Shown here: positions 1-64,000 of the stretch, piece after piece | How positions within the stretch are numbered: the stretch's first letter is position 1 | Layout of the letters: each line of letters starts with the position of its first letter | NCBI GenBank assembly: GCA_964019135.1 | Contig: OZ025260.1 | Location: forward strand, 34,342,254-34,406,253 | DNA length: 64,000 nucleotides | Reading direction: 5' to 3' | Origin: Arenicola marina | Taxonomy: Eukaryota; Annelida; Polychaeta; Arenicolidae | Notes under the pieces: model-generated | The model's input: the letters and a program-made list of their open reading frames with translations, nothing else | Database searches by the model: none | Told to the model about the DNA's origin: nothing | Position numbers and translations under genes: made by a program

Positions 1-174
1 AACTTGAGCCACCGGTCCGCGATTTCTAATTTTAGGCCTGGTGAGCGGCATGGCTCTCACCCTTGCTCCGTTTACGGGCGTGGTAAGAGAGGCATGTACC
101 AGGGCTAGGTGTAGCCGGCCCCCTCGCCACCCTCCCTCCATTCAGCCCCACCCACCCACCATTGAGGCTCCTGT
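1..174. mobile_element. Terminal fragment of an inverted-repeat DNA element
   Basis: Positions 120-174 read like the right end of the complete element at 35071-36689: a CCGGC-rich stretch, repeated CCCACCCACC, then a terminus ATTGAGGCTCCTGT ending at 174 (the complete copy ends ATTGAGGCGCCTGT). Bases 1-119 do not obviously match the complete copy, so this is either a divergent relative or an unrelated neighbour joined to a shared terminus. The other end lies outside the window, so no target-site duplication can be tested. Confidence 0.45.
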
Positions 175-665
175 GATACTCCACAGCTTTGACATCAAAA
201 CTTATACATGATAAACCCCATGTATATGTAGTCTAACACTGTCATGACTGTCAGTCACAGTGTCAACAAACAACTGACAAGAATCACAAGTGACTTCACT
301 GTTCACATGACAAGTTACAGCAAGTCCGACACTCGACAGGTTACTTACTGCCTTCAAACTAAATATTGCAGGACACCAGACATGTAACAAACTATTTTGT
401 GTTTGCACCCGGTTACACTTCACATCAATTGCACAAACAAAAAGTGCTATATTTACAAACGCATCATATTTACATTGAAAAGATAAAATCAGATCGCTCA
501 ATAGCTAGTTGTCCGCCATTTTTAAACTTTGCGCTGGCGAGCCACAACGAAACAATCTCCCGCACAAGCGTCAAGTCACTTTTCCGCCGCTAGGGGGCTG
601 CGCCGATTTGAACAGTGCAGCTCAGAGTGCAGCTGAAATAAGTGTTCCAGTATACCCCCCCCCCC
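175..665. other. Unassigned spacer, no gene recognised
   Basis: Short open frames exist on both strands but none resembles a known family or shows convincing splice phasing. The stretch ends in a run of about 15 C at 655-669, immediately before the minisatellite. Confidence 0.5.
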
Positions 666-669
666 CCCC

Positions 670-3600
670 ACCTCGCTACGTTGTGACAAGGTCCGTCGTT
701 ACGAGGTGAGTTTTATTGTGACAAGGCCCGTCATTATGGTCATTACGATCGATGTGAGTTTGTGACAAGCCGCCGTCGTTACGGAGTCAGTTTAAATTGT
801 GTCAATTAATTAAGGCCCTTCGATCGTTGCGGGATGAGTTTATTTGTGACAAGTCCGTCGTTACGGCAAGATGAGTTTGTGACAAGGCCCGTCGTTACGA
901 GGTGAGTTTGTGACAAGGCTCGTCGTTACGAGGTGAGTTTGTGACAAGCCCGTCGCTACGAGGTGAGTTTGTGACAAGGCCTGTCGTTACGAGGTGAGTT
1001 TGTGACAAGGCTCGTCGTTACGAGGTGAGATTGTGACAAGGCTCGTCGTTACGAGGTGGGTTTGTGACAAGCCCGTCGTTACGAGGTGAGTTTGTGACAA
1101 GGCTCGTCGTTACGAGGTGAGTTTGTGACAAGGCCCGTCGTTACGAGGTGAGTTTGTGACAAGGCCCGTCGCTATACGATGTGAGTTAGTGACAAAGCCC
1201 GTTGTTACAAAGATGCTTTTGTGACAAGGCCCGTCGCTACGATGTGAGTTTGTGACAATGCCCGTCGTTACGAGGTGAGTTTGTGACAAGGCCCGTTGCT
1301 ACGATGTGAGTTTGTGACAATTAAGGCCCGTCATTACGAGGTGAGTTTGTGACAATTAAGGCCCGTGGTTACGGAGTGAGTTCGTGACAAGGCCCGTCGC
1401 TACGATGTGAGTTTGTGACAAGGCCCGTGGGTACGAGGTGAGTCTGGTACAAGGCCCCTCGCTACGATGTGAGTCTGTGACAAGGCCCGTCATTACGATG
1501 GGAGTTTGTGACACTGCCCGTCGTTACGGGGTGAGTTGGTGCCAAGGCCCGTCATTACGAGGTGAGTTTATGACAAGGCCCGTCGTTACGAGGTGAGTTG
1601 GTGACAAGGGCCGTCGTTACGATGTGAGTTTGTGACAAGGCTCATCGTTACGAGGTAAGTTTGTGACAAGGCCCGTCGTTACGAGGTGAGTTTGTGACAA
1701 TGCCTGTGGTTACGAAGTGAGTTTATGACAAGGTCCTACGATACGATGTGAGTTTGTGACAAGGCCCGTCATTACGATGGGAGTTTGTGACACTGTCCGT
1801 CGTTACGGGGTGAGTTGGTGCCAAGGCCCGTCATTACGAGGTGAGTTTATGACAAGGCCCGTCGTTACGAGGTGAGTTTGTGACAAGGCCCGTCGCTACG
1901 ATGTGAGTTTGTGACAACGCCCGTTGTTACAAAGATGATTTTGTGACAAGGCCCGTCGCTACGATGTGAGTTTGTGACAAGGCCCGTCGTTACGAGGTGA
2001 GTTTGTGACAAGGCCCGTGGTTACGGATTGAGTTCGTGACAAGGCCCGTCGCTACGATGTGAGTTTGTGACAAGGCCCGTGGTTACGAGGTGAGTCTGGG
2101 ACAAGGCCCGTCGCTACGATGTGAGTTTGTGACCAGGCCCATCGCTACGATGTGAGTTTGTGACAAGGCCCGTCGTTACGAGGTGAGTTTATGACAAGGC
2201 CCGTCGCTACGATGTGAGTTTGTGACAAGGCTCGTCGTTACGAGGTGAGTTTGTGACAAGGCCCGTCGCTACGATGTGAGTTTGTGACAAGGCCCGTGGT
2301 TACAAAGATGATTTTGTGACAAGCCCCGTCGCTACGATGTGAGTTTGTGACAAGGCTCGTCGTTACGAGGTGAGTTTGTGACAAGGCCCGTCGCTACGAT
2401 GTGAGTTTGTGACAAGGCCCGTGGTTACAAAGATGATTTTGTGACAAGCCCCGTCGCTACGATGTGAGTTTGTGACAAGGCCCGTCGTAACGAGGTAAGT
2501 TTGTGACAAGGCTCGTCGTTACGAGGTGAGTTTGTGACAAGGCCCGTCGTTACGAGGTGAGTTTGTGACAAGGCCTGTCGTTACGAGGTGAGTTTGTGAC
2601 AAGGCTCGTCGTTACGAGGTGAGATTGTGACAAGGCTCGTCGTTACGAGGTGAGATTGTGACAAGGCTCGTCGTTACGAGGTGGGTTTGTGACAAGCCCG
2701 TCGTTACGAGGTGAGTTTGTGACAAGGCCCGTGGTTACGGATTGAGTTCGTGACAAGGCCCGTCGCTACGATGTGAGTTTGTGACAAGGCCCGTGGTTAC
2801 GAGGTGAGTCTGGGACAAGGCCCGTCGCTACGATGTGAGTTTGTGACCAGGCCCATCGCTACGATGTGAGTTTGTGACAAGGCCCGTCGTTACGAGGTGA
2901 GTTTATGACAAGGCCCGTCGCTACGATGTGAGTTTGTGACAAGGCTCGTCGTTACGAGGTGAGTTTGTGACAAGGCCCGTCGCTACGATGTGAGTTTGTG
3001 ACAAGGCCCGTGGTTACAAAGATGATTTTGTGACAAGCCCCGTCGCTACGATGTGAGTTTGTGACAAGGCTCGTCGTTACGAGGTGAGTTTGTGACAAGG
3101 CCCGTCGCTACGATGTGAGTTTGTGACAAGGCCCGTGGTTACAAAGATGATTTTGTGACAAGCCCCGTCGCTACGATGTGAGTTTGTGACAAGGCCCGTC
3201 GTAACGAGGTAAGTTTGTGACAAGGCTCGTCGTTACGAGGTGAGTTTGTGACAAGGCCCGTCGTTACGAGGTGAGTTTGTGACAAGGCCTGTCGTTACGA
3301 GGTGAGTTTGTGACAAGGCTCGTCGTTACGAGGTGAGATTGTGACAAGGCTCGTCGTTACGAGGTGAGATTGTGACAAGGCTCGTCGTTACGAGGTGGGT
3401 TTGTGACAAGCCCGTCGTTACGAGGTGAGTTTGTGACTAGGCCCGTGGTTACGAGGTGAGTTTGTGACAAGGCCCGTCATTACGAGGTGATTTTGTGACA
3501 AGGCTCGTCGCTACGATGTGAGTTTGTGACAAGGCCCGTGGTTACAAAGATGATTTTGTGACAAGCCCCGTCGCTACGATGTGAGTTTGTGACAAGGCCC

Positions 3601-5735
3601 GTCGTAACGAGGTAAGTTTGTGACAAGGCTCGCCGTTACGGGATGAGTTTGTGACTAGGCCCGTGGTTACGAGGTGAGTTTGTGACAAGGCCCGTCATTA
3701 CGAGGTGATTTTGTGACAAGGCTCGTCGCTACGATGTGAGTTTGTGACAAGACCCGTCGCTACGATGTGAGTTTGTGACTAGGCCCGTCGCTACGATGTG
3801 AGTTTGTGACAAGGCCTGTTACTACGATGTGAGTTTGTGACGAGGCCCGTCTCTACGATATGCGTTTGTGACAAGGCCCGTTGTTACAAAGATGATTTCG
3901 TGACAAATCCCGTCGTTACGAGATGAGTTTGTGTCAAGGCCTGTGGTTACGAGATGAGTTGATGACAAGGCTTGTCGTTACGGGATGAGTTTGTGACAAT
4001 TAAGGCCCGTCGTTACGGGTTGAGTTTGTGACAAGGCCCGTCGTTAGGAGGTGCGTTTGTGACAAGGCCCGTCGTTACGAGGTAAGTTCATATAACAATT
4101 AAGGCCCGTCGTTACGATGTGAGTTTCTCAGAAGGACCATCGTTTAACAGGGGCGTTTGTGACAAGACCCTTCATTACCAGGTTTGTGACAAGGTACTTC
4201 GTTCAACAGGAAAGTTTGTGACAAGGCCTGTTGTTACGAGGTGAATTTGTGACAAGGCCCGTCATTACGGGGTGAGTTTGTGACACTGCCTGTGGTTACA
4301 GGGTGAGTTTGTGACCCCGTAGGCCCGTCATTACAGGGTGAGTTTGTGACCCCGTAGGCCCGTCATTACAGGGTGAGTTTGTGACCCCGTAGGCCCGTGG
4401 TTACAGGGTGAGTTTGTGAGCCCGTAGGCCCGTCATTACAGGGTGAGTTTGTGACCCCGTAGGCCCGTGGTTACAGGGTGAGTTTGTGAGCCCGTAGGCC
4501 CGTGGTTACAGGGTGAGTTTGTGACACTGCCTGTGGTTACAAGGTGAGTTTGTGACCCCGTAGGCCCGTGGTTACAGGGTGAGTTTGTGACCCCGTAGGC
4601 CCGTGGTTACAGGGTGAGTTTGTGACCCCGTAAGTCCGTGGTTACGGGGTGAGTTTGTGACAAGGCCCGTGGTTACAGGGTGAGTTTGTGACAAGGCCGA
4701 TGGTTACAGGGTGAGTTTGTGACCCCGTAGGTCCGTGGTTACAGGGTGAGTTTGCGACCCCGTAGGCCCGTGGTTACAGGGTGAGTTTGTGACCCTGCAG
4801 GCCCGTGGTTACGGGGTGAGTTTGTGACAAGGCCCGTGCTTACAGGGTGAGTTTGTGACAAGGCCTGTGCTTACAGGTTGAGTTTGTGACCCCATAGGCC
4901 CGTGGATACGGGGTGAGTTTGTGACCCTGTGACCCCGTAGGCCCGTGGTTACAGGGTGAGTTAGTGACCCCGTAGTCCCGTGGTAACAGGGTGAGTTTGT
5001 GACCCCGTAGGCCCGTGGTTACGGGGTGAGTTTGTGACAAGGCCCGTCATTACAGGGTGCGTTCGTGACATTGCCCGTGTTTACAGGGTGAGTTTGTGAC
5101 CCCGTAGGCCCGTGGTTGCAGGGTGAGTTTGTAACCCCGTAGGCCCGTAGTTACAGGGTGAGGTTGTGACTCCGTAGGCCCGTGGTTACAGGGTGAGTTT
5201 GTGACAAGGCCTGTGGTTACAGGGTGAGTTTGTGACAAGGCCCGTGGTTACAGGGTGAGTTTGTGACCCCGTATGCCCGTGGTTACGGGGTGAGTTTGTG
5301 ACCCCGTAGGCCCGTGGTTACGGGGTGAGTTTGTGACAAGGCCCGTGGTTACAGTGTGAGTTTGTGACCCCGCAGGCCCGTGGTTACGGGGTGAGTTTGT
5401 GACAAGGCCCGTGGTTACAGGGTGAGTTTGTGACCCCGTAGGCCCGTGGTTACGGGGTGAGTTTGTGACACGGCCCGTGGTTACAGGGTAATTTGTGATC
5501 CCGTAGGCCCGTGGTTACGGGGAGAGTTTGTGACCCCGTAGGCCCGTGGTTACGGGACAAGTTGGTGACAAGGGCTCTCGTTACGGGCTGAATTTGTGAC
5601 AGTTGAGGAACGTCATTACGGGATGAATGTGACGAGGCTCGTTATTACAAAGTGAGTTTGTGAAAAGGCCCGGGGGTTTGTGACAAATTAAGTCCGTCAT
5701 TACGGGTGAGTTTGTGACAAAACCCATCGTTACGG
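670..5735. repeat. Large 31-35 bp minisatellite, about 150 units
   Basis: A unit beginning GTGAGTTTGTGACAAGGC and ending with GTCGTTACGAG is repeated head to tail about every 31 bp from about 690 to 4300. From about 4300 to 5560 it changes to a 35-bp variant in which ACAAGG is replaced by ACCCCGTAGG and the tail becomes GGTTACAGG or GGTTACGGG. Blocks of about 0.7 kb are themselves duplicated (compare 2024-2700 with 2727-3420). Most units carry GAG or GGG followed by GTGAGT on the plus strand, a good match to a 5' splice site. The small minus-strand open frames here are by-products of the repeat. Confidence 0.95.
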
Positions 5736-5996
5736 GTTGAGTTTGGAATTACAAGGAGACTAGACTCTTGCAAAAGTAACGTATTTATTATAAAAGTACA
5801 AAGCTGGAAGCCAATAAATGTGGTCTAGAGGAAGACATTTCTACTTTCTCATTAGGATATGTACACAAACTGTCACATACTAACCAGGCCAGATCTACCA
5901 CGAATGAAACTAGTTGTGCTGCAACTTGTAGTCAATAAAACTATTAATTATAGTTCCATGATCAGTAACGAGTTAAGTGCTTTTCTTGGTAAAATC

Positions 5997-6002
5997 TTTA
6001 TT
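5997..6002 (-). terminator. Probable poly(A) signal of the LBP/BPI gene
   Basis: AATAAA on the minus strand, 115 bases after the stop codon at 6118-6120. A second AATAAA lies further downstream at 5784-5789. The nearer one is preferred on distance alone. Confidence 0.5.
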
Positions 6003-6117
6003 TCAGATCTGTAGATAGTTTGTAGCAACACATTGCAGAGATAGTGTTATCATGTCGAGAGTCCTTGCGTCCTTGCGGGTGTCTTCATCAATGGGGTCTT
6101 GGGGCCTCTTGGGATCC

Positions 6118-9100
6118 TTAACCTTGGAAGAACAGCGTGGTCTGTGGTGTGTACTTCACGTTCGTCTCCAGATAGAGGGCGCCCTAAAATGGACGCATGT
6201 GTTGAAGCGAAGATTCAAACACAAGAAAAATACTTTTACAATATTATCAAGAAAACTTTTGAAAAATCAAATCCAGAGTGACGGGGAAACTGTCAAACGC
6301 TAAATCAAATAAGTTTTAACACCTAATTAAGCACCAGATTAATCCTAATTGTTATGTTTATATAAGATTTTCATTGCTTACATAAATATAGAAAATATAG
6401 CGTCAATGTATTCCGAATACTTTCATTTGATCATAATAGTTCATTGTCTAATAATAAGCTTTCGCTATACAAACACTCAACAACATGAAGACTTTTATTA
6501 TAAAAGTAGTATTTATCTCCGTGAAATCCTCTTCTGTCCTCTCCACAGTTGCCGCCGGGGTTCTATACTACTACTACTACTGAATATCGTCAGAATTTGT
6601 GGACGACCAAAGGATCTTACAGCCATCAAGGTGAGCGATGGATTCACGTAGTCGATGTCATCAATGGAAGGCAAGTCGAGACCCTTCTTGCCCAAGGCTG
6701 AAAAAAACAACAATCGTTTTATTATTGAAATATCTGTATTACTGGTTTGATTTTACCTGCGATAAAGCGTCCATCTACAAGGGAGTAGTAGAAACCTTGC
6801 GTCAATCTATATCCGACAAGGGAGTGTTAAAACATTGCGTCAATCTATATCTGACAAGGGAGTGTTAAAACATTGCGTCAATCTATATCTGACAAGGGAG
6901 TGTTAAAACATTGCGTCAATCTATATCTGACAAGGGAGTGTTAAAACATTGCGTCAATCTATCTGACAAGGGAGTGTTAAAACATTGCGTCAATCTATAT
7001 CTGACAAGGCAGTGTTAAAACATTGCGTCAATCTACATCTGACTATGGAGGAGTAGAAACAATGCATCCATCTTTATCTGACAAGGGAGTGTTAAAACAT
7101 TGCGTCAATCTATATCTGACAAGGGAGTGTTAAAACATTGCGTCAATCTATATCTGACAAGGGAGTGTTAAAACATTGCGTCAATCTATCTGACAAGGGA
7201 GTGTTAATACATTGCGTCAATCTATATCTGACCATGGAGTGTTAGAACATTGCGTCAATCTATATCTGACAAGGGAGTGTTAAAACATTGCGTCCATCTA
7301 CATGTGACTATGGAGGAGTAGAAACAATGCATATATCTTTATCTGACAAGGGAGTGTTAAAACATTGCGTCAATCTATATCTGACTATGGAGGAGTAGAA
7401 ACAATGCATATATCTTTATCTGACAAGGGAGTGTTAAAACATTGCGTCAATCTATATCTGACAAGGGAGTGTTAAAACATTGTGTCAATCTATATCTGAC
7501 AAGGGAGTGTTAAAACATTGCGTCCATCTACATGTGACTATGGAGGAGTAGAAACAATGCATATATCTTTATCTGACAAGGGAGTGTTAAAACATTGCGT
7601 CAATCTATATCTGACTATGGAGGAGTAGAAACAATGCATATATCTTTATCTGACAAGGGAGTGTTAAAACATTGCGCCAATCTATATCTGACAAGGGAGT
7701 GTTAAAACATTGCGTCAGTCTATATCTGACAAGGAAGTGTTAAAACATTGCATCCATCTGTTTGAAAACAGTACGCAATGTCTACTTATTCAATATCATT
7801 TATTTAATGGATAAAGATATATGATCATGATTATATCAACGACATCATATCTCAGCTGAATTCATCACTTACCGTCCAGTTGAGGTTTGATGAACTTGGC
7901 GAAGGTAACCCTCAGCACCAAGTCTAAGTTCTTGCCCTAGAAACCAAAGGATACAAAGTATGAAAAACGGATTACCATGTGTATTGGGTGACTACCTAAT
8001 TAAGACACTTGTAATGGAGTCAACTAGAATGAACCTAAGGACGAATTATAATTTACAAAGGGCAACTGTATCGCACGCATGCAATAAGCAATAGACGGTT
8101 CCAGATACCCCAGGCGCCATGTATCGTAAAAAAGAGACACTGTGTGTTACGGGTTAGGAAACCGATTCTCGCATGCATTTACCGTGCATGCCTATGGGGT
8201 TTGTTCAGGTGCCCGGCTTCAAGGTTTCTTTTGTCAGGGGCAGGTTGGTTCTATGGCATTGTTACTCACAGAACAAACACACAAGATGTCTCTATAGGCT
8301 TTTCTGTAAGTATTACATTATATAATAGAAGCACAGCCTATATTTCACGAGATTAAGAACAGTTTAACAGTCCTATCTGTTAGGTTTCCCGTTTGACATT
8401 CCTGGTTGCTACGCTACACTGAAGAACATCAGCAAACCGGGAATACGACCACTTTTCCAGCGTAGCGACAGTCTTTACACTCGCCGGTTGGCATTTATAT
8501 CAGCTGTTTTCTCGTCTTTTATGCCTCCATCTCGTTCTTAAAATAGTACTATTTGATAGTCAAGATATTGATCTGTACAAAGTAGGTTTTTGATTTTAGG
8601 AAACACCCTGTTAACATATGATAAACTGTTGAAAATTATGCAGCTATGAAACAGTACTCGCCTTTTACATGCTATGCAGCGCAGATCGAGCTAGAGTTCA
8701 CCCGAAACACGCCCCTGCCAGAATTTCCCCTGGAACGGTCTATTAGGCCTATCGATAGCAGGGAATAAAAGGAATTTCGGCAAGGACTATCGCTTACCAA
8801 TCTCATATGGAATAACCTTAACATAATATTTCACGCAGGTGTTCTTAATTAATATTTGTTTAGCAAAAAATGTAGATGTGGCGCAATCTCTCCTTATGGC
8901 CGTTGAACCACCTGCTGTGTCTAGCGGAACACTACATTTAAGATGGCGACATTTTTAAAGCGTACTTACGCTTACTGGCCCGATCTGTGAGTCCTTAACC
9001 TCCACGGTAGTTCTAAAACAAAATCATCGCATTACACATGCAATTGTTAAAAACTGATTGCAACTGCCACGAGAGCCGTCGAATCGCGCGTAAGACGTTA

Positions 9101-12100
9101 GACATATTCCTATATCAACCCCACGTGATGGAGAAAAGACTCAATGACAATAGGTTTGTGGACCTGATAATCCTCGACTCTACGTGCGCGCCTTAGGTTC
9201 TACGATTCTCGTCCTTTATCCATGACGTTCCCCGGCAATGGAATGGAGTTCTCAGGCTGACATGACATCTATTGATACTATACAGATGGAATGGCGTATT
9301 AGTTTAACAATAATTAATGTATTGACGCAATTTACCAGAACGACGCACTGGAATGCCACAATGACTTGACTTACGTCCAGTTGGACACACTGGCAGTTAT
9401 CCGTGTGCCTTGCATTGCAGCGGTCAGGGTCATGTTGGCTCCCTATAATTGTAATTAAAGGGGTATTTCGATAAGGCCCTCGGTAAACAATAACAATCCT
9501 GTGTTTCTAGGACACAAGACTTAAGTCGCTATAGGGTCGGTAAGTGACGTCACAGACAGCGCGCGCTCACCTCTAGAAACAAACATTCTGGGTACAACGA
9601 GTCAGTGGGTCCCTATACTTTAGTATGGGCCTCAAACTAGACTCAGTGATATTTTGAATATGCATGCACTGTTAAGAGTTGAAAACCATATGGAGTAAAT
9701 TTTTAGGGGTGTACCTTCATACTCATACCAGTTTTGAATAGAAAAACACTGGTTTTCTGTGCGTTTCACACAATTACAAAACGCTCCCCATGCTATGTAT
9801 ATGGGGCGGTGAAGTGTCATGTACCCAAAACCGGATTCGCTGGAGGTGAGCGCGCGCTGTCTGTGATGTCACTTACATACCCTATTAAGCTCAGAATTTC
9901 TCGGCAACATATACATATATGCAAAAAAAGCCAACTTGAGTAGTCAATATACTTTATGAAAAATACGTCTATATAAAGTCCATACAATACATGAATGACA
10001 AAAATATATAAAACTCACCACATCAGCTCGGAAGACGAATTTCAGTTCTCCAGAGGGCAGTCTCACAGAGAAGCCGATTTGTCCGACGAAGACGCCTTGG
10101 ATGGTTTTGGGTGCGATGACGAGGCGGGGGTAGGCGGTGCTAGCCATCGCCATCTCCAGCACTCCGTGCGGATACAACTTCTTTAGCTGATGGCAAAAGA
10201 AAGGTTGGTGTTATAGGCCTATTTTGTGTGCAAAGCTAAATGGGGCCAAACTCCTTTTTTTACGTAAGATTTTAATTTAGGCTTTAATTAAGGGTATCAC
10301 GCGTACTGTTTATTTCTTCGTTTCTTTCTACTTGTAATAAGACTGAGTAATAATTAATATTAATGTTGTTAATGTTCAGTTCTTTTCCTTCCAATGGCTA
10401 TTATTTTGTGTACACGTCCAAGACGACACAGAGCACTGCACCAGTCATGGCCATGTGGCTTGCAGCGGTCCCCATGGGAACGACTCCCACCATCGTATGG
10501 CCGGAAGCAGACGACTCACCTGCGGCAGGACTGACCCGATACACAGACCGGAAGTACACGTGACGTTCAGAACACCGGCGGCATCCGGCGGCAACTGTGG
10601 AGCGGACAGAAGAGGATTTCACGGAGAATGACGGATACAATGAGACACTGCCAGTCTGCCAGGGCTTGTCAGCAAGGGCCCTGATACGCCATACATATCG
10701 GTTGGTTGGCATCCGTCCGTCTGCATCAAACGAAGGATTTTGCAGCGTTGTACGCTACCCTCTGAACTAACAACCACCCCCCCCCGCGAGAATCGGTTAT
10801 AATTGCAGCTTTAGCACTTGAGGCACCTGTGACAAAGACATTTCTAGACGTGGACGGTGTCTTACGTCTTTTGCGGTGAGGTTCTTCTTGAGGAGGCCGT
10901 GTGTATGCGTCACGTAGCCCAGCGTGTCCAACACGTACTGCGACAAGCCGATGCTGATCATTCTCGAAGCGACAGGCGGCGCTGGCATCGGCAGAGGTGG
11001 GAACGGAGCTTCTGTCGTATTTCCCGTCCAGAAAAACTCCCCCTAATGGGGGGTTAAAAGTGATCAGTGATTGAAGCGTGATTCGCTGCCGTCTAACGAA
11101 CAACGTCTAAGATGCTGTTCCATAAGCCCGGTTCAATAAGGTCATCATTTAAGCGAAGCTCAGTCACAATAAATTAACTAAACGGAAAATTCAGGGGACA
11201 AGGCATCGATATTTTATATAAATGTTTATATTATAATAAATGCTGCCAAGGCAGCGATGATGTGGACAAGGACAAGACAAACCTTGTGGTGTGTTGCCAC
11301 AAACTGAGATCCGAATACTGGTGCTGCCACCAAGCGGTAATCCAGAGTGCCGAGATTTTTTATAGCGGTTTGGACTGCAAAGTCAAATAAAATTAACCTG
11401 GTTCAAGGAAAGGCATTTTCTATAATAACTTTATGAAAGTCTGAAGAACTAAATAAAAAGAAACTGTTTCAAGATAAATATTCCGTCAACATAATTAATA
11501 GTTAATACCCTAACTAAAACAGGGTATAAACATTAAAGGCCTCTTATGCAACATTCGATTTCTTGTGGTGTAATTAAGTGAACCCGAGAACTGTGCACAC
11601 CTTTCATCTTGGCCAGCTGAGCCTGTCCCTTCACATTGATGGCCTTTTCGGATGCGGTGCACAGCTAAGTGGGACAGACAAATAGCCAGCACATCAGAAA
11701 TATAGGCCAAAGCAAGATAAAACAAAAATGTGCACCAAGTCGTAGTACAGAAATCGTACGACAGGGGAAATTATAGTTTCAACATGAGTTGGACATTAAT
11801 ATTAACTCCAAAGCTTTGCATAATCTTCCCACTATATTCTTAAATTAATTGTACATTCAGCATTGAATATAGCTAGGTGTCTGCATGGCAACATGCATTG
11901 TGAACCTTCCAGAAATATGTAATACTAAATGGTGTACTGATAAGACTGTACGAAAGTGTAAAATGTCCAGAGCGTTTTGGAGCTATATATATTAACTTAT
12001 TCGGACTGTATGCTATAATAGCAGTCATTTAGTTTTCCATGTTGTTATGTTTGTTTTCTTGTGTATTTTGCCCACTATGTGAACTACGAGTGTGAACAAT

Positions 12101-15100
12101 TATTATTTTACTATTGGCGCCTTCGGTGGGTCATTTAATATTATATAACCTACAAATAGCATGCTTGGTAATATATGTACATACGTAAATTTATGTAAGT
12201 ACGAAAATTTACCATCTCCTGAATTTTCTTCTTCAGTGGTTTTTCCACCTCGTGAGAGAACAAGTTGTAGAGCCAACTAGCGCCCCGATGGAACTTGACC
12301 TTGACGCTTCCGCCATTGCTGGAGCACGCGGTGGTCCTAATGGTGGGGCGGCCATTCCCATCCACCCCTGACGAGAACAAGGTCAAGGTCAAACAGGACG
12401 CATACAGCAGCTGCCATGAAGACGAAGGACTGAGGGCCATGCATTTCTTCGCAACTCTACTCATTAGCTTAGCCGACCTTGATCTTGATGACGGCCTCTA
12501 GTATAAGAATTGGACCTCGTCCGACTTTAAGGCTGAGTGTGAGCGACTAAACGACTCTGCATATTGTACTTAAGTTATGTCCACTGTGAGGCGCCATTAC
12601 ATGTGCTGTGCATTCTGGGTATTAGTTTGGTCGTGGCGTCAGCGGTATCTATCTTCTAACCCATTACATTCGTTACGTTTATAATATCCTTCTATTAAAG
12701 ATATACAGCAATACTTGGGACAGACGGACCACCAAGACGTACCCATGGTGACGCTGACTGAAAGCGAGGCTCCTGAGACGGACACATCAAATGACCCGTG
12801 GTCACTTATCTTTATGCTAAAGGAAGGAATAAAGATGTGTGATGTTGCCATGATTCAAACACAATTTCGACACTAACAAAATATGAATTAACATTTACAC
12901 TCAACAGGACTGTAACGTCAAATATATAAATATGGCATATAACAATGATATTTGTTATCTGACAGCTAATAGTAAGTTAGAAGGTTACTTTTTATTGCAT
13001 ACTGTTGGAATGTTGAACAGGCTACTTGTAATAAATGTCAGTGACAAGAATAGATGATTCTTGCATTAAGCAGGCCAGTTGATCGTTACAATTTCAGATC
13101 CTGAAATGGCGAGACAAAGTTTTGTTGGCTTTATTCAGTATCCGAATGTTGCCCACTACGCAACGGACCGCCGTGATCGCCGGGGTGACCCATGGCTATC
13201 GTGGCCGATACTGACGTCACGAGAAAGGAGCCACCTATTAGGCCCGCGGCACGTGTCACGGTGACTTCCGGTTACTCACAAAGCCTTCCGGTACTTGTAG
13301 CGCCAGTCGCCGTGGATGGTGGCCGACACGGCCGACAGTGACCAAGTCAGGCTCGACCCCGGGGTGACGGTCACCGCGCTCTGGGGGCGTCCGAACTCAG
13401 TCACCGTCATCCTATGATGGGAAACAACGGTCATTAAAGGGGAAACCACAACGATCATTAAAGGGGAAACAACAACGGTCATTAAAGGGAGGTGGTGATG
13501 GTGATGGTGATGAAGTCAATAAGGTATACCCCCCGCACTGTACTCACCCGGTGAGAGAGTAATCCACCTTGCCAATCGTGACGCGCGCTGAGCCGGACTG
13601 ATCGTCGATGTGTTTCCCTTTGATGTCCGCCGTTATCTGGTCGATGGCGACCTGTGCAACTGGAGAGACAGACCCTCGCGTACAGTTCACGTATTCTATA
13701 TAACATGTTAATAAATTTGCTCACACTTTGCCACATACATAATGATTTCAAGATCTTTTGAACAAACGTTTCGGACACATTGTCATCGACTGTGGGCGTG
13801 TTAACTCCTGTATGTGATATCTTATCTACAAACAAAAATGCCCTAATTTTGATGATTTAGTACACAAGAAAGCCAAGCTTCCTCGCGCGAGATGCACCAA
13901 TCTGTGTGATTTTCTTACCAGCACTTAGCAGGAGATAGAAGCCCTTCATTTTCCACGTGGTTATACATCGACACGTCTTCTAGTTAACACTTAAATAACC
14001 CGGCTGTATGAACATAATCGGAACTAGAGGACGTGTCGATGTACATAGAGCGGGGTTAAGTGGCAACTAGAGGACGTGCCGATGTACTTAAAGCCTCGTT
14101 AAGTGGTAACTAGAGGACGTGTCGCTGTAGATAGAATTGGGTATAGCGTTAACTAGAAGACGTGTCGATTTACATAGAGCCGGGTTAAGTGTTAACTAGA
14201 GGACGTGTCGATGTACATAGAGCCGGGTTAAGTGTTAACTAGAGGACGTGTCGATTTACATAGAGCCGGGTTAAGTGGTAACTAGAGGACGTGTCGATGT
14301 ACATATCAGAGCCGGGTTAAGTGTTATCTAGAGGACGTGTCGATGTACATAGAGCCGGGTTAAGTGGCAACTAGAGGACGTGCCGATGTACTTAAAGCCT
14401 CGTTAAGTGGTAACTAGAGGACGTGTCGCTGTAGATAGAATTGGGTATAGCGTTAACTAGAAGACGTGTCGATTTACATAGAGCCGGGTTAAGTGTTAAC
14501 TAGAGGACGTGTCGATGTACATAGAGCCGGGTTAAGTGTTAACTAGAGGACGTGTCGATTTACATAGAGCCGGGTTAAGTGGTAACTAGAGGACGTGTCG
14601 ATGTACATATCAGAGCCGGGTTAAGTGTTATCTAGAGGACGTGTCGATGTACATAGAGCCGGGTTAAGTGTTAACTAGAGGACTTGTCGATGTACACAAA
14701 GCTGGGTGAAGTGGTAACTAGAGAACGTGTCGCTGTACATAGAACCGGGTTAAGCGTTAACTAGAAGACGTGTCCGTTTACATAGAGCCGGGTTAAGTGT
14801 TAACTAGAGGACGTGTCAATGTATATAGAACCGGGTTACGTGTTAACTAGAGGACGTGTCGATGTACATAGAACCGGGTTAAGCGTTAACTAGACGACGT
14901 GTCGCTGTACATACAGCCGGGTTAAGTGGTAAATAAGACGTGTCGATGTATATAGAGCCGGGCTAAGTGTTAACTAGAGGACGTGTCGATGTACATAGAG
15001 CCGGGTTAAGTGTTAACTAGAGGACGTGTCGATTCACATAGAGCCGGGTTACGTGTTAACTAGAGGACGTGTCGATTTACATGGAGCCGGGATAAGTGTT

Positions 15101-18100
15101 CACTAGAGGACGTGTCGATGTACATAGAGCCGGGCTAAGTGTTAACTAGAGGGCGTGTCGATGTACATAGAGCCGGGTTAAGTGGTAACTAGAGGACGTG
15201 TCGATGTACATAGAGCCGGGTTAAGTGTTAACAAGAGGGCGTGTCGATGTACATAGAGCCGGGTTACGTGTTAACTAGAGGACGTGTCGATGTATATAAA
15301 GCCGGGTTAAGTGTTAACTAGAGGACGTGTCGATGTATATAGAGCCGGGTTAAGTGTTAACTACAGGACGTGTTGCTGTACATAGAGCCGGGTTAAGTGT
15401 TATCTAGAGGACGTGTCGATGTACATAGAGCCGGGTTAAGTGTTAACTAGAGGACGTGTCGATGTATATAGAGCCGGGTTAAGTGTTAACTAGAGGACGT
15501 GTCGATGTATATAGAGCCGGGTTAAGTGTTAACTACAGGACGTGTTGCTGTACATAGAGCCGGGTTAAGTGTTATCTAGAGGACGTGTCGATGTACATAG
15601 AGCCGGGTTAAGTGTTAACTAGAGGACGTGTCGATGTATATAAAGCCGGGTTACGTGTTAACTAGAGGACATGTCCCTTTACATAGAACCGAGTTAAGCG
15701 TTAACTAGACGACGTGTCGCTGTACATAGAGCCGGGTTAAGTGGTAAATAAGACGTGTCGATGTATATAGAGCCGGGCTAAGTGTTAACTAGAGGACGTG
15801 TCGATTTACATAGAGCCGGGTTAAGTGTTAACTAGAGGACGTGTCGATTTACATCGAGCCGGGATACGTGTTAACTAGAGGACGTGTCGATGTATATAAG
15901 CCGGGTGAAGTGTCAACTAGAGGACGTGTCGATGTACATAAAGCCGGGTTAAGTGGTAACTAGATGACGTGTGGCTGTACATAGAACCGGGTTAAGCGTT
16001 AACTAGAAGACGTGTCGATGTACACAAAGCTGGGTGAAGTGGTAACTAGAGAACGTGTCGCTGTAAATAGAACCGGGTTAAGCGTTAACTAGAAGACGTG
16101 TCCATTTGCATAGAGCCGGGTTAAGTGTTAACTAGAGGACGTGTCAATGTATATAGAACCGGGTTACGTGTTAACTAGAGGACGTGTCGATGTACATAGA
16201 ACCGGGTTAAGCGTTAACTAGACGACGTGTCGCTGTACATACAGCCGGGTTAAGTGGTAAATAAGACGTGTCGATGTATATAGAGCCGGGCTAAGTGTTA
16301 ACTAGAGGACGTGTCGATGTACATAGAGCCGGGTTAAGTGTTAACTAGAGGACGTGTCGATTCACATAGAGCCGGGTTACGTGTTAACTAGAGGACGTGT
16401 CGATTTACATGGAGCCGGGATAAGTGTTCACTAGAGGACGTGTCGATGTACATAGAGCCGGGTTAAGTGTTAACAAGAGGGCGTGTCAATGTACATAGAA
16501 CTGGGTTAAGTGCTAATTAGAAGACGTGTCAATGTATATAGAGCCGGGTTACGTGTTAACTAGAGGACGTGTCCATTTACATAGAACCGAGTTAAGCGTT
16601 AACTAGACGACGTGTCGCTGTACATAGAGCCGGGTTAAGTGGTAAATAAGACGTGTCGATGTATATAGAGCCGGGCTAAGTGTTAACTAGAGGACGTGTC
16701 GATTTACATAGAGCCGGGTTAAGTGTTAACTAGAGGACGTGTCGATTTACATCGAGCCGGGATACGTGTTAACTAGAGGACCTGTCGATGTATATAAAGC
16801 CGGGTGAAGTGTTAACTAGAGGACGTGTCGATGTACATAAAGCCGGGTTAAGTGGTAACTAGATGACGTGTGGCTGTACATAGAACCGGGTTAAGCGTTA
16901 ACTAGAAGACGTGTCGATTTACATAGAGCCGGGTTAAGTGTTAACTAGAGGACGTGTCGATGTACATAGAGCCGGGTTAAGTGTTAACTAGAGGACGTGT
17001 CGATTTACATAGAGCCGGGTTAAGTGTTAATTAGAGGGCGTGTCGATGTACATAGAGCCTGGTTAAGTGGTAACTAAGACGTGTCGATGTATATAGATTC
17101 GGGTTAAGTGTTAACTAGATGACGTGTCGATGTATATAGAGCCGGGTTAAGTGTTAAGTAGAGGATGTGTCGATGTATATAGAGCCGTGTTAAGTAGAGG
17201 ACGGGTCGATGTACATAGAGCCGGGTTAAGTGTTAACTAGAGGACGTGTCAATGTATATAGAACCGGGTTACGTGTTAACTAGAGGACGTGTCGATGTAC
17301 ATAGAACCGGGTTAAGCGTTAACTAGACGACGTGTCGCTGTACATACAGCCGGGTTAAGTGGTAAATAAGACGTGTCGATGTATATAGAGCCGGGTTAAG
17401 TGTTAACTAGAGGATGTGTCGATGTATATAGAGCCGGGTTAAGTGTTAACTAGAGGACGTGTCGATGTATATAGAGCCGGGTTAAGTGTTAACTAGAGGA
17501 CGTGTCGATTTACATAGAGCCGGGTTAAGTGTTAACTAGAGGACGTGTCGAAGTACATAAAGCCGGGTTACGTGGTAACTAGAGGACGTTTCGCTGTACA
17601 TAGAACCGGGTTAAGCGGTAACTAAGACGTGTCGATGTATATAGAGTCGGGTTAAGTGTTAACTAGATGACGTGTCGATGTATATAGAGTCGGGTTAAGT
17701 GTTAACTAGATGACGTGTCGATGTATATAGAGCCGTGTTAAGTAGGGGACGGGTCGATGTACATAGAGCCGGGTTAAGTGTTAACTAGAGGACGTGTCAA
17801 TGTATACAGAACCGGGTTACGTGTTAACTAGAGGACGTGTCGATGTACATAGAACCGGGTTAAGCGTTAACTAGACGACGTGTCGCTGTACATAGAGCCG
17901 GGTTAAGTGGTAAATAAGAGGTGTCGATGTATATAGAGCCGGGTTAAGTGTTAACTAGAGGACGTGTCGCTGTACATAGAGCCGGGTTAAGTGTTAACTA
18001 GAGGACGTGTCGATGTATATAGAGCCGGGTTAAGTGTTAACTAGAGGACGTGTCGATGTACATAGAGCCGGGTTAAGTGTCAACTAGAGGACGTGTCGAT

Positions 18101-20727
18101 GTACATAGAGCCGGGTTAAGTGGTAACTAGAGGACGTTTCGCTGTACATAGAACCGGGTTAAGCGTTAACTAGAAGACGTGTCCATTTACATAGAGCCGG
18201 GTTAAGTGTTAACTAGAAGACGTGTCAATGTATATAGAGCCGGGTTACGTGTTAACTAGAGGACGTGTCCATGTACATAGAACCGAGTTAAGCGTTAACT
18301 AGACGACGTGTCGCTGTACATAGAGCCGGGTTAAGTGGTAAATAAGACGTGTCGATGTATTTAGAGCCGGGCTAAGTGTTAACTAGAGGACGTGTCGATT
18401 TACATAGAGCCGGGTTATGTGTTAACTAGAGGACGTGTGGCTGTACATAGAACCGGTTTATTCGTTAACTAGAAGACGTGTCGATTTACATAGAGCCGGG
18501 TTAAGTGTTAACTAGAGGACGTGTCGATGTACATAGAGCCGGGTTAAGTGAACTAGAGGACGTGTCGATGTACATAGAGCCGGGTTAAGTGAACTAGAGG
18601 ACGTGTCGATGTACATAGAGCCGGGTTAAGTGGTAACTAGAGGGCGTGTCGATGTACATAGAGCCGGGTTACGTGCTAACTAGAGGACGTGTCGATGTAC
18701 ATAGAACCGGGTTAAGCGTTAACTAGAGAACGTGTCGCTGTACATAGAGCCGGGTTAAGCGGTAACTAAGACGTGTCGATGTATATAGAGTCGGGTTAAG
18801 TGTTAACTAGAGGACGTGTCGATGTATATAGAGCCGGGTTAAGTGGTAAGTAGAGGACGTGTCGATGTATATAGAGCCGTGTTAAGTAGAGGACGGGTCG
18901 ATGTACATAGAGCCGGGTTAAGTGTTAACTAGAGGACATGTCGATGTATATAGAGCCGGGTTAGGTGATAACTAGAGGGCGTGTGGATGTACATCTCAGA
19001 GCCGGGTCAAGTGTTAACTGGAGCACGTGTCGATGTATATAGAGCCGGGTTAAGTGCTAACTAGAGGACGTGTCGATGTACATAGAGCCGGGTTAAGTGC
19101 TAACTAGAGGACGTGTCGATGTACATAGAACCGGGTTAAGCGTTAACTAGAGAACGTGTCGCTGTACATAGAGCCGGGTTAAGCGGTAACTAAGACGTGT
19201 CGATGTATATAGAGTCGGGTTAAGTGTTAACTAGAGGACGTGTCGATGTATATAGAGCCGGGTTAAGTGGTAAGTAGAGGACGTGTCGATGTATATAGAG
19301 CCGTGTTAAGTAGAGGACGGGTCGATGTACATAGAGCCGGGTTAAGTGTTAACTAGAGGACATGTCGATGTATATAGAGCCGGGTTAGGTGATAACTAGA
19401 GGGCGTGTGGATGTACATCTCAGAGCCGGGTCAAGTGTTAACTGGAGCACGTGTCGATGTATATAGAGCCGGGTTAAGTGTTAACTAGAGGACGTGTCGA
19501 TGTACATAGAGCCGGGTTAAGTGTTAACTAGAGGACGTGTCGATGTATATAGAGCCGGGTTACGTGTTAACTAGATGACGTTTCGATGTACATAGAACTG
19601 GGTTAAGCGCTAACTAGAGGACGTGTCGCTGTACATAGAGCCGGTTAAGTGGTAACTAAGACGTGTCGATGTTTATAGTCGGGTTAAGTGTCAACTAGAG
19701 GATCTGTCGTTGTATATAGAGCCGGGTTAAGTGGTAAGTAGATGACGTTTCGACGTATATAAAGCCGGGTTAAGTGTTAACTAGAGGACGTGTCGATGTA
19801 CATAGAGCCGGGTTAGGTGGTAACTAGAGGACGTGTCGGTGTATATGGAGCCGGGTAGGGTGGTAACTAGAGGACGTGTCGATGTACATAGAGCCGGGTT
19901 AAGCGTTGACTAGAGGACGTGTCGATGTACATAGAGCCGGGTTAAGCGTTGACTAGAGGACGTGTCGATGTACATAGAGCCGGGTTAAGCGTTAACTAGA
20001 GGACGTGTCGCTGTACATAGAGCCGGGTTAAGTGGTAACTAAGACGTGTCGATGTTTATAGTCGGGTTAAGTGTCAACTAGAGGATCTGTCGTTGTATAT
20101 AGAGCCGGGTTAAGTGGTAAGTAGATGACGTTTCGATGTATATAAAGCCGGGTTAAGTGTTAACTAGAGGACGTGTCGATGTACATAGAACTGGTTAAGC
20201 GTTAACTACAGGACGTGTTGCTGTACATAGAGCCGGGTTAAGTGTTAACTAGAGGACGTGTCGCTGTACATAGAGCCGGGTTAAGTGTTAACTAGAGGAC
20301 GTGTCGCTGTACATAGAGCCGGGTTAAGTGGTAACTAGAGGACGTGTCGATGTTAACGATGCGGAATAAATTTTAATCTTATTAAATCGGCAAATGATGC
20401 AACGAGAGACCGGTCTACTTTATTAGCGCCTTTACCACCATGGGATGACGGTCTTATCACACTTCCGGGCTTCACGGATGTTTTCATTTAGTGTCAACAA
20501 AACAATTGTCAAATCCACTGAACAAACGACCTCAAAGTCCATAGAAACCACCAATGTCAGTGTGTGACTGGCAAGTGGTTAGTTAGCATATTAGATATGA
20601 GTCAGCATTACTTACCATAGTTGAATCCGGGTTGCGATATCTGGAGCTGTAGCCCGGGGTTTGTTTGGTACGCCGGGTTGATCGAGATGGCTACCAGGCC
20701 AATCGTCAGGATCAAGGAGCGAGTCAT
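6118..20727 (-). CDS. LBP/BPI-family lipopolysaccharide-binding protein, complete, 15 coding exons
   Basis: Secreted antibacterial lipid/LPS-binding protein of the BPI/LBP/PLTP family; binding is inferred from the family. Coding exons, 5' to 3' on the minus strand: 20727-20616, 13659-13548, 13411-13280, 12816-12743, 12367-12213, 11664-11601, 11374-11283, 11042-10866, 10594-10520, 10186-10019, 9442-9375, 9012-8970, 7936-7873, 6697-6621, 6183-6118. All junctions are GT..AG and all phases close, giving 492 aa (human BPI 487). Residues 1 to about 22 form a signal peptide (MTRSLILTIGLVAI...), and mature NPGLQLQISQPGFNY is typical of the family start. C158 (TACSSN) and C197 (LCTASEK) match the conserved N-domain disulphide, and ISDHGSFDVSVSG and GASWLYNLF are family hallmarks. 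The C-domain includes GEFFWTG, SQYVLDTLGYV and YPRLVIAPK, with a terminal barrel strand LYLETNVKYTP. N316VT is a potential glycosylation site. The exon 12 donor could instead lie two codons earlier. LBP and BPI cannot be told apart in invertebrates. Confidence 0.93.
6785..7765. repeat. 38-bp minisatellite in LBP/BPI intron 13
   Basis: About 25 tandem units with a core of CTGACAAGGGAGTGTTAAAA and ACATTGCGTCAATCTATAT. A variant unit (GACTATGGAGGAGTAGAAAC) recurs at 7046, 7308, 7385, 7538 and 7615, marking a higher-order pattern. The array ends 90 bases from exon 14 but does not copy its splice sites. Confidence 0.9.
8089..8745. mobile_element. Possible short inverted-repeat DNA element in LBP/BPI intron 12
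   Basis: Left end AATAGACGGTTCCAG near 8089-8105 and right end CTGGAACGGTCTATT near 8729-8744 are imperfect inverted repeats about 650 bp apart. The similarity is only about 16 bp, so a small non-autonomous DNA element is possible but not proven. No coding sequence is seen inside. Confidence 0.25.
9531..9885. mobile_element. MITE-like element in LBP/BPI intron 10
   Basis: 46-bp arms at 9531-9576 and 9840-9885 are inverted copies with about four mismatches; each holds GTAAGTGAC, then CACAGACAGCGCGCGCTCACCT. About 260 bp of non-coding sequence lies between them. This is the structure of a miniature inverted-repeat transposable element. The exact ends and a target duplication could not be fixed; TA or TTAA-like flanks are possible. 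Confidence 0.65.
13420..13492. repeat. Three 27-bp repeats in the pyrimidine tract before LBP/BPI exon 3
   Basis: On the minus strand a unit containing CCCCTTTAATGACCGTTGT occurs three times, ending at the CCCATCATAG acceptor of exon 3 (13412-13413). The polypyrimidine region is therefore tandemly copied, but the AG itself is not. Confidence 0.75.
13955..20350. repeat. 6.4-kb array of 43-bp units in LBP/BPI intron 1
   Basis: About 148 units with core TTAACTAGAGGACGTGTCGA and TGTACATAGAGCCGGGTTAA fill nearly all of the first coding intron. The first unit, at about 13957-14005, is inverted relative to the rest. Higher-order duplications are visible: a 304-bp block (variant GCCGATGTACTTAAAGCC at 14079 and 14383) and a 424-bp block (variant GTACATCTCAGAGCC at 18989 and 19413). 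No open frame or gene is seen inside. Confidence 0.97.
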
Positions 20728-20767
20728 CCTGGCTGGCTGGCTGGCTGGCTGTCCCAATAGTTGTCCC
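20728..20767 (-). other. 5' UTR part of LBP/BPI exon with start codon
   Basis: CCTGTCGCTCCAG on the minus strand is a good acceptor ending at 20768, leaving a 40-base 5' UTR that contains four GCCA repeats before the ATG at 20727-20725. An alternative is that transcription starts close by and there is no upstream exon. Confidence 0.4.
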
Positions 20768-20829
20768 CTGGAGCGACAGGCGTGAACGAATGTTGCACTC
20801 TCATCGATGGAAGCAAGAAACAGACAACA

Positions 20830-22315
20830 TTCCAGTCCATCCCGCCCTCCACGTCTCTCCACTCAGTCCAACCCGCCCTCCACGTCTCTCCTCTCAGTCC
20901 ATCCCGCCCTCCACGTCTTTCCTATCAGTCCATCCCGCCCTTAAAGTCTCTCCTATCAGTCCATCCCGCCCTCCACGTCTCTCCTCTCAGTCCATCCCGC
21001 CTTCCACGTCTCTCCTCTCAGTCCATCCCGCCCTCCACGTATCTCCTCTCAGTCCATCCCGCCCTCCACGTCTCTCCTCTCAGTCCATCTCGCCCTTAAA
21101 GTCTCTCCTCTCAGTCCATCTCACCCTCCACGTCTCTCCTCTCAGTCAATCTCACCCTCCACGTCTCTCCTCTCAGTCCATCTCACCCTTCACGTCTCTC
21201 CTCTCAGTCCATCTCGCCCTCCACGTCTCTCCTCTCAGTCCATCCCGCCCTCCACGTCTCTCCTCTCAGTCCATCTCGCCCTTCACGTCTCTCCTCTCAG
21301 TCCATCTCGCCCTCCACGTCTCTCCTCTCAGTCCATCCCGCCCTCCACGTCTCTCCTCTCAGTCCATCTCGCCCTTAAAGTCTCTCCTCTCAGTCCATCT
21401 CACCCTCCACGTCTCTCCTCTCAGTCCATCTCACCCTCCACGTCTCTCCTCTCAGTCCATCTCACCCTTCACGTCTCTCCTCTCAGTCCATCCCGCCCTC
21501 CACGTCTCTCCTATCAGTCCATCCCGCCCTTAAAGTCTCTCCTATCAGTCCATCCCGCCCTCCACGCCTCTCCTCTCAGTCCATCCCGCCCACCACGTAT
21601 CTCCTCTCAGTCCATCCCGCCCTCCACGTCTCTCCTCTCAGTCCATCTCGCCCTTAAAGTCTCTCCTCTCAGTCCATCTCACCCTCCACGTCTCTCCTCT
21701 CAGTCAATCTCACCCTCCACGTCTCTCCTCTCAGTCCATCTCACCCTCCACGTCTCTCCTCTCAGTCCATCTCACCCTCCACGTCTCTCTCCTCAGTCCA
21801 TCTCACCCTCCACGTCTCTCCTCTCAGTCCATCTCACCCTTCACGTCTCTCCTCTCAGTCCATCTCACCCTCCACGTCTCTCCCCTCAGTCCATCTCACC
21901 ATCCACGTCTCTCCTCTCAGTCCATCTCACCCTCCACGTCTCTCCTCTCAATCCATCTCGCCCTCCACGCTCTCCTATCAGTCCATCCCGCCCTCCACGT
22001 CTCTCCTCTCAGTCCATCCCGCCCTCCACGTCTCTCCTCTCAGTCCATCTCACCCTTCACGTCTCTCCTCAGTCCATCTCACCCTCCACGTCTCTCCTCT
22101 CAGTCAATCTCACCCTCCACGTCTCTCCTCTCAGTCCATCTCACCCTTCACGTCTCTCCTCTCAGTCCATCTCGCCCTCCACGTCTCTCCTCTCCGTCCA
22201 TCCTGCCCTCCACGTCTCTCCTCTCAGTCCATCTCGCCCTTAAAGTATCTCCTCTCAGTCCATCTCACCCTCCACGTCTCTCCTCTCAGTCCATCCTGCC
22301 CTCCACATCAATCTA
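20830..22315. repeat. 31-bp pyrimidine-rich minisatellite upstream of the LBP/BPI start codon
   Basis: About 48 units with core CAGTCCATCCCGCCCTCCAC and GTCTCTCCTCT; the plus strand is almost purine-free in long stretches. The apparent long plus-strand frame at 20790-21533 (serine/proline-rich) exists only because of the repeat. If the upstream noncoding exon proposed at 22839-22975 is right, this array sits in a 5' UTR intron and its RNA would be GA-rich. Confidence 0.95.
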
Positions 22316-22838
22316 TTCATCAAGCCGGTATGCGCAAAGTACCCCCGCCGTTTGCATGTACCGTAGTCTGTAGACTACTTGTGGGATCACCCAAGCGAGG
22401 AGTGTCTATAAATACGGCTGTACGCACTGCCGTCTACACAGAGACACGTTAATTCACAGTTACATCTCCTTGCTGTTGTCGGATATATATCTAAAGACCT
22501 ACGTCATTCACGAAGATCAAGACCAGGAAAGTCAAAACAAGGGCAATACGCACACATACTGTGCACACCACTTGTGTTGACGCTTACTAGGAATATATAT
22601 TGTTGAAATACAGGGCTGATGTACATACATCTTCTGTCATACCAATTAACCTCCAATGAATTTAAATGCCGTATTCTAAACCCCAATGATTCATTCTAGT
22701 GATCAGAGCGGCGTTAATAAAAATAAAATCATGGATAGTATCGAAATATTCTCTCTAAACCTTTAGTTAACGCGCCGATGTCTACATTGACGCTTTGGGA
22801 TATGCTCTGACCACTACACTGTGGCCCTATGTACTCAC

Positions 22839-22975
22839 CACTACAGCTGTATAGTTCTGTGTCGATGTAGAGCAGGTGATCGTGTGTGGCTTATGACACC
22901 GCGCTCACTATGCCGCCTCACAGTCAACCAGGAAGTTTGCGTAGACTGCTTGATCAACAGTCCACCGTCATGAAA
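22839..22975 (-). other. Candidate noncoding first exon of LBP/BPI
   Basis: On the minus strand a TATA-like box at 23008-23001 is followed about 30 bases later by a region that runs to a strong donor, GTAGTG then GTGAGTAC (GT at 22838-22837). Splicing to the acceptor at 20768 would remove the 31-bp array. This is inference from signal sequences only; no transcript evidence is available. Confidence 0.35.
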
Positions 22976-23000
22976 CGATGCAAATGCGCCAGAAGGGTCC

Positions 23001-23010
23001 TTTATATATA
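23001..23010 (-). promoter_or_regulatory. Candidate TATA box for LBP/BPI
   Basis: TATATATAAAGG on the minus strand, with an ATTTGCAT octamer-like element just downstream at 22978-22985. The position fits the proposed first exon. A TATA-like string on the opposite strand at 22407-22414 (TATAAATA) is another candidate start, facing PAN3. Confidence 0.35.
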
Positions 23011-23524
23011 GCCATTAGGTGGTCCGTCGGCCGAGCGATCTCGAGAGCTAACGTTAGAACTGTTAGAGTAAACAGTTACGGACATGTCCCTCGGGACGTG
23101 CTGTATAATACTCCACGGCTCTGGACCATTTACATCCGGGACATCGCAGGATCGAAATACGCAGCGGGAAATCCCGGCCGACAAACCTTTCGTTATTCAC
23201 AAAAGATGAAACATCAGCGACGCGCAGCTATATGGGTTACGTACGGTCTGTCAGATGTAAATATATGTAAATATATGCAAAGGCGGATCTACCAAATTTC
23301 CTCGTTCTTTCACGTTATGACGAATCATATTAGTTTCATAGCATGCATGTACATGTAACAGCACAGCAAAGCACCGGACCGTGGTAAAGCCCCCCATCCC
23401 TCCTTTTTTTTCACCTCCAAAACTCGCTTAATTGCAACTTGAGCGCCTCATCTCGAAAATCCGACGGACAAATATGGACAACAAATATATATAGGCCTAC
23501 CAGCTTATATGGACAAAGCTTTAG

Positions 23525-25205
23525 TGGGAGAGGGAGGTAGTTGGTGGGGGAGGTTATCAGCGAGGGAGGTGAACTGTGAGGGAGGTGAACTGCGAGGGAG
23601 GTGATCTGTGAGAAAGGTAATCTGTGAGGGGGGTGATCTGTGAGGGAGGTGATCTGTGAGGAAGGTAATCTGTGATGGGGGTGATCTGTGAGGGGGTGAT
23701 TTGTGAGGGGGTGATCTGTGAGGGGGGTGATCTGTGAGAGGGTGATCTGTGAGGGAGGTGATCTGTGATGGGGGTGATTTGTGAGGGGGTGATCTGTGAA
23801 TGGGTGATCGGTGAGGGAGGTGATCGGTGAGGGAGGTGATCTGTGAGGGAGGTGATCTGGGAGAGGGATGATCCGCCAGGTAGGCGATCTGTGATGGGGG
23901 TGATCAGTGAGGGGGATGATCTGTGAATGGGTGATCTGTGAGGGAGGTGATCTGTGAGGGGGGTGATCTGTGAATGGGTGATCTGTGAGGGAGGTGATCT
24001 GTGAGGGGGGTGATCTGTGAATGGGTTATCTGTGAGGGAGGTGATCGGTGAGGGGGGTGATCTGTGAATGGGTGATCTGTGAGGGAGGTGATCTGTGAGG
24101 GGGGTGGTCAGTGAGGGGGGTGATCGGTGAGGGGGTGATCTGTGAATAGGTGATCTGTGAGGGAGGTGATCTGTGAGGATGGTGATCGGTGAGGGAGGTG
24201 ATCAGTGAGGGAGGTGATCTGTGAGGGAGGTGATCTGTGAGGGGGGTGATCTGTGAGGGAGGTGATCTGTGAGGGGGGTGATCTGTGAGGCGGGTGATTT
24301 GAGGGGAGTGATCGGTGAGGGAGGTAATTTGTGGGGGGGGGATGATCTGTGAGGGAGGTGATCTGAGGGGGGTGATCTGTGAGGGAGGTGATCTGTGAGG
24401 GGGTGATCTGTGAGGGGGTGATCTGTGAGGGGGTTGACCTGAGGATGGTGATCAGTGAGGGAGGTGATCTGAGGGGGTGATCTGTGAGGAGGGTGATCTG
24501 AGGAGGGTGATCTGTGAGGGGGTGATCTGTGAATGGGTTATCTGTGAGGGGGGTGATCTGTGAGGGGGGTGATCCGTGAGTTATATGATCTGTGAGTTAC
24601 ATGATCTGTGAGGGAGGTGATCGGTGAGGAATGTGATCTGTGAGGGAGGTGATCTGTGAGGGCGGTGATCTGTGAGGGAGGTTATATGTGAAAGGGTGAC
24701 CTGTGAGGGAGGGGATCTGTGAGGGAGGTGATCGGTGAGGAATGTGATCTGTGAGGGAGGTGATCCGTGAGTTATATGATCTGTGAGTTACATGATCTGT
24801 GAGGGTGGTGATCGGTGAGGGATGTGATCAGAGAGGGAGGTGATCAGTGAGGGAGGTGTTCTGTAAGGGGGTTGATCTGTGAGTGAGGTGATCTGGGAGG
24901 GAGGTGATCTGTGAGGGAGGTGATTTGTGAGGGATGTGATCGGTGAGAGAGGTGATCGGTAAGGGAGGTGATCTGTGAGGGGGTTGATCTGTGAGTGAGG
25001 GGATCGGTGAGGAAGGTGATCTGTAAGGGAGGTGATCGGTGAGGGAAGTGATCGGTGAGAGAGGTGATCGGTGAGGGATGTGATCAGTGAGGGAGGTGAT
25101 CAGTGATGGAAGTAATCTGTGAGGGGGGTGATCTGTGAGTTAGGTGATCGGTGAGGGGGGTGATCGGTGAGGGGGGTGATCGGTGAGGGATGTGATCAGT
25201 GAGAG
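23525..25205. repeat. 18-bp G-rich minisatellite
   Basis: About 90 units of GTGATCTGTGAGGGAGGT and variants (GGGGGG, CGGTGAG, GAATGG). The plus strand is G-rich and nearly C-free, the minus strand correspondingly C-rich. It lies in the BPI-PAN3 intergenic interval. Confidence 0.95.
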
Positions 25206-26722
25206 AGATCAATATGATTAATATAGCTCTATATTTGTATATGGTATATGGTTCTTTGAGTTGCCAACAAATCTTTAGTATGTATATTACAAAAGTAACA
25301 GATTTATATTGATACATATAGTACCTAGTTGACATGTTTCCGCTGTCTATTTGACACAATGTTAATCATTATTATCAATTGTTTATCCGTTTTATTCCAC
25401 TGTCATTGTACGCACGTTCTAAAAGTGTTATCATATCTTATCTTATCTTGGCTTATCTGATCGTGTCTTATAATACACCTGGCTAGCTGCCATGCTTTGC
25501 ATTGGACACCCGGGCTCAAACAGGAAGTAAGTTGGACCTAGACGTATTGATATAAGCCGGTCTCACCGACTTATAGGGCGGTTCGAGTGCATACCCACGT
25601 ATAATTAATTAATACACTATCCTTGGTGTAATTTAATTAACCCAAGGTTAAGTACTGATCGACAAACAACCAAGATCGTGACCAGGAATTTTGTGACGCC
25701 GCAGATAAAAAAATCTGGCAACACTCCGGACCAAACGACAATTATATTATATATGACCTGAATGCGACGATATATAGTGACAAACCATGTCTCAGTCTTG
25801 GCAATATGGTTCGGACCCAACAACATATGTATATGACATGGATGCGATGCTTGTGACAAACCATGTCAGTCTTAAGCTGACCTGTTCAACCTTGATTGAG
25901 CGCAATAGAAATATATCGAAACTAGAAATATAAGCTTATATCGAAACTAGAAATATATATCTAAATTATAGAAATATATATCGGAATTACAGAAATATAT
26001 ATCGAAATTATAGAAATATATGACTTAATATATATCTAAACAAAGTCATCATCTGTCGAGTGGCAGCCCGATAAACCAAACAAGATCACCAAACGTGAGC
26101 CTATAATCATTAGGTTAATATAATGAGGCTAATCTTTATAGGCCCTTAATTTAGTGTACGCCTAAACATCGACATAAAGCCCAGTAATATTCCTGCAAAG
26201 TTACTTATACAGTTATATTTATAATAGAAATACATGTCTTTATTTTCTAAGTGTAAAGATACATTGTCCCATATATTGTGTATGCCTACATACGTAATAA
26301 ATAACAGCTGGGCATATGTTTAACGCCCGTTTTGGCTCAATTAAAAATGTTTTATCTTATTTTGTGTGGGAAAATGTGGCTTTCTTTGTGTAATATGTCA
26401 TCAACATTCGGACATTGCCGTATAAGAACACATCTAATTCGGGACAAATTAACATTCACACAGTCAGACAATATGTCGATCCGCCATATTCTTTAAAATA
26501 TTTTGAAAATTATAAAATTGTTGTATAAGCAGTTTTAACATGCCAATGTGCTTTCATCCTGCGTGGTCCTGCTCCCACGTTTTGTCCGGAGCCGGTTTCC
26601 TTTTCGAATCTATTAATTAAATGTCTTTAAACTCTGTTAACTATCAAGTGTTTAGTTCTAGAAGGGAGCCCCCCCCCCCCCGCCCTTCTTCCCTTTAAAG
26701 CTGCACTGTTAAAGTCTAGATG

Positions 26723-26756
26723 GCGCGCCCGACGTGAAACAACCAAGTTTACGGTA
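26723..26756. promoter_or_regulatory. Upstream copy of a duplicated CpG-rich motif
   Basis: GCGCGCCCGACGTGAAACAA followed by CCAAGTTTACGGTA here, and a near-identical copy at 27382-27415. The copies lie about 870 and 200 bases before the PAN3 start codon. They may be a promoter element or the remains of a repeat. Confidence 0.35.
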
Positions 26757-27381
26757 CTTTTTGCGTGTCAGAAGATGAAATCTCACAATTAATATTGTGG
26801 CAATTCCCCGCTATTGATGCTCAACACTGATTCAGCTATAATTAAGGCGCTTGAGAGATGAGGTGGGGGGGGGGGGGGGGGTGATAAATGCGTTCACGTC
26901 CCCTCTAAACGCAAGTCCTGGTTCCGCTGAAAAACGAAAGTCAATTTAAGAGCGAAAACGAGTCGAACGGAACGAATAATATAAATGACGTACGTTTCCC
27001 AGTGATTTGATTTTTTTGCCTTTCTCGTTATTTCTAGAATGAAAACCCTAGAATTGTTCAGACTGAAATTGAAAATAAATTGAACACGAAATTGGTCCAC
27101 ACAATGGGCTTCGATCATAATTGTAATTATAAAGATCGACCGATCGAGGCATACATACGCAATTTGTGCAATAAAACAAGAACATTTATCTTGAAGAGCA
27201 ATTTTTAATCAAAGAAATGCGTCGGTCATATTTAATTTTTTTTTTTTAGGAACGGTGATTTTTTTGACGGAATTTAAAACTGTTTATTTGAAACAACGGG
27301 TGAAGAAAATTATGCAAAATGTAATTTTAACAGCTAATGTGAAATTGCATCTTTCTTCGTTTACGTTATGATGCCTAAAGC

Positions 27382-27415
27382 GCGCGCCCGACGTGAAACA
27401 ACAAAGTTTACGGTA
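27382..27415. promoter_or_regulatory. Proximal copy of the duplicated CpG-rich motif
   Basis: Same direction and nearly the same bases as 26723-26756 (one substitution in the ACAAC(C/A)AAG part). Its place just ahead of the likely PAN3 transcription start makes a regulatory role reasonable, though the sequence alone cannot show it. Confidence 0.35.
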
Positions 27416-27595
27416 ATATTCGCTGACCCACAATGCAACGCACTTTTTTAGGTGCGCACGCATTCGCTGTGTACAGATGAAAGAAGATAGGATTTACAAA
27501 TTTCAAATTCAACCACATTTTCGCTTCTTAGGAGTCTCTGATTGCCGTGTCTGATGTGAAGTCCAACCCCGAACATTAAATCGAGCCTTTGAAAC

Positions 27596-30500
27596 ATGAG
27601 CAGCGGGGCGTCCTTCGTCAAGAAGACCGCGCTCTGCCGCTACTTCGCCGCAAATGGCACTTGTTATTATGGCAGCGATTGCCAGTTTCTTCACGAAAAT
27701 CCACGACCACGGGGTAAATTGTCCCCATCAAATCACTCAAGTCCTCCTGTAATCAGCGAAAATCAGAGTAAGGTTATTCTGGTTTAAGCATGATCTGTCA
27801 AAGTTTACAGTTGTACTTTAGTTTTCGAATGACCCCTTTATGTGACACTGATAATAATAGATGTTGCTGTATGGTAGAATTTTCAATGTTCACGTTCAGA
27901 AGTTTCATTTGAAACCGAAATCAGAATGTAAATAAGACTTAGTAAGACTTACTTAAGATCTAAGAACTTACTTAAGACTCTTTTAACCTTTGGGAAAATT
28001 GTCAGTTGGCTTCAAGCAAGTGGTAGTTGTTGCATTCTTGCATTTTTATTATAATAGTTATGGTAATGTTGCTAATCGTATATGTGATTATAGTGAATTT
28101 ACTTAACAGTTTTTATCATGTTAAGCTTATTATTATACAGAGTAGACAGACAAAGCATTTGGAGTAGCCAGCACATTGTCATTGTGAACTATTTTCCCTT
28201 ATAACATATTTAATATGAAAAAAGTAGACAGCGCAAGTTGTACTAGTAGCGTTATCGCTGGCCGCTAGGGCTTGTGGAGTATTCTGCATAGTGTAGACTA
28301 TAGATAGAACAGCCTTATGGTCTTCCCACACCATTGATAGCTGTAGAAAAGCATAGCTTTGTTTTAGAATTGTTTCAGGTTTTGCTAGACTTGCAGGTAT
28401 AATGCTATAGCGATATAGTCTATTCAGACACCATATTTTGAATGGGGTTCAGGCGCACCGGAAGAAATAATCATTGGGCGAACGCACATTTTTGGCAATG
28501 TACAGATTTTACATCACATCAACCCTTCTCCAAACCGAGCAATGAATTAGTGTACACTTATAATGGCCAAACGACCAGGGTGTAGAGCCTGGATTTTTGC
28601 TGATATTCATGCAGATTTTGCATATGGCCAATTTACCGCTGGGAGCCCCGTAATGAGCATTGATAACACAGATTTTAATGGCAATGAGGGTGTAGAGCAA
28701 GGATATTTGCGGATATTCATGCGGCCCGAATTTCATGCACTTTCGTTTATGATTATGAATTTATTGTTTAATTTCTAGTTTTCACCCATTTACTGGCGGA
28801 TAACTCGCATATATGGCCAATTAAGAACAGCATTATAACAATCCACAACACAATGCCACATCCTTTGATAGCAACTTGTTAATTTCGTCGGCTTATTAAA
28901 TTATTTCGACTTCCCTGCCATCTGGAACTGGTAGCCCTTTGATAACAACTCCATAGTCACATTGGCACATAATTGAATCCTGGCTTCTTCTTTGCCAAAG
29001 CTGTCTTTAGCGGTTGTCACTGTCTACCCGCCTAAAGGTTTCAGTACAGCAATCCAACCAATTGATTGATTATGGATATCTTGGATAAATTAGGAGTAAA
29101 AGGAGTTGTTGGTCTGTTAATTATCTCGATAAACTTTCGCTGCCTATTCTTCCATACAATCGTTCACACTAACCCAGACCAGTGTATACAACTCCGCAAT
29201 AGCCTAGCGGTCACTCTGGCGAGATGGCGCGAACAACAACATATAGTCTGATCACTGCAGGCTAATGTCCTTGGCTTTACTACATACCAATTATATAGCT
29301 TTGATAACATATGGCATTAGATTTTGGAAACACAGAGGACAAAATTCATTCACCAACCAGGTGACCAGCTTTGTTAATACTGATCGTCTAGGGTAAAATA
29401 CGTTTTTCACCATGGCTAACCAGGTTAGTGGGAGTATACATCTATAAGTTGGTTTGGACAGCAGGTTTTGGTAAGAGGGGAGTAAGGTTTATGTGGTTTG
29501 GACACTTGTATGATAAGATTGCGCCACAAATGCTGCAGATAGGATTCCAGATAAACATGATAAACCTGCTGTGGCCAGCACACAATCATTATTGTGGCAT
29601 TCTGCATATATATACTTTTAAGCTACTGGTAATAGATAAATAAAACATTTGTATTTAAGGGAATAAGTTTTTTGAATATTTTTCTTTGTGTCTTAAATTT
29701 TATGATAAGAAATAAGTACATTGGTTGGTTCTGATTTATACATTATTTCTATCACATTTCGATATTATTTTAAATTTGTATGTGAGTTATCATTACTCTG
29801 TTGTATTGGTTATAAGCATAAGCATATCTGTATTGTATCAAGTATGTACAACTGCAGCAAATGTAATATTAACCAATGGTTTTAATATATGATATACCAG
29901 TATCAACTTTGGTTGACAATAAATGATTCTGCCAACTGAACCTATTGTTAAGATAATCACCTAACTATGGAGTAAAACAACATGACAAAAGCCATAATCT
30001 GTCTAGCAAATGGACAAAAGCAGCTTGGACTTGTGTATAATATATAGAAATCATTCCACTGACATCTTTCAGATTCTAAAAAAATTGTTTTTCTTTCAGT
30101 GGATGGCAATAATGGAGACCAGTACTTTAGTGCAACATTTGTTGCATCTAATGGAATAGGGGACTTTGGAGCATTTTCTGCTGTAAGGAAATGATATGTC
30201 TCCCTTTAAATTCACCAGCAGCAATATACAACTGTTTACCATAGTTATCATTCACTTGAATAACTGCCATGTTGTATTCCTCTGTTTTTACAACAACAGC
30301 TGTAGCAGATAATAAATAATAATACAATTAGAAGCATTATTTGGATCATGTCCTTCTGCATCATATAACATATAAGAATCAAAGCAGTGTGCAATAGCAT
30401 TAATAGACGAAAGTATTATTCACAGTTATAGTTCCAATATTATGGTTACCGGGTACTTGCAGAAAAATGCTCGCAGCAGTCCGCTTGGTCCTGGCATGGA

Positions 30501-33500
30501 GAATGCTGGTGGGACTGGTAAGGGAGGTCTCTTCCTCCCAGGTCAATCAGCATCGTCAGCTGATGACTCTACCCTCAGTGAGCAGATTGGTGGTCTCACC
30601 ATTACCAGCCAGATGTCTGGCAAGACTGCAAGTCAAGATATGAGAAGTCTGGATGTGAGTAAAAAGTACAGGGATCCGGATAGGTAATATTACTCGTGAA
30701 TTGTGAAAGAGTGGGGTCATCATGGTACTGGTGTGTTGCCAGATATGGTGTATGTTTGGAGTTTTGCTGTCAGATATGTATCTACCACATATTGATTGCA
30801 TTCATGTCTGGGGAGGATATATAAGTGCTGTAAGCCATATATATAAATCCTGTTTAAACGTCAGAAATAATCCTTATAATAACAGAATGGAATAACTAAT
30901 GAATGATAATTACCTTTGATCAATGTTATGGTTGCGCCATTTTCTCTTGGTGCTATTCGTCGATGTTTTCAAATTGCTTCCATTTATTCATAATCATTGT
31001 TATTTCTGACTTTTCTGCAGAGTACCAATGTGGGCGCTCCCGAATTTGTGCCCAAAGCCAGCACTGCTTCTCGGAACTCTACCGGTATGACCCACAGCAC
31101 GAGCACGCCGTCCTTCATGTCCAGCTATGGGGCGGTGTCCGGCGTGGGGGGCAACAACCTGGGTCCCCACACCATCCCACAGGGTCAGCATCCACCAGCC
31201 TGCCACCCTCATAGACATGTACATGTATAGGACGAAATACACAGCTTTCTGATGTTCTGACATGTTTGTTGCCTTGCCCGCTTCTGTTATATTGGTTGCC
31301 CTCTGTGTCTTATGCTATTGAAATGGGGATTTTAAGATTCCGCTTTCCCGATTAAAAATCATTTATCCTGCATTTGCACCTAACCAGTATTCTAATTGGG
31401 TTTTGTACCGATGGTTATGTGTATAAAGGTCTACCTGCTTTGGAACACTTGATACGTCCATCTAAGGATAATGCCGTTATTGTTTAACATATCTCGGGCA
31501 TACCATGAATGGTGTACTCTGTATTTCAGGTCCGCCCTATTCCACGGCCAGTCCCATCAATAGTCCCCACCTCAGTCCCCAGGGGTCGCCACTGAGCCAC
31601 CGGCGGAAGTCCCCCGTCCCCCAGTTGGCCTCGCTGACGGCCACGCCACCCACGACGGCTGCCAACCCGACTGTGCAGGTAACCCCCTCCCCCCGTACAC
31701 AATAACTAAACGGCCCAGCTCCACACACATCGACTCCCTCTCCTCAGACAAAAAATGCCCTTTCCCCCTCACGACGCACAAACTGACCCTCCGCCCCCCT
31801 CCCCCCACACAGACAGTGACCATGTCCCTTGGCAGTTAATACCCGATTGTTCGTACACGTCGTTGCTTTTGTCGCTAATACCAAATGTGGCTCTTCTGCC
31901 CAAGGAGACATATATATAGACTTTAGTTCAGAACGATGACCAATCATTGAAGTGGTCTCTGAATTTTGTTGTTTTTCTTCCAGGAAAATGTTGGAGGTAC
32001 GACGTATTTCTACCGACAGGAAGACATTGAGACCCACCACCAGGGAGTGGTAAGTGACGTCTCTGTGATATGTTAGACATTGAGACCCACCACCAGAGAG
32101 TGGTAAGTGACGTCTCTGTGATATGTTAGACATTGAGACCCACCACCAGGGAGTGGTAAGTGACGTCTCTGTGATATGTTAGACATTGAGACCCACCACC
32201 AGAGAGTGGTAAGTGACGTCTCTGTGATATGTTGGACATTGAGACCCACCACCAGGGAGTGGTAAGTGACGTCTCTGTGATATGTTAGACATTGAGACCT
32301 ACCACCAGGGAGTGGTAAGTGACGTCTCTGTGATATGTTAAACTTCATGTATTATGTCGACTGTGTTTTCCTGAAAATTGGGACATCCTTAAGTGGAATT
32401 TTCTATTGCCGCCCTGTGTGTTAAATTATTGTGGGAGACACGTTTTGAAACAAATTTAGTATGAAAATGTGAGCTTTACACAACAAGGACGTATGGCCTC
32501 TTTAGTTATCATGAGTCTTGTCTGTCCAGGTGTTGCCGAACTTCACCATGTACCCGGGAATCCTGCCGCACATGGCTCACATGAAGCCCAAGAATAACCA
32601 GGCCTCCTTCTTCATGCCTGATGAACTCAAGATGGTATGAAGTACAGCGACGTGGCAATGTACATGTTAAGAGGAGGCGCTTTCCCTGCCAAAGATGCAT
32701 TGTTAAAAACACTGCATTAAACCCATGCTACAAGTTCCAGATCAAACCTTTTCTTTAATTCTGTATTTGATTGTTCGCTATATCCGAGCGTCGTTAAATA
32801 AGCAATAAGGCACTTTGAAGACCACTACGGCCTTCTGGGACTAAATATCTCTGGAGCTTTGAAGAGTACTGATCGACATTGTGGATCAGTGTTGTGATAT
32901 GGTTAGGTGAGCTGTGACCTGAATGACCTCTATCGTGGTTGACGTTGCAGGAGATCCTCAACAGACATTGTATGACAATGGTCCAGATTGATCCCGAGCA
33001 CAATCCAGGTAACGCGGGGCTGACACGTAATCCTGGCCGTGTACAGTCATTTAATTTATTCTTTGTCATATATCGAATGAACATTTAATATATTTGTTGG
33101 GAGTTCGTTCACGACATGGCTATTTGTTCTGATGGCACCATACGGCCTTACAGGACGATAAAGCCACATCAAAGCATATATTCTGTTGGCATGCCGTGTG
33201 CAGAGGTGTGTCTTGTCTTCATAATGTAAATTACCGGTATATTCTGAACAGAAACCGTGTGCGGTGGACAATATTTCCACACATTTTTCATTATATACGT
33301 TACCGGTATATTCAGTATATAAATCGCGGGCGGTCGATAATTTCCAGATTTTTCGCATACGGTAAATTACCGGTATACTCTGTAGATATCCCGCGGGCGG
33401 TCGACAACTACCAGGGTCTGTTTCCATTGGAACCTCCGTCGACTCACATGAGGAAGTCGAACACGTTTGGATACCAGACGACCGTCTACAAGGCCACAAA

Positions 33501-36500
33501 TACCAAAGATGGACTCATCTACTGTCTGCGACGGATACATGGTAAGGGCTTCATCTCGCACGCAACGCCTGGATCTAAAGGGACTGGGTCGTTTTTATAC
33601 TCGGAGAAATGTGAAAAGAAGGAGGAACCCAATAGTAACTGATTGGTAGTAATTATAAGTCCACCGTAGATGTGTATTCAACCATTTGTCCTTTGTTTTT
33701 TTGGACTTTGCTGAATGGTGTTCCCTTAGTATGAATAGAATACGACATGTACGAATAGTTCGGTTTTTGAATGACCAGGCGGCATGGGGCATCCTGCTAT
33801 CTTGGTGTGGAGGGTTCGACTCGTTACCTTGCGAACAAGTCGCAGGTTCGAACCCTGGGACGTGGATCTGATTGTTTCAGTCAACCCGAATTCATGGTAT
33901 TTGATGCTTCCATGAACCCGTATCAGTAAGTCTTACTTCTTATACATATTCACGAGGTGCTTCTTCCAGGGTACCGACTGATGAACAGCAAGAATGCCGA
34001 CCTGTGGAAGTGCATTGACCTCTGGAAGAAGATGCAGCAATCCAACATCGTTCAGCTTCGAGAGGTCTTCACCACGAAGGCATTTGGCGATCACTGTGAG
34101 TGGCATTCATTACGGTACTTGTCGGTTAATTACGATATTGTTGCCCAAATGTTTGATGACGATAATGTCGTCCATATGGTTAATGCCGATAATGTCGTCT
34201 ATCGGGTAATTGACGATAATGTCGTCTATCTGGTTAATGACGATAATGTCATTCTGGTTAATGATGATGATGTCGTCCCTCAGGTTAATGATGATAATGT
34301 CGTCCATCTGGTTAAGATGTTGCCTATCTGGGTAATGACGATAATGTCATTCTGGTTAATGCCGAAAATGTCATTCTGGTTAATGACGATAATGCCATTT
34401 TGGTTAATGACGATAATGTCGTTCTGGTTAATGTCTATCTGGTTAATAACGATAATGTCATTCTGGTTAATGATGATAATGTCATCTATCTGGTTAATGA
34501 CGATGATGTCATTCTGGTTAATGACTAATGTCTATCGGGTTAATGGCGATAATGTCATTCTGGTTAATGATGATAATGTCGTCCATCTGGTTAATGGCAA
34601 TAATGTCGTCCATCTGGTTAATGGCAATAATGTCGTCCATCTGGTTAATGACAATAATGTCCTGGTTAATGACGATAATGTAATTCTGGGTAATGACGAT
34701 TGTGTCGTCTATCTGGATAATGAGATAATGCCACTGTTATGATTATAAGCGATAATGTCATCCATCTGATTAATGGCAATGCTGACGTTCGTTAGTGAAT
34801 AAATCTAAAGTGAAGAATACATAAAAGTGAAACGATTGTGAATAATGCGCACGTTTATGAGGAGGGCGTTCCTAGGTCAGTAAGCAGACTGAGCTGCAGA
34901 TCAACAGGTCGTGGGTTCGCGCCCTGGTACCTGCATCTAGAGCATCTTTCATCGAACTCGACTTTATTGTCCCGGGAGGCCTTTTGGGCCTTGTTCAGCC
35001 TTTCATGTGTAAAAGAAAAGTGGCCTTAGACACTAGACGCTACGTGGAACATTTGTTACCGGGTTCAAGCACAGGTGCCTCAATCGTGGGTGGGTGGGGC
35101 GGGAGGGGGGTGGGGGCCGGCTTCACACATATGTCATATAAAGAGAGAAGGTAGGCAAAGCATTTTGCAGCCAGAAAACTCAGCCCGAACAACATCGGTC
35201 GATTTCGTCAACAAAATGCCACGACTGCGCGGTTTCTTCGCTTCACTCAATGCCTCGCCACTTTACTCACGAAAATATCACGTAATCCCATTCAAACACA
35301 CCTTCAAATCGCTGCATCAAGACATTTTTTCGCCAACTTTACGCGATTTTCACTGATGCCACTCACCATGGCCGTTGAGGTTTGTCAGTAACGCAGCGAG
35401 TATTTTGGAGCGTTCTCATTGGTTGTAACTGCTCTGTGGCTATCAGCCTTCTGATTGGTCAGAAAGAATCTGGCGGCTTTTTTTAAAATACATGCCTATA
35501 AAGTACACAGAGACGAAGTGAGGGGGGACGGGGGTTGAGCTCGGGGGCGGAGGAGGGGGAGTTACACTATTACACAAAAGTGATGGGGGGCAATTTCCGC
35601 GGTTGTCTTGATGCCTGAGAGAGCGGATATTTGTGGCTCTGGGGCGAGGGACTATGAAGTTTTTGATGACCGGGGAAGTGGGGGGCGGGGGCTCCACTGA
35701 ATACTTCTTACCGGGGGGCGGGTCCACGCCAAAAAAAAAGGCGGGGGGGGGTCACGGCTCAGATGGCCTACATTTTGCATTGAAAAAACGGCATTGGTCC
35801 TCAAAAAAGGGGGGACGTTCCCCTTTCGAGCAGATTTTCAAATTGGCGGATTTTGGCAGTGAAAAAAAGGGGGGAGGGCTTTACCGCGGACCCCCCCTAA
35901 ACTCAGGAATATATTCAGTACCCACCCCCCCCACCGGGAGGGCAAGGGGGGGGGGGAGGGGTCGTGTGGCCTAGTTCACGAAGCATTTTCAGTGCATTTG
36001 TAAATTTATGTCCTAACAATGACAATGAAAGTCAGTGAGCTCATGGGCGGCTGGATCAAAGAAATAAAAAACTGTACGATCCTCAATGTCGAATGTTGAA
36101 TTTTCAAATATCTCTGTGTCGTGTGTCGCCATTTACCCGTGCAGACCCCTATAAACTTTAATGCCAAAGGCACGACTCGATCAGCGCTACTTATTCTAAC
36201 GCCGTATCACCCCCTGCGAAAACTATTACTACATGTTAATCGATACGAGTACTTAAGGCGGGAGTACCAGTGATGGAACAGCCTGCAATGTAATTTGCAT
36301 ATGGACGAAGGAGCTTGCGAGAAAACGGCACACGCGAGGTTACAACCAATCAGAAGGCTATAAGAAATGCGCTGCGGCAGTCAACGGCCATGGTGAGCCG
36401 CATCAGTGAAAATCGAGTAAAGTTGGCGGAAAAATGTCTTGATGCAGCGATTTGAAGGTGTTTTTGAATGGGATTACGTGATATTTTCGTGAGTAAAGTG

Positions 36501-39500
36501 TTGAGGCATTGAGTGAAGCGAGGAAACCGCGCAGTCGTGGCATTTTGTTGACGAAATCGACCGATGTTGTTCGGGCTGAGTTTTCTGGCTGCAAAATGCT
36601 TTGCCTACCTTCTCTCTTTATATGACATATGTGTGAAGCCGGCCCCCGCCCCCCCACCCGCCCCACCCACCCACGATTGAGGCGCCTGTGGTTCAAGCTA
36701 CATTGGCACCCAAGAGGTTGATCTTGTGAATGAATAAAGTGCTGAAATTATATTGCATATGATTTCTTGATCATAATCACCTCCATAACGAGTGTACAGG
36801 CTACGACGAAAACGCTCTTTTCGTGTGTAATCTGCGTGTGGTTTATGAATACTGCCCCACACCTACCCCTGACTGACCGCCTCCTCTTCCCCTTTACAGC
36901 CATGGTCTTCGTGTACGACTTCCACCCCGGAGCCGAGACGCTGATGATGCGTCACTTCAGCAGCCCGGCCCATATTAACGGCTACTCCGGTCACCATGGC
37001 CACCACCGCCACCACAATCACCATGGCCACGGAGGGCACCACAACGGCCCCTATGAGGGCCCGAGCAGACCGTTTAGTTCAGATAAAGGTGGGTTCCTGC
37101 AGCATCTTTGGTGTTATCGGTGTCGGGTGCGCACTCAAGGAGTCATTGCATCTAGTGAACCCATTATTTTCTACACAAGAATGAAGATGAAATAGTTTTT
37201 GAAGCAGGGAAAACATCCTTACAAGGTATTTGTAAAGTATACAATTAAACATTAATGTAACATTAGCGTATAAAAATCAATATTAATTTAACTGTAGACT
37301 ATAAAATTTAAATGTTTTGGATTAAGGTATAAACTTAAACGTTACTCAAACTTTGCAATTAAACACTGATTTAGCATGGGGTGATAAAGCAAGAATAAGA
37401 CAGGACAGGATTGATGTTGTTGACGTAGGAGGAGGGCGGCAGCACAGCGGCCTCCTGCCCGAGAGTCTGCTGTGGACCTTCATCGTGCAGCTGACGGCGG
37501 CACTGCGCACCATCCACGCGCACGGCCTGGCCTGTCGTGTCCTCGACCCCACCAAGATACTGTTGACGGACAAATCACGGTAACGCTATTGATACCGCTG
37601 GCCACAGTGCGCTTCATGTCACATCCAGTGACGCTTATTCAATGGTAGTAAAGTGTCACTAAAGGATCGGGGCCACCGCCTCTGGTAGTTTGTAGACTCA
37701 CAACCCACCGCCTCTGGTAGCTTGTAGACTCACAACCCACCGCCTCTGGTAGCTTGTAGACTCACAACCCACCGCCTCTGGTAGCTTGTAGACTCCGAAC
37801 CCACCGCCTCTGGTAGCTTGTAGACTCCGAACCCACCGCCTCTGGTAGCTTGTAGACTCCGAACCAACCGCCTCTGGTAGCTTGTAGACTCCGAACCCAC
37901 CGCCTCTGGTAGCTTGTAGACTCCGAACCCACCGCCTCTGGTAGCTTGTAGACTCCGAACCCACCGCCTCTGGTAGCTTGTAGACTCCGAACCCACCGCC
38001 TCTGGTAGCTTGTAGACTCCGAACCCACCGCCTCTGGTAGCTTGTAGACTCCGAACCAACCGCCTCTGGTAGCTTGTAGACTCCGAACCCACCGCCTCTG
38101 GTAGCTTGTAGACTCCGAACCCACCGCCTCTGGTAGCTTGTAGACTCCGAACCAACCGCCTCTGGTAGCTTGTAGACTCACAACCCACCGCCTCTGGTAG
38201 CTTGTAGACTCACAACCCACCGCCTCTGGTAGCTTGTAGACTCACAACCCACCGCCTCTGGTAGCTTGTAGACTCACAACCCATCGCCTCTGGTACCTTG
38301 TAGACTCCGAACCCACCGCCTCTGGTAGCTTGTAGACTCACAACCCACCGCCTCTGGTAGCTTGTAGACTCCGAACCCACCGCCTCTGGTAGCTTGTAGA
38401 CTCACAACCCACCGCCTCTGGTAGCTTGTAGACTCACAACCCACCGCCTCTGTTAACTTGTGGACTTTTCCCATGGACCTAGCTCGGCCAACCAAGCTAT
38501 AACAGGGGAATTGGAGGCAAGTAACTGAAAAGGTGTGTGGTACATTCAACTTTCATTTGAGCGTGTGCAGCCGAAAGTTCACCTCAACTCAATATGGATT
38601 TTCGTGTAGAGGTTGGTTCATAGCGCAAAAAATTTGCCTTGTCGCCGGGACCTCTTGGAAGGTCAGGCACCTTGCACAAAGCACCACAAAGGTTTTGTAT
38701 AGCGACCTGAAGTGAGCGCCGCAATGCCGGAATAAGTGGCGAATTAATGGGACTGATAATCTTGCAGGATACGGCTGAACTGCGTCGGTATCTTCGACGT
38801 GTTGAGTTTTGACTCCAGTCAGGCCAACCCCCTGGCTGTCATTCCGCACTATCAGGTAACCTTGTTTCTATGCCGTATACACCTGCTGATCCCATACATA
38901 CGCCCCATGTCTTTATGCGAAGAAACTGAAGGGCATCTTGTTTCACTGTGTACAAACCTAATCCACCCAAACGGTGCATTTTTGTATTAATTGCATGTTG
39001 AAATATGGCAATAAGTGTTAATCCCCATGAACACGCACCGTTGGCGATTGTCACCATATCTATGAAACATTACTTGTTGCACCACACTTTTACATTTAGA
39101 ATGCCTTTGTTTGACTTCCTTGCCGGTATTTAATATTGTAATAAAGCTCTTTGGAATAATGATGTGCGTTATTGTACGACCGTGTGCCCGTCTTTTTCCG
39201 CCGCGCAGCAAGAGGACTTGGTTTCCCTGGGAAAGGTGTTGCTGGCACTGTCCTGCAACTCGCTGATCGCCATTCAGCGAGACCGCATGCAGACCAGCAT
39301 GGAAATCGTCGCCAGGAACTACTCCTCGGATCTCAAGAACCTCCTGATGTGAGTACATCCAGCGTGTGACTGTCGTGTTAGAACCTCCTGATGTGGGTAC
39401 ATCCAGCGTGTGACTGTCGTGTTAGAACCTCCTGATGTGAGTACATCCAGCGTGTGACTGTCGTGTTAGAACCTCCTGATGTGAGTACATACAGCGTGTG

Positions 39501-42500
39501 ACTGTCGTGTTAGAACCTCCTGATGTGAGTACATACAGCGTGTGACTGTCGTGTTAGAACCTCCTGATGTGAGTACATCCAGCGTGTGACTGTCGTGTTA
39601 GAACCTCCTGATGTGAGTACATCCAGCGTGTGACTGTCGTGTTAGAACCTCCTGATGTGAGTACATACAGCGTGTGACTGTCGTGTTAGAACCTCCTGAT
39701 GTGAGTACATCCAGCGTGTGACTGTCGTGTTAGAACCTCCTGATGTGAGTACATCCAGCGTGTGACTGTCGTGTTAGAACCTCCTGATGTGAGTACATAC
39801 AGCGTGTGACTGTCGTGTTAGAGCCTCCTGATGTGAGTACATCCAGCGTGTGACTGTCGTGCTAGAACCTCCTGATGTGAGTACATACAGCGTGTGACTG
39901 TCGTGTTAGAACCTCCTGATGTGGGTACATCCAGCGTGTGACTGTCGTGTTAGAACCTCCTGATGTGAGTACATCCAGCGTGTGACTGTCGTGTTAGAAC
40001 CTCCTGATGTGAGTACATCCAGCGTGTGACTGTCGTGTTAGAACCTCCTGATGTGAGTACATACAGCGTGTGACTGTCGTGTTAGAACCTCCTGATGTGG
40101 GTACATCCAGCGTGTGACTGTCGTGTTAGAACCTCCTGATGTGGGTACATCCAGCGTGTGACTGTCGTGTTAGAACCTCCTGATGTGGGTACATCCAGCG
40201 TGTGACTGTCGTGTTAGAACCTCCTGATGTGAGTACATCCAGCGTGTGACTGTCGTGTTAGAACCTCCTGATGTGGGTACATCCAGCGTGTGACTGTCGT
40301 GTTAGAACCTCCTGATGTGGGTACATCCAGCGTGTGACTGTCGTGTTAGAACCTCCTGATGTGAGTACATCCAGCGTGTGACTGTCGTGTTAGAACCTCC
40401 TGATGTGAGTACATACAGCGTGTGACTGTCGTGTTAGAACCTCCTGATGTGGGTACATACAGCGTGTGACTGTCGTGTTAGAACCTCCTGATGTGGGTAC
40501 ATACAGCGTGTGACTGTCGTGTTAGAGCCTCCTGATGTGAGTACATCCAGCGTGTGACTGTCGTGTTAGAACCTCCTGATGTGGGTACATACAGCGTGTG
40601 ACTGTCGTGTTAGAACCTCCTGATGTGAGTACATACAGCGTGTGACTGTCGTGTTAGAACCTCCTGATGTGAGTACATCCAGCGTGTGACTGTCGTGTTA
40701 GATGATCGGAGTGTGTGTGTGTGTGTGTGGGGGGGGGGGACCCTGATGTGAGTACATCCAGCGTGTGACTGTCGTGTTAGATGATCGGAGTGTGTGTGTG
40801 TGTGTGGGGGGGGGGGGGGGGTGAGGGGGACGTAGCCCTACCGACCTGGACCGTAGAGCAGAGAACAGGTTGCGGGTTCAATCCCCACCTTTGTCTTTCC
40901 GTTTTCCATTCTTTCATCCCATTGTCCCGCAGTGTTGCTTGGTCTGGTTTAGGTTGGTTGGTTGGTTATTCAGGACGCTTTAACCACGTTTGGTCATATC
41001 GCGTCAATGGGAGTAGGAAGGGAGAGTGGAGCCATGTCCCCGGTGGCTTGGTCCGGTTTAGTCCATGTGTGTACGGGGGTGGCCTAAAACAGCAATCTTC
41101 ATTTCTTCAGGTATCTTGGCCCATCTGTTTGTATTTTCCAGTTACCGCCTGAGCAGTGCCGACCGGTGACGGGTTCGAACCCGACCTGTGTCGCGGTCCC
41201 TATCTCTTACATTCCTCTCCTTGACCTAGTTACGGCCATGTGTACACAAAGGTGGCCTAAAACAAGTCATCCATCGATTCGTTCCCCAGCTACCTGCTGA
41301 GCTATACCAACCGTGTACAGGTTCAAACCTAACCTCTGTATCGGTCCTTCCCAGCTACCTGCTGAGCAATACCAACCGTGTACAGGTTCAAACCTAACCT
41401 CTGTATCGGTCCTTCCCAGCTACCTGCTGAGCAATACCAACCGTGTACAGGTTCAAACCTAACCTCTGTATCGGTCCTTCCCAGCTACCTGCTGAGCAAT
41501 ACCAACCGTGTACAGGTTCAAACCTAACCTCTGTATCGGTCCTTCCAAAGCTACCTGCTGAGCAATACCAACCGTGTACAGGTTCAAACCTAACCTCTGT
41601 ATCGGTCCTTCCCAGCTACCTGCTGAGCAATACCAACCGTGTACAGGTTCAAACCTAACCTCTGTATCGGTCCTTCCCAGCTACCTGCTGAGCAATACCA
41701 ACCGTGTACAGGTTCAAACCTAACCTCTGTATCGGTCCTTCCCAGCTACCTGCTGAGCAATACCAACCGTGTACAGGTTCAAACCTAACCTCTGTATCGG
41801 TCCTTCCCAGCTACCTGCTGAGCAATACCAACCGTGTACAGGTTCAAACCTAACCTCTGTATCGGTCCTTCCCAGCTACCTGCTGAGCAATACCAACCGT
41901 GTACAGGTTCAAACCTAACCTCTGTATCGGTCCTTCCCAGCTACCTGCTGAGCTATACCAACCGTGTACAGGTTCAAACCTAACCTCTGTATCGGTCCTT
42001 CCCAGCTACCTGCTGATCAATACCAACCGTGTACAGGTTCAAACCTAACCTCTGTATCGGTCCTTCCCAGCTACCTGCTGAGCAATACCAACCGTGTACA
42101 GGTTCAAACCTAACCTCTGTATCGGTCCTTCCCAGCTACCTGCTGAGCAATACCAACCGTGTACAGGTTCAAACCTAACCTCTGTATCGGTCCTTCCCAG
42201 CTACCTGCTGAGCAATACCAACCGTGTACAGGTTCAAACCTAACCTCTGTATCGGTCCTTCCCAGCTACCTGCTGAGCTATACCAACCGTGTACAGGTTC
42301 AAACCTAACCTCTGTATCGGTCCTTCCCAGCTACCTGCTGAGCAATACCAACCGTGTACAGGTTCAAACCTAACCTCTGTATCGGTCCTTCCCAGCTACC
42401 TGCTGAGCAATACCAACCGTGTACAGGTTCAAACCTAACCTCTGTATCGGTCCTTCCCAGTTACCTGCTGAGCAATACCAACCGTGTACAGGTTCAAACC

Positions 42501-45500
42501 TAACCTCTGTATCGGTCCTTCCCAGCTACCTGCTGAGCAATACCAACCGTGTACAGGTTCAAACCTAACCTCTGTATCGGTCCTTCCCAGCTACCTGCTG
42601 AGCTATACCAACCGTGTACAGGTTCAAACCTAACCTCTGTATCGGTCCTTCCCAGCTACCTGCTGAGCAATACCAACCGTGTACAGGTTCAAACCTAACC
42701 TCTGTATCGGTCCTTCCCAGCTACCTGCTGAGCAATACCAACCGTGTACAGGTTCAAACCTAACCTCTGTATCGGTCCTTCCCAGCTACCTGCTGAGCAA
42801 TACCAACCGTGTACAGGTTCAAACCTAACCTCTGTATCGGTCCTTCCCAGCTACCTGCTGAGCAATACCAACCGTGTACAGGTTCAACCTAACCTCTGTA
42901 TCGGTCCTTCCCAGCTACCTGCTGATCAATACCAACCGTGTACAGGTTCAAACCTAACCTCTGTATCGGTCCTTCCCAGCTACCTGCTTAGCAATACCAA
43001 CCGTGTACAGGTTCAAACCTAACCTCTGTATCGGTCCTTCCCAGCTACCTGCTGAGCAATACCAACCGTGTACAGGTTCAAACCTAACCTCTGTATCGGT
43101 CCTTCCCAGCTACCTGCTGAGCAATACCAACCGTGTACAGGTTCAAACCTAACCTCTGTATCGGTCCTTCCCAGCTACCTGCTGAGCAATACCAACCGTG
43201 TACAGGTTCAAACCTAACCTCTGTATCGGTCCTTCCCAGCTACCTGCTGAGCAATACCAACCGTGTACAGGTTCAAACCTAACCTCTGTATCGGTCCTTC
43301 CCAGCTACCTGCTGAGCAATACCAACCGTGTACAGGTTCAAACCTAACCTCTGTATCGGTCCTTCCCAGCTACCTGCTGAGCAATACCAACCGTGTACAG
43401 GTTCAAACCTAACCTCTGTATCGGTCCTTCCCAGCTACCTGCTGAGCAATACCAACCGTGTACAGGTTCAAACCTAACCTCTGTATCGGTCCTTCCCAGC
43501 TACCTGCTGAGCAATACCAACCGTGTACAGGTTCAAACCTAACCTCTGTATCGGTCCTTCCCAGCTACCTGCTGAGCAATACCAACCGTGTACAGGTTCA
43601 AACCTAACCTCTGTATCGGTCCTTCCCAGCTACCTGCTGAGCAATACCAACCGTGTACAGGTTCAAACCTAACCTCTGTATCGGTCCTTCCCAGCTACCT
43701 GCTGAGCTATACCAGCCGTGTACAGGTTCAAACCTAACCTCTGTATCGGTCCTTCCCAGCTACCTGCTGAGCTATACCAACCGTGTACAGGTTCAAACCT
43801 AACCTCTGTATCGGTCCTCCCCAGCTACCTGCTGAGCAATACCAACCGTGTACAGGTTCAAACCTAACCTCTGTATCGGTCCTTCCCAGCTACCTGCTGA
43901 GCAATACCAACCGTGTACAGGTTCAAACCTAACCTCTGTATCGGTCCTTCCCAGCTACCTGCTGAGCAATACCAACCGTGTACAGGTTCAACCTAACCTC
44001 TGTATCGGTCCTTCCCAGCTACCTGCTGATCAATACCAACCGTGTACAGGTTCAAACCTAACCTCTGTATCGGTCCTTCCCAGCTACCTGCTTAGCAATA
44101 CCAACCGTGTACAGGTTCAAACCTAACCTCTGTATCGGTCCTTCCCAGCTACCTGCTGAGCAATACCAACCGTGTACAGGTTCAAACCTAACCTCTGTAT
44201 CGGTCCTTCCCAGCTACCTGCTGAGCAATACCAACCGTGTACAGGTTCAAACCTAACCTCTGTATCGGTCCTTCCCAGCTACCTGCTGAGCAATACCAAC
44301 CGTGTACAGGTTCAAACCTAACCTCTGTATCGGTCCTTCCCAGCTACCTGCTGAGCAATACCAACCGTGTACAGGTTCAAACCTAACCTCTGTATCGGTC
44401 CTTCCCAGCTACCTGCTGAGCAATACCAACCGTGTACAGGTTCAAACCTAACCTCTGTATCGGTCCTTCCCAGCTACCTGCTGAGCAATACCAACCGTGT
44501 ACAGGTTCAAACCTAACCTCTGTATCGGTCCTTCCCAGCTACCTGCTGAGCAATACCAACCGTGTACAGGTTCAAACCTAACCTCTGTATCGGTCCTTCC
44601 CAGCTACCTGCTGAGCAATACCAACCGTGTACAGGTTCAAACCTAACCTCTGTATCGGTCCTTCCCAGCTACCTGCTGAGCAATACCAACCGTGTACAGG
44701 TTCAAACCTAACCTCTGTATCGGTCCTTCCCAGCTACCTGCTGAGCAATACCAACCGTGTACAGGTTCAAACCTAACCTCTGTATCGGTCCTTCCCAGTT
44801 ACCTGCTGAGCAATACCAACCGTGTACAGGTTCAAACCTAACCTCTGTATCGGTCCTTCCCAGCTACCTGCTGAGCTATACCAACCGTGTACAAGTTCAA
44901 ACCTAACCTCTGTATCGGTCCTTCCCAGCTACCTGCTGAGCAATACCAACCGTGTACAGGTTCAAACCTAACCTCTGTATCGGTCCTTCCCAGCTACCTG
45001 CTGAGCAATACCAACCGTGTACAGGTTCAAACCTAACCTCTGTATCGGTCCTTCCCAGCTACCTGCTGAGCAGCTCGAACCGGATGCGGAGTATCAATGA
45101 CACGATGCCCATGATCGGCGCCCGCTTCTACACTCAGCTCGACAACGTGCAGCTGAGGACGGACACCGTGGAGAGCGAACTGGCCAAGGTCAGTGCAGAG
45201 GTCTCCCTTCCTTCTCGATGGCATAAGTCGAGCTGAAGTCTGATGTGGTCATTTCGATGTGTATTTCATGTTATATGTTGACAACTTTTTGAAATAAATC
45301 ATACCGCAAAAGGGGGTTATGGCAAACATACACGAAGTGTGGTAGAGCGGGTCTTAGAAAGGAATAAAGGGCCCGTGCAGGGAAGTTTAGAAACACGTAA
45401 TTCCTACCATGTGAATCTAAAGATCGTTTCGCAAAGCGTTACGAGCTCGTAACCCTCTCTTTGATATGCTTATTTAACGACAATCGTAAGTTGACGAGCA

Positions 45501-48500
45501 ACGGAAATAAGCATTATACAGAGATTATATATTAGTGTTCGCGCAATTATTTGGGAGCCAATATTGTTCAAATTAATGTCTGCGATATATTTATGATCAA
45601 TGCCCCATTCCTCTTCTGCCCAGCAATACAATTGTTTGACTTTCTGAGCCCATGTTGCGAGATCTTGGTGACGTGACCCCCCTGATCTCTCGTTAATCCG
45701 GGTTGTTGTTTGCTGCTGCTTGGCAGGAGGTGGAGAACGGACGACTGCTGCGGCTCATCTGTAAGCTGGGAATGATCAACGAGCGACCAGAGTGAGTCCA
45801 CGGCTGGGTCAAATGTCATGTACCACGTGTATGGAAACCACGTGGCCCCGCCGTCTTGTCCGTTACCATGGCGATTGTTTGGGTTTGCGCATCACGTGGT
45901 CTGCACGCATGGTTTGTGTGTGTGTGTTCCTTCGACACGTCCTGTCGCGTCGTTGTCCATGTAGCTACAAGGTAGTTACACTGTCTGTCTATTTTAGTTG
46001 CTATAGCAACCGTGTCTTGCTAATTTAGTTTCTATGACCCAGATGTCTTACTCTTGCTGCAGGTATCTTCTTCAGCGTAGTTACTATAGCAACCGCGTTC
46101 CTCCTTGTAATTACTATAGCCCCTATATCCTTCTCTTGTAGTTAAAAAATCCATCATGTTCTTCTATTGTGGCTACTATAGGCACCGTGTTTTCAGCCTT
46201 GCAGTTACTAAAGCTACCATAGCCTTCTATTGAAGTTACTTTATCTGCCGTCCTTCTATAGTACTTATTATTGCAATCAGTTTGCCTGCAGCCGCCACAC
46301 CTTTTAATTGTTACCATAGTCACCATGTCCTACTGATTTCCCTGTAGCCACCGACTCTCAAGTGTAATTATAGCCACTACATCTTCCAGTTGTTACTATA
46401 TCAGCAGCATCTTCCAGTAGTGTAGTTACTATATCGCCGTGTCTTCCAGTAGTTACTATATCCGCCCCATGTTCCAGTAGTTACTATATCGCCGTGTCTT
46501 TCTCCTCGAGGTTCAACATGGACCCGGCGTGGTCGGAGACTGGCGACCGCTACATGCTGAAGCTGTTCCGGGACTACCTGTTCCACCAGGTGGACGAAAA
46601 CGGCGCCCCCTGGATCGACCTTGCTCACGTCCTCCAATGCCTTAACAAGGTAAGGTCATGCCCCCAGTGCCTTAACAAGGTAAGGTCACGCCCCCAGTGC
46701 CATAACATAGTAAGATCACGCCCCCAGCGCCTTGACAAGGTAAGGTCATCCCCAGTGCCTTAACGAGGTAAGGTCACGTCCTCCAATGCCTTAACAAGGT
46801 CAGGTCACGCCCCAGGGCCTTAACACGGTATGGTCACGCCCCCAGTGCCTTAACAAGATAAGGTCATGCTCCCAATGCCTTAACAAGGTAAGGTCATGCC
46901 CCCAGTGCCTTAACAAGGTAAGGTCATGCCCCCAGTGCCTTAACAAGGTAAGGTCATGCCCCCAGTGCCATAACAAGGTAAGGTCACATCCCCAGTGCCT
47001 TAACAAGATAAGGTCACGCTCCCAATGCCTTAACAAGGTAAGGTCATGCCCCCAGTGCCTTAACGAGGTAAGGTCACGCCCCAGGGCCTTAACAAGGTAA
47101 GGTCACGCTCCCAATGCCTTAACAAGGTAAAGTCACGCTCCCAATGCTTTAACAAGGTAAGGTCATGCCCCCAGTGCCTTAACAAGGTAAGGTCATGCCC
47201 CCAGTGCCTTAACAAGGTAAGGTCATGCCCCCAGTGCCTTAGCAAGGTAAGGTCATGCCCCCAGTGCCTTAACAAGGTAAGGTCGCGCTCCCAGTGAATT
47301 AACAAGGTAAGGTCATGCCTCCAGTGCCTTAACAAGGTAAGGTCATGCCCCCAGTGCCTTAACAAGGTAAGGTCACATCCCCAGTGCCTTAACAAGATAA
47401 GGTTACGCTCCCAATACCTTAACAAGATAAGGTTACGCTCCCAATACCTTAACAAGGTAAGGTCACGCTCCCAATGCCTTAACAAGGTAAGGTCATGCCC
47501 CCAGTGCCTTAACAAGGTAAGGTCACGCCCCAGGGCCTTAACAAGGTAAGGTCACGCTCCCAATGCCTTAACAAGGTAAGGTCATGCCCCTAGTGCCTTA
47601 AAAAGGTAAGGTCATGCCCCCAGTGCCTTAACAAGATAAGGTCATGCCCCCAGTGCTTTAACAAGGAAAGGCCACGCCCCAGTGCCTTAAGAAGGTAAGG
47701 TCACGCCCCCAGTGCCTTAACACGGTAAGGTCACATCCCCAGTGCCTTAACAAGGTAAGGTCACATCCCCAGTGCCTTAACAAGATAAGGTTACGCTTCC
47801 AATGCCTTAACAAGGTAAGGTCACGCTCCCAATGCCTTAACAAGGTAAGGTCATGCCCCCAGTGCCTTAACAAGGTAAGGTCACGCCCCAGGGCCTTAAC
47901 AATGTAAGGTCACGCTCCCAATGCCTTAACAAGGTAAGGTCACGCTCCTAATGCCTTAACAAGGTAAGGTCATGCCCCCAGTGCCTTAACAAGGTAAGGT
48001 CATGCCCCCAGTGCCTTAGCAAGATAAGGTCATGCCCCCAGTGCTATAACAAGGAAAGGCCACGCCCCAGTGCCTTAACAAGGTAAGGTCACGCCCCCAG
48101 TGCCTTAACAAGGTAAGGTCACATCCCCAGTGCCTTAACAAGGTAAGGTCACATCCCCAGTGCCTTAACAAGGTAAGGTCACGCTCCCAGTGCATTAACA
48201 AGGTAAGCATATGCCCCAGTGCCTTAACAAGTCACGTCTGTCAGTGCCTTAACGAGGCAAGGTCACGTCCTTCTTTACCTTATATGATTATTGGATGATA
48301 ATGCTCGTTCCATAACCATTTGATGTTAATGTTCATTAGATGACTAGTTGGTGATGTTGTCTGGTTGTAGTTGGACTGCGGGTCTCCGGAGAAGCTGTGT
48401 TTGATGTCGCGGGATGAGCAGAGCGTGCTCGTCGTGTCCTACGCCGAGCTCAAGCAGTGCTTCGCCTCCGCCTTCGCCGAGCTGCTCCAGGCTGGCGCTG

Positions 48501-48532
48501 CCTCGCAGTCCCTCAACAGTGGCTTCTCTTAG
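27596..48532 (+). CDS. PAN3: PAN3, PAN2-PAN3 deadenylase adaptor subunit, complete, 18 exons
   Basis: Pseudokinase adaptor that recruits the PAN2 nuclease to poly(A)-binding protein for cytoplasmic mRNA deadenylation (family knowledge). Exons: 27596-27767, 30100-30182, 30463-30654, 31021-31183, 31530-31678, 31984-32049, 32530-32634, 32951-33008, 33386-33541, 33970-34095, 36900-37088, 37429-37579, 38768-38855, 39209-39348, 45059-45188, 45727-45791, 46511-46649, 48371-48532. All phases close: 777 aa. Visible parts: CCCH zinc finger C14-X8-C23-X5-C29-X3-H33; PAM2-like [12 protein letters not shown] 150-161; pseudokinase from about 340, with YCLRRIHG 375-382, a degenerate catalytic loop [10 protein letters not shown] 522-531 (not HRD) and NCVGIFD 541-547 in place of DFG; a coiled-coil segment near 650-680; and the C-terminal knob ending LNSGFS. 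A histidine-rich insert lies at 455-471. The exon 12 acceptor lacks a clear pyrimidine tract and could be 3 bases later. Exon 2 rests on phase and splice sites more than on conservation. Confidence 0.94.
27768..30099 (+). other. PAN3 intron 1, mostly unique sequence
   Basis: AT-rich intron. A diverged direct duplication of about 50 bp (GGGTGTAGAGC... GATATTCATGC) occurs at 28579-28630 and 28689-28740. No embedded gene is recognised. Confidence 0.5.
31998..32340 (+). repeat. 53-bp repeat copying PAN3 exon 6 end and its 5' splice site
   Basis: The last 26 bases of exon 6 (ACATTGAGACC...GGGAGTG) plus the donor GTAAGTGACG and 17 intron bases are repeated. Donors occur at about 32050, 32103, 32156, 32209, 32262 and 32315; the first is the annotated one. 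In each extra copy the exon piece is preceded by GATATGTTAG, an AG that could act as a weak acceptor, so each unit looks like a 26-nt mini-exon. Confidence 0.9.
33225..33400 (+). repeat. Degenerate copies of the PAN3 exon 9 acceptor region
   Basis: TTACCGGTATATTC-like sequence followed by a GCGGGCGGTCGATAA-like sequence occurs at about 33231, 33301 and 33368, a period near 70 bp. The last copy contains the true acceptor (AG at 33384-33385) and the start of exon 9. The earlier two have drifted and are probably old duplicates. Confidence 0.65.
33777..33880 (+). mobile_element. tRNA-derived SINE-like fragment in PAN3 intron 9
   Basis: A tRNA-like head with a B-box match GGTTCGAACCC at about 33845-33855 sits in a region that reads like a degraded tRNA followed by a GGGACGTGG tail. 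It resembles, less closely, the SINE copies at 34861, 58470 and 59480. Confidence 0.4.
34125..34740 (+). repeat. 24-27 bp repeat in PAN3 intron 10, open in the PAN3 frame
   Basis: About 25 units of CTGGTTAATGACGATAATGT with a short variable tail. Most unit lengths are multiples of three, so the reading frame of exon 10 stays open through the array as far as 34742. Confidence 0.9.
34861..35030 (+). mobile_element. tRNA-derived SINE, plus-strand copy
   Basis: A-box-like CCTAGGTCAGTAAGC at 34871 and B-box-like GGGTTCGCGCC near 34914 are followed by a body with CTGGTACCTGCATCTAGAGC and ATTGTCCCGGGAGGCC. The same head and body occur in reverse at 58470-58890 and 59480-59615, so this is a dispersed family. 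Its end near GTGGCCTTAGAC abuts the 35071 transposon. Confidence 0.7.
35071..36689. mobile_element. 1.6-kb long-inverted-repeat DNA transposon with 9-bp target duplication
   Basis: Inverted arms of roughly 330 bp (35071-35400 and 36360-36689), about 95 per cent alike by eye, begin ACAGG(T/C)GCCTCAATCG and flank a G-rich, non-coding middle. The host duplication GGTTCAAGC is present intact on both sides (35062-35070 and 36690-36698). Long arms plus a 9-bp duplication fit a non-autonomous Mutator-like element best; Merlin or P families are alternatives. The frames of about 95 residues in the arms are mirror images of each other and are unlikely to be proteins. It lies inside PAN3 intron 10. Confidence 0.85.
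37665..38460. repeat. 32-bp minisatellite in PAN3 intron 12
   Basis: About 25 units of ACCGCCTCTGGTAGCTTGTA plus GACTC(CG/AC)AACCC. Because 32 is not a multiple of three, open frames appear in several phases on the minus strand; these are not genes. The unit does not resemble the neighbouring exons. Confidence 0.95.
39337..40705 (+). repeat. 44-bp array copying the PAN3 exon 14 end and donor, about 31 units
   Basis: Each unit starts GAACCTCCTGAT, the last bases of exon 14, followed by GTGAGTAC or GTGGGTAC, then CAGCGTGTGACTGTCGTGTTA. The first unit holds the genuine junction (exon ends 39348). A GT/G-rich stretch and a final partial unit follow at 40703-40830. Confidence 0.97.
40836..41270 (+). 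mobile_element. Two tRNA-like SINE heads just before the 65-bp array
   Basis: GGTTGCGGGTTCAATCCCC near 40868 and GACGGGTTCGAACCC near 41167 are B-box-like and sit in tRNA-like contexts, each followed by a tail ending GGTGGCCTAAAAC (41080 and 41260). The second head reads CAGTTACCGCCTGAGCAGTG, then CCGACCGG, and strongly resembles the 65-bp repeat unit that follows. Confidence 0.5.
41285..45058 (+). repeat. 65-bp array copying the PAN3 exon 15 acceptor, about 58 units
   Basis: Unit: CTACCTGCTGAGCAATACCA, then ACCGTGTACAGGTTCAAACC, TAACCTCTGTATCGGTCCTT and CCCAG. The last unit runs directly into the genuine exon 15, which starts CTACCTGCTGAGCAGC at 45059. Every unit therefore carries the true acceptor, its pyrimidine tract, a CTAAC branch-site-like motif about 22 bases upstream and the first 14 exon bases. 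Blocks of 17 units (1104 bp, marked by one 64-bp unit and by CTGATCAAT and CTTAGCAAT variants) are duplicated at 42744 and 43848. Confidence 0.97.
46620..48260 (+). repeat. 30-bp array copying the PAN3 exon 17 end and donor, about 53 units
   Basis: Unit: GTAAGGTCATGCCCCCAGTG plus CCTTAACAAG. The genuine exon 17 ends CCTTAACAAG at 46649 followed by GTAAGGTCATG, so each unit contains the last 10 exon bases and a strong donor AAG/GTAAGG. A CCCCCAG preceding the exon-like bases could also serve as an acceptor. Higher-order blocks recur (CGCCCCAGGGCCTTAAC at about 46806, 47088, 47526 and 47883). Confidence 0.97.
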
Positions 48533-48840
48533 TCACCCGGCCTGAGCGGCCCGGGGGGGGGGGACACTCCTGGTTCCTGGCCTCAGGCCTTCTCGTAGTC
48601 ACCCGGCCTGAGCGGCCCGGTGGGGGGACACTCCTGGTTCCTGGCCTCAGGCCTTCTCGTAGTCACCCGGCCTGAGCGGCCCGGTGGGGGGACACTCCTG
48701 GTTCCTGGCCTCAGGCCTTCTCGTAGTCACCCAGCCTGAGCGGCCCGGGGCGGGGACACTTCTAGTTCCTGGCCTCAGGCCTATTCGTAGTCACCCGGCC
48801 TGAGCGGCCCTGGGCAGGGACACTTCTAATTCCTGGGCCG
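48515..48840 (+). repeat. 64-66 bp repeat copying the PAN3 stop codon region
   Basis: CTTCTC(T/G)TAGTCACCCGGCCTG occurs at about 48525, 48591, 48655, 48719 and 48783. The first copy contains the real TAG stop (48530-48532); the rest lie in the 3' UTR. Confidence 0.85.
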
Positions 48841-49718
48841 CGTAGCCACCCGGGCTGGGCGGGCCGGGGACACTCCTGGACTCAGGCCTCAGCTCCGGCC
48901 CTTGTGTGTGTGCGCATGCGTTGACCGTGATGACATGGGTGGCTGGGACTTCTCCGTGAGTTTCTCCCCCACAGACCCCAGGTTAGGCGCTTACCCAGCG
49001 GAGCCTCATCGCCGGTGTGACGTCACGTAGCCCGTGCGTCCCGCTAGGGGGAGCTCGGGCCCGTGTTAGCGTCTGTGAGCCGGTCCTGTGTGGAGTTGTA
49101 CGGCCAAAAGACCCCGAAGTAGCCGCGGGGAAAGTGGGCGGGGGCGATATTGGTTTCCGTGGCAATCGTTATGAGGTCCTGCCGTGCACACTGTCTTTTT
49201 GGATGTGAAATCAGACAGTTCATTTTTATTTAAACTCGTCGATTACTTACTTCACTGAGTGATAAAAAGAGGGCCCTTCTGTTATGTACATAACAAACAA
49301 ACAAGCCAACATACGAGGAATGCTATACTGCCGCATGTGCGGAAGTCTACTGTTTTATGGCAGGTTGTGGTAGTGGCTGTAACGTATCGTGCAGAACAGA
49401 GTGGTAAATAATATTATCCTCTTTACTCTTTAGCAGTGTGTGTGTGGGGGAGTGCGGGGGGGGGGGTGGGTGTCTCGCTGGCTCTGTTCACTAATTCCTG
49501 CCAAGACTGTTTCAAGTATTTTAACACTGTTTGACAAACCAACGAGAAGCTCTCTGCACTTGAACCCCAGAGATATTGCCAGAGGGTTGTCCTCGGCGCG
49601 TGTGTGTAGGGTATACGGGGCTAGCGCTAGTGGCGTGGCGTGGCGTGGCGTGGTGCCGGGGTGGAAATAGTGGAGAAGAATTGCTCAAGCAAACGGTAGA
49701 TATATGATATCCTACTGC

Positions 49719-49724
49719 ATTAAA
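49719..49724 (+). terminator. Possible PAN3 poly(A) signal
   Basis: ATTAAA about 1.2 kb after the stop, the first recognisable variant signal downstream. An AATAAA cluster at about 53285-53310 is a distal alternative. Neither can be confirmed from sequence alone. Confidence 0.25.
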
Positions 49725-50106
49725 CGCTCGGAGGCCTTTTTGTTACAAAAGAAATATTGGTTGTACGGACCGCGCGTTTGTTGTGTGTGGGAACCACGCG
49801 ATGGCGCCACTGTAGGGACAAGTTGACACGGAACGGTAGAACCGCTGCCCCCCCCCCCCCTCAACCCCCCCCCCCTCCCTCTTCGCACCGCCCCTGTCCC
49901 GTCTGTCTTCTCACCCTTAAACTGTCCCCTCCTCCTTGGTAGAGGAGACCTCGGTGTGATTGTATGATGGCTTATTTCATTCCTTCATTTCTCGTTGTAT
50001 CAGTCCATTCGTCCTTTTATCCATCTGTCGACGCGCCATTTTGTTGCGTTCTCGCACTTGTATAAAATCTGCAACCTCCTGTGGCTAATCGAAGTGGGCG
50101 TTCCGT

Positions 50107-50145
50107 AGGGAGAGGAGGGGAGGGGAGGGGACCGGAGGGTGGGGT
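50107..50145 (+). other. G-quadruplex-forming motif
   Basis: Successive GGGG runs separated by single A (GAGGGGAGGGGAGGGGAC), followed by GGAGGGTGGGG, satisfy the usual G4 pattern on the plus strand. Confidence 0.5.
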
Positions 50146-52379
50146 CTCACAGTAGTGTGACTGTTGGCAACGACGACTCTTTGAGGGCGGTGACAACGTG
50201 TCTTCGAAGTGAAAGGCAGCTGCAGTGATAGTTTACCGTGTGTGTGTGAAAGTGAATGAAACAACATTGACTTGAACCAGGTTGCCATCTGGTGTGTACT
50301 AGATTACACACCACGTATAGTGTGGGTATCTACACACCTGTAAGGTATGGCCCCCTCACTCAGCGTCAGCCCCCGCCCCCTCGGCACTCCCTCCCGATGG
50401 CTGGTCCTGAGTACGATGTGGTGACTACATCGCCTGCCCACGTGTGGGAAATCCCATGTCCGGCCACAAACAAGAATATCTGGTGTCCATGGAGAGGTGG
50501 TGACGGGTGTGGGTGGGACGACTATATCAAACTGCTACCGCTAGAGGGCGTAGTCTGGAAGTCTCAATGTAGGCTTTGATCAGTCATCCGACGTGTTGCA
50601 CCTATTATCGCCCTGTTGGTCAGATCACCAAATCCTATTTCCGGGCCGTTTTTAGGCTTCTTATTTATTTATCAAACAGTGTCTTTTATTGCTAGCTGCG
50701 GGTGAAGTCGGAATATAACGCGGCTGAAATTGTCGGAAGTTAACCAGTTTTCCGTGTTTTAGTTTTTGGCCTATCAGAATATTGAACCAAACACCGTCGA
50801 TACGACTTGATTTGACCTGTTTGTTTTCTAACAATCGTGCAGAACTTGTTCATTTGGTTAAATCGTTGAGGAGAAGGGAAGCAAAAGTTGTATGCTTGAG
50901 ATGCATGTTGAATGGTCTTAGTCCATCGAATGTTGTTGGTATTTTACACAAGGCACACACTACCCACTTCAGTATCGCAATTAGAAAGGCAGCAGAATGA
51001 AATGGTGCATTAGGTAGATATCCTCCTCACAAATCGCGGGTGTGCACTTTCAATACCGAGAAAAATGATACGAAACTGAGAAGATATATCGTGTCCATGA
51101 CTGTATGAGTTACGAATGAGGAGGACTCAGCGAGGGAGGGAGGAGCAGGCAGTCCGGGTGTCGTCGTTGCATTTATGAACTATTACTGGCCGTTTTCCGG
51201 GACTGGAATGCGGATTTTCACGTTGACTCCGGCGGTGAGAATGGAAGGTACAGAGGTATCGGAGCATTACTGTGCTTCAGCTTATTGGCAGCATTTCGTC
51301 GGAGGTGTAGTAACTTGACATTGAATAGTTTTCTCATTTTTGTTTGTCTGAATCACGTCGATCCTGCGTGACTATTATCATTATAGGGGTTGATTCGCTG
51401 TTGTTTTGTCTGAATACGAAGGTCCGGTGAAGCGGAAATAGGAGGACAAAGAACATTTACCGTGTTAAAGGGTCAAGTGACGTCACCGATTGGATATATA
51501 TGTATATATATATCTATATAAATAGTATCCAGCACCTTGTACAAAACAGTTCTTTGCAAGCTCTTACTATTATTATTCCATCGAGCGGTTTTTATCATGG
51601 AAGACGGAGGTGCACTTCAGCTATAGCGCTCTGTACATTGTGCCTATATAGTACGTTATAAAGTATAGGCGTCGTTACATGTATAATACGGTAATCTGGC
51701 AGCAGCAGTGGGGTGGCCTCTCGTCTAGGGTGTCGCTAAATTGTATAGGGCCGGCTGGTATGACGCCCGGGCGTCGCGTGACCTCACTAACGGATGACGT
51801 CATCAATATTGGTCTACGCGTAGGCCGCTGGTATATCGTGCCACGCCGCGGTGTGGTGTGACGTCATAATATGGTGTGACATGATGTGGTGTAACGTCAT
51901 GTGGCGTAACGTTATTATATGGTGTGACGTCATGATGCCTGTACTCCCAAGTCGTCACGGGGTCGAAGGACGTCCCATTGTGACGTCACTGTTTTCTGTG
52001 CTGAAATGTTGTTAACTTAGTTACCACGTGAAAGATGATATGACGTTGACAGTTAAGGCGCCGCAGTACAACCAGGTTGCTTGGCCCTTCTTAACCACTC
52101 CTATTCCGGATTCAGTCCTAGTCCCAAGTAACCACAGGAAGTTGACCCAGAAACTGATAATTTATGGCCATATTATCACACAATTCTCGAGGGACCTATC
52201 TCAATTTTGTGCATTTCATTACATTAAATTGTTAAAATCTTTAAAGAGGCGAGATGTTATATATTAAAAGAGAAGGGAGCTGTTTTTTCAACCTAAATAG
52301 ATAAAACTTGCAGGGCCGAAACTAGACGCGTGTACCTTAATCAATTCGGACCCCAAAAAGACCTACTAGCCCTCGTCAC

Positions 52380-52545
52380 TGGTTTCGTCATCCCTTGAGG
52401 GTTTGTCATCCCTTTAGGGTTTGTCATCCCTTTAGGGTTTGTCATCCCTTGAGGGTTTGTCATCCCTTTAGGGTTTGTCATCCCTTGAGGGTTTGTCATC
52501 CCTTTAGGGTTTGTCATCCCTTTAGGGTTTGTCATCCCTTGAGAA
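52380..52545. repeat. 18-bp tandem repeat
   Basis: About nine units of GGGTTTGTCATCCCTTTA with a TTGA variant. Non-coding spacer. Confidence 0.9.
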
Positions 52546-54769
52546 ACCCATCTGTTCTGTCCGACAATACATAGCCTGCTCATAAAGCGGGCCTCGTTAT
52601 AAGTAAGACTCACGACGCAGACGACATCGTTGGTCCTGAATTCCCGGTTTCACCATAACCTGTCGATAGATAACGTCACGACTATATAACGTCACGACAC
52701 GACTATATAACGTCACGACTATATAACGTCACGACTGTGCCACGAGACGGAAACAGACGAGGGAGCCAACTTTATTTTTGTCCATGTTATCTTTTGTATA
52801 TATAAATATTTATAAATAATGGATCGCCAAATTCTTCCGTGGCTTGTGGACTGCACTTCCTTATCTGATGACATTGTTCACTCACTCCTCAAAGCCTCGC
52901 GGGACATGTATTGGTCCTCTTTAACCTTCACGTGCACAAAAGTGGCATGAAACATCAATATTTCATTTCTCATAACAGGATCAGTATTCTATAAGTCCAC
53001 TGAGCGAGCCACGTGGGCCATTTTTGTTGCGATTACCACAGTGTTCACCATTTCTGGGCCAGTTTCATAATTATTCCGATGTGACCCGTTAGCCAAAGCT
53101 GGAATCCGACAGGTGCGCTGTTATACAATGTACGTACGAATCACTTTTATCGTCCACCACTTCTTCCCAATTCACTGAGAATACATGGCGACTGCAGTTT
53201 ATTTATTTACTAGAAGGATTGATATATTCCGTGAGTGCCACATAAGACTCGGAATGAAGAATTTTCATCACAAACATTATTGTTTATAATAAAAATAAAT
53301 AAATAAATGTCGGATTCTTGACTGAGTGATAAAAAAAAACTCGCCAGAAGTGAAAATAAATGTGAATGTTGATTGACACCTGACCGGGTCCATGCCGTGA
53401 AATAATAGAAATAATAATAATAACGAGAAAAAAAAATCATATAAATTGAAAACAAGACAAAAGGTTCACTGACGAAGGGTACTTGGGCCTATTTTGGTCT
53501 CTGGAGACACAAGACAGGCAGTCCTGCATTGTATCCAACCCCGTTGTACTGGTGCTATCTTTTATCAAATAAAGGTAACGTCAGTTAAAGAGTGTTGTTG
53601 TTTGTCATGGGGTCCATGTGAATGGTCAAGAGGTAGCGGTCACTTGGTGACCAGGAGGTTGCGAAGGACCAAGGGATATGTTCGCAAGATGAACACGGGA
53701 GTATCTTTTTATCGAAGTCCTTAAATTGGTATTAGGAACCGTTTCACGTCGAATCAGTTTGTGTGAAACCATTTACCACAAAGCATAATCTATACAACTA
53801 TAAATGGAAGAATAATTTACATTCCGCCGAAAAATGTCTTTATATATTTTTTTTCTCCGTATAAAAAAAATGTATGCGTTATCATTTCTATGCGGCAGTA
53901 TCTTCGAATTTTAATGATTACATACACAAGCAAGCCACACAGGATCCTCTGAAGTCCATCTTCCGTGTAAAGCTCCACTAAGTATTGGAAGTACCAGGCG
54001 TGCGTAACACGTGGGCTATGGTACGCGATAAAACAAAGCTAGAGAAACCCAGGATGTCTACTATCTGTATCAATTGCACTGCGTGTTTAACGCGTCAGCT
54101 TTAGAAAAAAAAATTCTTAGCATGAACGATCCGCCAATCCCACTCATTATCTTTTATCGACATGCTTTTATTTGTCGAGATATTCTTACAATTGAAACGC
54201 TGGTCTTCAGTTTTGTTACATGTACATTCATACGAATTTATCAGAAATTACTATTTATTTCAGACCCACACGAAGTGTGTCGTTATTTAATAATCTTGAT
54301 AATGAAGGTTCTAATACAAATACCTCGATAAACGTTACAAAGGCCCTACAAATATCCGTTTTTCGCTGGCCTCGCAGCTATAGAGTCCATTCTATCGAGA
54401 TGTACCAAAGGATAATCTTAAGGTCTAGAGCGGGTTTTTCTTTTTTCTCTAGATAAGTATCCTGTATGGATCTATCAAACATATATTTTTGCCCTATCCA
54501 AAGGGCACGTGGTGGATGTATATTATCCCCTACCAACAGGTGTAGCATATATACCTCGCGGATCGACTGCAAGATGATACGCAAATACGATCAGAAAAAT
54601 TTCAACATATGTTCACTTTATGTGAAAAGTAGAACGTTGTTTTGGCATATACTGTATCCGTTATTAACGACCACTCTCGATATTCCAGTCCCCACTCCTT
54701 GCGCCCTCCATCCAGCTCCGATCACGCGGGATACAATTTCTGACAAACCGGATCGTAATTGCTTCAAAA

Positions 54770-55075
54770 CAACAGCCGTGACGTCATTCTCTTGTCGAAC
54801 CGTCCCTCAGACACGTGACGTCATTCTCTTGTCGAACCGTCCCTCAGACACGTGACGTCATTCTCTTGTCTAACCGCCCATCAAGCACGTGACATCCAGC
54901 CATGACGTCATTCTCTTGTCTAACCGCCCCTCAGACACGTTCCATCTAGCCGTGACGTCATTCTCTTGTCTAACCACCCCTCACAAACGAAACATCGAGC
55001 CGAGACGTCATTTTCTTGTCTAACCGCCCCTCAGAAACGAGACATCGAGCCGAGACGTCATTCTCTTGTCTGACT
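54770..55075. repeat. Tandem repeat carrying CRE-like sites
   Basis: About six units of 40-60 bp containing GACGTCATTCTCTTGTC and CCGCCCCTCAGACAC. Four copies preserve TGACGTCA, the palindromic cAMP-response element, and two have CACGTGACGTCA, an E-box overlapping a CRE. Whether it is used is unknown. Confidence 0.75.
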
Positions 55076-56139
55076 TTGATAACAGAATCAGACAAACACA
55101 GTTCACTCAAGAGAACGGTTTTCTTCTCTTCATGATTGATAAAATATATGTTTTTTACAAAAACATAACAATCATTAACATTCCGATACCTGAATGTAGA
55201 GTTTCTTAGCCTTTTCTGAAAATAAGCATATTACCAATAACGCCCAAGGCATATTAACAATGGAATATCTCCATAGGATACTTCGCCCGACCGGCACAAT
55301 TAGTGTATAGACTGGGTTTATTAGAAACTCATTACTTAGCGACACGTCAATGTTTCCATGCCACTAGTTATAATTACAGTAATCCTTAATTTCTCCAAAC
55401 TTCGTCTTATCGTCAAGATAACAGCAACGTAAAGTGTTTTCCCTAGTTGTTGCTTTAAGCAACGCTTCTGATTACTTAATAATTTATTAATCATCCAACG
55501 TGACGAAAATATTGGACGCGTTTACATTGACGATACACACAAAAAAAGACCTCGACTAGTCTAGCAATACAATATGCCCCATAGGCTGTTTGTAGGATAA
55601 CAAAAACAATAATTATTAAAAGAAAAGATCAATCGCAATATATCACTCTTTTTAATAGCACAAGATTTGGCGGTAAATTCAGCTCCAGTACCATGGTATC
55701 CGTATAATCTCCATATGCTGAAATCAGTCTCGACCATAAGGCGCTACACGTAAATCCTACACTGCCGGACATTTTCACAGTTAACTTTAACTACGTCACT
55801 CAAGCAATAAAAGAAGAACTACTACAGATGGCTTGCTGCCACAAAACATTGAAACATCTTAATCGCTGCAGAAACGGACATAATTAACTTCACAGCGAGG
55901 CTAAAACATAAATATAATTCGCCAACGATCAATGATGGGAGGTTCCAAGACGCTGTGCTGCAGCAGTAGGAGATCATACAGAACACAATAAGTAGTCCGA
56001 CAGACAAACGCACATCCAAAGACGTTCTTCGTAAGCGCGTATTGTAGATTAACCCTCCAGCCACTCTTGCGCCACTAAGTACATATCGAAGTGATCCTTA
56101 CATAACATAATGTCAACAGAGTGTAAAGTAGCGCGCCAC

Positions 56140-56295
56140 CTTGTGCGTTTTGATAGGTCATGACGCGTATTATTAAGTGCTCCGTTCGGTGACTTTACCA
56201 GACGTCAGAGCAAATAACATTGTGCATAAAACGACCAATGACATGACGCGTATTATTAAAATGTTCGGGGAGTTATGACGTCAGATTAAATGGCA
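56140..56295. repeat. Short imperfect direct duplication downstream of ADCK2
   Basis: CATGACGCGTATTATTAA occurs at about 56159 and 56244, with GACGTCAGA(G/T) about 40 bases after each. The two arms are about 85 bp apart. Confidence 0.55.
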
Positions 56296-56398
56296 TTTGC
56301 CTCACATCCCTGTGAACTCGCGTAGTAACTGAGTAACACGCAGTAAATAATGTCAAAAATAATATTTCTTAATTTAACTTAACTGATACGAGATGAGG

Positions 56399-59300
56399 TT
56401 ATGACAATAGGATGGGCTTGGCTCGCGCCAGGAGGTCCAGTTCTGGATCCAGGGACCGGCCTAGGCCCTCCAGGACGTAAATAGCGATCAGGACCGAAGC
56501 GAAGTTGCTCTCCATCTTCACGCGGTGCCGGCACAAGCAACGGAAGACTTTAGACAGCAGCTCGCCCGCATGGATCTGGTTGGGTCGGGGGTTGCGGGAG
56601 CATGGCGTGTACGGGTGTATGTGTGTGTGTGGGGGGGGGGGGGGGGGGGGGGCAGGAGGATGGGGGTTAAAGGGTGGCAGATCAAGTACAATCAAATTAG
56701 CTCAATCTAAAAATATACATATATAACTATACCTTCCATTATGATGGAAAGAAGTTAATTAAAAAAAAAATTATATAAATCTTAATAAATTATATCCATA
56801 CAAATATAAATAAACAAGATGATTGAATAATACATAAGATAATCGTACACATTTTAGTTTGTTATCTTATACACTCTTCTTATCTCGCGTTAATTTATTA
56901 TAATGTCGCAGTTGGAATATGATTGCGTGGTCAGACCCGCTGTCGTCGTTATACATCTGATGTAAAAGGCCATCTTAAACCAAACCCACGGGTCATGTGA
57001 GTTCTTTTCGAGTACCGGACATCGTTACGGACGGACCAAACACCCACGTGGTCCCAAGAGAGCGCCGATCCTACCTTTCCCAGCTTGATGGTTTGCTGTC
57101 TCGCCTCCATGACGACTTCGCTCAAATCCTTCTTAAACGCAGTCACATCCTTACACTCATTGTAGCGCGAATGCTTCAACATCAGTTCAGCAACTTGATC
57201 ACCCTGGCGGACAAAACGTACATTAAAGGAACCACACAAAAAGAAAAGGAAATCAAATCCCTATTCAATTGCCGATGCATTAAAACTGCGTAATCGACTA
57301 CAATCTACACGTACTTGTTCAGCAGCATAACGTGTTCTTCGCCTGCATAGTCAGATACTGTTAGCGACCACCTCGATCGGGCTGGCGAATAAGACCGCCA
57401 CTAGCGGGTCCCGCCTGACGCGCGTCACACACGTTCTTGTGAATCGCTCCACTCCACTGCAGCTCCACCCTGGCTCCGCCCCACTCTACCCCGTCCGCCC
57501 CCGCCTCACCCTACCCGTCCGCCCCCGCCCCACCCCACCCCACACACCTCTCCTATGATGACGGCCGTGAAAACGGCCTTGAAGTTCTCGAGGTCGCGGT
57601 CGCCGAGCGTGGCCGTCATGCCGGTGTCCAGGAAGATTAGGCGCAGCGGACACTCCACCTCCTTCACGTTGACGATCACAGTGTCACAGATGTCAACCAG
57701 CATCAGCTTGCTCTCCTCCTGAATAATGGAGGGGGGGGGGGGGGTGAACCATGGCAACGGTTAGCGGGGTGTTGGAGTGGGGAGGGGGTCACTGTCACAG
57801 CTTGCTCTCCTCCTGAATGATGGGGGGGGGCGATGCCACATTATTCAGTGGGGGGGGGGGGGGGGGTGCTAGTCCTACCAGCCGCTACATGTGTCACGAT
57901 GAATATCCTGATGTTTTATATATCAGTCCTCTTCTGTTGCTTCATTCTACTTTTCGTTACACAGCGATCACTTAATGTATATCGTACTAACACAGGTTTA
58001 TTCAAAGATATAATTTTGATTGAACAATATTTGTTTGTTATTTACATTTACAACACACGACACATTTACAATACGGATTGTTGTTGAGTCACCTGTGGTA
58101 GGTAGTCACTAGCATTCTGCACGAGTATGTTGCCAGGGTGTAAATCTCCATGAACGAAGTTGTCAACAAATATCTGAAAATTAAATAAATGTTAGTACAA
58201 TTTGTCAATATATATATATGCATGTACGCTCTTGCAACCGTTCTATACCTCAAAGTCCAGCGTGTTATATAAGTACTTATGCCTTCCAAATGTGCCAATA
58301 CGGATGTATTTCCAGCTGGCATGTTTCAGACATTTCTTTGCTGTTTTAGTGTTCACGGATGGAACGAACCTTGACATGAAAGGATGAAACCGACCAGACA
58401 GAGGTTTGTCTTGACACGACCTCTCGATCACTCATTAATAGCGAGCATGTATTTATACACACTAAAAGCTGATGAAATTAATGAAACATTGGGGTTTTAG
58501 GCCGCTTTTGAGTCAACGAAGAGAAAATTGGGCCATGAAACCTCCCGAGACAATGACATGGGGCTACATGAAATTTGCCCCAGATGCAGGTGCCAGGATT
58601 CGAACCCACGACCTCTCGATCTGCAGCTCAGCCTGCTTACCCACTGAGCTAGGGAGGCTCTCTGTCAGGGTTCGAACCCACGACCTATTGATGTACAGCT
58701 CAGCCTGCTTACTCACTGAGCTAGGGAGGCTCTCTGTCAGGGTTCGAACCCACGACCTATTGATGTACAGCTCAGCCTGCTTACTCACTGAGCTAGGGAG
58801 GCTCTCTGTCAGGGTTCGAACCCACGACCTATTGATGTACAGCTCAACCTGCTTACCCACTGAGCTAGGGAGGCTCCCCAGCTGCTACAGAACTGAAGCT
58901 GATGACATATATATTCAACCATCAGTACCGACTGGGCCACGAATCGTCCGGAAAGTGGACACGGTCGGCCGACTAGCCACTCAGGCCCTCACCAGAGATT
59001 CGATCCCCTTACCATTTGCAGCAGTGCGTCCACGCCTAGGGCTGCCAGTCGCTCCCTGAGCCCTTCAGGCAGAAGCTCATTCGAGTCCTTCAGGTAGTCC
59101 GATATCATTTCGCCCTCCTGCAAACACAGCAAGCACCCACAAGTACAGTGAACATGTGCTCCCCAAGGCATCTTACATACACACTGACACATGATAATTA
59201 CCGACAGTAAACCAAAAGATAACATTACCAACTATATATCAAGCTATATTTGCGAAGGTCTATGTGTAAAGTGATATATTTTGGACCTAGCAGCGACAAC

Positions 59301-62300
59301 GTTTTTATGCCTACAAGTAAAATACCAAATATTGGTTGAAAGCAAATCCAGTAATTTTCAAGTGAAACTACAAGCACTATTCTAATACCACCCAAGCTTA
59401 AGCACGTGGTGTATACTTCATGCCCTATTCTAAAACTTATTCATAATATTCTATTGCGTGCTGGGAGTCGTGTGTATCTGGTATGACAACATCAGGCCAC
59501 TGCCTGTGAAGGCTAAATTGGGACACGAAGCTTCTCGAGACAATGAGGTGGCGCGGGGTTAAACATGTCCCAGGTGCCAGGGCGTGAACCCATGACCGGT
59601 TTGTCTGCAGCCGAATGTAATAGTGAAGGGCCATTCAGCCACCCACTCGCCGCATGCTCACCTCGAACGTCTCCAGGAGAACTGTCCTCTTGCAGTAGGG
59701 ACGGACTGGGCGCGGGAAGCGAATGTTCGGATTGTCCTGGAAGTTGTCCGCAAACTGTTCCAGGCAATTGGCTTCGAAGCGCAGGTCTATCTGTAATACA
59801 CATATAGATGCAATGAAGGAGGGTTGTGTGGTTGGGGAGATGGTGTGGTGATTAAAATCTGTAATACACATATAGATGCAAGGATGGATGGCTGTGGGGT
59901 TGGGGAGATGGTGTGGTGATTAAAATCTGTAATACACATATAGATGCAATGAAGGAGGGTTGTGTGGTTGGGGAGATGGTGTGGTGATTAAAATCTGTAA
60001 TACACATATAGATGCAAGGATGGATGGCTGTGTGGTTGGGGAGATGGTGTGGTGATTAAAATCTGTAATACACATATAGATGCAATGAAGGAGGGTTGTG
60101 TGGTTGGGGAGATGGTGTGGTGATTAAAATCTGTAATACACATATAGATGCAAGGATGGATGGCTGTGGGGTTGGGGAGATGGTGTGGTGATTAAAATAT
60201 GTGCTACACATATAGATGCAAGGATGGAGGGCTGTGTGGTTTGGGAGATGGTGTGGTGATTAAAATATGTGATACACATATAGATGCAAGGATGGATGGC
60301 TGTGGGGTTGGGGAGATGGTGCGGTGATTAAAATCTGTAATTAACATATAGATGCAAGGATGAAGGGCTGTGTAGTTTTGGAGATGGTGTGGTGATTAAA
60401 ATCTGTGATACACATATAGATGCAAGGATGGATGGCTGTGTGGTTGGGGAGATGGTGTGGTGATTAAAATCTGTAATACACATATAGATGCAAGGATGGA
60501 TGGCTGTGTGGTTGGGGAGTTGGTGTGATGATTAAAATCTGTAATACACATATAGATGCAAGGATGAGGGGCTGTGTAGTTTTGGAGATGGTGTGGTGAT
60601 TAAAATCTGTGATATACATATAGATGCAAGGATGGATGGCTGTGGGGTTGGGGAGATGATATGGTAATTAAAATCTGTGATATACGTATAGATGAAGCTG
60701 CCTTCACAAATCTATCTTTTCACTTCGCATTTGTCAATTGTCTGCAAATGAGCTGTTCATATTCAACCATTTTCGAAATTATTACGGCAAGCTATCTGCT
60801 ACAATAAAACTGATGGAGGCTGATGCTAACCTGTCTCGTCATCAAGTCGGAGAATTCTGCGACGCACTCCTTGAGGCTGAGCCACCGCAGACTTGGTATC
60901 ATGCACTCCCCCAGCACAGCCAGCGCCTTCAGGATCTTCAGGTCCATTGTGACAGACTTGTACACCCCTGGGTGCAGAACCTGGGGGCGGAGTACCCATG
61001 GCAACAGATACACGCCTGATATTCATTCATAGGCATGGATCATTAAGTTCGGTTACAAACGCCGACCGTGTCAATTCAGTTTCTTTTGAAAACACACAGA
61101 GGGTGGGTGTTGGAAAATCATCCTTGACATCAGTTTCACCATGTACATGACAGACTTCAGTACTATTGAATGGAGTAAACACGTACGCATAAAGCATTAC
61201 TATCAGAGGGTGGGAGTTGGAATAGCATCCTTGGTGGGCTGTAGATATATCATTAGATAAAATGTGGTTAACCTCTTTAACATCAACAAGAGGCTTGAAG
61301 GCCAGAGAACTGTTCATTTAACTTAAACATGTCATGTAACATCCATAATATATCCTGAAATTTATTACGTAATCAGTCAGTTATATAGAACGTTTTACAC
61401 TCCTTTTGCCAGGCCAGAAATGATGTGTCCTTAGTTACGCCTATCCTATGTGAACCCTGTGTGTATAGAGCTAGACCACCCTTGATACCCCCCTCCCCCC
61501 ATAAACCCACCCCCCCACTCACCTTCACGGCGAGATCTCATCATCCTCGCCTGCCTGAGGCGGCGTGTAAGCCTCGCTTTGTTACCCCCCCACACACCCA
61601 CCCCCCCACTCACCTTCACGGCGACTGGCAGCAGCGGGATCTCATCATCCTCGCCTGCCTGGGGCGGCGGGTAAGCCTCGCTTTGTTACCCCCCCCCCCC
61701 CACTCACCTTCACGGCGACTGGCAGCAGCGGGATCTCATCATCCTCGCCTGCCTGGGGCGGCGGGTAAGCCTCGCTTTGTTACCCCCTCCCCCCCCACAC
61801 ACACACCCACCCCCCCACTCACCTTCACGGCGACTGGCAGCAGCGGGATCTCATCATCCTCGCTTGCCTGGGGCGGCGGGTAAGCCTCGCTTTGTTACCC
61901 CCCCACACACCCACCCCCCCACTCACCTTCACGGCGACTGGCAGCAGCGGGATCTCATCATCCTCGCCTGCCTGGGGCGGCGGGTAAGCCTCGCTTTGTT
62001 ACCCCCCCCCCCACACCCCCCCCCCCCCCCACTCACCTTCACGGCGACTGGCAGCAGCGGGATCTCATCATCCTCGCCTGCCTGGGGCGGCGGGTAAGCC
62101 TCGCTTTGTTACCCCCTCCCCCCCCACACACACACCCACCCCCCCACTCACCTTCACGGCGACTGGCAGCAGCGGGATTTCATCATCCTCGCCTGCCTGA
62201 GGCGGCGGGTAAGCCTCGCTTTGTTACCCCCCCCCCCCACTCACCTTCACGGCGACTGGCAGCAGCGAGATCTCATCATCCTCGCCTGCCTGAGGCGGCG

Positions 62301-64000
62301 GGTAAGCCTCGCTTTGTTACCCTCCCACACACCCACCCCCCCACTCACCTTCACGGCGACTGGCAGCAGCGGGATCTCATCATCCTCGCCTGCCTGGGGC
62401 GGCGGGTAAGCCTCGCTTTGTTACCCCCCCCCCCCACTCACCTTCACGGCGACTGGCAGCAGCGAGATCTCATCATCCTCGCCTGCCTGGGGTGGCGGGT
62501 AAGCCTCGCTTTGTTACCCCCCCCCCCCACTCACCTTCACGGCGACTGGCAGCAGCGAGATCTCATCATCCTCGCCTGCCTGAGGCGGCGGGTAAGCCTC
62601 GCTTTGTTACCCCCCCCCCCCCCCACTCACCTTCACGGCGACTGGCAGCAGCGGGATCTCATCATCCTCGCCTGCCTGGGGCGGCGGGTAAGCCTCGCTT
62701 TGTTACCCCCCCCCCCCCCACTCACCTTCACGGCGACTGGCAGCAGCGGGATCTCATCATCCTCGCCTGCCTGGGGCGGCGGGTAAGCCTCGCTTTGTTA
62801 CCCCCTCCCCCCCCACACACACACCCACCCCTCCACTCACCTTCACGGCGACTGGCAGCAGCGGGATCTCATCATCCTCGCCTGCCTGGGGCGGCGGGTA
62901 ACCCTCGCTTTGTTACCCACCCCCCCCCCGCCCACTCACCTTCACGGCGACTGGCAGCAGCGGGATCTCATCATCCTCGCCTGCCTGGGGCGGCGGGTAA
63001 GCCTCGCTTTGTTACCCCCTCCCCCCCCACACACACACCCACCCCCCCACTCACCTTCACGGCGACTGGCAGCAGCGGGATTTCATCATCCTCGCCTGCC
63101 TGGGGTGGCGGGTAAGCCTCGCTTTGTTACCCCCTCCCCCCCCCACACACACACCCACCCCCCCACTCACCTTCACGGCGACTGGCAGCAGCGGGATTTC
63201 ATCATCCTCGCCTGCCTGAGGCGGCGGGTAAGCCTCGCTTTGTTACCCTCCCACACACCCACCCCCCCACTCACCTTCACGGCGACTGGCAGCAGCGGGA
63301 TTTCATCATCCTCGCCTGCCTGGGGTGGCGGGTAAGCCTCGCTTTGTTACCCCCCCCCCCCCCACTCACCTTCACGGCGACTGGCAGCAGCGAGATCTCA
63401 TCATCCTCGCCTGCCTGAGGCGGCGGGTAAGCCTCGCTTTGTTACCCCCCCACACACCCTCCCCCGCCACTCACCTTCACGGCGACTGGCAGCAGCGGGA
63501 TCTCATCATCCTCGCCTGCCTGAGGCGGCGTGTAAGCCTCGCTTTGTTACCCCCCCACACACCCACCCCCCCACTCACCTTCACGGCGACTGGCAGCAGC
63601 GGGATTTCATCATCCTCGCCTGCCTGAGGCGGCGTGTAAGCCTCGCTTTGTCACCCCCCCACACACCCACCCCCCCACTCACCTTCACGGCGACTGGCAG
63701 CAGCGGGATCTCATCATCCTCGCCTGCCTGGGGCGGCGGGTAAGCCTCGCTTTGTTACCCCCCCACACACCCTCCCCCGCCACTCACCTTCACGGCGACT
63801 GGCAGCAGCGGGATCTCATCATCCTCGCCTGCCTGAGGCGGCGGGTAAGCCTCGCTTTGTTACCCCCCCACACACCCTCCCCCGCCACTCACCTTCACGG
63901 CGACTGGCAGCAGCGGGATTTCATCATCCTCGCCTGCCTGGGGTGGCGGGTAAGCCTCGCTTTGTTACCCCCCCCCCCCCCACTCACCTTCACGGCGACT
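56399..64000 (-). CDS. ADCK2: ADCK2, aarF/UbiB-family mitochondrial kinase-like protein, C-terminal part
   Basis: Member of the ADCK/UbiB atypical kinase family linked to coenzyme Q and mitochondrial lipid metabolism (family knowledge). Exons, 5' to 3' on the minus strand: one of the reiterated VAVK-coding copies in 61510-64000, then 60980-60831, 59790-59662, 59117-59013, 58173-58093, 57718-57548, 57203-57075 and 56575-56399. All are phase 0. These seven exons encode 313 residues. Motifs in order: VLHPGVYKSV directly after the VAVK lysine, the family segment WLSLKECVAEFSDLM, IDLRFEANCLEQF, VDNFVHGDLHPGNIL (catalytic loop), IFLDTGMTATL (DTG in the DFG position) and the hallmark MESNFASVLIAIYVLEGLGR near the stop. 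Human ADCK2 is 626 aa, so roughly half is beyond the right edge. Which VAVK copy is really spliced cannot be told. ADCK1 and ADCK5 fit less well. Confidence 0.92.
57700..57835 (-). repeat. Duplicated ADCK2 acceptor region
   Basis: CTTGCTCTCCTCCTGAAT(A/G)ATGG occurs at 57708 and again at about 57801, each followed on the plus strand by a long G run. The first includes the genuine acceptor (AG at 57720-57719) and the first bases of the exon; the second is a single extra copy. Another G run follows at 57850-57866. Confidence 0.75.
58470..58890 (-). mobile_element. tRNA-derived SINE with four tandem heads
   Basis: On the minus strand the tRNA-like head (CCTCCCTAGCTCAGTGAGTA, AGC, ... GGTCGTGGGTTCGAACCC) is repeated four times with a 72-bp period (58600-58877). 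One body follows, with CTGGCACCTGCATCTGGGGC and CATTGTCTCGGGAGG, ending near 58480. The A-box (TAGCTCAGTGAGTAAGC) and B-box (GGTTCGAACCC) are both excellent. It sits in an ADCK2 intron in the sense direction. Confidence 0.8.
59480..59615 (-). mobile_element. SINE copy, partial
   Basis: The minus strand shows GGTCATGGGTTCACGCCCTG, GCACCTGGGACATG and CATTGTCTCGAGAAGC, the same order as the bodies at 34861 and 58470 but more diverged and without a clear A-box. Confidence 0.6.
59789..60690 (-). repeat. 68-bp array copying an ADCK2 3' splice site, about 13 units
   Basis: On the minus strand each unit ends GCATCTATATGTGTATTACAG followed by AT. The last unit runs into the genuine exon starting ATAGACCTGCGC at 59790. 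Most copies keep the terminal CAG; a few (for example near 60200 and 60268) have changed it. Confidence 0.93.
61510..64000 (-). repeat. Reiterated ADCK2 exon segment with donor, at least 25 units, open at right edge
   Basis: On the minus strand each unit of about 92-118 bp reads CTTACCCGCCGCCCCAG, then 45 bases encoding AGEDDEIPLLPVAVK, then donor GTGAGTGGGGG, a G-rich stretch of variable length and TAACAAAGCGAGG. In ADCK2 the VAVK lysine precedes VLHPG, which is exactly where the next exon starts (60980). Units begin on the plus strand at about 61517, 61609, 61702, 61816, 61920 and on to 63980. The unit nearest the next exon (61517-61566) lacks 13 of these bases and loses the frame. The plus-strand proline/histidine-rich frames are by-products. 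Confidence 0.95.

Follow-up and report, generated by a model that had tools for sequence, protein, structure and literature searches.

Eight tandem repeats in two genes of the window (the whole stretch of DNA analysed, 64,000 nt) lie on exon-intron junctions and carry copies of the splice sites found there. With a probability of roughly 0.7 we read the arrays as minisatellites of the mirage type, which are born at random and are tolerated where they span a junction, a by-product and not a targeted process. We observed that the arrays lie on modelled junctions, that the proteins are colinear with their relatives and that the copied sites show no special conservation. The phenomenon as such is known from amphioxus, where it has been given a name and a description.

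All exon junctions were taken from our own gene models, which cover coding exons only. The genes that carry the junction repeats are:

27596..48532, plus strand: PAN3 gene, 18 coding exons modelled from start codon to stop codon
56399..64000, minus strand: 3' part of an ADCK2-like gene, 7 full exons and one exon end that recurs in the 104 bp array

The PAN3 product was aligned to the human and other PAN3 chains and matched the domains Pan3_PK (1.1e-64) and zf-CCCH (1.3e-09). The start of exon 3 was set at 30463, and the joined reading frame is open from exon 6, where the frame check begins, to the stop codon. The minus-strand gene matched Pfam ABC1 (1.7e-35) and we take it to be ADCK2. For a BPI-like gene, which was also modelled, the frame is lost at the exon beginning at 9012. 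The G+C content was 0.561 in coding and 0.423 in other non-array sequence. Arrays make up 45% of the window by the array list, so repeat birth is common here.

The following repeats lie on PAN3 splice junctions or, for the last one, on the stop codon:

32022..32340, plus strand: 53 bp array, 6 copies, 28 exon bases and donor GTAAGT; authentic donor after 32049
33224..33432, plus strand: degenerate repeat of about 70 bp, 3 copies; the last copy is the authentic acceptor, exon at 33386
39336..40702, plus strand: 44 bp array, 31 full copies, 13 exon bases and donor GTGAGT; authentic donor after 39348
41285..45072, plus strand: 65 bp array, 58 full copies, acceptor CCCAG; authentic exon starts at 45059
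46625..48231, plus strand: 30 bp array, 53 full copies, 25 exon bases and donor GTAAGG; authentic donor after 46649
48523..48836, plus strand: 64 bp array, 4.9 copies, beginning within the final 10 coding bases and running over the PAN3 stop codon; no splice site

On ADCK2 splice junctions we found:

57690..57842, minus strand: 94 bp two-copy acceptor duplication, 22 of 24 bases matching; authentic exon starts at 57718, going down
59789..60694, minus strand: 68 bp array, 13 full copies, acceptor ATTACAG and 2 exon bases; authentic exon starts at 59790
61530..64000, minus strand: array of about 104 bp (units 93-116; TRF call), 24 anchored units, exon end ...PVAVK and donor GTGAGT

Seven of these repeats had been named in the original prediction and all of them exist: the 53, 44, 65, 30, 68 and approximately 104 bp arrays were called by TRF and the 70 bp repeat was found by junction scan and alignment. 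TRF missed the latter because its copies are only about 76-80% alike; 18 of 24 bases match at an offset of 67 bp in the junction scan, copy 3 agrees with copy 1 at 80% over 45 bases and about 28 exon bases are in common, as judged by eye. The real splice sites do lie inside the units on both strands (PAN3 plus, ADCK2 minus), as donors in the 53, 44, 30 and 104 bp repeats and as acceptors in the 65, 68 and 70 bp repeats. The 94 bp duplication at 57718 and the 64 bp stop-codon array are additions to that list. For the 53, 44, 30, 65, 68 and 64 bp arrays exon bases were counted between the TRF edge and the exon edge. The proposed range of 2-26 exon bases per unit (more in ADCK2) was slightly low; the 53 bp array has 28 and the 68 bp array 2. 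The 65 bp array has 14 exon bases by the TRF edge and about 27 with diverged homologous bases. The 104 bp unit contains at least 45 nt of exon, reading AGEDDEIPLLPVAVK; since this array still continues at base 64000, its authentic donor lies outside the window. The 44 bp and 65 bp arrays occupy the opposite ends of one PAN3 intron, with 31 donor and 58 acceptor copies.

We compared the copies of each site. The donor 9-mer is identical in 6/6 (53 bp array), 21/31 (44 bp) and 35/53 copies (30 bp), and the acceptor 21-mer in 54/58 (65 bp) and 8/13 (68 bp). GT or AG is intact in 6/6 full copies of the 53 bp array, 31/31 of the 44 bp, 44/53 of the 30 bp, 58/58 of the 65 bp and 11/13 of the 68 bp array. 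Column conservation in these five arrays showed no special conservation of GT/AG: depending on the array, 59-90% of all dinucleotides are kept equally well or better. Donor columns of the 30 bp array are conserved somewhat more than its other columns (0.956 vs 0.908), and its GT (44/53) is worse kept than the median dinucleotide (0.925). Of 142 copies tested, 140 would shift the reading frame or introduce a stop if used in splicing; among those tested were 39 pattern-matching copies out of 53 full ones in the 30 bp array, 56 out of 58 in the 65 bp array, and 11 copies of the 68 bp array. In the alignments there is no gap against the human PAN3 chain at the 53, 44/65, 30 and 70 bp junctions, and the 68 and 104 bp junctions are likewise free of gaps in the comparison with a bacterial-type ABC1 chain. 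As the proteins are colinear with solved relatives at the six array junctions open to this check and at the 70 bp one, the copy nearest the exon is expected to be the functional site in PAN3 and ADCK2.

The original prediction held that randomly seeded arrays would rarely overlap a junction. This is not supported in the window: with each array reduced to one unit the introns are short, and the chance that a random seed unit meets a junction is therefore 9-35%, varying with the gene and the length of the unit. The test took 14 genic arrays with a minimum of about 2.7 copies, overlapping rows of one array being dropped, and 2.3 of them are expected on a splice junction. We observed 5/14 (P = 0.061), or 6/14 counting the 104 bp array (P = 0.016), values that are post hoc, the window having been chosen for this feature. 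With at least 3 copies (12 arrays) the test gave P = 0.041, or 0.009 with the 104 bp array, and with at least 10 copies (8 arrays) P = 0.034, or 0.005. The unit lengths of mixed arrays were our choice (34124-34730 was taken as 51), and TRF rows of about two copies within gene spans (12170-12211, 36991-37044, 37232-37306) were left out. The 70 and 94 bp duplications are outside the 14 because TRF gave no row for them.

Near-duplicates at non-array junctions are no commoner than in introns (2/63 vs 2.9% of 2120 intron positions), gene ends and junctions inside arrays being excluded, which left 63 junctions. In exons they are much rarer (0.24% of 416 positions). With arrays collapsed to two copies and ADCK2 ended at 61500, thus without the 104 bp array, junctions (6/71) exceeded the halved intron rate (P = 0.049; 5/71 and P = 0.017 at the strictest threshold), whereas against the unhalved rate there was no excess (P = 0.40 and 0.17, respectively). 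The 48 junctions of PAN3 and ADCK2 carry all eight junction repeats, and the 24 of the BPI-like gene carry none (P = 0.046). The exon share per unit ranges from 2 of 68 to 25 of 30, so variable that no fixed break point is seen; a uniformity test of the shares gave P = 0.149, a result we do not rely on as the shares of the 70, 94 and 104 bp repeats were set by eye. Repeats thus exceed chance plainly, and repeats at junctions exceed it only weakly. A modest junction hotspot may be compatible with the 14 arrays.

The other arrays had been offered as an internal contrast. Of the 38, 43, 31 (at 20833), 18 and 32 bp arrays, none lies on any junction of the coding-exon models. The value of the 31 bp array at 843-5672 as a contrast is doubtful: its plus strand holds 34 GAGGTGAGT and 104 GTGAGT, and GTGAGT is absent from the other strand.

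In the preferred reading, a short tandem duplication would by chance span an exon edge and then grow by ordinary tandem-repeat turnover. Such duplications would be born throughout this very repeat-rich region and selection would purge those within coding exons, while those over a splice junction or stop codon could persist, since the original mRNA would still be made from the outermost site, the first donor or the last acceptor. The extra splice sites would be passengers that the splicing machinery must ignore. The array over the PAN3 stop codon, which involves no splice site, makes the edge of coding constraint look like the common factor. It supports this reading, as does the only TRF repeat fully inside a modelled exon (36991-37044), whose 27 bp unit is a multiple of three. 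So do the frequent repeat birth in the window, the agreement between non-array junctions and introns in their rate of near-duplicates, the ordinary conservation of the copied GT/AG, the mostly unproductive outcome predicted for the copies and the gapless protein alignments. The reading is weakened by the count of junction arrays above the seed null, by the junction excess over the halved intron rate, by the better kept donor columns of the 30 bp array and by the empty BPI-like gene.

The original prediction had concluded that either a mechanism favours junctions or selection retains arrays there. A favouring mechanism keeps the weak excess given above. Junctions would then be hotspots, the start rate of tandem duplications being raised by something linked to the splicing or transcription process or to the AG|GT sequence, which we consider unlikely. 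The excess (P = 0.061 to 0.005 by choice of arrays) and the arrays at both ends of one PAN3 intron speak for it, but it was tested post hoc on a window that had been selected, small duplications are not in excess at non-array junctions, the BPI-like gene has 0/24, one array sits on a stop codon and the exon bases per unit show no fixed break point.

Retention by selection, with spare or repeated splice sites aiding splicing or regulating the gene, seems to us very improbable. The local site equals the authentic one in most copies of the 65 bp and 30 bp arrays and the donor columns of the latter are slightly better kept; however, GT/AG is kept no better than a typical dinucleotide in five arrays, the 30 bp GT is below the median and nearly all copies would be unproductive if used. 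Selection on the copied sites found no support in the column conservation of the 53, 44, 30, 65 and 68 bp arrays; the 70, 94 and 104 bp repeats are outside this test. We give hardly any credence to an assembly artefact that would have multiplied or collapsed copies. The units of some long arrays are closely similar (65 bp, mean column identity 0.993) and the amphioxus draft genome is described in one report (PMC3087553) as having one mirage aberrantly assembled, but variants among the copies follow an irregular order and the coding frames are intact on both flanks, although copy numbers could still be wrong.

Several known systems resemble these arrays. A close comparison is the human 6-16 (IFI6) minisatellite, described in 1995, the repeated donors of which were reportedly used in splicing, whereas the copies here are read from sequence. 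Like mirages, the 53, 44, 65, 30 and 68 bp arrays span modelled exon-intron boundaries and their units carry the GT or AG signal, and the 104 bp unit contains an exon end and donor, with the authentic copy outside the window. The amphioxus papers report mirages in Adh3, the globins BflGb6 and BflGb9, TnC and PGBD5, with units of 10-160 bp (PMC3087553, PMC3902484). Unlike there, eight repeats occur here in two genes within 32 kb, with up to 58 full copies. Undisturbed regular mRNA, copy-number instability between alleles or tissues and occurrence in cephalochordates are traits of the class; on the first of these the protein colinearity bears only indirectly, and our arrays are known from a single sequence. 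For human segmental duplications, one study describes internal minisatellites that alter the length of exons or introns and perhaps have a role where the two meet (PMC2812944); as given there, these have units of about 30 bp and 4 repeats on average and half are in coding sequence, unlike the PAN3 and ADCK2 arrays. Intron gain by tandem duplication (the Rogers model; potato RdRp) duplicates an intron end, adjoining exon and splicing signals, according to PMC4974935, and the PAN3 and ADCK2 arrays copy the same elements. Intron gain itself was rejected: no new intron is seen, and PAN3 and ADCK2 read through with their existing introns, the arrays lying inside and lengthening them.

PAN3 and ADCK2 offer a dense natural case of splice-site copying. 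In one PAN3 intron the outermost of 31 donors and 58 acceptors must win for the right protein, which makes it a good test bed for the choice among identical sites; the arrays are likewise a test bed for intron lengthening and exon birth. It is rather improbable, in our estimate, that exon-intron junctions in this lineage are true minisatellite birth sites, through transcription or splicing damage or short AG|GT repeats, with some units as raw material for new exons. Candidates would be, in ADCK2, a 45 nt phase-0 block of the 104 bp array and, in PAN3, the 30 bp unit. The 45 nt block lies between CAG and GTGAGT in 22 of the 24 anchored units, and copies of the 30 bp unit that add 30 or 90 bases keep the frame.

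We compared tandem arrays called by TRF with the exon-intron junctions of our gene models. By the compiled array list, tandem arrays account for 45% of the window. The genes and junction arrays are as follows; arrays are named by unit length.

Genes and junction arrays (unless noted otherwise, arrays: TRF against modelled junctions)
13949 to 6513, minus strand: BPI/LBP-like gene, modelled (Pfam LBP_BPI_CETP, 5e-26)
27596 to 48532, plus strand: PAN3, modelled (Pfam Pan3_PK, 1.1e-64; zf-CCCH, 1.3e-09)
Beyond 64000 to 56399, minus strand: 3' part of an ADCK2-like gene, modelled (Pfam ABC1, 1.7e-35)
32022-32340, plus strand (PAN3): 53 bp array over a donor
About 33224-33432, plus strand (PAN3): degenerate 70 bp acceptor repeat (junction scan, alignment)
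39336-40702, plus strand (PAN3): 44 bp array over a donor
41285-45072, plus strand (PAN3): 65 bp array over an acceptor
46625-48231, plus strand (PAN3): 30 bp array over a donor
PAN3 stop codon, plus strand: 64 bp array (TRF), absent from the original prediction
57718, minus strand (ADCK2): 94 bp two-copy acceptor duplication (junction scan), absent from the original prediction
59789-60694, minus strand (ADCK2): 68 bp array over an acceptor
61530 to the window's end, minus strand: ~104 bp array of the ADCK2 exon end ...PVAVK and the GTGAGT donor, authentic copy beyond the window

The PAN3 model matched the solved PAN3 chains 9qtu (1e-201) and 4bwp (3.6e-155); the minus-strand ABC1-family gene we take to be ADCK2. 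As originally predicted, the 53, 44, 65, 30 and 68 bp arrays cross modelled splice junctions, and one PAN3 intron bears arrays at both ends (44 bp and 65 bp). The expected array of about 100 bp units with an ADCK2 splice site was likewise found, its ~104 bp unit repeating exon end and donor; for the 70 bp array the acceptor repeat is present but its copies are degenerate. An exact 45 nt block, in three sequence types, lies between CAG and GTGAGT in 22 of the 24 anchored units of the 104 bp array; it is open in phase 0 and reads AGEDDEI(P/S)LLPVAVK. One of the other units is a base off the search pattern and the last has a short deletion. The CAG is a candidate acceptor; the upstream ADCK2 exon lies beyond the window.

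Multiple splice donors were reportedly described in a human minisatellite by Turri et al. in 1995. Repeats spanning a junction, as in PAN3 and ADCK2, are known as mirages, so that the kind is already known and the members are new. PMC3087553 describes mirages in amphioxus globin genes, cites Adh3 as well and reports AG/GT in many mirage units with regular splicing; PMC3902484 adds TnC and PGBD5.

Spliced at the exon-proximal sites, the PAN3 protein aligned without gaps to 9qtu at the 53, 70, 44/65 and 30 bp junctions; the last two of these (44/65 and 30 bp) were also gap-free against 4bwp. For the ADCK2 protein, the alignment to the ABC1 chain 7cy2 runs through the 104 bp and 68 bp junctions without a gap and does not reach the 94 bp one. 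Judging from these alignments, the working sites should be the outermost ones, first donor and last acceptor. Of the 142 alternative copies tested, 140 would cause a frameshift or introduce a stop if used for splicing: 5/5 (53 bp), 30/30 (44 bp), 56/56 (65 bp), 37/39 (30 bp, where the frame stays open in the copies that add 30 and 90 bases), 11/11 (68 bp) and 1/1 (94 bp). Three upstream AGs were tried in the 70 bp repeat, and none was productive.

Intact GT/AG was found in 6/6 (53 bp), 31/31 (44 bp), 44/53 (30 bp), 58/58 (65 bp) and 11/13 (68 bp) full copies. Of all dinucleotides in these arrays, 59-90% were kept equally well or better. Conservation of splice-site versus other columns was 1.000/0.985 (53 bp), 0.964/0.987 (44 bp), 0.956/0.908 (30 bp), 0.995/0.993 (65 bp) and 0.949/0.949 (68 bp); a tendency towards retention shows in the 30 bp array alone, and its GT is kept less well than the median dinucleotide. 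Within the 65 bp array the other copies resemble one another, whereas the one adjoining the real exon has six exon positions that differ from the consensus. Thus the exon-derived piece has diverged from the gene, with concerted evolution across the array as is usual for minisatellites.

It had been argued that random seeding would rarely overlap a junction and hence that a mechanism or selection favours these sites. As arrays inflate introns, we shrank every array to one unit and placed a seed unit at random in the gene; such a seed strikes a junction 9-35% of the time, and the first part is not supported. For 14 arrays 2.3 junction hits were expected and 5 observed (P = 0.061); counting the 104 bp array as well gives 6 (P = 0.016). 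Without and with that array, P was 0.041 and 0.009 for arrays of at least three copies (n = 12) and 0.034 and 0.005 for at least ten (n = 8), values that flatter a hotspot because the window was chosen for this feature. Junctions outside arrays resembled introns: near-copies (18/24 bases identical within 400 bases) occurred at 2/63, versus 2.9% of 2120 positions in introns and 0.24% of 416 in exons. When arrays were reduced to two copies each, 6/71 junctions qualified (P = 0.049 with the intron rate halved to 3.7%, 0.40 with it unhalved), and 5/71 at 20/24 bases (P = 0.017 and 0.17). The array excess at junctions is thus weak at best. By gene, PAN3 and ADCK2 carry 8 junction repeats on 48 junctions, the BPI-like gene none on 24 (P = 0.046).

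Most likely, tandem duplications would arise at random, those altering the protein would be removed, and those lying where coding constraint ends would survive and expand into arrays. The array of 64 bp units that spans the PAN3 stop codon fits this model and does not suit a splice-specific process. With a sample of 14 arrays, a modest junction hotspot for array birth may nevertheless exist.

Other repeats were also observed. A two-copy 27 bp repeat (TRF, 36991-37044) lies in a His-rich part of a PAN3 exon without counterpart in the solved PAN3 chains. Inside one PAN3 intron, 35064-35378 and 36381-36696 form an inverted pair (95.6% identity across 316 bases), possibly a mobile element. A 72 bp array (58594-58876) within an ADCK2 intron touches no junction; by eye its unit looks like a tRNA-derived SINE head with a box-B-like GGTTCGAACCC. 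Forty-three bases that include an acceptor of the BPI-like gene recur inverted at a distance of 4 kb (6516-6558 and 10585-10627, 97.7% identical). Between the start codon of that gene and a 6.3 kb array of a 43 bp unit (14022-20353) sits an inverted copy of the array's unit (13964-14010, about 79-87% over 42-52 bases). The 31 bp array at 843-5672 holds 34 GAGGTGAGT and 104 GTGAGT, exclusively on the plus strand; as each resembles a strong donor, it may be a further donor repeat of some unmodelled exon.
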